In this document: piece after piece, positions 1-36,696 of the stretch
Numbering within the stretch: position 1 is the stretch's first letter
How the letters are laid out: every line of letters starts with the position of its first letter
Assembly: GCF_013141825.1 (NCBI RefSeq)
Contig: NZ_RZNH01000048.1
Span: 2,070 to 38,765 of the forward strand
Source of the DNA: Marinifilum caeruleilacunae
GTDB taxonomy: Bacteria > Bacteroidota > Bacteroidia > Bacteroidales > Marinifilaceae
DNA length: 36,696 nt
Direction: 5' to 3'
Notes under the pieces: generated by a model
Told to the model about the DNA's origin: nothing
Seen by the model: only the letters and a program-made list of their open reading frames with translations
Databases searched by the model: none
Translations under genes and position numbers: made by a program

Positions 1-195
1 TGTTGTGACGATGGAATTACAGTGTATATATTCTCGACCTTTCAAAATTCTGAATTAAAAGAAACAGAATTGACGAACTACTTTACTGCAAATCAGAAAC
101 GGCTTATAAATTTCACATTGGAAATAATAAATAAAAACAACTCGGATATTACAACTGAAAAATATTTGACAAAACTAAAAAGACAATTTAAATGA
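1..195 (+). CDS. C-terminal end of an unknown protein (partial)
   Basis: An open frame enters from the left edge and ends at TGA 193-195, giving 64 residues with no start in the window. The visible part is polar and lysine/asparagine rich, ending TKLKRQFK. It shows no membrane segment and no family that I recognise. It is followed 11 bases later by the attC-like site at 207-338, so it is probably the gene of the previous cassette. Its function is unknown. Confidence 0.6.
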   Translation, partial: CCDDGITVYIFSTFQNSELKETELTNYFTANQKRLINFTLEIINKNNSDITTEKYLTKLKRQFK

Positions 196-206
196 TAAAA
201 ATCTGC

Positions 207-338
207 GCTTAACAGCGGGTCAAAGCGCATGCCGCGGTTCGGCTCGGCTGGAAACTGATGTGAGATTTTAACGATAGAACTATAAACAACAAACCTGCGG
301 AAATTGCGGCACGACGCCATACCCGCGAAACGTTATGC
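207..338 (+). other. attC-like cassette recombination site
   Basis: The left box GCTTAAC (207-213) and right box GTTATGC (332-338) match the integron consensus RYYYAAC/GTTRRRY. Inside them GCGGGT (215-220) pairs with ACCCGC (321-326), and GCCGC (231-235) pairs with GCGGC (306-310), leaving a variable centre. The site lies between two cargo genes. It is clearly homologous to the site at 14600-14733. The attC assignment is inferred from layout, since no integrase is present in the window. Confidence 0.65.
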
Positions 339-369
339 GGCAGCTTAAAAAACGACACAACCGTTAAGA

Positions 370-627
370 ATGAAAAATGCGAAAACAATAATTTTCTACT
401 TTTTAATTGGATTTTCAATTCTTGAGATTCCTGTTTTTGTCTTTGGAATAATCAACACAATGGTAAGTTTGAAATATGAAACAGAAAACCCAACTGACTG
501 TATTTCTTTAATAACAGGACAAGATTTATGCTTAACTATTCAAATATTAAAAGCTCTTATAGTAGTCTGCATTGTGACAATTGTTTTATTGTTAGTTTTT
601 AGAAAACGAATTTTAAATACAAACTAA
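370..627 (+). CDS. Small two-helix membrane protein
   Basis: This 85-residue protein has hydrophobic segments at about residues 5-30 and 58-79. A short polar loop with two cysteines (DCISL, DLCLT) lies between them, and the tail is basic (FRKRILNTN). It is not recognised as a named family. The start lies 35 bases after the GTT of the attC-like site, so it is the first gene of its cassette. The stop codon abuts the ATG of the next gene (628), so the two are almost certainly co-translated and may work as a pair. Confidence 0.7.
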   Translation: MKNAKTIIFYFLIGFSILEIPVFVFGIINTMVSLKYETENPTDCISLITGQDLCLTIQILKALIVVCIVTIVLLLVFRKRILNTN

Positions 628-1113
628 ATGACTACCTGGAAACAACATTCGACCCACAAACAAGCAGAACTTAAAAAGTATCGTGACTTGGTATTAGCAA
701 CAATAGACTACTACCTAGAAAATAAATTAATGCACGTTTCGACAGCAGATTTTGACTCTATTGAGCATTTCAATGGATTAAAATTGCAAACTGAAGAACA
801 TTTCAATAAAGGCAGACTGACACGACTAAAGCAATGGTTTCGTGATATGACAGAGATGCAAATAGAAACAAAGGATTTAAAATTTAATCAGTACTTGAAA
901 GATAAAACAAAGTATGATATTGATATTTTCAAATCTTATAATCAGCGTGTTGATAAGATTATAGAGAAGGGTAAAATCACATCTGACAATCAATTTTATG
1001 ACATCAATATTATGGTTGACCAACTTTGCCAAATAGAGCCGATTGATAATGAGAAAATTGAAAAGTTAAATGGACTTTTAAGAGATTATGAAGAAAGAAA
1101 ATCAAGAAAATAA
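628..1113 (+). CDS. Soluble, mainly helical hypothetical protein
   Basis: This 161-residue, highly charged protein has no signal peptide or membrane segment. It is rich in Lys, Glu, Asp and Gln, with long predicted helices such as the stretch around KQWFRDMTEMQIETKDLK. I recognise no domain. It begins on the base after the stop of the membrane gene 370-627 and ends 15 bases before the AAC of the next attC-like site. The two genes therefore form a two-gene cassette of membrane protein plus soluble partner. A toxin/antitoxin-like or defence role is possible but unsupported. Confidence 0.7.
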   Translation: MTTWKQHSTHKQAELKKYRDLVLATIDYYLENKLMHVSTADFDSIEHFNGLKLQTEEHFNKGRLTRLKQWFRDMTEMQIETKDLKFNQYLKDKTKYDIDIFKSYNQRVDKIIEKGKITSDNQFYDINIMVDQLCQIEPIDNEKIEKLNGLLRDYEERKSRK

Positions 1114-1124
1114 AAAAGCCGACC

Positions 1125-1255
1125 GCATAACAAAATGTTTAGTGTATAAGGGATTCAGAGGTTTTCGAGCGGTATCACCCGCATCAATTTTGGGTGGTAA
1201 CTTGATAGGTTTGAAGGCCGCAATTCCCTGCGACACCATACACTAAACGTTGTAG
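1125..1255 (+). other. attC-like cassette recombination site
   Basis: The left box is GCATAAC (1125-1131) and the right box begins at GTT 1249-1251. TTTAGTGTAT (1138-1147) pairs perfectly with ATACACTAAA (1238-1247), and GGGA (1150-1153) pairs with TCCC (1225-1228). Total length is about 130 bases. The stem starts 11 bases downstream of the previous stop, and the next gene's GTG start overlaps the last base of the site. This is one of the most attC-like structures in the window. Confidence 0.65.
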
Positions 1256-2055
1256 TGCATTTAAATATAAAAAAAATAGTATCTGCAGTATTTCTTATAG
1301 CACTATTTGGCTGTGCAAATAAAGCAGACAAAAAAGAGGAAGAATACATGTTTAATATATTCAAGAAAAAAAACAAGTCGACAGAGGTTTTATCTCATGC
1401 GGACTATAACACAATATTTGACAATGCAACAGTTGAAGGAATTCCTGTCGAACTGGTCGAAATAGGAGACTTAAATGTTCCAACTGGGCAGATTGTTGTT
1501 TGTGATCCTCTTGTAGTTCCTGACATGCCGCCACTAAATAAGACGGTTAAGCCAGGTAAGTATCCAATCAAAATTTACGTTGCCAAAACAAAGGAATCAG
1601 GAGATAGATACGCAATAGCTACACTAGTTTTTAGTGAAACAAAGGCGGATAAGTGGGTTCTTGCGGTGCGTAGTGGTGAAGACGTAACAGAACTCAAGGG
1701 AGATGGCGACTTTTTTGGGTTTCCTGTTGACGCTGGCTTGGGTGGTTTCTTTGATTATCAGTCAGGGGTTGAATACAATAAATTGATTGACGAGTTTATA
1801 AACAAGAACCCTACGGGTAACATTTACGATGATTTTTTTGCTGCCGAATTCAAGAAAAACGCAAAAAATCCTGATAACCCAAATGATTATGGTGACTGGG
1901 TAAACTTTAAAATTCCAAATAGTGAATTGAATATTACAATGTTTCAGTCAGGTTATGGTGACGGGACATATCCTGCATATTGGGGGATGACTGACGATAA
2001 TGAAATTGTATCCTTGGTTATTGACTTTTTTGTTCTATTACTTACTGATGAATAA
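1255..2055 (+). CDS. DUF4241-like lipoprotein
   Basis: This 266-residue protein starts at a GTG that overlaps the attC-like site. That start is preferred to the internal ATG at 1348 because it supplies a lipoprotein signal with lipobox LFGC (Cys about 20). The mature part carries features I associate with DUF4241: TGQIVVCDPLV near residues 77-87, then PGKYPIKIYV, and later GFPVDAGLGGFFD. The biochemical role of DUF4241 is not known to me. A surface-exposed, immunity-like role is a guess. The gene is a single-gene cassette between the sites at 1125-1255 and 2068-2117. Confidence 0.7.
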   Translation: MHLNIKKIVSAVFLIALFGCANKADKKEEEYMFNIFKKKNKSTEVLSHADYNTIFDNATVEGIPVELVEIGDLNVPTGQIVVCDPLVVPDMPPLNKTVKPGKYPIKIYVAKTKESGDRYAIATLVFSETKADKWVLAVRSGEDVTELKGDGDFFGFPVDAGLGGFFDYQSGVEYNKLIDEFINKNPTGNIYDDFFAAEFKKNAKNPDNPNDYGDWVNFKIPNSELNITMFQSGYGDGTYPAYWGMTDDNEIVSLVIDFFVLLLTDE

Positions 2056-2067
2056 AAAACTACTGCT

Positions 2068-2117
2068 AGCAAACGCTATAGGGCATTAAAAGGCCACATA
2101 GCAAAACCGTTACCAAC
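2068..2117 (+). other. Short attC-like site
   Basis: AAC (2072-2074) is followed directly by GCTATAGGGC. The right arm GGCCACATAGC is followed by an unpaired AAAACC and GTT (2109-2111). GCTAT pairs with ATAGC and GG with CC. This is the shortest site of the array (about 50 bases). The GTT lies 23 bases upstream of the next start. Confidence 0.5.
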
Positions 2118-2134
2118 AATATAAAGAAGCAAAC

Positions 2135-2929
2135 ATGTTAAAACTATTTAAATCGAAACTGAAAGAAGAAGAATTCGGGAGAAAGTACTTTCAAAAACTA
2201 AAGAAAAAAATACCAGGTCTTGAATTGGTATCTTTAATTGGGCTTGAACTACGAACAAAACTAGATAGTCGGGACGAAATGAGACATCTTTTAGATAATT
2301 CATATGCAGAATATAAAAATGCCCCAAAAGATTTAAATGAAATAATTGAGAAATATACAAATGCGTCAAAAGAATTGTTTGAACCAAGGAAATCTGTAAA
2401 AGAAGAAAGAATCATCCCGATTGTAAAAGATTATAGATTTCTAAATGAGACTATAAAACAAAATCCAAGTTTTGAGAGTGACTTTTTATTTGAAAAGTAC
2501 AATGAGGAATTATACGTGTTTTATGCAGAAGACAGAGAAACAACAATAGCATATTTAAAAAAGGAAGAAATCGAACCGTTAGAAATCTCTTTTAATGACT
2601 TGAGACAAAAAGCTATTCAAAACTTTGGGAATTTAGCAACTAATATTGAAAGACATGGTGGAGATGGAGAATACATGGTAACAATAGGAGGAGATTATGA
2701 ATCAAGTCTTATTCTTTTAGACATTTGGAATAGTGATAATTTTCCTGTTGATGGAGAAATAGTAATTGGTGTTCCTGCTAGAGACCTTGTTTTAGTGACA
2801 GGGTCAAATGATAAAAAGAACATCCAAAAAATGAAGGAAAAAATCAGAGAAATAAATGCAACTGGAGATCATGTGGTTTCGGACAAGTTATTTATTATGA
2901 ATGCAGACAAGTTTGAAATATTAGAATAA
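2135..2929 (+). CDS. DUF1444-like protein
   Basis: This 264-residue cytoplasmic protein has no signal peptide or membrane segment. The layout resembles DUF1444/YtpQ-type proteins. It has a charged helical N-terminus with a KKKIPGLELVSL segment, a long middle with IVPIVK-like residues (IIPIVKDYRF), and a C-terminal domain with IVIGVPARDLVLVTGSND near residues 208-226. The family is known mostly by sequence and its reaction is unknown. It is a single-gene cassette whose downstream boundary is the composite site at 2938-3146. Confidence 0.55.
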   Translation: MLKLFKSKLKEEEFGRKYFQKLKKKIPGLELVSLIGLELRTKLDSRDEMRHLLDNSYAEYKNAPKDLNEIIEKYTNASKELFEPRKSVKEERIIPIVKDYRFLNETIKQNPSFESDFLFEKYNEELYVFYAEDRETTIAYLKKEEIEPLEISFNDLRQKAIQNFGNLATNIERHGGDGEYMVTIGGDYESSLILLDIWNSDNFPVDGEIVIGVPARDLVLVTGSNDKKNIQKMKEKIREINATGDHVVSDKLFIMNADKFEILE

Positions 2930-2937
2930 AATACTGT

Positions 2938-3146
2938 TGGTAACATCCTACCATATTGCATAGCGGTGTTTGGTGGCTTCCGAGAAAGACTCTCGCGTGG
3001 TAAAACGAACCCCTCCTATTTAAACCAGTTCTGAATTTTTGGCACATTGGCTTGTGTGCTTAAATAATATGTAAATTTAATCGCATTAATTTATTGGTGG
3101 TTTTTTTTTAAAATCACCCTCAAGTTTTAGCAAAACCCTTGGCAGC
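2938..3146 (+). other. Composite attC-like spacer carrying a dispersed repeat
   Basis: The left end TTGGTAACA (AAC 2942-2944) follows the stop by 13 bases. The right end has the array's usual arm, with TTTTAGCAAAACC at about 3125-3137 and CTT where other sites have GTT. In between are a CGAGA/TCTCG hairpin (2981-2995), a full 67-bp TAAATTTA repeat, and a hairpin pairing 3096-3104 with 3110-3118. The outer arms pair poorly, so this may be a chimera of two sites. Confidence 0.4.
3013..3079 (+). repeat. 67-bp TAAATTTA repeat, copy 1 (possible promoter)
   Basis: It runs from CTCCTATTTAAACC to GTAAATTTA. It contains TTGG, then 21 bases, then TAAATTTA, which resembles the Bacteroidota promoter TTG-N17-23-TAnnTTTG with the last base changed. 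Conservation with the other copies stops near the TAAATTTA. The next start codon is 108 bases downstream. Confidence 0.7.
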
Positions 3147-3186
3147 AATTTGCAGTCGCATTTATTGGTCGAATAAAACAGAATAA

Positions 3187-3879
3187 ATGATTACATTAAA
3201 AACATTTTATAGTAAGAAGAAAAAAAAAATACCTGTTCTTCTGATAATGTTCACTATTAATATTATCGTCGCACTTCTCTTTAGATACTCAAAAGAATTT
3301 AACGAACACGCTCATATTTTCGGGACTATTCTTGTCTTTAGTTTACTTGGGTACTTCATATATAATGGTTTTGTGAGCAAGACTAATAATTACTCGAAAG
3401 AAGGAAAGTTATTGGTAATCGTAATGACAACATTTCTTTTAATTTACATAGTTGATAATTTTTTGTTCCTAGACTCAATTTCAAATTCATTGTATGGTGG
3501 AATTGGATTATTAATTCTTGGATTTTGGATATATACCGCAACGAATAATTCACGAAAAACTCAATCGATTAACAAAGAATACTTTGGACAAGTAATTATT
3601 AATTATCATTCTATTATTATAAATGAAGCTGAATATAGTATTGACCAAATAAAAAGTATAGTCCTTGATAATAAAGACTATAAAGGTCGAATTACCAAAT
3701 ATAATGGATTAGCTTTTGGTCCATTGTTATCAAACGGAATAGATAATGATATTTCAATAACACTTAAAGATGGTTCAAACTTTTACCTAAGCTACTATCA
3801 AGAAGAACAAAATCAACTTTCTGGAAATGACGATATTATTAAAAAATATAACACTTTAGGAATATTAGAATTTATTTAA
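3187..3879 (+). CDS. Four-helix membrane protein with C-terminal PH-like domain
   Basis: This 230-residue protein has four hydrophobic segments at about 15-33, 44-62, 74-92 and 100-118. After a KTQSINKEYF linker comes a soluble beta-rich domain of roughly 100 residues. Its pattern (short strands, EYSIDQIKSIVLDN, ITLKDGSNFYLSYY) is like bacterial PH-like domains. It is not a named family to me. The basic run KKKKK after residue 10 fits a cytoplasmic N-terminus. It resembles in layout the proteins at 5037 and 21847. Single-gene cassette. Confidence 0.65.
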   Translation: MITLKTFYSKKKKKIPVLLIMFTINIIVALLFRYSKEFNEHAHIFGTILVFSLLGYFIYNGFVSKTNNYSKEGKLLVIVMTTFLLIYIVDNFLFLDSISNSLYGGIGLLILGFWIYTATNNSRKTQSINKEYFGQVIINYHSIIINEAEYSIDQIKSIVLDNKDYKGRITKYNGLAFGPLLSNGIDNDISITLKDGSNFYLSYYQEEQNQLSGNDDIIKKYNTLGILEFI

Positions 3880-3884
3880 ACCAT

Positions 3885-3965
3885 TGACAACAAAAGTTAA
3901 AATTAAAGGGCGGTGATCCCGAAGGATCGGGACAGGCGCAACTAGATAATGTAACAAAACCAATA
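3885..3965 (+). other. attC-like left half with GATCC hairpin
   Basis: The left end ACAACAAAAGTTAAAATT (AAC 3889-3891) follows the stop by 9 bases and continues with GGGCGGTGA. Next comes a hairpin GATCC-CGAA-GGATC and then TAATGTAACAAAAC. I see no matching right arm or GTT before the next gene, so this may be a degraded site. Copies of the same hairpin segment occur near 9475 and 11690. Confidence 0.4.
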
Positions 3966-3997
3966 AACAGCTAAAGGCTATTTTTAAATACCAGACT

Positions 3998-4942
3998 ATG
4001 AGAAAAACCTTATTACTAATTGCCATTATATTTTTCACAACTTCTTATTCATATTGTAATGAAAAAGAAATAGTTATTAATAAAATATTACATGATTTAG
4101 AATTAACCATTAAGAACTCTCAAACGAAAAACGAGTATGTTCAAAACTGTTATAATTTAGCAATAAAGTGCATTAAAAATGGTGAGGTTACAATGGTTCA
4201 TGACTCTACCTTAAGCAATAGGTTATATGGGTGTTGTGCTATTGCTACTTCAGAAAACCTTTCCAAAGTGCAGTTAAAATTTGGCAACTTTATATTAGAT
4301 ACATACCCAAAACACCCGTCCATTGTCCAGGCTATATTAATTCACGAATTTCAGCACATCTACGATCTAAAAACAAAACCTGAACTGTTTAAAATCAGCT
4401 TTTCTAATCAAATTGAAAAACTATACTTTGATATAGATGCCTTGCTTGTGGAAACTATGTTTATCAATGATTATCTAAAGCCAAATAATGAGTTATCTCC
4501 ATTTGAAAAATATCTGTGCTCTGACTTAAAAAACAATATGGCAAGCGTATCAACCCTATTCGAAAATGCAGACATCAATTTGGTGCATCAAATGGATGCT
4601 TTAGATAATTCAGACCAAGACTTAAATAAGACAATAAGTGAACTTGTGAAAATTGGAAAAAATTTGTTGATTGAATATGACATTAATAATTCTGATACCA
4701 ACTGGACAAAATACTGCAATTTCACCACCTTGAATACCTTCAATAAATATTACAAACAAGCACTATACGATATTGTAAACTCAAAATCAAAAAAAACCAT
4801 ACAACCAAATGACTTTAATATAGAAGATTTTCCACAAGTACTTGAAGTGGTTGAATCTATTAAAACTCATTTAGAGACACACATTAAAATATTACAGTTC
4901 AAAAAGAAGCTTGTAGAGAAATTTGAAAACTATTACCACTAA
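3998..4942 (+). CDS. Secreted HExxH putative zinc metallopeptidase
   Basis: This 314-residue protein has a signal peptide of about 20 residues. HEFQH (residues 116-120, within ILIHEFQHIYD) is a classic zinc-binding HExxH motif. A downstream acidic segment (DIDALLVETMF, Glu about 152) could supply the third ligand as in gluzincins. The rest is helical and rich in Asn and Lys, and is not recognisable to me. The likely location is the periplasm or outside the cell. Proteolysis is inferred from the motif only. The upstream spacer is the degraded site at 3885-3965. Confidence 0.7.
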   Translation: MRKTLLLIAIIFFTTSYSYCNEKEIVINKILHDLELTIKNSQTKNEYVQNCYNLAIKCIKNGEVTMVHDSTLSNRLYGCCAIATSENLSKVQLKFGNFILDTYPKHPSIVQAILIHEFQHIYDLKTKPELFKISFSNQIEKLYFDIDALLVETMFINDYLKPNNELSPFEKYLCSDLKNNMASVSTLFENADINLVHQMDALDNSDQDLNKTISELVKIGKNLLIEYDINNSDTNWTKYCNFTTLNTFNKYYKQALYDIVNSKSKKTIQPNDFNIEDFPQVLEVVESIKTHLETHIKILQFKKKLVEKFENYYH

Positions 4943-5036
4943 CAATATAAAAAACAGTCCTTAACAAAGTACCATATTACAAAACAGGATTTCTTACGGT
5001 GTCAAGCCTTAGCACCAATAACAAGTCAAACAATTA

Positions 5037-5567
5037 ATGATGAAATCTAAACATACTTTAAGAATTTTGAGCCTATACTTTGTGATTGCAATCTTCATTG
5101 TTGGCTTAATTAGATTAGGTGTACTTTGTTTAAATTTTGGAGCGTATAAGTCAGAAGGCGTTGTAGGAATTATAGGCGGTCTATTATTAATATGGATGGG
5201 CTTAGGATATTTCGCTTTAATGGTTGGAAAAATTAAAAGAATCCTAATAAAAGACAATAACCTAATAGTTAGAAAAATCTTGCTTAATAAAGAAAGTGAA
5301 AGCAGATTGAGCAAAGTTCAATTCACAGAATTTGAATGGCAAATGACCTGGAATACAGTTCGAGGAATATTAGTTAGACTTGAAAATGGAGAAATAGAAC
5401 AGATTAGTATAAAAGAGTTTTATAATTCACATGAATTGATTAAGCTGATTAAGGAAAATGGAATTAAAGATGATTCAATAAAACCAAAAATTCACACTGG
5501 GAGTTTTAAGGTTTTTATGTTATTAGGAATACTTATCTCTATAGCCATGCTTTTATTAAAGCTATAG
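5037..5567 (+). CDS. Membrane protein with PH-like domain
   Basis: This 176-residue protein starts at tandem ATG codons. It has hydrophobic segments at about 8-30 and 40-62 and a final one at about 155-175. Between them lies a beta-rich cytoplasmic domain (RILIKDNNLIVRKI, SRLSKVQFTEFEW, ILVRLENGEIEQISI) typical of PH-like modules. It is not a named family. It is a cassette gene. The region before it (4943-5036) has only weak site-like sequence, such as TTAACAAAG at 4961 and GGTG/CACC pairing near 5000. Confidence 0.65.
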   Translation: MMKSKHTLRILSLYFVIAIFIVGLIRLGVLCLNFGAYKSEGVVGIIGGLLLIWMGLGYFALMVGKIKRILIKDNNLIVRKILLNKESESRLSKVQFTEFEWQMTWNTVRGILVRLENGEIEQISIKEFYNSHELIKLIKENGIKDDSIKPKIHTGSFKVFMLLGILISIAMLLLKL

Positions 5568-5577
5568 TAGGTTAAAG

Positions 5578-5662
5578 GTGCTAACTAAAGTTAATATTAA
5601 GTAGGCTTACGTTGCCCCAATAGTTATCGGAAATCCTCTAAATTTAGCTAGACCGGTATCAG
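5578..5662 (+). other. attC-like site (decayed right box)
   Basis: GCTAAC (AAC 5583-5585) starts 11 bases after the stop. It is followed by TAAAGTTAATATTAAGTAGG, and the right arm reads CCTCTAAATTTAGC then ACCGGTATC. The right arm matches that of the site at 16157-16244 except that GTT has become GGT. The next gene starts 30 bases later. Confidence 0.4.
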
Positions 5663-5691
5663 TAAATAAGAAAAACAAAAAAATTTCAATT

Positions 5692-6336
5692 ATGAAATTG
5701 AATCCACTAAGTGAAAAAATTATTAAAAACGGAAGTAATTCTTTTAAAGTATGGATTGAATTTGAGGAATCATATCCTTGGGAAAATACTGAATGTGAGT
5801 TTTGTAATATTTTAGTCAACACCTTAGACGGTAGAAAATATGGAATCAACATTTAGACATACAAATATTTTACTATTGCCATTGAGGAAGAACAAAAAGA
5901 CAATAATAATTTCATTATTCCACCAGATTTATTCGTCGATGAACTTAAAAGAGAGAGCATTGAAATAGCGATTTCTGAACTATTGAATCATGGAAATTTA
6001 GAAGATCAACTGAATAAATCAATATTTGAACTTGATTTTTTAGATCCATATTGGGCTGTAGATGAAATGAGTGAAAACATTGTAATATCATTACTTAATG
6101 AATTTAAAACTGAATTATCTGAAGAGCATATTTTATTTAATCAACAAGTTGAATTACTAGCTAGAAATTCCAGTAATGATGAAATAATTTTAGAATTAGA
6201 AGACGAAAGAGTTGCTGTTGTAAATTTAACCTGGAGTTCAATAATGGAAAGTGACAATTTCCCAATTACAAGAATCTATAAAGACAAGTTTGAATTTTGG
6301 AATAGGGAAATGAGACAAGAAATACGAAACTTTTAA
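5692..6336 (+). pseudogene. Hypothetical protein gene with in-frame TAG
   Basis: Reading from ATG 5692, codon 55 is TAG (5854-5856). The same frame then stays open to the stop at 6336, 215 codons in all. A single TGG-to-TAG change (Trp in the context GINI-TYKYF) would explain the break. A downstream ATG at 5983 gives only a 117-residue C-terminal piece. The C-terminal half includes ILELEDERVAVVNLTWSS and NFPITRIYKDKFEFW, resembling small proteins with a V-HLTW motif. I cannot name the family. It sits as a single cassette. Confidence 0.65.
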
Positions 6337-6471
6337 GTCAAACTATTGGGAACAAAAGCTAATATTCAAGGGCGGTGAAGCTCTCCGCTGCCTCGCGAGT
6401 CCCCCCACCTGCCGCAAGTCTGTTAATTGTGGTTTGTAGCAGCGCTGAAAGCTGATTGCTATTATTTCTAT

Positions 6472-6702
6472 TCTCCTCTAGCCGGAGGGGCTCTCACTTT
6501 TTGGCTTAAGCCCAAAAAGTAAGCAAAAAACCCAAGGCGAACTGAAAATTGCAATTTGATTCTTGAAATGCTTAAGTGCGGCCGGGTGATCTTTAAGCAA
6601 GCTTGTAGCTTCCCGGTCTTACTAAAGCCTTTCTTCGAATAAAATCACAATTGTCAGAATGCCGGACAGCGACTTTTAAGGACAGCAGAATTAATAATGA
6701 GT
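6472..6702 (+). repeat. About 230-bp dispersed repeat, copy A
   Basis: It starts TTCTCCTCTAGCCGGAGG, includes the palindrome GGCTTAAGCC inside a CTTTTTGG/CCAAAAAG hairpin, and carries a CCGGG/CCCGG stem around AAGCAAGCTTGTAGCTT. It ends near GACAGCAGAATTAATAATGAG. Other long copies lie at 23096-23328, 26853-27088 and 36032-36245. It encodes no plausible protein. Confidence 0.8.
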
Positions 6703-6750
6703 TGTTTGTAGTGAGCAAATAATAATTGCAGCTGATTGCTGTAAGCTTCT

Positions 6751-6790
6751 CTCCGCTGCCGCGCAAGTCCTCTCGCGTGGTTAAACGCAC
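6751..6790 (+). repeat. REP-like GC-rich hairpin
   Basis: CTCCGCTGCCGCGCAAG is followed by TCCT and CTCGCGTGG, a short GC-rich hairpin in AT-rich DNA. Variants occur near 2981, 8104, 12155, 17824, 21269 and 26690, often directly before the 67-bp TAAATTTA repeat. Confidence 0.6.
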
Positions 6791-6792
6791 CC

Positions 6793-6859
6793 CTCCTATT
6801 TAAACCAGTTCTTAATTCGCAACACACTGGCTTCTATAATTAAATAATATGTAAATTTA
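6793..6859 (+). repeat. 67-bp TAAATTTA repeat, copy 2 (possible promoter)
   Basis: Same element as at 3013-3079, with CTGG in place of TTGG, 21 bases and TAAATTTA. The next start is 238 bases downstream, the longest distance of the eight copies. Confidence 0.7.
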
Positions 6860-7000
6860 TTTTCAAGACATTCAGCTATTACAAGATGCATGATAAAAAG
6901 GCAAGGAAAGTACTGTTTATGGAATTTTGAACTACTAAAACCCAGGAGAAGATTTACTAAAATAAATTATATTTATTGCACATTATAAGATAAATAAATA
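6860..7000 (+). repeat. Dispersed repeat shared with 8217-8352
   Basis: TTTTCAAGACATTC continues through GATGCATGATAAAAA and CCCAGGAGAAGATTTACT to ATTGCACATTA and GATAAATAAATA. It is nearly the same as 8217-8352, and its last third recurs at 36455-36532. It follows directly on a 67-bp repeat in both full copies. A short ATAA tandem run is present around 6990-7008. Confidence 0.65.
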
Positions 7001-7096
7001 AATAAATAATAGTCTCATCCTCATGGACGGACAATTTTAACGCAAATCTGCTACAGCACCATACGGCCAACCGTTGCATGCCATTAAACACGAGAC

Positions 7097-7486
7097 ATGA
7101 AAGAGACTTTAAGAAAAGCGATTGAATGTGAAAATGAACAAGAATTGATACAATGTCTTGATTTTACAGTAGCAAAGAAAATTGATTCTACTCAATATGA
7201 TTTAATTGAAAAAGCACTTGTAGGAAGATGGCACAGCCAACATGAAGACATAATAAATACCATTTACTTGGAAAATTTAAAAGACGACAGATTTGTAGAA
7301 CCAATTCTTAATATTGCTCTGAATAGGGAAATTTACAGACGATATGATGATGAATTAGAATCGACCTTAAGAAAATGTGTACATGCTTTGAAAATAATTA
7401 ACTCAGATAAAGCTAATTCAGCACTAACAAGATTGGAAGAACTTAATAACGAAAATGTAAGTTTAGTATTGGAGATGTACAAATGA
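7097..7486 (+). CDS. Helical, HEAT-like small protein
   Basis: This 129-residue soluble protein consists almost entirely of predicted helices in pairs (ALVGRWHSQHEDIINTIYL, FVEPILNIALNREI, STLRKCVHALKII). The pattern is like a short HEAT-repeat solenoid and suggests protein binding. No catalytic motif is visible. Its TGA stop overlaps the ATG of the next gene (ATGA, 7483-7486), so it is translationally coupled to the DUF6985-like protein. HEAT-like proteins commonly travel with small DUF proteins of this kind, so a functional pair is likely. Confidence 0.7.
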   Translation: MKETLRKAIECENEQELIQCLDFTVAKKIDSTQYDLIEKALVGRWHSQHEDIINTIYLENLKDDRFVEPILNIALNREIYRRYDDELESTLRKCVHALKIINSDKANSALTRLEELNNENVSLVLEMYK

Positions 7487-8034
7487 AGACAGTTGATTCA
7501 AAAATATTAGGAAAGTTAACCCAGGACGAAAGATTTGAAGACTGGTGGCACAGCGAAACTTTAAAGATTCCATTAGTGGATAAAGAACTGGTCGTAACCT
7601 TCATGGACTTTGAGCCAGACTCTGATGAAACATTCATTCAAGAAGCAGATACGGCTCTTAGAAGTTTTCTTCTTTTGGACTCTGTATATAGAGCTGAAAT
7701 AAGCAATCTGGTCTTGAATCATTTTGTTGAATATAAAGAATTAGTTTGTGAAGTGGATGTTCCAACTGAAATGAAAGAAATTAATGAACATGAAATATGG
7801 AAATTCATAACACCAACCGAAATTCTTATCACGAGACGACCATATAACGAACCTGACATTTTCATAAACCTAACATGTGAATGTGCATGGGAACCTGAAC
7901 ATGGGTTACAACTTGTCTTCAAAAAGGGAAAAGCATTAACTAGAGTGAGTAGTCAAGATGGACATTTAACGACAGCCGATGCGTATGATATCCCAGATAG
8001 TGAAGATGAATTATTGGCAAAATTTAAAGAATAA
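7483..8034 (+). CDS. DUF6985-like protein
   Basis: This 183-residue soluble protein has no signal peptide. The N-terminal part (FEDWWHSETLKIPLVDKELVV) and the C-terminal signature (CECAWEPEHGLQLVFKKGKAL, about residues 129-149, then VSSQDGHLTT) match what I know of DUF6985 proteins. Their function is unknown and they are often seen as stand-alone small genes in variable regions. It is coupled by ATGA overlap to the HEAT-like gene upstream. The AAC of the next site-like sequence overlaps its stop codon (8033-8035). Confidence 0.7.
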   Translation: MKTVDSKILGKLTQDERFEDWWHSETLKIPLVDKELVVTFMDFEPDSDETFIQEADTALRSFLLLDSVYRAEISNLVLNHFVEYKELVCEVDVPTEMKEINEHEIWKFITPTEILITRRPYNEPDIFINLTCECAWEPEHGLQLVFKKGKALTRVSSQDGHLTTADAYDIPDSEDELLAKFKE

Positions 8035-8149
8035 CGGCATACAAAAATGCATAAAAAATATAAGTGACTTAGTGACTTACGGAAAGTAAGTGCATTTAAT
8101 CAGCTCCCCCCGCTGCCGTACGAATCCTCTTGCCAGGTAAAACGCCCCC

Positions 8150-8216
8150 CTCCTATTTAAACCAGTTCTTAATTTTCAGCACATTGGCTTCTATCATTAA
8201 ATAATATGTAAATTTA
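8150..8216 (+). repeat. 67-bp TAAATTTA repeat, copy 3 (possible promoter)
   Basis: Full copy with TTGG, 21 bases and TAAATTTA. The start of the downstream secreted-protein gene is 167 bases further on. Confidence 0.7.
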
Positions 8217-8352
8217 TTTTCAAGACATTCTGCTATTACATGATGCATGATAAAAAAGGATGGAATGTACTGTTTATGTTATTAAAAACCCAGGAGAAGA
8301 TTTACTAGAATAAATTATATTTATTGCACATTACAGGATAAATAAATACGAC
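8217..8352 (+). repeat. Dispersed repeat shared with 6860-7000
   Basis: Second copy of the TTTTCAAGACATTC...GATAAATAAATAC element, again directly joined to a 67-bp repeat. It ends in ACGACATTGTAG, a string also seen before the last gene of the window (36531-36541). Confidence 0.65.
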
Positions 8353-8382
8353 ATTGTAGTTATATATACGTTACCAGTAATT

Positions 8383-9438
8383 ATGAGAACAGCGATCTAC
8401 ATCTTAATAAATTTAGTGCCATGTTTATTATTTGCACAGGATTATCCAATTATAGACACCTTAAATTATGGTGGGAATGTTAGCCATGTTAAGTATTACT
8501 TTCAAAACGATGGAGATAAAGAGATCTTGCTAGAAACCTACTGGTTCAATGAATCAAGAAAACATACCATTACATACACTGGATACGATGGCATTGAAAT
8601 ATATAAACAAACCAAAACATCCTATAATTACGATATCAATAACAACCTAACTACTGTAAAATATTTGGATTACATCAGTCCAAAAAATGACAGTATTGGA
8701 AAGCTGCTTATTTCTGAAATTAGAAAAGCTTATAAAGAGGATAAGAATATTTCAAATGAACTAATAGAGAAGTATCAAGCAATGTATGAGTATATTAATC
8801 CTGAAAACATTAATTGGGGATCGAATAAGGAGATGATTCCACTTTTAATTTTTAAAAGAAATCGAATTGGAAACGATTCTTTAATAGAAATATATAATGA
8901 AATCAATGATAAGGAAATATATCTTGATCAGATCGTATTTTTCTTTTATGACAAGCAAAATAGAATTAAAAGAAAAAAATGGATTGACATTCCTAACTCT
9001 AATGTATTCAAATTTCAGGTTTTCAAACCAAGCGATGTTAAACTTGAAGATTCTATAAAGGTTTTAACGAATTCATATCAAGAGAAGACTTTTAAATACT
9101 ATAAGGATTCTATTGTGATGAAACACTATGTAAATGGGCGTTTTACAGGTTCTGAAATCAATAAAACAAATAGCAATGGAACATTATCAGAATTTGTTTT
9201 AAATTCCAACGGCGATACTCTATCAAGTTACTTAAACGAATGGGATTTAAGGAAGAACTTAATAAATCGTAAAAGAATAAAACATACTGGATATGATGGA
9301 TTTGGCTATAGTTTGGATTTGACTTTTGGTAATATTAAAAAGTACAAATACGATGAGAAAAATAGACTCATACAGATTGATACATTTGAAGATGATAAAC
9401 ATGTTTGTACTGAACGGTTTGAAATAGTTGAAAAATAA
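8383..9438 (+). CDS. Secreted YD-repeat-like hypothetical protein
   Basis: This 351-residue protein has a signal peptide ending near LLFAQ (residue 19). The mature protein is a series of short beta strands with motifs such as TSYNYDINNNLTTVKYLD and KKYKYDEKNRLIQIDTFE, the pattern of divergent YD/RHS-like sheets. The phrase HTGYDG occurs near the end and a variant, YTGYDG, near the start. I cannot assign a named family. It is probably periplasmic or surface-exposed. Single-gene cassette bounded by GTT 8370 and AAC 9447. Confidence 0.65.
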   Translation: MRTAIYILINLVPCLLFAQDYPIIDTLNYGGNVSHVKYYFQNDGDKEILLETYWFNESRKHTITYTGYDGIEIYKQTKTSYNYDINNNLTTVKYLDYISPKNDSIGKLLISEIRKAYKEDKNISNELIEKYQAMYEYINPENINWGSNKEMIPLLIFKRNRIGNDSLIEIYNEINDKEIYLDQIVFFFYDKQNRIKRKKWIDIPNSNVFKFQVFKPSDVKLEDSIKVLTNSYQEKTFKYYKDSIVMKHYVNGRFTGSEINKTNSNGTLSEFVLNSNGDTLSSYLNEWDLRKNLINRKRIKHTGYDGFGYSLDLTFGNIKKYKYDEKNRLIQIDTFEDDKHVCTERFEIVEK

Positions 9439-9442
9439 CTAC

Positions 9443-9606
9443 TGGTAACAAAAATTAAAATTAATGGGCGATGATCCCAAAGGATCGAGACAGGCACAAC
9501 GAGATAATGTAACAAAAACAATAAACAAAAGCGGTGCTTGATAAGGAGGTGGTGGTAATCCTTATAGCTAACCGGAGCCCTCAAATTTTAGCAAAACCGA
9601 TAACTA
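9443..9606 (+). other. attC-like site, complete stem
   Basis: GGTAAC (AAC 9447-9449) is followed by an unpaired A-rich spacer and TTAAAATTAATGGGC. The right arm GCCCTCAAATTTTAGC pairs with it over most of 14 positions, then comes unpaired AAAACC and GATAAC, where GTT has become GAT. The variable part contains a GATCC/GGATC hairpin and TAATGTAACAAAAAC. The spacer opposite both arms mirrors the unpaired central spacer of known attC sites. Confidence 0.6.
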
Positions 9607-9616
9607 CAATTAGAAC

Positions 9617-10102
9617 ATGACAACACTTTTGATTATCCTTGGAGCTATTGGAGCATTAACAGGAGTATTTTTAATCTCCAATAGGATTGGACTTAAGCGA
9701 ATAATGCAAGAGAAAAATGAGGTCCTTAATGCTCATAAGAAGTTAGGTTATCCAAAGCTTGAAAAGTCTGTGCAATTCAAAATTATGGAAACCGGAGACA
9801 TATCTCCAATAGCTCAATTGATACCTGAATTAAGTGAAAAAAGCACACCCTTAATATTGCTCCGGCATTATATCACGATTTCCAAAAACGAGTTTAAGGA
9901 ATACTTGTTGAAATCTGATTTTGTAAATAAGCACAAGGTTGAAAATGCGCCTAATCCAAAACATGATGGTATGTGGATTAGAGAAAATGAAATAATTGAC
10001 CAAGAACGTGGTTACGTTCACCGCACTTGGCAAATATCCAGCGATAAAGAAGCCATTGATATTTATAGTGATTTATTGTGGGAGAAAATAAATTTTGAAT
10101 AA
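9617..10102 (+). CDS. Single-pass membrane-anchored hypothetical protein
   Basis: This 161-residue protein has one N-terminal hydrophobic segment (about 3-22, ILGAIGALTGVFLI). A soluble domain of about 135 residues follows. Conserved-looking features are YPKLEKSVQFKIMETGD, LRHYITISKNEFKEYLL and a Trp-rich end (GMWIRENEI, VHRTWQISSD). No family is recognised. The start lies 16 bases after the right box of the attC-like site, as expected for a cassette gene. Confidence 0.6.
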   Translation: MTTLLIILGAIGALTGVFLISNRIGLKRIMQEKNEVLNAHKKLGYPKLEKSVQFKIMETGDISPIAQLIPELSEKSTPLILLRHYITISKNEFKEYLLKSDFVNKHKVENAPNPKHDGMWIRENEIIDQERGYVHRTWQISSDKEAIDIYSDLLWEKINFE

Positions 10103-10105
10103 AAA

Positions 10106-10160
10106 GAGTAACTAGTAAAAGTTAAATTGCCTTAAAACGCAGCTTAGCCAGAAAGTTGAA
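10106..10160 (+). other. Weak attC-like spacer
   Basis: GAGTAACTAGTAAAAGTTAA (AAC 10110-10112) begins 5 bases after the stop. GCTTAGCC and AAAGTTG (GTT 10155-10157) come 24 bases before the next start. Pairing of the arms is poor, so this is a tentative call. Confidence 0.25.
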
Positions 10161-10180
10161 TCACCGAGATTAAGAGTACT

Positions 10181-10447
10181 ATGAGAAGAAAAATTAATTT
10201 AAAAGAAAGTGAACAGCTTAACAACAGGATTTCTGAGATTAAAAATTCACTAGGCATAAAACTAAATTGGTTTCTAATCATAGTCTTAATTGGAATCACA
10301 ATTGCTTCTGCATTTCATATCTATTTCTTCGACAAATCGAATTGGTCCCTAATTTCAAAATTTTTAGTTTGTGCTGCTCCAATTGGACTTTGGGTATTAG
10401 TCGAACAATATTTTAAACGAAAGAAAAGTGGAAACAAGGAATATTAA
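10181..10447 (+). CDS. Small two-helix membrane protein
   Basis: This 88-residue protein has a charged N-terminal helix (INLKESEQLNNRISEIKNSL). Two hydrophobic segments follow (about 29-46 and 56-74), and the tail is lysine rich (RKKSGNKEY). No family is recognised. The next gene starts with GTG 6 bases after its stop, so the two share a transcript and probably a cassette. Confidence 0.6.
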   Translation: MRRKINLKESEQLNNRISEIKNSLGIKLNWFLIIVLIGITIASAFHIYFFDKSNWSLISKFLVCAAPIGLWVLVEQYFKRKKSGNKEY

Positions 10448-10453
10448 AACCTA

Positions 10454-10855
10454 GTGGAAATACAAAATAAGGGTCAGATTTCTGTATTTCCAATCGATTT
10501 AAATAAAATAGCCAGACTTGAAGAATATGAAGATGAAGGTGATTTGTACCTGATTGAAACAAAAGATAAGAAATGCATTTACCTTTGGGATAATGAATAC
10601 TACTTGATTGATGACAAGGACTTTCCAAGTGACAAACTAGAAGTTTATATTGAAAACGCTTTCAAGTATGGAATTGGTAAGAAAGTAAATTGTCTAGGAA
10701 ATAAAGTGACTCCAATAATTGTAAAAGGAGATTATAAATGGTCATACTTTGGAAAGCTTGGTTTTCCTGATGACTTACAAATAGAAGACAAACAATTTGA
10801 TGCGATTATTGAGGAAATAAACAACGAAAGCCTAACAATGGCTCATAAAGCATAA
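10454..10855 (+). CDS. Soluble hypothetical protein ending inside an attC-like site
   Basis: This 133-residue protein starts at GTG 10454, the only start that uses the full open frame. It is acidic and mixed alpha/beta, with LARLEEYEDEGDLYLIETKD-like strands and an aromatic segment (CIYLWDNEYYLI). No named family is seen. Its last residues (SLTMAHKA) are encoded by the left arm of the attC-like site at 10830-11023. Partner of the membrane gene 10181-10447. Confidence 0.6.
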   Translation: MEIQNKGQISVFPIDLNKIARLEEYEDEGDLYLIETKDKKCIYLWDNEYYLIDDKDFPSDKLEVYIENAFKYGIGKKVNCLGNKVTPIIVKGDYKWSYFGKLGFPDDLQIEDKQFDAIIEEINNESLTMAHKA

Positions 10856-11023
10856 GTGAGCCAACTCATTTTGCTTAGATCGTAGCTTCGGCCCGCATCG
10901 CCAAATGGTTGATTTGGCTTTGAAAAGAAAAGATAAAAACAAATACATCGCTTTGGCTTTGTGAAATTTGAAAGTGAATTGGGGTTAATTTTCACTTATA
11001 CTTCATAGCCAAATCGTTACGTG
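10830..11023 (+). other. attC-like site overlapping the upstream gene
   Basis: The left arm GCCTAACAATGGCTCATAAAG (10829-10849) is the near reverse complement of the right arm CTTCATAGCCAAATCGTTACG (GTT 11016-11018). A second internal repeat, GATTTGGCTTTGAA near 10911, also matches TTCATAGCCAAATC. The left arm lies within the last codons of the upstream gene. The next gene starts 20 bases after the GTT. Confidence 0.6.
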
Positions 11024-11037
11024 CAAACCTAAATAAA

Positions 11038-11367
11038 ATGACAACGGAAGAATTTGTAAAAGCTTTTTATAAAGAAAAAGAGGATATTCTTAATGAATAT
11101 TTATCTGAAAATACTGAGACAGACGTTGGTCAACTAATAAAATCAATGAAATTATCTAACCAGCAATATGAAATCATGAGGAACATTCTAGATTCATCAT
11201 TTACAGATATCTATTATGGAATTCTATTAGGATTGGATGGTTGTTCATCTATAGGAGGAGCACAAGAAATGTATGAATTAAAAGATGAAAACGGAAATCA
11301 ACTAAGTGGAGAAATTGAAGGTTTCGCTTACGAAGTTTTCCATAATCAGAATAAACGAGACAAGTAA
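11038..11367 (+). CDS. Small soluble protein, immunity-like
   Basis: This 109-residue acidic protein has no signal or membrane segment. It has helical N- and middle parts, then ILLGLDGCSSIGGAQEMYEL (about residues 62-81), KDENGNQLSGEIEGFAYEVF and a short tail. The LDG-SIGG-Q-Y-L-DE-G pattern is one I associate with small stand-alone proteins of the immunity type, but I cannot name the family. It is followed without a gap by a membrane-protein gene (TAA 11365-11367, ATG 11368), so this is a two-gene cassette. Confidence 0.6.
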   Translation: MTTEEFVKAFYKEKEDILNEYLSENTETDVGQLIKSMKLSNQQYEIMRNILDSSFTDIYYGILLGLDGCSSIGGAQEMYELKDENGNQLSGEIEGFAYEVFHNQNKRDK

Positions 11368-11676
11368 ATGTTTATAGGCTATTTTGATTACATCATTTTT
11401 GGGTTACTACTCTTATTCAATGTACTATATTGGAAAAAGAGATTTAATGGAAAAACTGGATGCCTTATTATCGGAATTTTATTTGGAGTGGCAATTCCTT
11501 ATGTTTCAATGGAAATTGAGTTACTTCGAGTTAAGTCAGAGTTTGAAATGATTGATGGTTTCAATCTGCTTTATACCATTTTTCGTTTTCCAATGTATTG
11601 GATTATTGGAATTCTCCAATCTATTTTAATTAATATACATGACAAACAAAACCAGCCAGAAGGTAACAAAAGCTAA
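11368..11676 (+). CDS. Small membrane protein, stop codon in attC-like site
   Basis: This 102-residue protein has three hydrophobic segments (about 3-20, 30-48 and 68-88) with a KKRFNGKTG loop. No family is recognised. It starts directly after the previous stop. Its last residues (EGNKS) and TAA stop lie in GGTAACAAAAGCTAA, the left end of the following attC-like site, so the recombination site supplies the C-terminus. Confidence 0.55.
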   Translation: MFIGYFDYIIFGLLLLFNVLYWKKRFNGKTGCLIIGILFGVAIPYVSMEIELLRVKSEFEMIDGFNLLYTIFRFPMYWIIGILQSILINIHDKQNQPEGNKS

Positions 11677-11745
11677 AATTCAAGAGCAATGATCCTGAAG
11701 GATCAGAACAGGCACAACCAGATTATGTAATAATTTGTAACGAAT
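11661..11745 (+). other. attC-like left half with GATCC hairpin
   Basis: GGTAACAAAAGCTAAAATTC (AAC 11665-11667) overlaps the end of the upstream gene. It is followed by GATCC-TGAA-GGATC and a version of TAATGTAACAA. No right arm or GTT is evident before the next gene, which begins at 11817. Confidence 0.4.
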
Positions 11746-11816
11746 AGATAATTATACATTCCCTTGAAAAAATTGAAACTTACAGATTTAATTTCATCAC
11801 TAATTTGAACTAAGAA

Positions 11817-12140
11817 ATGAAAGGCGCAATTTCACTTATATCTTTAATCATTATTATTCTCCTGGGTATTGTATTAAAAGATACTTTATACTCTATCAAT
11901 ATTGCTGCCACTAAAAATGAGGCGCTACAAAGACAATATTTGATGAAAGTGAAGGAAATAAAAAATGTTGACTCCTTATATATTGAAATTGAAAACCAGA
12001 TAAATTATAGAAAACGCGAGCGAAATGAATTATCTAAAAAAGCCATTAGAAAAGGTAGACTTATAGGTATAAGCATGATTTTGGTAATTCTAAACACAAT
12101 ATTGATTTTTATAAGAACAAGAAGGAAAAACCGCACATAA
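11817..12140 (+). CDS. Two-helix membrane protein with helical loop
   Basis: This 107-residue protein has hydrophobic segments at about 3-20 and 83-101. Between them is a charged, probably coiled-coil stretch (NEALQRQYLMKVKEIKNVD and following). The end is strongly basic (RTRRKNRT). No family is recognised. Its stop codon overlaps the left box of the next attC-like site (CATAAC, AAC 12139-12141). Confidence 0.55.
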   Translation: MKGAISLISLIIIILLGIVLKDTLYSINIAATKNEALQRQYLMKVKEIKNVDSLYIEIENQINYRKRERNELSKKAIRKGRLIGISMILVILNTILIFIRTRRKNRT

Positions 12141-12330
12141 CAACGGGTTAAAGCCCCCGCACCGCGCGAGTCCTCTCACGTGATAAAACGCACCCCTCCT
12201 ATTTAAACCAGTTCTAATTTTCAAGACACTGGCTTCTATAATCAAATAATATGTAAATTTAATCGTATTAATTTATTGGGGAGATTTTTATTAAATCGCC
12301 CTCATTTTTTTGGCAAAACCCTTAGCTGCA
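12133..12330 (+). other. Composite attC-like site carrying a dispersed repeat
   Basis: GCACATAACAACGGGTTAAAGCC starts at the upstream stop. The right end TTTGGCAAAACCCTTAGCTGC pairs with GGGTT-AAGCC in part (CTT at 12321-12323 in place of GTT). It encloses a GCGCGAG-TCCT-CTCACGT hairpin, the 67-bp repeat (12196-12261) and a GATTT/AAATC hairpin related to that at 3096-3118. The overall layout parallels 2938-3146. Confidence 0.5.
12196..12261 (+). repeat. 67-bp TAAATTTA repeat, copy 4 (possible promoter)
   Basis: Copy with CTGG, 21 bases and TAAATTTA. It is one base shorter than the others in the TTCTAATTTTC part. The following RDD gene starts 94 bases downstream. Confidence 0.7.
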
Positions 12331-12354
12331 AGCTGAATAAAGACAACAAAAAAC

Positions 12355-13248
12355 ATGACAGAATTAAAAGACAAAGTAACCATTGGACTAAGATTAGCAT
12401 CAATGTTGGTCGACCATTTTGCAATGACTTTCATAATGATGTTTATCATTATGCCAGGATTTGTTGTAAGTATGTTTGACGCATTTAACTTAGACCATGA
12501 ACCAAGCTCATTCGGATTTGGCGGAATGTCATTTCTATTTGCTTTTGGATTTTCCGCGTACTTTAACAAGGACATATTTAATGGACGAAGTCCTGCAAAG
12601 AGAATTCTAAAAATGCAGGTCATTGATAACAAAACAGGACAAGCAGCAAACCCTTTAAAATGTTTAGTTCGTAATTTGACCATCCCACTATGGCCACTTG
12701 AAGTAATCTTTGTCCTAATTGACCCCAAAAAACGACTTGGTGACAGAATTGCAGGAACAAGAATTGATTATATTGAAAATCCAGAAAAGATAAAATTGGA
12801 TTGGTCCAAATTCACAATTGCGTTGTTGATTGCTATTATTTTCTCAATTCTTATTTCACTTCCTTTTGCATTAATGAATTCAAAATTGGAAACTGATAAA
12901 ATCTCATATGTCGAGAATACATTTGATCAAACGAAAAGTGTTCAGACCAACAACCTATTTGAAACTAAACTCGATGGATTGATAAGAGAAGCTGACTTTA
13001 AAGTTTATAAGCAAATTGAGAATGACGATAGGAAATATGTTGCAGGGATTCTATATTTCAACAATCGACGTGACTATGACAACTTTAAGGAATCTGAAAT
13101 GAGAATCTCTGAATTGTTGAATTCCGAATTTTCACCTGACCACCATGTTTGTTTCTTGAAGTTTGTTTACAAAGAACCAGGAAGCATGAGTACAAGACAA
13201 AAACTATATGACTCGAGAAAAGAAAAAAACAGAAAAGCCAGCAGTTAA
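12355..13248 (+). CDS. RDD family membrane protein with C-terminal extension
   Basis: The N-terminal 145 residues are an RDD domain. The first helix is RLASMLVDHFAMTF (Arg and Asp), and further hydrophobic segments follow. The signature is LVRNLTIPLWPLEVIFVLID (about 103-122) followed by KKRLGDRIAGTRI. A further membrane helix lies at about 152-175, and a soluble domain of about 110 residues completes the protein. RDD proteins are integral membrane proteins, some linked to ion transport, but the substrate here is unknown. The C-terminal extension is not recognised. Another RDD gene lies at 28630. Single-gene cassette. Confidence 0.75.
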   Translation: MTELKDKVTIGLRLASMLVDHFAMTFIMMFIIMPGFVVSMFDAFNLDHEPSSFGFGGMSFLFAFGFSAYFNKDIFNGRSPAKRILKMQVIDNKTGQAANPLKCLVRNLTIPLWPLEVIFVLIDPKKRLGDRIAGTRIDYIENPEKIKLDWSKFTIALLIAIIFSILISLPFALMNSKLETDKISYVENTFDQTKSVQTNNLFETKLDGLIREADFKVYKQIENDDRKYVAGILYFNNRRDYDNFKESEMRISELLNSEFSPDHHVCFLKFVYKEPGSMSTRQKLYDSRKEKNRKASS

Positions 13249-13364
13249 CATTGTATAATAATAGCCGAGACAGCAGTAAATTCAACGATTGTATCCTGCT
13301 TCAACTTTTCTGTAACCCGTCAGAAAATTACCACGCAATTGGCTACTATTCTTATACTCAACCT
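13243..13364 (+). other. attC-like site with long stem
   Basis: GTTAAC (AAC 13247-13249, overlapping the upstream stop) is followed by ATTGTATAATAATAGCC. The right arm GGCTACTATTCTTATACTC pairs with GTATAATAATAGCC with one mismatch and one bulge. The right end reads CAACCTTAG, without a clean GTT. The next gene starts about 55 bases further on. Confidence 0.5.
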
Positions 13365-13418
13365 TAGGGGGCATTTTGATAGCGTCTTTTACTAAAGAAA
13401 CTCCAATAACAGACAACT

Positions 13419-14618
13419 ATGAATTCCAAACAACTATTCTTTCTAATTATTATCCCATTTTTTTTTAGTTGTAATCAAAAAGCAAGCAACCCGATTGATG
13501 AACTAAAATCAATAGGAAAAAGAATGAAAGAAAATAATTGTATTGAATATTCATACAAAATCGAAAAATATAGAAGTTATTCAGGACAAGCTCCTACCAG
13601 GAATGGAAAAATCTACTTTGAAAAAAACCTGGAAGACTCAATAATTGGGATGAATTTTTACAACAAGCAAGCTCCTTTCGTAACCTTTTACGGTGGAGAT
13701 TGCCATGTTACAATGCGAAAAGCAGATAGTACTGCCCATAGAGCACCACTCGTCCACTTTAAAAATGGGCACGGAGTAAGTCTTCCTTTCTTAGAAATGT
13801 CATATTGCGCTATTCAATTGTTCTTATCCAAACCCGACATTGAATTACAAATTGATTCATTAGTGAAAAATGATACTATTTTTAATAATCAAGCCTGTAC
13901 TTATTACTCTTTTTGGGCAAATGAAAAGTTTATTGATACACACAAAGCCTTTGATAAGTATAACAAAAAAGTAGAATTGATTATTAACAACAACTCCTTA
14001 CCATTATACTATTCCCAGTATAAACCAATTATGCGTAACAAGAATCTTGACTATCATTTCACCGAAGCATTTTTCAGTAATTATTCTCTTGAAAGTAAAT
14101 ATTCTTCTTCACTATTTCGAATGGAAAACATTCCTGAATATTATACCTGGGATATGTATAAATCTGTGAGAAAAACTTTAGCTAATGGTCAAGCTGCCCC
14201 AGATTGGACTTTACCACAATTAGACGGAGATTCCATAACTTTATCAGATTTAAAAGGGAAATATGTTCTTTTAGATTTTTGGTTCATTGGATGCGGAGCT
14301 TGTATTAAGTCAATTCCAACATTAAATGAAATTCAAAATTCCTATCGAAAACATAATCTAGAAGTCATTGGTATAAGTACAGACTTGAAGAACCCCGAAA
14401 AAATTAAAGAATATTGCGCAAAAAGAGGCATGCTTTATCGAAACTTATTCAACGGTAACTCAATTAGTAAAAAATACAAAATCAATGCTGCCCCCATCTT
14501 CTATCTGATTGACAAGAAAGGAACAATCGTATACACTCAGATTGGTCATGACAGCAAAAAATTAAAGGAAAATATCGCTAAACAATTGAATAAAACGGCC
14601 CCTAACCGCGGGTCATAG
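13419..14618 (+). CDS. TlpA-like thioredoxin-fold lipoprotein
   Basis: This 399-residue protein has a lipoprotein signal (FFSC, Cys 18), a roughly 230-residue beta-rich region of unknown fold, then a TlpA/ResA-type thioredoxin domain from about 254. It shows GQAAPDWTLPQLDG, LKGKYVLLDFW, the redox motif CGAC (292-295) and the cis-proline segment AAPIFYLID. It probably acts in the periplasm as a membrane-anchored thiol-disulfide oxidoreductase. The last residues (TAPNRGS) and TAG stop lie inside the attC-like site 14600-14733. Unusually large for a cassette gene. Confidence 0.85.
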   Translation: MNSKQLFFLIIIPFFFSCNQKASNPIDELKSIGKRMKENNCIEYSYKIEKYRSYSGQAPTRNGKIYFEKNLEDSIIGMNFYNKQAPFVTFYGGDCHVTMRKADSTAHRAPLVHFKNGHGVSLPFLEMSYCAIQLFLSKPDIELQIDSLVKNDTIFNNQACTYYSFWANEKFIDTHKAFDKYNKKVELIINNNSLPLYYSQYKPIMRNKNLDYHFTEAFFSNYSLESKYSSSLFRMENIPEYYTWDMYKSVRKTLANGQAAPDWTLPQLDGDSITLSDLKGKYVLLDFWFIGCGACIKSIPTLNEIQNSYRKHNLEVIGISTDLKNPEKIKEYCAKRGMLYRNLFNGNSISKKYKINAAPIFYLIDKKGTIVYTQIGHDSKKLKENIAKQLNKTAPNRGS

Positions 14619-14733
14619 CGCATGATGCAGTTCGGCTCGTCTGGATGCGGAAGTGAGAATTTAAACGAAAGAACCATAAACAACAGACCTGCGGGGGAAG
14701 ACAGCACGACGCCATACCCGCGGAACATTAGCA
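14600..14733 (+). other. attC-like site, sister of the site at 207-338
   Basis: CCCTAAC (AAC 14604-14606) to ATTAGC (ATT 14727-14729 in place of GTT). GCGGGT pairs with ACCCGC and the inside matches 207-338 closely: AGCGCATG, GTTCGGCTCG, GTGAGA-TTTAA, CATAAACAACA, CCTGCGG, CAGCACGACGCCATACCCGCG. Its left arm is the end of the upstream coding sequence. Confidence 0.6.
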
Positions 14734-14739
14734 ATAATT

Positions 14740-15435
14740 ATGAAACGAATTACATTTTTACTTTTATTAATAGCGAATTCGACATTTGCCCAATTCCATT
14801 TTTCAGATCTACAATATGTAGATATTGAATCAAGCTATCTTAATGGGAAGTTTGGTTTTAATAAAACATCAGAATTTCAACTCATAAATAAATTATGCGA
14901 TGACTCCATGGACTGTTTTAAGTATTACGACCCTACTACTATTATTGGTTATTGGCCTATAAATGACAAAACGAAAATTGAGCTTCACTACACCGAAGCC
15001 CCAAGCGATGATCCAACTTTTATAGCTATTTACAAAGGCAAAGTAATACTGGAAGAATCAGGATCTACATTACATTTTAAGGGGAATACCCTATACATAG
15101 AAGGCAACGCCAACTCCTATTTTGATAAAAAAAGAAAATTTCAGTTTGTAAATAATTCCTATCAAGAAGTCACTCAACCCTTCTACTACATCGGATTAAA
15201 AGGGAATCTCAATTATCCAATCCAAATATACAAGACTGAACAATTCAAAGAAAAACTAGCATATCTACCAAAAGATTATAAAATTGAAGTTTTAATGGGT
15301 AAAACCGGAGGAGAATATGATGATTTAGAAAAGGTTCTAATTAAAACTGAATTTGGTTTAATTGGTTGGTTAAACTTTAAAGATATAGCTTTTGAAAGAC
15401 CTATGGTCGATGGACTATATTTTCACGGAGATTAA
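14740..15435 (+). CDS. Secreted protein with C-terminal SH3-like segment
   Basis: This 231-residue protein has a signal peptide ending near STFAQ (residue 18). The middle is beta-rich (GYWPINDKTKIELHYTEAP, STLHFKGNTLYIEG). From about 165 the pattern PIQIYKTEQF, LPKDYKIEVLMGK and FGLIGWLNFKDI looks like a bacterial SH3-type domain ending in GW(L). It is probably periplasmic. No named family. The start is 11 bases after the attC-like site, so the gene is read straight from the site. Confidence 0.65.
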   Translation: MKRITFLLLLIANSTFAQFHFSDLQYVDIESSYLNGKFGFNKTSEFQLINKLCDDSMDCFKYYDPTTIIGYWPINDKTKIELHYTEAPSDDPTFIAIYKGKVILEESGSTLHFKGNTLYIEGNANSYFDKKRKFQFVNNSYQEVTQPFYYIGLKGNLNYPIQIYKTEQFKEKLAYLPKDYKIEVLMGKTGGEYDDLEKVLIKTEFGLIGWLNFKDIAFERPMVDGLYFHGD

Positions 15436-15442
15436 TAAACCA

Positions 15443-15530
15443 TTGCCAAGAAAAATTAAAATTAAAGGGCGGTGATGCTCCCCCCATTAGCTATCGGGAG
15501 CCCTCTATTTTGCAAAAAGCTAACCCATAA
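15443..15530 (+). other. attC-like site with inner GCTCCC hairpin
   Basis: TTGCCAAG is followed by AAAAATTAAAATTAAAGGGC, with AAG where AAC is usual. The variable part is a hairpin GCTCCC...GGGAGC around ATTAGCTATC. The right arm is CCTCTATTTTGCAAAAAGCTAACC, with GCTAACC where other sites have CGTTACC. Both boxes look decayed. The next start is 15 bases on. Confidence 0.45.
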
Positions 15531-15544
15531 TTATTAATTATAAA

Positions 15545-16147
15545 ATGAAAGCATTTTTCATATTCGTATTGGTTGTTATTTCAAATGGGTTGGTTTATAG
15601 TCAAACCAATGATAAAACATTTAATTTAGTTCGGGATATTGGAAATTTCTCTGAATTAATGACTGAGTTCGACACAATAGTTGTTAATGCAGATTTCAGT
15701 ATATGCGATGGAGAACATTTTGAAAAAGACATAATAACTAAACAAAACGATAGTGTTTTCATAGAAGTGTATATAGAAAATGACTCCAAGGGAAAATTAC
15801 GATACGAAAAACGTTTATACAGATATAACAAATCTGACACATTGAATTTTGAGACTCTATATTCAAAATTACAAAAACATACTATCCCGAATAAAAATGC
15901 ATCATTAAGGTTTGAAATAGTTCACAATAAAAGAGATACTCTAAAGCTCTATTCGTATGGATTAGTGGACGTCTTAAGGATATCAAGCTATTTGACTAAA
16001 ATTAAAGATCAAATATATTTTGACAAGGATTATTATAAGCCAATACAAATTCCTCCTAAACCTAAAGGACTATCCGAACTTGAAAAATTGGATTCTTTAA
16101 CACGTGTTGAACTAGAAATGGAATTACAACGAATGATAGATGAATAG
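15545..16147 (+). CDS. Secreted hypothetical protein
   Basis: This 200-residue protein has a signal peptide ending near GLVYSQ (residue 20). The mature part is beta-rich, with VVNADFSICDGEHFEKDIIT and YIENDSKGKLRYEKRLYRY. A proline-lysine linker (IQIPPKPKG) leads to a charged C-terminal helix ending ELQRMIDE. No family is recognised. The tail layout (proline run plus acidic helix) resembles that of the next gene. Single-gene cassette. Confidence 0.6.
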   Translation: MKAFFIFVLVVISNGLVYSQTNDKTFNLVRDIGNFSELMTEFDTIVVNADFSICDGEHFEKDIITKQNDSVFIEVYIENDSKGKLRYEKRLYRYNKSDTLNFETLYSKLQKHTIPNKNASLRFEIVHNKRDTLKLYSYGLVDVLRISSYLTKIKDQIYFDKDYYKPIQIPPKPKGLSELEKLDSLTRVELEMELQRMIDE

Positions 16148-16156
16148 AAAATAACA

Positions 16157-16244
16157 GTTGCAAACAAAAGCTAAACTTCATGGGCAGTGAAGCTCACACA
16201 TTAGCTATCGGGAGTCCTCAAAATTTTAGCAAAACCGTTCCCTA
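16157..16244 (+). other. attC-like site, best example of the A-rich spacer type
   Basis: GCAAAC (AAC 16163-16165), unpaired AAAA, GCTAAA-CTTCATGGG. The right arm is CCTCAAAATTTTAGC, then unpaired AAAACC and GTT (16237-16239). The inner box GCTAAA/TTTAGC pairs perfectly. The tip holds a short GCTC-N-GGAG pairing around ATTAGCTATCG. The next gene starts 11 bases after the GTT. Confidence 0.6.
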
Positions 16245-16249
16245 CAATA

Positions 16250-17140
16250 ATGAAAATGAAAAATCTAATTGTCACCATATTCATACTTCTTCCTTTTTTT
16301 AGTTTTTCTCAAAAAGTGAATGAGAATCTTATTGGCGATTGGGTTTCATTAGAAACTAGATATATTTTGTCATTTACCAATTCGACTATTGGATTCCTTG
16401 ATTGGGGAGAATTTCAAGAATGTTATACTAAGTCTGACACAATTTTCTTTGAATCACCAGATATTATTAAAAAAGATTATTCATATCTGGATAGTATCGA
16501 AAGAAAACCTGTGGTTAAAAGAACTGTGGTCACTGGCATAGAAGTTTTAGGAGGTTATAAAATCAATGGTGACAGTCTAACTATTAATGTGATAAATGAT
16601 AATTTATTCTTTGATTTAAAGCTTCATAAATTTAAAAAATTAGAAGCGAAGAATTCAATTGATTTCGATTCAATTTTTATTGAATCTTCCTGGTGTATGG
16701 GCCTTTCCCCATCCATGGAAATTAAAATTCTATCTAATAGAGATTTCTATTTTAAAGGTAAGATGTACACAGAAAAGTTAGGCAATTACAAAGGAAGATT
16801 AAGTGACGATTTACATCGTCTTGTCAGTGATAAAATAAGGCAACTTGATTTTAACTCTTACGATTCAGCTTATTTTGCTGGACATACAGATGGTCAAACA
16901 AGAAATCTAATATTATATCATAATGGAAATCGGGAACGAATTCAAATATATGGACATGAGGCAGAACCATTAGAGCTAAATGTTTTCTTTCATTATTTAA
17001 CTGAATTGTACAAAAATATAAACTTGAAAGAATTGAATTTTGAGCTTGAATTTGAAGAAATGGAACGATTATACCCTAAACCGCCTCCGCCACTATCTAA
17101 GGAGATGTTAGATTTAATTGAAGATTTTGATGAAGAATAA
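16250..17140 (+). CDS. Secreted hypothetical protein, lipocalin-like start
   Basis: This 296-residue protein has a signal peptide ending near FFSFSQ (residue 20). It is followed by NLIGDWVSLETRYILSFTNS, the GxW type of opening common in lipocalin-like beta-barrel proteins of Bacteroidota. Beta-rich throughout (VKRTVVTGIEVLGGYKING and similar). The C-terminus has a proline run (YPKPPPPLSK) and an acidic helix. Probably periplasmic. The lipocalin reading is an inference from pattern only. Confidence 0.6.
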   Translation: MKMKNLIVTIFILLPFFSFSQKVNENLIGDWVSLETRYILSFTNSTIGFLDWGEFQECYTKSDTIFFESPDIIKKDYSYLDSIERKPVVKRTVVTGIEVLGGYKINGDSLTINVINDNLFFDLKLHKFKKLEAKNSIDFDSIFIESSWCMGLSPSMEIKILSNRDFYFKGKMYTEKLGNYKGRLSDDLHRLVSDKIRQLDFNSYDSAYFAGHTDGQTRNLILYHNGNRERIQIYGHEAEPLELNVFFHYLTELYKNINLKELNFELEFEEMERLYPKPPPPLSKEMLDLIEDFDEE

Positions 17141-17146
17141 ATTACT

Positions 17147-17215
17147 GTTGGCAACAAATGTTAAAATGAATGGACGGTGATCCCTGACAAGTTAATGTAA
17201 CAAAAAACAGTATAC
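17147..17215 (+). other. attC-like left half
   Basis: GTTGGCAACAAATGTTAAAATG (AAC 17153-17155) starts shortly after the stop and is followed by GGACGGTGATCCC and TAATGTAACAAAAAAC. No right arm or GTT is recognisable before the next start at 17238. Confidence 0.35.
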
Positions 17216-17237
17216 GGCAATTTTAAAAAACCAAACA

Positions 17238-17786
17238 ATGAGAATTTCACCTTTTAAATTACTGGCATTATTCGTTCCAATATTTTTACTTTCATGCAAT
17301 ACAAATGATAAAGAATCTGAATTGAAAATGGTGAACATTGCTGACTTGAATGGAAAATTCCAAGTGAAACTCCCCGAAAGTTGGAAAAAGGAATTTAATA
17401 CCACGGGATTTTCTTCAGGGATAATTTCGTCTGACACAACTACAGAATTAAAAAATACAGTGATTATTAATATTAATTGGAATCAAGACACTGTTTATAT
17501 CAATCCTAATCTGGAGCAAACACTTGACTCTCTTAATGCAACAATTGGACTTAAAACACATATACGAAAAAGTGGAAAAATTGGTAATTATCGGACAAGT
17601 TTTAATTTTAGTTCTGGTTATGACCTAAGTGAAAAAATGAAGCAGAATCAGTACTTGTATATCCTAAAAGGAGATTCTATCACAGGACACATATTAATGA
17701 CAGCAACAGTTTTTGGAGATTCGATTCAGGCTGAACAATCGGAATTAATTGCAGAAATAGTGAAGACCATAAAAATGAACAAATAA
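17238..17786 (+). CDS. PsbP/DUF1795-like lipoprotein
   Basis: This 182-residue protein has a lipoprotein signal (LLSC, Cys about 20). The mature domain starts FQVKLPESWKKEF, followed by paired strands (TVIININWNQDTVYI), a helix (NLEQTLDSLNATI) and a final helix (SELIAEIVKTIKM). This is the order seen in PsbP-like/DUF1795 domains, which are small periplasmic alpha/beta proteins of mostly unknown role. Single-gene cassette. Confidence 0.6.
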   Translation: MRISPFKLLALFVPIFLLSCNTNDKESELKMVNIADLNGKFQVKLPESWKKEFNTTGFSSGIISSDTTTELKNTVIININWNQDTVYINPNLEQTLDSLNATIGLKTHIRKSGKIGNYRTSFNFSSGYDLSEKMKQNQYLYILKGDSITGHILMTATVFGDSIQAEQSELIAEIVKTIKMNK

Positions 17787-17788
17787 CA

Positions 17789-17865
17789 TCCGCTAACAAA
17801 CGTTAAAATTTATGGGCGGTGATACTCCCCCCGCTGCAGCTCGAGTCCTCTCGCGTAGATAAAAA
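17789..17865 (+). other. attC-like left half fused to a REP-like hairpin
   Basis: CCGCTAACAAACGTTAAAATT (AAC 17795-17797) is followed by GGGCGGTGATA. Then comes CTCCCCCCGCTGCAGCTCGAGTCCTCTCGCG, a variant of the GC-rich hairpin of 6751-6790. No right arm is seen. The sequence from 17866 to 18034 carries only a weak GAAGC/GCTTC hairpin near 17977-17996 and no convincing gene. Confidence 0.4.
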
Positions 17866-18034
17866 GCATACCAACACTATAAATAAAAAAGATTTAAGTA
17901 AGTTTAAGAAACTTATGCGCATTGGGCTTGTACAGTTATTTAGAGCAAGTAAATCAAAACGGTTCTTTTTATACCGAAGCTGTAAGCATTGCTTCAGCAC
18001 CTTACAAAGTATTATTTATAAATAGAAAAAATAA

Positions 18035-18850
18035 ATGATGAAGAAGATATTCATATTTACATTAATCGGATCAATAACAATGGGAATTTTCAGTTTTAAG
18101 GGAAAGGAAACGGTAAAGCCAATGCTCGGAATGATACTTTTAGAGGAAGCAAACTCAATACAGATGGATAAAGTAGTACGTGAATTGAAAGAAAGCTGGA
18201 AATTAACACTTCGTGAAATGGAATCGGCTAAAGAAACATCGATTCTTGTAATTGATGGTTATCGAATTGCGATTGCAAATATGCCTGTGCCAATTCCTGG
18301 TGATGAGATAAAAGCAGCTGCTGAATACAATTACTTCTGGCAAAATGGTGTTGAAGAAGCAAGCAAGCATAAAGAACATGTAATTTTATCGATTATGAAT
18401 GCCGGCAAAGATAATGTAAAGGAAAACATTCTATTTAATCAGGTTGCAGCTGCAATTTTAAATCATAGTAAAGCACTTGGAGTTTATATAGGTGGTCGCA
18501 CATTATTACTAAAGAAAGACTTTTACTTGGCAAATACAGAGATGATGTCGGAACAAGATTTGCCACTCTATAACTGGATTTATTTTGGACTAAGGCAAGA
18601 AAAAGGGAAACAATCGATTTACACTTACGGATTGGCAGATTTCAATAAACCTGAGATGGAAATCGTGAATTCCAACAAATCAATGGCAGAGCTGAGTGAA
18701 ATAATGTTCAATATGGCACATTATGTAGTTGCTTCTGATGTGATTCTAAAAGATGGTGAAACCATAGGTATGTCTGCCACTCAAAAACTTGAAATATCCT
18801 ATTCCAAAGGAAAATATTTAGACGGTAAAACATTGAAAATTAAATATTAA
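18035..18850 (+). CDS. DUF4261-like protein
   Basis: This 271-residue protein starts at tandem ATG codons and has a hydrophobic N-terminus (about 4-20) that may be a signal peptide. Features match what I know of DUF4261: an opening MLGMILLEEANSIQMDKVV, the core VIDGYRIAIANMPVPIPGDEI (about 70-90), a Trp-containing helix, HVILSIMNAGK, and SKALGVYIGGRTLL. The function of the family is unknown. No attC-like right box precedes it. The gene marks the change from attC-like spacers to repeat-only spacers. Confidence 0.7.
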   Translation: MMKKIFIFTLIGSITMGIFSFKGKETVKPMLGMILLEEANSIQMDKVVRELKESWKLTLREMESAKETSILVIDGYRIAIANMPVPIPGDEIKAAAEYNYFWQNGVEEASKHKEHVILSIMNAGKDNVKENILFNQVAAAILNHSKALGVYIGGRTLLLKKDFYLANTEMMSEQDLPLYNWIYFGLRQEKGKQSIYTYGLADFNKPEMEIVNSNKSMAELSEIMFNMAHYVVASDVILKDGETIGMSATQKLEISYSKGKYLDGKTLKIKY

Positions 18851-18876
18851 TTTCTCTCCCGTGGTAAAACGCACCC

Positions 18877-18943
18877 CTCCTATTTAAACCAGTTCTTAAT
18901 TTTCACCTCACTGGCTTCTATCATTAAATAATATGTAAATTTA
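18877..18943 (+). repeat. 67-bp TAAATTTA repeat, copy 5 (possible promoter)
   Basis: Full copy with CTGG, 21 bases and TAAATTTA, preceded by TCCCGTGGTAAAACGCAC, the tail of the GC-rich hairpin element. The next start is 107 bases downstream. Between them, GGCAAAACCCAGAGCTG (about 19004-19020) looks like a decayed attC-like right end. Confidence 0.7.
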
Positions 18944-19049
18944 GCTGGCTTTATTTCCCTGCTGGTTTGTGAAAACAAACAGTTCAATCAAGTTCAAAAC
19001 AAGGCAAAACCCAGAGCTGTAATTTCTTATTTGATCACACAATGATGGT

Positions 19050-19700
19050 ATGACAAAGCGAATTTTAATAACAATCTTTTTTCAGATCATTCTATTCCAT
19101 GCATTTTCTCAATCATTTTGTAACAAGAAGCATGTTTATGGCTTGCTATCAGACTTTTACTATTTACAAATTCTGCCTGAACAAAACTACAAACTTCGAG
19201 TTGGTATGTATTCCAATTTACATTTCCTTGGCGAAACAGAGATAAAACAGGATACTTTAGAATTAAGTAAGCTTAATCGATCATACGGTGCAGTCAGGAA
19301 GATGTCAAAATATCAGATTAAAGATTCGCTTTTAATACCGGTAGCTTACAAGAATAAACTGCCATTCTCCAGGAAAATGAGTAGAGATTCAAGCATATGC
19401 AAGTCTTATTTTCAATCCGATGGTCATGTATATTATGAGTTGATCTTTAGGTCAGATTCCAGTTTTGTATACAGGACAGGTTCCGACATAACCCGAAATG
19501 TTACCAAAGGCAAGTGGACTCAAAACGGAAATGAGATTAGCCTTCACCCTGAGAATTCAGACCATCTTTTGTATTGGATTTGTACCAATAATAAGTTGAT
19601 TGAAATTGATAATTATTTGGTAGGAAGAACATATGACAAGGAGAATGAGACAACTGAATTTCAATATCTAAGAGGACTTAAGCCTAGAGTGAACAAATAA
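19050..19700 (+). CDS. Secreted hypothetical protein
   Basis: This 216-residue protein has a signal peptide ending near FHAFSQ (residue 21). Mature protein with several cysteines (SFCNKK, SSICKSY, WICTNN). Its C-terminal half reads like a lipocalin-type sheet (VYYELIFRSDSSFVYRTGSD, TKGKWTQNGNEISLH). No named family. It opens a run of closely spaced + strand genes (19050-22866) that may be one operon behind the promoter-like repeat at 18877-18943. Confidence 0.6.
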   Translation: MTKRILITIFFQIILFHAFSQSFCNKKHVYGLLSDFYYLQILPEQNYKLRVGMYSNLHFLGETEIKQDTLELSKLNRSYGAVRKMSKYQIKDSLLIPVAYKNKLPFSRKMSRDSSICKSYFQSDGHVYYELIFRSDSSFVYRTGSDITRNVTKGKWTQNGNEISLHPENSDHLLYWICTNNKLIEIDNYLVGRTYDKENETTEFQYLRGLKPRVNK

Positions 19701-19732
19701 CAACAAGAACAAACCAATATCAATAAACACAA

Positions 19733-20104
19733 ATGAAAACTGCCCCAATACTACAAGATGGAATGAATATGAAAATATTCAAGAAATACGCAATCATTCT
19801 TATCATTCTGGAAATATTAACAAGGTGGGGAATCATAGCAATATTCAGACTTTTTCAAGACTTTTATGAATTTGATAATCTAGCATATCAAAACGGGTTA
19901 TATAATTTGTTATATGGATACTCAATCTTCACGCTTAATCTTGTTATTGGAATTATTCTACTCTTCGACCTTAAGCTGAAAAGCCTTTGGACCTGGATTA
20001 TTTTTGCCTGGACATTATTGAATCCGTGGACTAGCATACTTTTCTTTTTGTTATGGGGAAGTTTTGAGATGAAATTAACAGCCTCACAAAAAAGCGAACA
20101 TTAA
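19733..20104 (+). CDS. Small multi-pass membrane protein
   Basis: This protein has 123 residues from ATG 19733. A later start at 19769 (MKIFKKYAIILI) would remove 12 polar residues and is equally plausible. About four hydrophobic segments are seen, with aromatic and Trp-rich helices (LWTWIIFAWTLLNPWTSILF). No family is recognised. It lies 32 bases after the previous gene and 1 base before the next, so it is probably co-transcribed. Confidence 0.6.
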   Translation: MKTAPILQDGMNMKIFKKYAIILIILEILTRWGIIAIFRLFQDFYEFDNLAYQNGLYNLLYGYSIFTLNLVIGIILLFDLKLKSLWTWIIFAWTLLNPWTSILFFLLWGSFEMKLTASQKSEH

Positions 20105-20105
20105 A

Positions 20106-20600
20106 ATGAAAAAAACACTATCTATATTATTGATATTAACCTCATTTAGCATTCACTGCCATGCCAAAATTAATTTAGGAATTAAACTTCTTTCACAGAA
20201 TAAGCGTGCAATTAAAATATTAATCACAGCTACGAATACAAGTGAAAAAGACAGTATCCTATTTTACACACCTAATAAAGAAGATATTTGCATGTCGCTT
20301 TTATCTGTTTACTTTATTGAACAGGAAACCAAAAAAATTCATGAATATTTCCCTTGTAGCTGGATTACCGACCTTGATCATATCAATATAGTAAAGGCTA
20401 ATTCAACATTGCTTCATCCAGGACAATCATACGAATTTGAACTAAACATGAAACGAAAAGACATATCTCCATTTTTAAAAAAGAATAAATATGATATTGA
20501 AGTAAGTCTATCCTATAACTATGCTAATTTTGTTTCCCAACTGAAACATGAAATATTCAAAGGGGATCTAAAATCAAATATAATAGTAATATCGAATTGA
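20106..20600 (+). CDS. Secreted hypothetical protein
   Basis: This 164-residue protein has a signal peptide ending near HCHAK (residue 20). The mature part looks like a single immunoglobulin-like beta domain (INLGIKLLSQNKRAIKILI, ATNTSEKDSILFY, LHPGQSYEFELNM, YDIEVSLSYNYA). It is probably periplasmic. No named family. It starts one base after the preceding stop and ends 10 bases before the next start, so it is tightly packed in the 19050-22866 run. Confidence 0.6.
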   Translation: MKKTLSILLILTSFSIHCHAKINLGIKLLSQNKRAIKILITATNTSEKDSILFYTPNKEDICMSLLSVYFIEQETKKIHEYFPCSWITDLDHINIVKANSTLLHPGQSYEFELNMKRKDISPFLKKNKYDIEVSLSYNYANFVSQLKHEIFKGDLKSNIIVISN

Positions 20601-20610
20601 AAGAATAAAC

Positions 20611-21279
20611 ATGCACAAGAGATTATTTATTATATCAATACTGCTATTTTTTGGAAGCTCTATTTTTTCTCAATCATACTACTATTCAGATTCTACAATG
20701 ATTGAAGGAAATAAGTTTATCGCAAGTTTTGACACCACATCTGCAAAAGTTATAGTAGAACGAAATCAAAGCATACTTAAAATTGACCAATTGGTAACAA
20801 GCCCTGATTTTGAATTTATTGACTTTGACAGTGACTCAATACCAGAATTGGTTTTTTATTGCATAGGATGTAAAGCCGAAGTTTTAACAATATTCGATTA
20901 CGATTCAATTAATCAGAGTTTTAAGCTCATTAAAAACATAGAAGATTTCCCTGCTCCAAAAAATATTGAAAAAACCAACTTATACTATTCTTATTCACCT
21001 ACCGGATGTGCAGATCAGAATTGGGAATCAAAACTGTTTCGAATTGAAAACTTTAAAACAGAACTTATAGGCTTGCTCAGAGTAGAGGCTTGTCCGGATA
21101 ATGATAAAAACACAGCCTTTACGATTGATATTTTTAAACCAGATAATTCTAATGATTTGACTTTTGTGGAAGCACTGCCCCTCGATACAATAAACACATA
21201 CAATGAAAACAAATGGGGATTTATAAAATCTTATTGGGAAAATCAGTATAAAGCTTTTACAAATAATACTCCCCGCTAG
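20611..21279 (+). CDS. Secreted hypothetical protein
   Basis: This 222-residue protein has a signal peptide ending near SIFSQ (residue 21). The segment DFEFIDFDSDSIPELVFYC is an FG-GAP/VCBS-like 'D-x-D-x-D' element of the kind that reports product values, followed by IFDYDSINQSFKLI. The C-terminus (TNNTPR) runs into CTCCCCGCTAGCGCTTGAG, a dispersed hairpin element, so the native end may have been altered by insertion of that element. Confidence 0.55.
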   Translation: MHKRLFIISILLFFGSSIFSQSYYYSDSTMIEGNKFIASFDTTSAKVIVERNQSILKIDQLVTSPDFEFIDFDSDSIPELVFYCIGCKAEVLTIFDYDSINQSFKLIKNIEDFPAPKNIEKTNLYYSYSPTGCADQNWESKLFRIENFKTELIGLLRVEACPDNDKNTAFTIDIFKPDNSNDLTFVEALPLDTINTYNENKWGFIKSYWENQYKAFTNNTPR

Positions 21280-21300
21280 CGCTTGAGTCCTCTCTTGTAG
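21269..21300 (+). repeat. REP-like hairpin element at a gene end
   Basis: ACTCCCCGCTAGCGCTTGAG followed by TCCTCTCTTGTAG is a decayed copy of the GC-rich hairpin of 6751-6790 and 17824. It contains the stop codon region of the upstream gene. Confidence 0.45.
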
Positions 21301-21341
21301 TTTTAACAAATAAAAAACATAGACCAATAATCGAAAATATA

Positions 21342-21821
21342 ATGGATAAGATTTTAAGCATCATTTTAATCATATTTGCAGTTATTACCCTTGGTGTAGT
21401 TGGGACATTTTACTTTTCATTTGGCGATCATAAAGAATTAAAAAAAATTAAGAATCCTGTTCATGGTGAAAAAATCTATTTAATGAAGGTAAGTTGGGGA
21501 TTGGATGATTGCAGAATGGCAATTGGTCTAAATAGAAAATTTCACGGAGGATTTGCCAATGATTTTGATGATAAATATCTTCTGGATTATGGAGAGCATT
21601 TCTTTTATAAATTTTCTAATGACTCCTTAATAATTTATGGTTCTGAATTTGATGGACCCAAGCTTAATGAATTTAAAACTCCTATCGTATTCATAAGTCT
21701 CGAAAACCCGGCCTTCATCGAACTCGGAGAAAATGAAACCTATAAAACAAAAGGCTTGGCAGTTTTTCCAAAATCTGTTATTGAAAGATTTGAGTACAAT
21801 GACAAGAGAAATAAAAAATAA
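21342..21821 (+). CDS. Membrane-anchored hypothetical protein
   Basis: This 159-residue protein has one N-terminal membrane segment (about 4-26). The soluble domain has VHGEKIYLMKVSWGLDDCRM and FYKFSNDSLIIYGSEFDGP. It is probably exported and anchored. No family is recognised. It ends at 21821, and the next gene probably starts at 21847, so the two are likely co-expressed. Confidence 0.55.
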   Translation: MDKILSIILIIFAVITLGVVGTFYFSFGDHKELKKIKNPVHGEKIYLMKVSWGLDDCRMAIGLNRKFHGGFANDFDDKYLLDYGEHFFYKFSNDSLIIYGSEFDGPKLNEFKTPIVFISLENPAFIELGENETYKTKGLAVFPKSVIERFEYNDKRNKK

Positions 21822-21846
21822 AGATCGAAAACTGAGAAAATCCAAT

Positions 21847-22866
21847 ATGATAAAATCAAAGCCAAATATTGGCTCAATAATAATTTTACTTATAGGCTGC
21901 ATTGGCATGTCTGTTTTAAGCTACAAGCTAGTATCTACATCACTTAGTGCCGACTATCCTCAATTGACTGGTTTAATTTTAGGTGCATTTTTTGGCCTAT
22001 TTGCAATTCTTTGCATCATTGCTTTACTCTCTTACGATCTAATTACCATCGATAAGGAGTACGTGACCATTAAGTCAGTACTAGGCTTTCAAAAGAAGAA
22101 AATTCACCTAAGGAATATTAGGGCATACAACGAAATCAAAAAGAGGACAAAACATACCAGTTGGACCGATCTTACCATTTTTTATGATGACAAAAAGCTT
22201 AAAATTACCTCTTCAATGTTCTCAAATTATTCTGAGGTAAAAAGCAGGTTGACCAGGGGGAAGAGACGAGATGTCATTTCTGTAAAGCACTGGCATAGGA
22301 GATCAGATTTGTATTATGGTATTGGATTCATAGCACTTGGGCTGCTTATGTTTGTTTTTTTTACAAATATTTACCCAAACAAAAATGAAAATATCCTCGA
22401 GCATGAATTGTCAATTATTCAGGGAACTGTAGATCATGTAACACTTGACAGGTCGGCCAAAGGAAAGAGATCTGTGAGATTGGGCCTAAAGCAACATCCT
22501 AAATTTATCTTTTCTCTTTCAGGCATTAATTTCGATGCAAGTGAGGTAGAAAAACTCTTGGCTGAAGTAAAACAAAATGACAAAATAGAACTCAAAATCC
22601 TTTCAGAAGTAAATGAAAAAAAACTATTGAAGACCACAGCTCTAAGTTTTTGGGATAAGACAATTAACTACAAAACAATTGACATTTACGATTTAAGAGA
22701 CCATAAGAATACCTATTTGGATATTAATCATTACAACAAGCTTAGGAGACAAAATGCATCATCCTGGGCACGTAATATTTTGATAGTGGTTTCATTCTTA
22801 ATTCTGACTTATGGGCTTTATTTATTACTTAAAGCGAAAAGACCAATTACAATGAACAATGAGTAA
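21847..22866 (+). CDS. Membrane protein with PH-like domain
   Basis: ATG 21847 is preferred because longer starts (21733, 21799) overlap the upstream gene and add only polar residues. It gives 339 residues. Two membrane helices lie near the N-terminus, followed by a PH-like domain (YDLITIDKEYVTIKSVLGF, KKIHLRNIRAYNEI). A third helix (IGFIALGLLMFVFFTNI) and a soluble domain (LSIIQGTVDHVTLD, FIFSLSGINFDASEV) come next, and then a last helix near the C-terminus. The layout recalls the membrane/PH proteins at 3187 and 5037 but is larger. Function unknown. Confidence 0.65.
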   Translation: MIKSKPNIGSIIILLIGCIGMSVLSYKLVSTSLSADYPQLTGLILGAFFGLFAILCIIALLSYDLITIDKEYVTIKSVLGFQKKKIHLRNIRAYNEIKKRTKHTSWTDLTIFYDDKKLKITSSMFSNYSEVKSRLTRGKRRDVISVKHWHRRSDLYYGIGFIALGLLMFVFFTNIYPNKNENILEHELSIIQGTVDHVTLDRSAKGKRSVRLGLKQHPKFIFSLSGINFDASEVEKLLAEVKQNDKIELKILSEVNEKKLLKTTALSFWDKTINYKTIDIYDLRDHKNTYLDINHYNKLRRQNASSWARNILIVVSFLILTYGLYLLLKAKRPITMNNE

Positions 22867-22932
22867 TGAGTAATGAATAATGTGTAATTAATAATAGCAG
22901 ATACCAGAAACTTGTGGCTGTATACTGACTTC

Positions 22933-22978
22933 TTTTCTCCCCTAGCCGGAGGGGCACTCACTTTTTGGCTTAAGCCCG
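22933..22978 (+). repeat. Truncated copy of the 230-bp repeat
   Basis: It matches the first roughly 46 bases (TTTCTCCCCTAGCCGGAGG to GGCTTAAGCCC) and then breaks into AT-rich filler. The truncated copies at 32633-32680 and 32775-32822 break at the same place. Confidence 0.7.
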
Positions 22979-23095
22979 ATTACAATGAATAATGAGTAAT
23001 GAACAATTAACAATTGCAGCTACCAGAAACTTGTGACTTGCAGCTTGTTGCTTGTAACTGATTACTGATTGTTGATTGTTGATAGCTAACTTCTA

Positions 23096-23328
23096 TTCTC
23101 CTCCAGCCGGAGAGGCTCTTACTTTTTGGCTTAAGCCCAAAAAGTAAGCAAAAAACCCAAGGCGAACTGAAAATTGCAATTTGATTCTTAAAATGCTTAA
23201 GTGCGGCCGGGTGATCTTTAAGCAAGCTTGCAGCTTCCCGGTCTTACTAAAGCCTTTCTTCGAATAAAATCACAATTGTCAGAATGCCGGACAGCGACTT
23301 TTGAGGACAGCTGAATTAATAATGAGTT
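23096..23328 (+). repeat. About 230-bp dispersed repeat, copy B
   Basis: Long copy, nearly the same as 6472-6702, with TTGCAGCTT in the CCGGG/CCCGG loop. It ends near GACAGCTGAATTAATAATGAG, the border with filler shared with copies A and C. Confidence 0.8.
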
Positions 23329-23413
23329 ATTAGTAATTAACAATTGCAGCTACCAGCAACTTGTAACTTGCAGATTGTAGCTTGTTGCTGATTACTGATC
23401 GCTGTAAACTTCT

Positions 23414-23480
23414 CTCCTATTTAAACCAGTTCTTAATTTTCAGTACATTGGCTTCGATAATTAAATAATATGTAAATTTA
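23414..23480 (+). repeat. 67-bp TAAATTTA repeat, copy 6 (possible promoter)
   Basis: Full copy with TTGG, 21 bases and TAAATTTA. It has the shortest gap to a start codon among full copies (75 bases, gene 23555). Confidence 0.7.
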
Positions 23481-23554
23481 TTTGGAATGGTGCCTGGCGG
23501 GTTTGTGTGGAGTTAATTGTAAGACTGTAGATGAATCATTAAAATATCAGACCA

Positions 23555-23956
23555 ATGAAATTATTTGCGAAGTGTTCAGACTGTAATAGTGAAATAAAAA
23601 TAAAGACATTTTTAATTTCCAACCGAATTGAACTGGCGAAATCGAAAGGCGAAGAGTTCGAACAAAGATGCACCCACTGTGGCCATAGAAATGAAATCTA
23701 TGTTGACGAAGTAATTGCAGAAAAGAACGACAGCTTAATTTTTATTGTTGGTGGTATTTCTTTTTTGCTGGCAATTGCATTAACTTACTTTTTTTGGCAC
23801 TATGGCTACATTGCTGCAGTATCATTTGCCATTCCATTACTGCTTAGTACTACTATTAGTCAGAACCAACGTAATAGTGTGAACTTGTTTAATGGCATGT
23901 ATTTCAACTCAAAAAAACGACTCGAGCGACTGAAAAGTAAATCATCAGTAAATTGA
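23555..23956 (+). CDS. Zinc-ribbon membrane protein
   Basis: This 133-residue protein has an N-terminal zinc-ribbon pattern (CSDC at 7-10 and CTHC at 39-42). Two hydrophobic segments follow (about 62-80 and 85-105), and then a basic C-terminal tail (SKKRLERLKSKS). It is cytoplasmic-facing with a membrane hairpin. No named family. The four cysteines probably bind zinc structurally. Confidence 0.65.
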   Translation: MKLFAKCSDCNSEIKIKTFLISNRIELAKSKGEEFEQRCTHCGHRNEIYVDEVIAEKNDSLIFIVGGISFLLAIALTYFFWHYGYIAAVSFAIPLLLSTTISQNQRNSVNLFNGMYFNSKKRLERLKSKSSVN

Positions 23957-24043
23957 TTAGGAATAGGTGTACAAGTGGCTTTGATACAATAAGCTTCTAA
24001 TTTTAGCAAGATTCTTAATTCGCAACATAAAAACGACATCAAA

Positions 24044-24298
24044 ATGAGACTATTCATCTTAAGTTTTTTTGTTTTAAGCTTTTCAATTGGTTATGCTCAG
24101 AATAACTGCAAAAAAAGATATGAAAAGGAAGACTACGTTCCCAAAAGTTAAAATGAGGCTGTTTCTTATCTTAATTGTGTATTGTCAACAAATGTAGGAT
24201 ATCCAGTAGGCACAATTTGTTTGATTTTAGATATTGTTGTCTATACAGTAGGAATCGTTCTTTTGATTATTGGAATTAAAAATAAAAAAGTCTCCTGA
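24044..24298 (+). pseudogene. Small exported-protein gene with in-frame TAA
   Basis: From ATG 24044 the frame encodes a signal peptide (LFILSFFVLSFSIGYAQ) and a short cysteine-bearing stretch (NNCKKRYEKEDYVPKS). It then meets TAA at 24149-24151. The same frame stays open for another 48 codons and encodes a plausible membrane helix (IVVYTVGIVLLIIGIKNKK) up to TGA 24296-24298. I read it as one 84-residue gene broken by a stop. It could instead be two fragments or a chance frame. Confidence 0.45.
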
Positions 24299-24319
24299 CT
24301 TTTCTCAAAAACTAAAATC

Positions 24320-24631
24320 TTGATGATCTATTTTAACATCATATTGATTGTACTTGAAATTCTTGTAAGCATCTGTTTTTTCTATTCCCCAATGGGCCGC
24401 TTGACTTTTGGGTACGGATTGGGAGATGTCTTCTACTTGTTATGTTTTAACTTTGCTCTTTTAACTCACTTAATTTGGGTGATTGCTCTCAAAATAAAAG
24501 GCTCACAAGCAAATACATACAGAAATCCTTTTATCATTTACACAATTATTTTGCTTTGGGTATTATATAACGTGTCCTTTGGAAGGGGACCAGAATTTCC
24601 ATGGAATAATGAAATATTTATAAGCTTTTAA
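24320..24631 (+). CDS. Small multi-pass membrane protein
   Basis: This 103-residue protein has three hydrophobic segments (about 3-22, 33-57 and 70-87). Short polar loops separate them, including SPMGRLTFGYGLGD, and the end is polar with Pro and Trp (GRGPEFPWNNE). No family is recognised. It follows the interrupted frame 24044-24298 by 21 bases. Confidence 0.55.
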   Translation: MMIYFNIILIVLEILVSICFFYSPMGRLTFGYGLGDVFYLLCFNFALLTHLIWVIALKIKGSQANTYRNPFIIYTIILLWVLYNVSFGRGPEFPWNNEIFISF

Positions 24632-24701
24632 AGCTCCGAAAATCTGTGAATTGTGTCTTATTGAGCGCTGATCGCTGTAAGCTGTATGCTGTTCGCTTCT
24701 T

Positions 24702-24730
24702 CCCTATTTAAACCAGTTCTTAATTTTCAG
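24702..24730 (+). repeat. Truncated 67-bp repeat (left part only)
   Basis: CCCTATTTAAACCAGTTCTTAATTTTCAG matches the first half of the 67-bp element but lacks the TTGG/TAAATTTA half. It lies 53 bases upstream of the esterase-like gene. Confidence 0.65.
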
Positions 24731-24782
24731 CCAAGTGCAACATTTTAAAATTATGCCTGTCATTAACAGAAATAGATGAATT

Positions 24783-26663
24783 ATGAGATATAAATTATTT
24801 ATTTTCCCCATCGTATTTTTATTGTTCTCTTGCTTGAAAGCACAAGAAAAGACAGTAAATGTATCATTTCTAACTGGCACTCCTAAAATTGATGGAGTAT
24901 TAGATAAGCATTTAGATTACCTGCCTAAAAATGAATTTCAGCACTTTTGGCAATTCGATAATCCTGTAACAAAAAAAGTTCCTGTAAGTTATAAACTTGC
25001 CTACACTCCTACTCACTTCTATTTATACATCGAAACAGAAACGGATAGCATAAATTATAGAAACAGAGGCTTTCAAAATGGAGATGGATTTAAACTATTG
25101 TTTGCAAAACCCCAGCAAGATTCCTTAAGCAGCGAATTTTACGACCTGTTTTTTTCTCCTACAAAAAAGGATAAATATTGGGCAAGGCAAATCATATGGA
25201 CCTATAATGTAAAAAACAGACCCAAAAGGTTTAGCAAGGAAACCAAATTTGAATACAAAGAACAAAATGGGAAATGTGGATTTGAATTGCTGCTTTCCTG
25301 GAAGAATATATCACCCTATCATCCGTGGATGCTGAAACATATTGGATTCAATTTATATTTTGCCAAAGCAATTGGCGATACCATAACCAATGGATATGCT
25401 GTGGTTAATGATGGTGGAATTTGGGATGAAGGCGTTAAAAGAAAATTTGCCCCACTACAATTTGAAAAGCCCAAAAAGATTCAAAATGATATTCTCGTTG
25501 CCAAAAGATTACATGGAAATTTAGAAAAGGAAGATTCATTACTTGTTAAAAGCAGTTCAATATCCACCGCAGCAAGAAAAAAGCAGATCGAGCTCATTAT
25601 TTTAGACAATAAATGTAATGCTGCTTATAAAAATACATTCACCATATCTTCAAGCAACAAGTTGAAAACAGATCTTAACCGATTTGCTCTAAATCATCTA
25701 AAACCCGGAAATTATAAGGTCATTTTAAAACATGAAAGTGATACACTTTCCAATAGCCTAATTACACTTTTGCCGCAGGTAGACATTGAAAAAATAAATC
25801 AATCTTTACTTCAAAACAAATCCAAGCTGTCTATAGGAACTGTTAACACTTTAATGTTCAAGTTAAAGCAGTTGGAACAGGAAAAAATTGATCTAAAATC
25901 CTATGAAACGGGAGATCAGTACCTCATCAATTTAAATCACTTTTTAAAGGAGTATAATCTTTTTTCAAGGGGAATCAATCCCTATGATACGATTAGGAAA
26001 CCATACCGAAGAGCTTTTAAATCCAAGTACGATCAAACATATCAGCCTTATACCATCAAGCTTCCAGCTGATTATAGCAAGCATAAAAAATACCCATTGA
26101 TTGTATTCCTGCACGGCAGCGGTGTGGATGAGCAGAAAATTTTAGATAAATCCAGAAGCAATGGAAAATTCATTGAATTGGCTCCTTTTGCAAGAGATAT
26201 GTTTAATTGCTATACATCCGATAGTTCACAAAAAGATATTTTGGAAGCAATAAAGGATGTAAGCATGAATTTTAATGTTGATACTTCAAAAATAATTATT
26301 GCTGGCTTTTCAATGGGAGCTTATGGAGCACTCAGAACATTTTACGAAAACCCCAAGCTATATAAAGGAGTTGCTGTATTTGCAGGTCATCCCTATTTGG
26401 CAAGCAATTGGTTAGACGACGAACACCCTAATTTTTTAGAACAAGAATATTTACAAGTATTTACCAACAAACCTGTATTTATATTCCACGGAGAAAAGGA
26501 TGGATCATTACCCGTAAAATTAATCGAAGAAATGGCTAAAGAATTACAAAAAGCAGGAGCAAAAGTAAGCTTGAGAATCGATAAAGAAAAAGGACACGAA
26601 TACCCGGCTAAAACTACGATTGAAAAATATTATCATTGGTTAGATAAAACAATTGATGAATAG
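24783..26663 (+). CDS. Secreted CBM9-like / alpha-beta hydrolase esterase
   Basis: This 626-residue protein has a signal sequence (residues 1-20; Cys 17 could also make it a lipoprotein). Residues about 27-230 resemble a CBM9-like/DOMON sheet (PKIDGVLDKHLDYLPKNEF, GDGFKLLFAKP). Residues about 420-620 are an alpha/beta hydrolase of the feruloyl-esterase or prolyl-oligopeptidase-like type. They show the oxyanion segment FLHGSG (442-447), nucleophile elbow GFSMG (Ser 510), acid Asp 573 in HGEKDG, and His 605 in KGHEYP. It is probably a periplasmic or surface esterase or peptidase. The substrate is unknown. Confidence 0.8.
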   Translation: MRYKLFIFPIVFLLFSCLKAQEKTVNVSFLTGTPKIDGVLDKHLDYLPKNEFQHFWQFDNPVTKKVPVSYKLAYTPTHFYLYIETETDSINYRNRGFQNGDGFKLLFAKPQQDSLSSEFYDLFFSPTKKDKYWARQIIWTYNVKNRPKRFSKETKFEYKEQNGKCGFELLLSWKNISPYHPWMLKHIGFNLYFAKAIGDTITNGYAVVNDGGIWDEGVKRKFAPLQFEKPKKIQNDILVAKRLHGNLEKEDSLLVKSSSISTAARKKQIELIILDNKCNAAYKNTFTISSSNKLKTDLNRFALNHLKPGNYKVILKHESDTLSNSLITLLPQVDIEKINQSLLQNKSKLSIGTVNTLMFKLKQLEQEKIDLKSYETGDQYLINLNHFLKEYNLFSRGINPYDTIRKPYRRAFKSKYDQTYQPYTIKLPADYSKHKKYPLIVFLHGSGVDEQKILDKSRSNGKFIELAPFARDMFNCYTSDSSQKDILEAIKDVSMNFNVDTSKIIIAGFSMGAYGALRTFYENPKLYKGVAVFAGHPYLASNWLDDEHPNFLEQEYLQVFTNKPVFIFHGEKDGSLPVKLIEEMAKELQKAGAKVSLRIDKEKGHEYPAKTTIEKYYHWLDKTIDE

Positions 26664-26689
26664 AATGCTTGCTTTGCTTGAACCTGGCT

Positions 26690-26713
26690 ACCGCGTGAGT
26701 CCTAACGCGTGGT
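26690..26713 (+). repeat. REP-like GC-rich hairpin
   Basis: ACCGCGTGAGTCCTAACGCG followed by TGGT: CGCGT pairs with ACGCG around GAGTCCTA. It is a variant of the element at 6751-6790, located just after the esterase gene. Confidence 0.55.
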
Positions 26714-26852
26714 GAAAGCTACCACTATTAATTGTCGCAAGTTTGTGACTTGTATCAATTAATAATTAACAATGAGTAATGAACAATTGCAGCTACCAGA
26801 AACTTGTGACTTGCAGCTTGTTGCTGATTACTGTTTGTTGATTGCTAACTTC

Positions 26853-27088
26853 TTTTCTCCTCTAGCCGGAGAGGCTCTCACTTTTTGGCTTAAGCCCAAA
26901 AAGTAAGCAAAAAACCCAAGGCGAACTGAAAATTGCAATTTGATTCTTGAAATGCTTAAGTGCGGCTGGGTGATCTTTAAGCAAGCTTTCAGCTTCCCTG
27001 TCTTACTAAAGCCTTTCTTCGAATAAAATCACAATTGTCAGAATGCCGGAAAGCGACTTTTGAGGACAGCTGAATTAATAATGAGTTA
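26853..27088 (+). repeat. About 230-bp dispersed repeat, copy C
   Basis: Long copy with GGCTGGGTGATC and GCTTTCAGCTTCCCTG, so the CCGGG/CCCGG stem of copies A and B is not kept. Ends near GACAGCTGAATTAATAATGAG. Confidence 0.8.
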
Positions 27089-27172
27089 TTAGTAATGAAC
27101 AATTAACAATTGCAGCTACCAGAAACTTGTGACTTGCAGCTTGTTGCTGATTACTGATCGCTGTAAGCTTCT

Positions 27173-27239
27173 CTCCTATTTAAACCAGTTCTTAATTTTC
27201 AGCACATTGGCTTATATAATTATATAATATGTAAATTTA
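27173..27239 (+). repeat. 67-bp TAAATTTA repeat, copy 7 (possible promoter)
   Basis: Full copy with TTGG, 21 bases and TAAATTTA. ATG 27346 is 107 bases downstream, the same distance as for copies 1 and 5. Confidence 0.7.
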
Positions 27240-27345
27240 GTTGGCTTTATTGTCTACCTGGAGTGTGGCGGTTGTATTAATCTCGCTAGCTATTGAAAGG
27301 GCGTATGTTTTAGTAAGCTCTTCAAAATTCATTAAAAAATTATCA

Positions 27346-28617
27346 ATGAAAATAAAAACTGTTCTGATTCTATTTCTAATGCTAAGCCTGCAAGTAAAAG
27401 GGCAAAAAGAAACCAATATTACAGGAAAGGTAATTGATCAGAAAACACAAGAATCCTTGCCATATGCAACTGTTATCTATCAAAATAAATCCATAGGGAC
27501 CATTACCGATTTAAATGGCAATTTTACCCTTTCCATAACTGATGCAAGCGAAACAGACAGTATCTTCATTTCATATATGGGCTATGAAAGCATCAAAACA
27601 GTGATCGCAGAATGCAGCAAAACCAATCAGTTCGAATTAAAGCCAAATATCAACAAGCTAAATGAAGTTATCGTTACATCTAAGAAGTTTAAACTCAAAA
27701 AATTCATTGAAGAAGTAATTGGTGCTTACAATAAAAACAAAAGAGAAAAAGCACACATTGCAATTGCTCATTATCGGGAAAAAGCAAAAGAAGACAATCG
27801 CTATGTAATGTATATGGAAAGTATTGGATACTCGGTATATGCAGGCACACAAGCAAATGCAGCACCCCTTTCCAACTACAAATTCTTCAATGAAAATACC
27901 CGGTGCCACGTGAGTCATCCGAAATGGATGAAATACAATGAACACAGAGATGCCCATAATGGACAGAATGTGATACCAGCTGGAGGTTCAAACCTGAATA
28001 TGTTTCGCTATTTTGAAATCAATGGATTGTTATCAAACAATGAATCTAAAAAATACAAATACCAAATAGATTCCAGCTATTACATTCAGAATAATCCGAT
28101 TTATTGCATCCGTTTCAATGGTAGCATTGCACAAGGAAGCTTACATGTTAACGCAGAGAGCAAACAGATTCTAAAAATTGAGTGCTCAACTTCAAAATAC
28201 TGGAGTACTGCATTTCATAAAAGAGTTGATGCGCAAATTAAGATCCAGTTCAATTATTTCGAGAAGACGCCATTCCTTTCAAAAATAACAGCCACATACG
28301 AACATGAAAAATTGGAGTACCAAAATCATCTTGAGGTATTAATTCAAAAATTCAACGATTTTGAACTCAATAAAGAGGAGTATTGGAGCATGAATGCATA
28401 CGAACAGAATCCATATATCGAATACATTCCTACAGCCTGGGAAACCAACATCATTGAGCCCGACAATGATTACAGCAAAATCGCAGCAGACTTGGGCTTA
28501 AACACAACATCACTGGAAAAACATTTTACCGATTATTCTGGTCGTTGGTTCTTTTCAAATGTAACAAGAAACGAATTGGCTGTGTCTAAAATTAAACAGC
28601 TAAAAAAGAACTTTTAA
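27346..28617 (+). CDS. Carboxypeptidase-regulatory-like domain protein
   Basis: ATG 27346 is chosen because it gives a clean signal peptide (TVLILFLMLSLQVKGQ); the longer frame from 27241 would bury it. The protein has 423 residues. About 24-110 form a CarboxypepD_reg-like domain (NITGKVIDQKTQESLPYATV, TITDLNGNFTLSI, ISYMGYESI). This domain is common at the N-terminus of Bacteroidota outer-membrane proteins. The rest (LNEVIVTSKKFKLKKFIEE and a long beta-rich part) resembles DUF5686-type or truncated TonB-receptor-like proteins without a barrel. Cell-surface or periplasmic role likely. Confidence 0.75.
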   Translation: MKIKTVLILFLMLSLQVKGQKETNITGKVIDQKTQESLPYATVIYQNKSIGTITDLNGNFTLSITDASETDSIFISYMGYESIKTVIAECSKTNQFELKPNINKLNEVIVTSKKFKLKKFIEEVIGAYNKNKREKAHIAIAHYREKAKEDNRYVMYMESIGYSVYAGTQANAAPLSNYKFFNENTRCHVSHPKWMKYNEHRDAHNGQNVIPAGGSNLNMFRYFEINGLLSNNESKKYKYQIDSSYYIQNNPIYCIRFNGSIAQGSLHVNAESKQILKIECSTSKYWSTAFHKRVDAQIKIQFNYFEKTPFLSKITATYEHEKLEYQNHLEVLIQKFNDFELNKEEYWSMNAYEQNPYIEYIPTAWETNIIEPDNDYSKIAADLGLNTTSLEKHFTDYSGRWFFSNVTRNELAVSKIKQLKKNF

Positions 28618-28629
28618 AGACCAACTAAA

Positions 28630-29151
28630 ATGACCGATCCCATCAACCGGTATTTATCAGCTTTTCTTGATTTAGGCATAACAGTTAATGTAATAATGGC
28701 TCCAGCAAGCTTTCTTTTATATGAGTATGCTCCCCAGTTTTTCCGACAAGGATTTTGGTACATAGCCATCTTTGCCTGGACCATTGTGTATATGAAAGAT
28801 GTTTGGAATGGATCAAGTATTTTTAAAAAGCTTTTTGGATTAAAAATCGTTGATTTCAAAACAAATGAAACTGCCCTACCCTATAAATCTGTAGTTCGAA
28901 ATACAACTTTACTTCTATTCTTACCAATTGAAATGCTATGGCTTTTTGTTAATCCTTCACGAAAATTAGGAGATTTACTTGCGGGTACAAAGGTTGTTGA
29001 AACAGAAAAATTATCTTTTCGAAAATCATTTAAAAATCTATCCGCAGCTAAAAACACGCATAACATATGGCTTCTTGGGGCAGCCACACTAATTATAGTT
29101 ACTATCGAAATGTGGCTCTATATGTCATTTATCCTCAGCTTTCATCTTTAA
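28630..29151 (+). CDS. RDD family membrane protein
   Basis: This 173-residue protein starts 12 bases after the previous stop, so it is probably co-transcribed. It begins with a short helix bearing an Asp (RYLSAFLDLGITVNV). A membrane pair follows, then IFKKLFGLKIVDFKTNE, the RDD signature RNTTLLLFLPIEMLWLF with NPSRKLGDLLAGTKVV (about 89-123), and a C-terminal helix. Integral membrane protein, substrate unknown. A second RDD protein of this window is at 12355. Confidence 0.75.
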   Translation: MTDPINRYLSAFLDLGITVNVIMAPASFLLYEYAPQFFRQGFWYIAIFAWTIVYMKDVWNGSSIFKKLFGLKIVDFKTNETALPYKSVVRNTTLLLFLPIEMLWLFVNPSRKLGDLLAGTKVVETEKLSFRKSFKNLSAAKNTHNIWLLGAATLIIVTIEMWLYMSFILSFHL

Positions 29152-29243
29152 ATTGTAATTGCTTTAAGATCATAATTGTGAGAGTCCCCACAACTCCCGC
29201 TAGTCTGTAAATTGTGGCAGAATGCTGAATACTGTGCGCTTCT

Positions 29244-29310
29244 TTCCTATTTAAACCAGTTCTTAATTCTCAACACATTGGTTTCTATCATTAAATAATA
29301 TGTAAATTTA
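29244..29310 (+). repeat. 67-bp TAAATTTA repeat, copy 8 (possible promoter)
   Basis: Copy with TTCCTATTTAAACC, TTGG, 21 bases and TAAATTTA. The YARHG gene starts 85 bases downstream. No copies occur after this point in the window. Confidence 0.7.
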
Positions 29311-29394
29311 TTTGCTCTGGTTGAATGCTAGGTTTGATACAATTGACTTCAAATTATAAGGCACTCCTTAGACACCTCAACAAGAAGTTTAATT

Positions 29395-30336
29395 ATGAGA
29401 CTAATTTTAATACTAAACATTTTACTTCTTCCCCTTTATTCATTTGGGCAAAAAGACGATATTTTAAGCACCTGGACCAATGGTTACGAGTTCTATTCTG
29501 CCAGCAGATATCAGGATAGCTTAATTTTATGCACAGGTGGCAACCTGCACGAGGGAGGATATATGTTCGCATTAAGGCAGATAGATACTTCCTTTTTTCA
29601 GTTTACTGATTGTCCTTTTGAAGACTTCCACCCGAGTATTGGCAATAAGTTCGAAACAGTAAACTTATCCATTATAAATGGTCAGAAGGTTCTTATTATT
29701 AATAGCAAAGCAGGAATTGTTCGAGAAGTATTGATTGAGCTAAATAGTTCCCTGGAAGAATTAATCATACAGAATAAGGTGAATTATGAATTGTCTGGGA
29801 AATATGTCGACGATGAATTGAAGCATTATGGATTCTATCCAAACAAACAAAGTGCCTATGGTTTTGATTCTACCGAAATCTACAAGTTTGAATACGAATT
29901 TGATATACCAGCCAACTATATCACATTTGAGAGTGGTCAAACTTATTATTATGAGCAAACAGAAAAGGGATTGGATATCTATGGTGCATCTTGTAATGAA
30001 AATGATTATTGGACCAAAGGAGACAAAATAAAATCACTGAGAAGGGTTGAATATTTTCATACTACAAACAATAAAAATCTATTTGGAAATTACCCTTTTG
30101 CATCTACTACCATTCTATTGCCAAGCATATTAGAAAAATTTAGCAAGGTAGAATTAAGAATTATGCGCAATGAAATATTCGCCCGACATGCTTATATTTT
30201 CAAATCCAATAAGATGAAAAGCCATTTTACATCTCAAGATTGGTACCAAGGCAAAGCTGAAAACGTAAACAGCAAATTAAGTGACTTAGAGAAACTAAAT
30301 ATTAAATTAATTAGCTGGGCAGAAAGAAATCGATGA
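29395..30336 (+). CDS. Secreted YARHG-domain protein
   Basis: This 313-residue protein has a signal peptide ending near LYSFGQ (residue 19). The N-terminal 200 residues are beta-rich and unassigned. The C-terminal part (about 228-305) fits the YARHG domain: LFGNYPFAS, LRIMRNEIFARHAYIFKSNK (motif FARHA), DWYQGK and LSDLEKLNIKLI. YARHG domains are extracellular modules of unclear role found in many secreted bacterial proteins. Probably surface or periplasmic. Preceded by a promoter-like repeat. Confidence 0.8.
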   Translation: MRLILILNILLLPLYSFGQKDDILSTWTNGYEFYSASRYQDSLILCTGGNLHEGGYMFALRQIDTSFFQFTDCPFEDFHPSIGNKFETVNLSIINGQKVLIINSKAGIVREVLIELNSSLEELIIQNKVNYELSGKYVDDELKHYGFYPNKQSAYGFDSTEIYKFEYEFDIPANYITFESGQTYYYEQTEKGLDIYGASCNENDYWTKGDKIKSLRRVEYFHTTNNKNLFGNYPFASTTILLPSILEKFSKVELRIMRNEIFARHAYIFKSNKMKSHFTSQDWYQGKAENVNSKLSDLEKLNIKLISWAERNR

Positions 30337-30437
30337 TAATTCATCTGCTGCCACAAATCTAAGCAAAAACCACACGAAAGAATTCGTGAAGTAGTCTTTG
30401 ACACATCAATAGTGAACAATTTGAAGCACATAAAATT

Positions 30438-31184
30438 ATGAAAGAGACAAAACTGACATTCCTGTTTTTATTTATTGTTCTGCTTACATCAGGACAAGTA
30501 AAAAAGAAGTCTACTTTAATGACCAATGGATTGGATAATAGGCTGAGTGGAGAATGGATTAATACCACACTTGTAGATTCAACAGTAGTGAAAAAACAGC
30601 TCAATCCATATATTTTTCAATTTTATGGCGACTTGAGATTATCAATATCCACAAGTGATCATGTCAATTTGTATGGTAATATGGATGGTGCTGAAAGTTT
30701 ATTGGAACGAATTGATTCAAAAACTTTTTCTATTCCAGACCGTTTTGACAATCCAAAGTTTGAGTACCAGGAAGAAAGAGACTTAATCATACAAAATCCA
30801 GAATCTAAATTTCCTATTATTTACAGAAGAATTAAAAAGAGCGATCCACTGCATATTATCCAATCAGAAGAAAAGTTTAGTAAATATTTTATTCACCTGT
30901 TTTTTAAAGACTTTAAGCTTGATGAAAACGAGGAAATAACAGATTTATGGATTGGTTTTGATACTTATTTCCCCTTTGATTTTGATGCGATTGGAATCAA
31001 AAAAAAATCGGGTGAAGTACAGTATTATGCATGGAAAATAGAGAATCATACATTGTACTTATACGAGACTAAAACAAGTTATGATGAAGAATCGGGCTTT
31101 TCTAATTATCACATGGGTAAATTGAGTAGAACAATCAAAAAAAGGATGGCAAATAATGCAAAAGCAGATAGACTTCGTTTTTAG
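30438..31184 (+). CDS. Secreted hypothetical protein
   Basis: This 248-residue protein has a signal peptide ending near LLTSGQ (residue 20). The next part is lipocalin-like in pattern (LSGEWINTTLVDSTVV, RLSISTSDHVNLYGNMDGAE). Further strands follow, such as DLWIGFDTYFPFDFDAIGIK, and the tail is basic (KKRMANNAKADRLRF). Not a family I recognise. It lies 101 bases after the YARHG gene. That gap contains a small palindrome, CACGAA-AGAA-TTCGTG (30373-30388). Confidence 0.6.
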   Translation: MKETKLTFLFLFIVLLTSGQVKKKSTLMTNGLDNRLSGEWINTTLVDSTVVKKQLNPYIFQFYGDLRLSISTSDHVNLYGNMDGAESLLERIDSKTFSIPDRFDNPKFEYQEERDLIIQNPESKFPIIYRRIKKSDPLHIIQSEEKFSKYFIHLFFKDFKLDENEEITDLWIGFDTYFPFDFDAIGIKKKSGEVQYYAWKIENHTLYLYETKTSYDEESGFSNYHMGKLSRTIKKRMANNAKADRLRF

Positions 31185-31306
31185 ATTGGCTCTTTTGAGT
31201 GGTCGAAATTTTATGGATTGTACAGCTCAATGAGCAATTAACACTTAACAATTGCAGCTACCAAATACTTGAGGCTTATAACTTGCAGCTTGAGGCTGAT
31301 TAAAAC

Positions 31307-31344
31307 AAACAAGCCACTCACATTTTACTGCAAGTGGCTTGTTT
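31307..31344. terminator. Bidirectional-type terminator hairpin
   Basis: AAACAAGCCACT (31307-31318) and AGTGGCTTGTTT (31333-31344) form a perfect 12-bp stem around a 14-base loop. A and T runs flank both sides. It lies between the convergent + strand gene ending 31184 and the minus-strand gene ending at 31398, so it could serve both. A smaller CGAGC/GCTCG hairpin follows at 31360-31374. Confidence 0.75.
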
Positions 31345-31397
31345 ATTTTATAATAGAAACGAGCGGAAGGCTCGCTCTTGTATTCTAAGATGAAGTT

Positions 31398-32363
31398 CTA
31401 GTTGGCCAAATGTTCGAAACCTTTTTCCTTTAACCACTCTTTGTTAAAGATTTTGCTCAGGTATTTAAAACCACTATCCGGTAGTACGGTTACAATCTTT
31501 GCAGGACCTTCCATTCTCTTTGCAACTTCCAGTGCCGCCCAAACATTACCACCGCTCGAACCACCTACCATTAGGCCTTCCTCACGGGCTAGTCGCTGTA
31601 CCATTTCAATGGCATTCTCATCGTTAAATTCAATGGCTTCGTCAACAAGGTCGAAATCCATGGTAGCGCAGATTTTAGTCTTACCCGCTCCCTCTACATG
31701 AAAGGACTTGATATAAGACAAATAATCCTCTTTGCCCTCGAAGTAAGGTTTGTAAACAGAGCCAGCAGGATCTGCCAACACCACTTTTACATTCGAATCG
31801 TTTTCTTTTAATCGTCTTGCAACACCCGAAATGGTTCCACCAGTCGATGCTGAAGCAACAAAGGCATCAATCTTACCATCCATTTGGTCCCAGATCTCTT
31901 TACCCAAACTCATGTAATGGGCTTCCGGATTGTAAATATTGTTGTATTGGTCTACGTGATAGTAATCTGGACTTTCGGCTGCCTTTAGGGCTGGGAATTT
32001 TCCGTATGTCAGCTCTGGCTTCACAATCACTTCTGCACCGTACGATTTAATAATTGCAATCTTTTCTTCACTGCATTTATCCGGAACAAAAATGATCGAT
32101 TTCAATCCCATGCTGGATGCAATCATGGCAACAGAGGCACCTGTATTCCCGGAACTTCCCTCAACAAGTGTGGTATTCTTATTAATTTTCCCTTCTTCAA
32201 TACCTTTCTGAACCATATAAGCAATAATACGGTCTTTTGTACTTCCGGTAGGATTCATGAATTCCAGTTTTGCATAGATCTCCACTCCTGGTTTTGGATC
32301 AAGTGTCTTTAGATGCACCAAATTGGTTTGTCCAATAAGGCCCAATGCTTCAATTTTTGACAT
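31398..32363 (-). CDS. Cysteine synthase / cystathionine beta-synthase family enzyme
   Basis: This 321-residue PLP enzyme of fold type II has the lysine motif NPTGSTKDR (PLP Lys 43). It also has the asparagine loop GSSGNTG (69-75), the phosphate loop STGGTISG (173-180) and the C-terminal PDSGFKY (295-301) that fixes the pyridine ring. The sequence GLIGQTNLVHL at the start and QYNN (139-142) fit OASS/CBS enzymes. The CBS-like YKPYF segment argues for cystathionine beta-synthase or cysteine synthase B type. There is no CBS regulatory tail. Probable reaction: beta-replacement on an activated serine. It reads against its neighbours and looks like ordinary chromosomal metabolism. Confidence 0.88.
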   Translation of the reverse strand: MSKIEALGLIGQTNLVHLKTLDPKPGVEIYAKLEFMNPTGSTKDRIIAYMVQKGIEEGKINKNTTLVEGSSGNTGASVAMIASSMGLKSIIFVPDKCSEEKIAIIKSYGAEVIVKPELTYGKFPALKAAESPDYYHVDQYNNIYNPEAHYMSLGKEIWDQMDGKIDAFVASASTGGTISGVARRLKENDSNVKVVLADPAGSVYKPYFEGKEDYLSYIKSFHVEGAGKTKICATMDFDLVDEAIEFNDENAIEMVQRLAREEGLMVGGSSGGNVWAALEVAKRMEGPAKIVTVLPDSGFKYLSKIFNKEWLKEKGFEHLAN

Positions 32364-32632
32364 AACTATTCTTTACCTTTTTAATAATAATCTGTAAAAA
32401 TAGCATATACAGCATAATAAACCAGTACTTATTTAAAAAATAAGGATGCTATAGAATACAAGTGGAAAATATAGAATCAATCCAAATACAGATAGGGTTA
32501 CTGCTGGCGCGAGTTTGTAACTCTTGCCCAATTAACAATGATCGATTAGCAATGATCAATTAACAATGATCAATTAACAATTGTTGGCAGCCAGTTGCTT
32601 GAAGCTTAGAGCTTGTGGCTTGAGGCTGATTG

Positions 32633-32680
32633 CTTTTCTCCTCTAGCCGGAGGGGCTCTCATTTTTTGGCTTAAGCCCAA
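32633..32680 (+). repeat. Truncated copy of the 230-bp repeat (tandem unit 1)
   Basis: TTCTCCTCTAGCCGGAGGG to GGCTTAAGCCC, broken at the same point as the truncated copy at 22933-22978. Confidence 0.7.
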
Positions 32681-32774
32681 ATATCAATGAATAATTAATA
32701 ATGAGTAATAATCAATTAACAATTGCAGGTAGTCAGGTACTTGAAGCTTAAAACTTGTGGCTTGAGGCTGATTG

Positions 32775-32822
32775 CTTTTCTCCTCCAGCCGGAGGGGCTC
32801 TCACTTTTTGGCTTAAGCCCAA
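32775..32822 (+). repeat. Truncated copy of the 230-bp repeat (tandem unit 2)
   Basis: Second copy 142 bases after the first, with CCTCCAGCC in place of CCTCTAGCC. The surrounding filler is duplicated with it. Confidence 0.7.
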
Positions 32823-33013
32823 ATATCAATGAATAATTAATAATGAGTAATTAACAAATCACAGGCAGTCAGATACTTGAAGCTGATTGCCTTTCTCTTC
32901 TCCCCCCAAACCCTGCAATAAAAAACATTTGACTAATTTTATGGAAACTTTTGGCAATTGCTTTTATAAGGCAAATTAACCGACATTACAACCATAGTCG
33001 ATACAATCATCAC

Positions 33014-33976
33014 ATGAAAGAAAAAAGAACAAACGTCTATTTTTACGTTCCCAGGCAAGTAACTATTCTTGATTTAACTGGGGTTGTGCAAGTATTCGAA
33101 GAGGCCATAAATTTGGGTTTCAATTATGAATTACAGTTTATCGGCAGTCACTCCAATATAAAAAGTTCTTCTGGCATTGAGCTTTCGGCCTTAAAAGACT
33201 TTAGGCAAACAGATACAAGTAAAAATGATATTGTCTTTATTTTTGGCCCAAGCACACGTAAAATAAAGAATTCTGAAGAAGACAAAACTTTTTACGACTG
33301 GTTGCTAAAAACCAAGGCTATTGGAGCTACAATTTGCAGCGTATGTAGTGGCGCTTTTCTTTTAGCAGAATCGGGACTTTTAAATAATAAACAATGCACC
33401 ATACATTGGGATTTAATTCAAAGAATGAAAACTGATTTTCCACATGTAAGCATAGACGAGAATACTTTATTTACCAAGTCTGATAACATATATACTTGTG
33501 CCGGAGTGGTAACAGGAATTGATTTGGCTTTATTTTTAATTGAAGAAAGGCATGGAAAGCAAGTTGCCACAGAAGTTGCAAAAGAATTGGTCGTTTATAA
33601 AAGAAGACTTGCAACAGACGAACAGGTAAGTGTATATGTACAAAACAGAAACCATAGGGATGAAAAAATTCATGCTGTGCAAGATTGGATGATCCAAAAC
33701 CTGGATAAATCTTCCACAATTGAAGAATTGGCAGACATGGTTTTTGTTAGTCCTCGAAATTTAACTCGCACCTTTAAAAAACAAACAGGCATTACAATAG
33801 CTGAATACCGAACAAAATTACGGGTTGAAAAAGCAAAAAGCCTGCTAAGCTATTCCGATTATAAAGTAGAACACATTGCCAATTTATGTGGCTACAAAAC
33901 TTCAAAGCAATTGCGAATGGTCCTTGAAAAACACCTGGAAGCCTTGCCTGGCGAAATTAAAAACAAACTGTCCTAA
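33014..33976 (+). CDS. GlxA-type AraC-family transcription regulator
   Basis: The start is ATG 33014 (320 residues); the frame upstream has no ATG and lacks coding character. N-terminal DJ-1/PfpI-like domain (about 5-175) with the cysteine elbow TICSVCSGAFLLAESG and the following HWDL. C-terminal AraC helix-turn-helix pair (about 225-320): SSTIEELADMVFVSPRNLTR, then TIAEYRTKLRVEKAKSLL and VEHIANLCGYKTSKQLR. Regulators of this type usually control nearby metabolic or transport genes. Here the transporter and dehydrogenase that follow on the same strand are likely targets. Confidence 0.88.
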   Translation: MKEKRTNVYFYVPRQVTILDLTGVVQVFEEAINLGFNYELQFIGSHSNIKSSSGIELSALKDFRQTDTSKNDIVFIFGPSTRKIKNSEEDKTFYDWLLKTKAIGATICSVCSGAFLLAESGLLNNKQCTIHWDLIQRMKTDFPHVSIDENTLFTKSDNIYTCAGVVTGIDLALFLIEERHGKQVATEVAKELVVYKRRLATDEQVSVYVQNRNHRDEKIHAVQDWMIQNLDKSSTIEELADMVFVSPRNLTRTFKKQTGITIAEYRTKLRVEKAKSLLSYSDYKVEHIANLCGYKTSKQLRMVLEKHLEALPGEIKNKLS

Positions 33977-34017
33977 AACGACTATTCTTTGTCCTTTTCT
34001 CATCATTTCACACGAAA

Positions 34018-34025
34018 TATCTTTG
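34018..34025 (+). promoter_or_regulatory. Bacteroidota -7 promoter element candidate
   Basis: TATCTTTG matches the Bacteroidota -7 consensus TAnnTTTG exactly and lies 21 bases before the ATG of the transporter gene. A TTTG at 33988-33991 could be the -33 part, but the 26-base gap is longer than usual. Confidence 0.4.
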
Positions 34026-34046
34026 TGATACGATTTAAACAGATAA

Positions 34047-35006
34047 ATGATGAGCTTACAAACATTGAATTTTAAAAGCATTTTTGCACTATTAGCACTC
34101 TATATAGGATGGGGCTCTACATACATGGCCATTGCTCTTGCCTTAGAATGTTTTCCACCTTTTATGTTGGCAGGCATCCGATTCATTCTGGCGGGTCTGA
34201 TTTTCTTTCTATGGTCTTTATGGAAGGGCATTCAATTTCCGAAGAGAGAAGAAATGCTAAAGATCTGTTTGGCAGGTTTCCTTTTACTCTTTCTTGGCTC
34301 GGGTTCTGTTGTATGGGTAGAGCAATATCTTAGCTCAGGTCTTACTTCAATTGTATGGGCATCCTTACCCATCTGGCTGGTGGCAATGGATAGAAAAAGA
34401 TGGAAATTCTACCTGTCTAATCTCAAACTGATCTCTGGACTACTGCTTGGTCTTCTGGGTGTGATACTGCTCTTTGCAGACAAAGAGCTAATTCGGGTGA
34501 TCGAAAACGGCACATTATTAGCTTTTATGATCGCCATTTTCGGGGTAGTTTGCTTTGCTTTTGGTTCGCTCTATTCAAAAAACATATCCTGTAAAAGTAC
34601 TACCATTTTTATTGTAGCAGTTCAAATGATCTTCGTGGGTGTGCTCTCGCTAATCATCAGTTTATCACTTGGAGAAAAATTCATATCCCATCCTGGCAGT
34701 TCAATCCTGAATTCAATCCTGGGATTGCTCTATCTAATCATTGTTGGTTCGCTAATAGCCTATTTCTCCTACCTATGGCTTTTGAATGTACTGCCACCAA
34801 CCACAGTTGGAACCTACACATATGTCAACCCGGCAATTGCAATCCTTCTTGGATGGTGGCTCTTAAATGAAAATATTACAAATCCTAAAATCCTTGCGTT
34901 GATCCTTATTTTTATTGGTGTATTTATGGTAAATTATTACAAAACCAAAATACCAAAGGGAAAACCAGGTCAATTAGAATACAAGAATCACATTTGCACA
35001 AAATGA
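34047..35006 (+). CDS. EamA/DMT-family transporter
   Basis: This 319-residue protein starts at tandem ATG codons. It has about ten hydrophobic segments with the typical EamA double module: LYIGWGSTYMAIALALE at the start, SLPIWLVAMDRKRW near the middle, and the second-repeat end PTTVGTYTYVNPAIAILLGWW (about 254-274). Inner-membrane carrier, usually for small metabolites or amino acids. The substrate cannot be read here. It lies 70 bases after the regulator and 30 before the dehydrogenase-like gene, which suggests one unit. Confidence 0.88.
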   Translation: MMSLQTLNFKSIFALLALYIGWGSTYMAIALALECFPPFMLAGIRFILAGLIFFLWSLWKGIQFPKREEMLKICLAGFLLLFLGSGSVVWVEQYLSSGLTSIVWASLPIWLVAMDRKRWKFYLSNLKLISGLLLGLLGVILLFADKELIRVIENGTLLAFMIAIFGVVCFAFGSLYSKNISCKSTTIFIVAVQMIFVGVLSLIISLSLGEKFISHPGSSILNSILGLLYLIIVGSLIAYFSYLWLLNVLPPTTVGTYTYVNPAIAILLGWWLLNENITNPKILALILIFIGVFMVNYYKTKIPKGKPGQLEYKNHICTK

Positions 35007-35036
35007 TTAATAATCGATAATGAAATAAGTCAGACC

Positions 35037-35951
35037 ATGAAATTTAAACAAATCGTAATCATAGACAAAACTGGCCTGCAAGACTGGGCAATAGAAAAGT
35101 TAAGTAAGTTATCGGAAAATCCGATTAAGATTTATGATGATGTACCAGGTTCAGAAGAAGAGGCTGCCATACGAATAGAAGAGGCAGACTGTGTTTTTGT
35201 TTCCTGGAGTACTCAATTGACTGCAAAAGTTCTAAGCAATGCAAAAAACCTAAAATATGTAGGCATGTGCTGCAGCTTGTATAACAAGGAATCGGCTAAT
35301 GTTGATATTGATTTCGCCAACAATCACGCTATCACTGTAAAAGGCATTAGAGATTATGGCGACGAAGGACTTGTTGAATACGTTATCTCTGAATTAATTA
35401 GATTGATAAAGGGAATTGGAGAAAAACAATGGAAAAAAGATGCTGTTGAGTTGACGGGAAGAAAAATCGGAATTATTGGCATGGGGGCAACAGGAAAAAT
35501 GTTGGCTGATAGATTGCAGGCATTTGGAGCTAAGCTATACTATTACAACAGAAGTAGAAAGCCACAGGCCGAAAAGGATGGAATTAAATACCTGCCCTTG
35601 AACGAACTCTTAGAATCAACAGAAATCATCTCGCTTCATTTGCCCAAAAACACGAACATTTTAGGTGAACGCGAATTTAAACAATTTGGGAAGGGCAAGA
35701 TTCTAATCAACACATCGCTTGGACTTACATTCGATAAATCTGCTTTCGACAAATGGATTTCAGCCCCATCGAATTATGGAATTTTTGATGGAGATGGAAT
35801 GGGCACCTTCAGGGATGAATTCGACCAATTGGAAAATATTATATCCTCAGAAGTTGTATCTGGCTGGACAATAGAAGCACAGGAACGACTCTCAAAGAAG
35901 GTCTTGGATCATGTCATCGAATTTATCGGAAATAAGGAAAACAATTTGTAA
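35037..35951 (+). CDS. D-2-hydroxyacid dehydrogenase-like protein lacking the catalytic residues
   Basis: This 304-residue protein has a family-sized length and the NAD-binding motif GIIGMGATG (145-153), an internal helix (GLVEYVISELIRLIKG) and IEAQERL near 279-285. But the three catalytic spots do not fit. ARG in the usual NTARG is replaced by SLG in NTSLG (225-229, Leu 228 in place of Arg). The VF-EP segment reads GIFDGDGMGTF, and the TPHIAG-type histidine position reads VVSGW. It may still bind NAD(H) but may have lost, or moved, the usual chemistry. Follows the transporter by 30 bases. Confidence 0.8.
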   Translation: MKFKQIVIIDKTGLQDWAIEKLSKLSENPIKIYDDVPGSEEEAAIRIEEADCVFVSWSTQLTAKVLSNAKNLKYVGMCCSLYNKESANVDIDFANNHAITVKGIRDYGDEGLVEYVISELIRLIKGIGEKQWKKDAVELTGRKIGIIGMGATGKMLADRLQAFGAKLYYYNRSRKPQAEKDGIKYLPLNELLESTEIISLHLPKNTNILGEREFKQFGKGKILINTSLGLTFDKSAFDKWISAPSNYGIFDGDGMGTFRDEFDQLENIISSEVVSGWTIEAQERLSKKVLDHVIEFIGNKENNL

Positions 35952-36031
35952 TTAATAATTAGTAATGATCAATCATAAATTACTGGCGGCCAGCTGCTTG
36001 AAGCATAGAGCTTGTGGCTTGAGGCTGATTG

Positions 36032-36245
36032 CTTTTCTCCTCCAGCCGGAGAGGCTCTCACTTTTTGGCTTAAGCCCAAAAAGTAAGCAAAAAACCCAAG
36101 GCGAACTGAAAATTGCAATTTGATTCTTGAAATGCTTAAGTGCGGCCGGGTGATCTTCAAGCAAGCTTTCAGCTTCCCTGTCTTACTAAAGCCTTTCTTC
36201 GAATAAAATCACAATTGTCAGAATGCCGGACAGCGACTTTTGAGG
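36032..36245 (+). repeat. About 210-bp dispersed repeat, copy D
   Basis: Long copy ending at CAGCGACTTTTGAGG, about 15-40 bases earlier than copies A-C, where it meets a new sequence. It has CTTCAAGCAAGCTTTCAGCTT in the variable loop. Confidence 0.8.
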
Positions 36246-36468
36246 TTCCACCCCACTACCGCAAGTCTGCGGCTTGTGGCTGAATGAAAACATGAAGACA
36301 TTAAGGATAACCAGCAATGAAAAGCCTGTTACACGAAAGAAATTACAGGAAAGAATAAATCTTACCGCACTTCGTTTCCTGCCTTAGCCAGGGGTTTTAA
36401 TCACCTCTTCAACAAAATTTATCCATCAATTGATTTTAAAGAATAAAGCCAAAATATTAATTATATTT

Positions 36469-36507
36469 ATTGCACATTACATGCCATATACGGATGTAAT
36501 GTGCAAT
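36469..36507 (+). repeat. 14-bp perfect inverted repeat
   Basis: ATTGCACATTACAT (36469-36482) and ATGTAATGTGCAAT (36494-36507) form a perfect stem around an 11-base loop. It lies inside the dispersed element; the copies at 6860 and 8217 have only the left arm. Confidence 0.75.
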
Positions 36508-36530
36508 GCACCTTATAGGATAAATAAATA

Positions 36531-36560
36531 CGACATTGTGTTTATACATACGTTGGCAAC
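36531..36560 (+). other. attC-like right end
   Basis: ACGACATTGTGTTTATACATACGTTGGCAAC (GTT 36552-36554) matches the right end at 8351-8377. No left partner with AAC at a distance consistent with one site is visible. Confidence 0.35.
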
Positions 36561-36573
36561 CATTTGATGAAGA

Positions 36574-36696
36574 ATGAGAATAGTTTATTTCATATTAGCA
36601 ATTATCTTTTTAATCTCATGTGAGAATAAAAAAGTTAGATATTCTGGTCTAAATGACTTGGTTGTAGGTGTTCAACAAGTTATTTTGTATGAAAGT
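36574..36696 (+). CDS. Lipoprotein, N-terminal part (partial)
   Basis: From ATG 36574 the frame runs off the right edge (41 codons seen). The start is MRIVYFILAIIFLISCENK, with lipobox LISC (Cys 16), followed by a polar stretch. It is probably the first gene of the next cassette, starting 19 bases after the right box. Family unknown. Confidence 0.6.
   Translation, partial: MRIVYFILAIIFLISCENKKVRYSGLNDLVVGVQQVILYES

Follow-up and report, generated by a model that had tools for sequence, protein, structure and literature searches.

The question raised by this locus is whether the row of small genes at positions 207–17860 of the window (the whole 36,696-nt stretch of Marinifilum caeruleilacunae DNA analysed here) is an integron-type cassette array and, if so, which enzyme built it. 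Integrons are spreaders of antibiotic resistance genes. We find that the region is an integron-type cassette array, integrase-less and largely decayed. The original prediction of an integron-like array is thereby confirmed, on the strength of (i) the complementarity of cassette ends and (ii) an intact array elsewhere in the same genome.

According to passages of PMC9668308 and PMC2426708, integron recombination needs an insertion found in IntI, and this insertion has served to define and select integrons. A search based on the insertion would therefore pass over the system described below. Passages of PMC9024848 place complete integrons in few Bacteroidetes genomes, with only integrases lacking cassettes at first and then Salinibacter.

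Sites and cassettes in the window

Seven two-halved spacers, each combining a left half of AAC type with a right half that resembles GTT, were read by eye (A1, A2, A3, A4, A8, A14 and A16 in Table 1), in agreement with the predicted number of at least seven, and a poorer one lies near 15440. Further left halves that have no good counterpart on the right were recognised by eye as well. Unprompted repeat finding recovered the left halves as one family (D9, 8 copies) and the right halves as another (D15, 4 copies), and the right-half pattern TTTAGCAAAACCGTT, allowing at most one mismatch, has 19 matches in the genome compared with 5 for the reversed pattern. In most window sites, one half or both are degenerate.

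Table 1. Cassettes and attC-like sites of the array, in window coordinates
Positions	Strand	Feature	Details	Basis
204..341	+	attC-like site A1	both halves; left GCGCTTAAC, right GTTATGCGG	sequence
332..1131	+	cassette	ORFs 370-627 and 628-1113; start GTTATGCGGC, end ACCGCATAAC, 6 of 7	end test
1122..1258	+	attC-like site A2	arms GTTTAGTGTAT / ATACACTAAAC	sequence
1249..2065	+	cassette	ORF 1255-2055 (DUF4241); 3' core degenerate	end test, 1 of 7
2057..2118	+	attC-like site A3	right half intact (CATAGCAAAACCGTTACCAACA), left half degenerate; position approximate by eye	sequence
2109..2944	+	cassette	ORF 2135-2929 (DUF1444); start GTTACCAACA, end TGTTGGTAAC, 7 of 7	end test
2935..3147	+	attC-like site A4	dispersed repeat in middle; right core CTT (3138) instead of GTT	sequence, repeats
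3882..3917	+	left half of attC-like site	3' of ORF 3187-3879; position approximate by eye	D9 repeat
6345..6380	+	left half of attC-like site		D9 repeat
7073..8046	+	possible cassette	ORFs 7097-7486 and 7483-8034 (DUF6985); ends read by eye as GTTGCATGCC / GGCATACAAA, with a decayed 3' core; unconfirmed by end test (1 of 7, end taken at 8044)	
8370..9449	+	cassette	ORF 8383-9438; start GTTACCAGTA, end TACTGGTAAC, 7 of 7	end test
9440..9608	+	attC-like site A8	AACAAAAATTAAAATT ... AATTTTAGCAAAACCGAT; right core GAT (9599) instead of GTT	sequence
11658..11700	+	left half of attC-like site	contains stop codon of ORF 11368-11676	repeats
14597..14736	+	attC-like site A14	A1 site family by eye; right core ATT (14727) instead of GTT	sequence
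15440..15535	+	degenerate attC-like site		sequence, repeats
16156..16246	+	attC-like site A16	both halves; inner arms GCTAAACTT / AAATTTTAGC	sequence
16237..17155	+	cassette	ORF 16250-17140 (DUF6438); ends match 5 of 7	end test
17146..17181	+	left half of attC-like site		repeats
17788..17823	+	left half of attC-like site	last recognised in forward direction	repeats

Eight window cassettes with hand-set ends were tested for a match between their own start and their own end. Three match at 6–7 of 7 positions (the cassettes starting at 332, 2109 and 8370) and the one starting at 16237 is the single cassette of the eight to score 5, and the remaining four match at 0–3. For the four best, no rival AAC within the next 3.3 kb equals the cassette's own end. 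Applied to the whole window, the chain test yielded 6 links, largely on AT-rich words, and is uninformative there.

When 9.4 kb of the window was searched against 57 relatives, the matches were mainly to sites only or to repeats. Matches confined to A1 (77–92% identical) occur in G001, G002, G003, G004, G012, G016 and G024, and matches confined to A2 (79–89% identical) in G010, G012, G015, G016, G026, G031 and G071. One gene with its left box (ORF 11368-11676) matches a G010 cassette, at 73% over 322 bp. In the window, no Rfam family reached its gathering score, and no anti-phage defence model matched any of 10 window proteins at E<=0.001. For a strain comparison at the window locus, a neighbouring protein, named by eye as cysteine-synthase-like, was searched for in the genus; none of its 5 other genomes gave a match at E<=1e-100.

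The window was noted to lack an integrase gene, and it has none (contig C159); the tyrosine-recombinase matches listed for the genome are on other contigs. In the draft assembly, the window array is not joined to any recombinase.

Intact arrays in the same genome and in relatives

An intact array is present in the same draft genome on contigs C176-C184-C136, where a gene for a 359-aa tyrosine recombinase (C176) is followed by an attI-like stretch and 7 cassettes whose ends match at 6–7 of 7 positions. Given this recombinase-headed array, service in trans, one of the states originally envisaged for the window array, is its likely state. We hold with considerable confidence the joint reading that 207–17860 is a decayed, integrase-less integron-type array and that its builder was most likely the C176 recombinase or a close relative.

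A longer example comes from G010, the complete genome of a relative, in which about 30 cassettes extend over 31 kb behind a recombinase of the same type. The G010 chain numbers 33 over 97.9 kb, a count that keeps all links, including a few low-complexity ones that are probably spurious; 13 of these fall in the first 18 kb. A control region of 17 kb gave 3, and shuffled sequence 20 kb long gave 4. A unit of ~1,030 bp (99.8–100% identical) is found once at the G010 attI and twice within the array, and a 648-bp unit is common to two genera (98.9% identical). Both units end a few bases from GTT, and this duplication and sharing of cassettes at exact borders was seen in genomes other than that of the window.

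Arrays lie directly behind a non-IntI recombinase in the own genome, G016, G010, G037, Marinifilum breve and Flavobacteriaceae, and in the 11 arrays measured the first cassette's GTT is 40–99 bp from the recombinase stop codon. Judged from sequence only, by the position of this starting GTT and by the shared G010 unit, the stretch beside the recombinase gene would be the site that receives cassettes, as attI is in integrons. Cassettes of intact arrays are ~700 bp long. The longest ORF runs along the array in 91 of 104 cassettes and against it in 2, with 11 lacking an ORF of 60 aa, and 91 of 108 sites fall into two main length classes of 118–127 and 177–192 nt. The chain-internal counts of 97 and 104 cassettes used here and below omit end links.

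Chain values are given solely for loci with >600 bases downstream, and the two match collections comprise the best 80 of 566 and the best 80 of 321 confirmed matches. For named recombinase loci with at least 4.8 kb downstream, a chain of at least 6 is found downstream in 10/27 (Flavobacteriaceae) and upstream in 0. Of 80 named recombinase loci, 43 have available DNA that stops within 2.5 kb on the downstream side, and 6 on the upstream side. Downstream of homologues from gut Bacteroides, Parabacteroides, Mediterranea and Phocaeicola, chains do not exceed 3, so membership of the recombinase family alone fails to predict an array. In some site-bearing genomes, such as G021 (21 pattern matches), G001 and G002, a search for this recombinase at E<=1e-30 found none. 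A reverse-strand chain control was dropped because complementary ends look identical on both strands; upstream DNA, the control region and shuffling were used in its place.

The best surviving alternative is a canonical integron or CALIN (an attC cluster lacking integrase) whose ordinary IntI was missed or lies elsewhere. The layout is integron-like, with attC-like arms, R-box logic and cassette content, and canonical IntI is present in the phylum, with matches over the cut-off in 105 of 395 sampled genomes. By definition, a CALIN comprises two or more attC sites, called with the attC covariance model, away from any integrase. The window resembles one by sequence in having several attC-like sites (at least two) and no integrase nearby. 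However, the arrays sit directly behind another recombinase, no match to TIGR02249 in the own genome exceeds the cut-off, and of the 145 genomes searched, a set that includes the own genome, only 2 have such a match. Within this class, only one genome of the 395 (G181) has a strong IntI match. The genome check for an IntI-type integrase suggested with the original prediction thus returned no canonical IntI, and a non-IntI tyrosine recombinase heading an array in its place.

The sites point the same way. RYYYAAC and GTTRRRY are the attC core consensus, and each is found in only 10 of the 97 chain-internal cassettes of intact arrays; the window sites, too, are mostly off it, which together with the recombinase-headed array in the same genome sets the window apart from a CALIN. 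The idea of a Bacteroidota variant is upheld, while the partial fit to the consensus that accompanied it has to be revised downward. We consider a canonical integron or CALIN very unlikely.

Complementary cassette ends, arms and folding

The start of a cassette, GTTnnnnnnn, is the reverse complement of the end of the same cassette, nnnnnnnAAC, and the two halves of a spacer do not match each other; the crossover is therefore placed at G^TT, as in integrons, where R' at the cassette start pairs with its own R'' end. Among 20 motif-defined cassettes of relatives, the same-cassette end match averages 4.55 of 7; the permuted mean is 2.58 (p<=1e-5), and the halves of a single site average 2.73. The own genome has only 4 motif-defined cassettes, with a mean of 5.0 against 3.19 permuted (p 0.042). 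A motif-free search for the reverse complement of starts gave 34 hits downstream (22 then showing the left-box motif) and 11 upstream (5) in relatives, and 13 downstream (6) and 15 upstream (1) in the own genome. The inner arms L''/L' also pair better within sites than across different sites (5.87 over 101 sites, compared with 4.43 permuted, with 0/500 permutations as good).

These ends could instead belong to transposon-like units that inserted next to one another, every unit being bounded by terminal inverted repeats of its own; dispersed repeats and IS-like elements do occur. Against this, the repeats vary between units, which are linked head to tail through sites of two main sizes, the genes point one way, and the row begins at one place behind a tyrosine recombinase; we give this explanation scarcely any credence. 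An ordinary gene-dense chromosomal region with intergenic repeats merely resembling attC, as the many decayed window sites and several dispersed repeat families might suggest, is just as hard to credit given the cassette-wise complementarity and the intact arrays of the own genome and relatives, for which exact-border duplicates refute it.

Folding of the spacers, proposed as a check of the integron-type array, gave a divided result. In 13 own-genome sites, with ends taken in pairs, shuffled sequences were beaten in only a minority (4/13 on the bottom strand, 5/13 on the top), whereas bottom-strand folding of intact-array sites beats shuffles in 27/30 for relatives and 18/38 for Flavobacteriaceae. 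In canonical integrons only the bottom strand recombines; here it is the more stable strand in 36 of the 38 Flavobacteriaceae sites, in 17 of the 30 from relatives and in 1 of 13 own sites, being less stable than the top in the other 12. A raw bottom-strand excess of G.T pairs (339 to 90) was set aside, as permutation (about 370 to 135) showed it to be mostly composition. Wobbles with Watson–Crick flanks number 149 on the bottom strand compared with 66 permuted, and 19 on the top strand compared with 21 permuted.

The recombinase

The distance from GLR to HxLRH is 88–89 residues in all 31 new recombinases, compared with 130–131 in 31 of 32 IntI (one unmeasurable) and with 92 and 95 in two Xer-like proteins; the ~42-residue IntI insertion is thus absent from 31/31. 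Two of the proteins were scanned against curated models, and both score below every cut-off: 194.8 and 196.5 bits for TIGR02249 (cut-off 265), 175 and 168 for XerC (335), 173 and 179 for XerD (330), and 211–213 for archaeal XerA, the best-scoring NCBIfam model (220). Lacking the insertion and falling below the TIGR02249 cut-off, the recombinase is non-canonical as an IntI. In whole-model fold matching XerA is best (E 1.6e-17) and IntI next (E 4.6e-15).

The catalytic domain shares the absence of the IntI insertion with XerA, XerC and XerD, and the recombinase differs from them in heading cassette arrays and in carrying an N-terminal domain of ~75 aa. This domain weakly resembles DUF5710 (8/24) and HARP (2/24) in profile matches at a lax E<=5 (best E 0.00045 and 0.00094), a likeness not significant alone; unlike HARP (SMARCAL1) and DUF5710 proteins, it is here fused to a recombinase. 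Its best fold match is XPB (probability 0.66, E 0.41).

A model for cassette movement

With IntI integrons (class 1 and chromosomal superintegrons) the system has in common a recombinase gene, an attI-like site, a one-direction row of cassettes, cassette-borne sites with R and L arms, a G^TT crossover, and duplication and sharing of cassettes. It differs in its recombinase, with no IntI insertion and an extra N-terminal domain, in the orientation of the recombinase gene with the array, in a core consensus that is not kept, and in sites of two main size classes. The usual intI gene is oriented opposite to its array. The system would thus be integron-like in function, its activity being read from sequence, yet it is not a canonical integron. 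Among the matches listed, no description of such a system was found in the open-access literature.

In our model, the recombinase would cut folded single-stranded sites at G^TT, would join cassettes at the attI-like site next to its own gene, and could act in trans on arrays such as that of the window. More speculatively, the HARP/DUF5710-like domain may read folded DNA and so replace the IntI insertion. A wider reading, which we regard as possible and put forward tentatively, is that a second, separately evolved integron system exists in Bacteroidota, in which a XerA-like recombinase acquired a HARP/DUF5710-like N-terminal domain that reads structured DNA, instead of the IntI insertion, and thereby became able to move cassettes via folded single-stranded sites, the window being one of its integrase-less stores.

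Should the recombinase function in line with its position, the IntI insertion would be dispensable for cassette capture. Flavobacteriaceae and the own family hold long cassette libraries despite the near-absence of canonical IntI in relatives, although it is common in other parts of the phylum sample. How a Xer-type enzyme would come to use folded sites becomes directly testable, and the system opens a store of mostly unknown genes.

Relationship to IntI

Quick trees, for which 17 of the 32 IntI were used, place IntI and the new recombinases in separate clades (support 99 and 94). An AU test, for which another five IntI rows were dropped along with the non-Xer recombinases of the own genome, did not reject a single clade of IntI plus new recombinases (p 0.289). 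In a tree with viral recombinases, which, compared with the quick trees, also omitted 5 of the 31 new rows and three loci that gave no usable row (the own L007 and L008 and one of the 15 viral loci picked), IntI groups with some of the viral enzymes, apart from the new clade.

Attachment-like sites in the window

The window spans positions 2070–38765 of contig C159. Between window positions 204 and 17,823, the spacers separating small same-strand genes bear left halves that follow the pattern AACAAAAGTTAAAATTAAAGGGCGG and right halves that follow AATTTTAGCAAAACCGTT. The original prediction had described these spacers as attC-like, with AAC and GTT halves, and this is borne out: both halves were also picked up by unprompted repeat finding, but at least one half is degenerate in most window sites. 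In the 5.27 Mb draft genome (202 contigs), a short right-half pattern has 19 matches versus 5 for the reversed pattern; matches to the right-half pattern lie on contigs C136, C159, C181, C184, C187, C191, C193, C195 and C83.

The sites at 204–341 and 1110–1265 have 77–92% identical copies in many relatives. Because these matches stop at the site limits, whole sites seem to circulate apart from the adjoining genes. Dispersed intergenic repeats of two families, one with CCTATTTAAACCAGTTCTTAATT and the other with TTTTTGGCTTAAGCCCAAAAAGTAAG, are also present in the window, and several copies lie inside attC-like sites or replace their middle or right half.

Positions of dispersed repeats in the window and of IS-like insertions in relatives
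Feature	Sequence	Position	Identified by
Dispersed repeat family, up to ~116 nt	Window	2975, 6755, 8112, 12162, 18839, 23376, 27135, 29206	Repeat finding
Dispersed repeat family, ~300 nt	Window	6419, 23044, 26803, 35983	Repeat finding
IS-like element	Relatives G016/G012	L091 (reverse complement) ~9425, ~12086; L098 ~3954	By eye

A tyrosine recombinase heads the intact arrays

The integron integrase sought elsewhere in the genome did not emerge: in a profile search no protein passes the integron-integrase cut-off, and the highest-ranking match, a tyrosine recombinase of 359 aa, is encoded at the end of contig C176. Contigs C176 and C184 share an exact overlap of 148 bases, as do C184 and C136, and the joined sequence comprises the recombinase, 94 bp to a GTT and then seven cassettes, whose own ends match at 6–7 of 7 positions and whose sites span 120–187 nt. 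Since the window lies on a different contig, it is, as far as can be told from the assembly, an array of this genome that lacks an integrase. We note that C184 starts precisely with the GTT that opens the first cassette behind the recombinase and that both joints measure exactly 148 bases; the C176/C184 joint may mark an assembly branch from a second context of this cassette, although a search for such a context found none.

The complete genome of a relative (G016) repeats this arrangement, its recombinase being followed by five consecutive cassettes of this kind. In another relative, G010, assembled as one contig, 97.9 kb yielded a chain (successive cassettes with matching own ends) of 33 links, a few of them spurious, that extends over about 31 kb behind the recombinase and has 13 links in its first 18 kb; a control region of 17 kb gave 3 links, and 20 kb of shuffled sequence gave 4. 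One G010 unit is present in three copies, at the attI position and at two places inside the array, with 99.8–100% identity over 1,030–1,035 bp, ending no more than a few bases from GTT. G012 and a genome of another genus (G037) share a 648-bp unit with 98.9% identity, which occupies the attI position in G012; in Flavobacterium saccharophilum, a unit of 1,095 bp has a duplicate at 99.6%.

In G016, an IS-like element recognized by eye (515-aa ORF) has two insertions at one and the same position of an attC-like site, directly after ..AAGACCG, within a 1.86-kb stretch that is 96% identical between copies. The junction letters are the same in G012, and the element seems to target the crossover point.

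Cassette ends follow integron logic

Crossover in integrons takes place at G^TT. The right core of a site is thus part of the following cassette, and its expected pairing partner is the left core of that cassette, not the one within its site. For 20 motif-defined cassettes of relatives, 4.55 of 7 positions match within the cassette, compared with 2.58 after permutation (p ≤ 1e-5) and 2.73 between the two cores of one site. The four cassettes that qualify in the own genome give 5.0 of 7 against 3.19 permuted (p 0.042). We also searched for the reverse complement of each cassette start without using the left-box motif. In relatives this gave 34 downstream matches, 22 of them followed by the motif, versus 11 upstream (5 with the motif); in the own genome there were 13 downstream (6 with the motif) versus 15 upstream (1 with the motif), 12 of these 15 deriving from one right half cut by a contig end. 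Among eight window cassettes, own start and own end agree at 6–7 of 7 positions in three, at 5 in one and at 0–3 in four.

The median cassette length is 723 bp; of 108 chain sites, 51 measure 118–127 nt and 40 measure 177–192 nt. The base after the starting GTT is A or G in 93 of 97 cassettes, but the full GTTRRRY consensus occurs in 10 of 97. Twelve arrays supplied 104 cassettes, of which 91 have their longest ORF in the direction of the array and 2 against it; 11 have no ORF of at least 60 aa.

Inner arms pair within sites (5.87 versus 4.43 permuted; 101 sites, 0 of 500 permutations as good). The bottom strand is more stable than the top in 36/38 Flavobacteriaceae sites, 17/30 sites of relatives and 1/13 own sites. 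The raw wobble asymmetry is large and mostly due to composition; wobbles with Watson–Crick pairs on either side number 149 on the bottom strand versus 66 permuted, and 19 versus 21 on the top. On these figures the bottom strand is probably, though not certainly, the one used. Behind the recombinase, the first GTT lies 40–99 bp from the stop codon in the 11 arrays measured, and 8 of 14 attI-like stretches have an inverted repeat equal to or better than that of 98% of simple shuffles.

Relation to IntI and Xer recombinases

Unlike IntI, the new recombinases lack the IntI insertion. The distance from GLR to HxLRH is 88–89 residues in 31/31 of them and 130–131 in IntI (31 of 32 measurable), while two Xer-like proteins encoded by the own genome have 92 and 95; the alignment with a solved IntI (2A3V) breaks at the insertion place. 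Passages of two papers define or select IntI by this domain (PMC9668308, PMC2426708), and a passage of a third describes it as not fully conserved in an integron-like subgroup (PMC8138268). Two of the new proteins score 195 and 197 bits with the integron-integrase profile (cut-off 265) and 211 and 213 bits with the archaeal XerA profile, again under the cut-off (220).

Phylogenetic trees separate a clade of the new proteins (support 94) from a clade of IntI (99). When viral recombinases are added, IntI groups with some of these, but a tree test does not reject a single clade uniting IntI with the new recombinases (p 0.289); the new recombinases may be a sister lineage of IntI or an independent one. 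Judged from sequence, the system works like an integron and fails defining features of the canonical family.

For the Marinifilum breve recombinase, the whole-protein prediction has a mean pLDDT of 83.8 and the first 76 residues alone reach 91.7. At a lax Pfam limit, the N-terminal domain weakly matches DUF5710 in 8/24 proteins and HARP in 2/24, and fold comparison ranks XPB first (probability 0.66, E 0.41). HARP-type domains bind structured DNA, and by analogy the N-terminal domain could read folded sites. The G010 recombinase (L094, ORF 991–2637) has a reading frame extended at the N-terminus and seems, by eye, to carry two copies of a small W..W domain.

Distribution in Bacteroidota

The best 80 of 566 confirmed recombinase loci from a scan of species genomes come from Marinifilum, Maribellus, Marinilabilia, many Flavobacteriaceae, Cytophagales, Saprospiraceae, gut Bacteroidales and uncultured groups, with a few labelled as other phyla. 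The available sequence stops no more than 2.5 kb downstream of the recombinase in 43 of these 80 loci, and within that distance upstream in 6, as expected if the repeat-rich array breaks assemblies there. Among the 27 with at least 4.8 kb downstream, ten have a chain of at least six downstream and none upstream, the upstream control being the shorter in two. All ten are Flavobacteriaceae, by name or, for some genera, by our presumed assignment. Arrays were also traced in Aequorivita, Winogradskyella, Maribacter, an uncultured Flavobacteriaceae and Marinifilum breve; from the match to the last, our guess is that the closest relatives' family is Marinifilaceae. Some site-rich genomes, G021 above all, have no recombinase at E ≤ 1e-30.

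Among the titles and opening lines of abstracts listed by searches of open-access journal literature on integrons and on HARP, we found no description of this system; an earlier report elsewhere is possible. Passages of published work describe a complete integron in Salinibacter as the Bacteroidetes case beyond Chlorobi and Ignavibacteriae (PMC9024848) and list Bacteroidota among the phyla with integrons (PMC8618304).

Homologues from gut Bacteroides, Parabacteroides, Mediterranea and Phocaeicola show no chain longer than three in the chain test. Two loci, from Bacteroides salyersiae (L188) and Parabacteroides faecalis (L192), have no array chain and encode almost identical recombinases with branch lengths near zero, which may be carried by a common mobile element.
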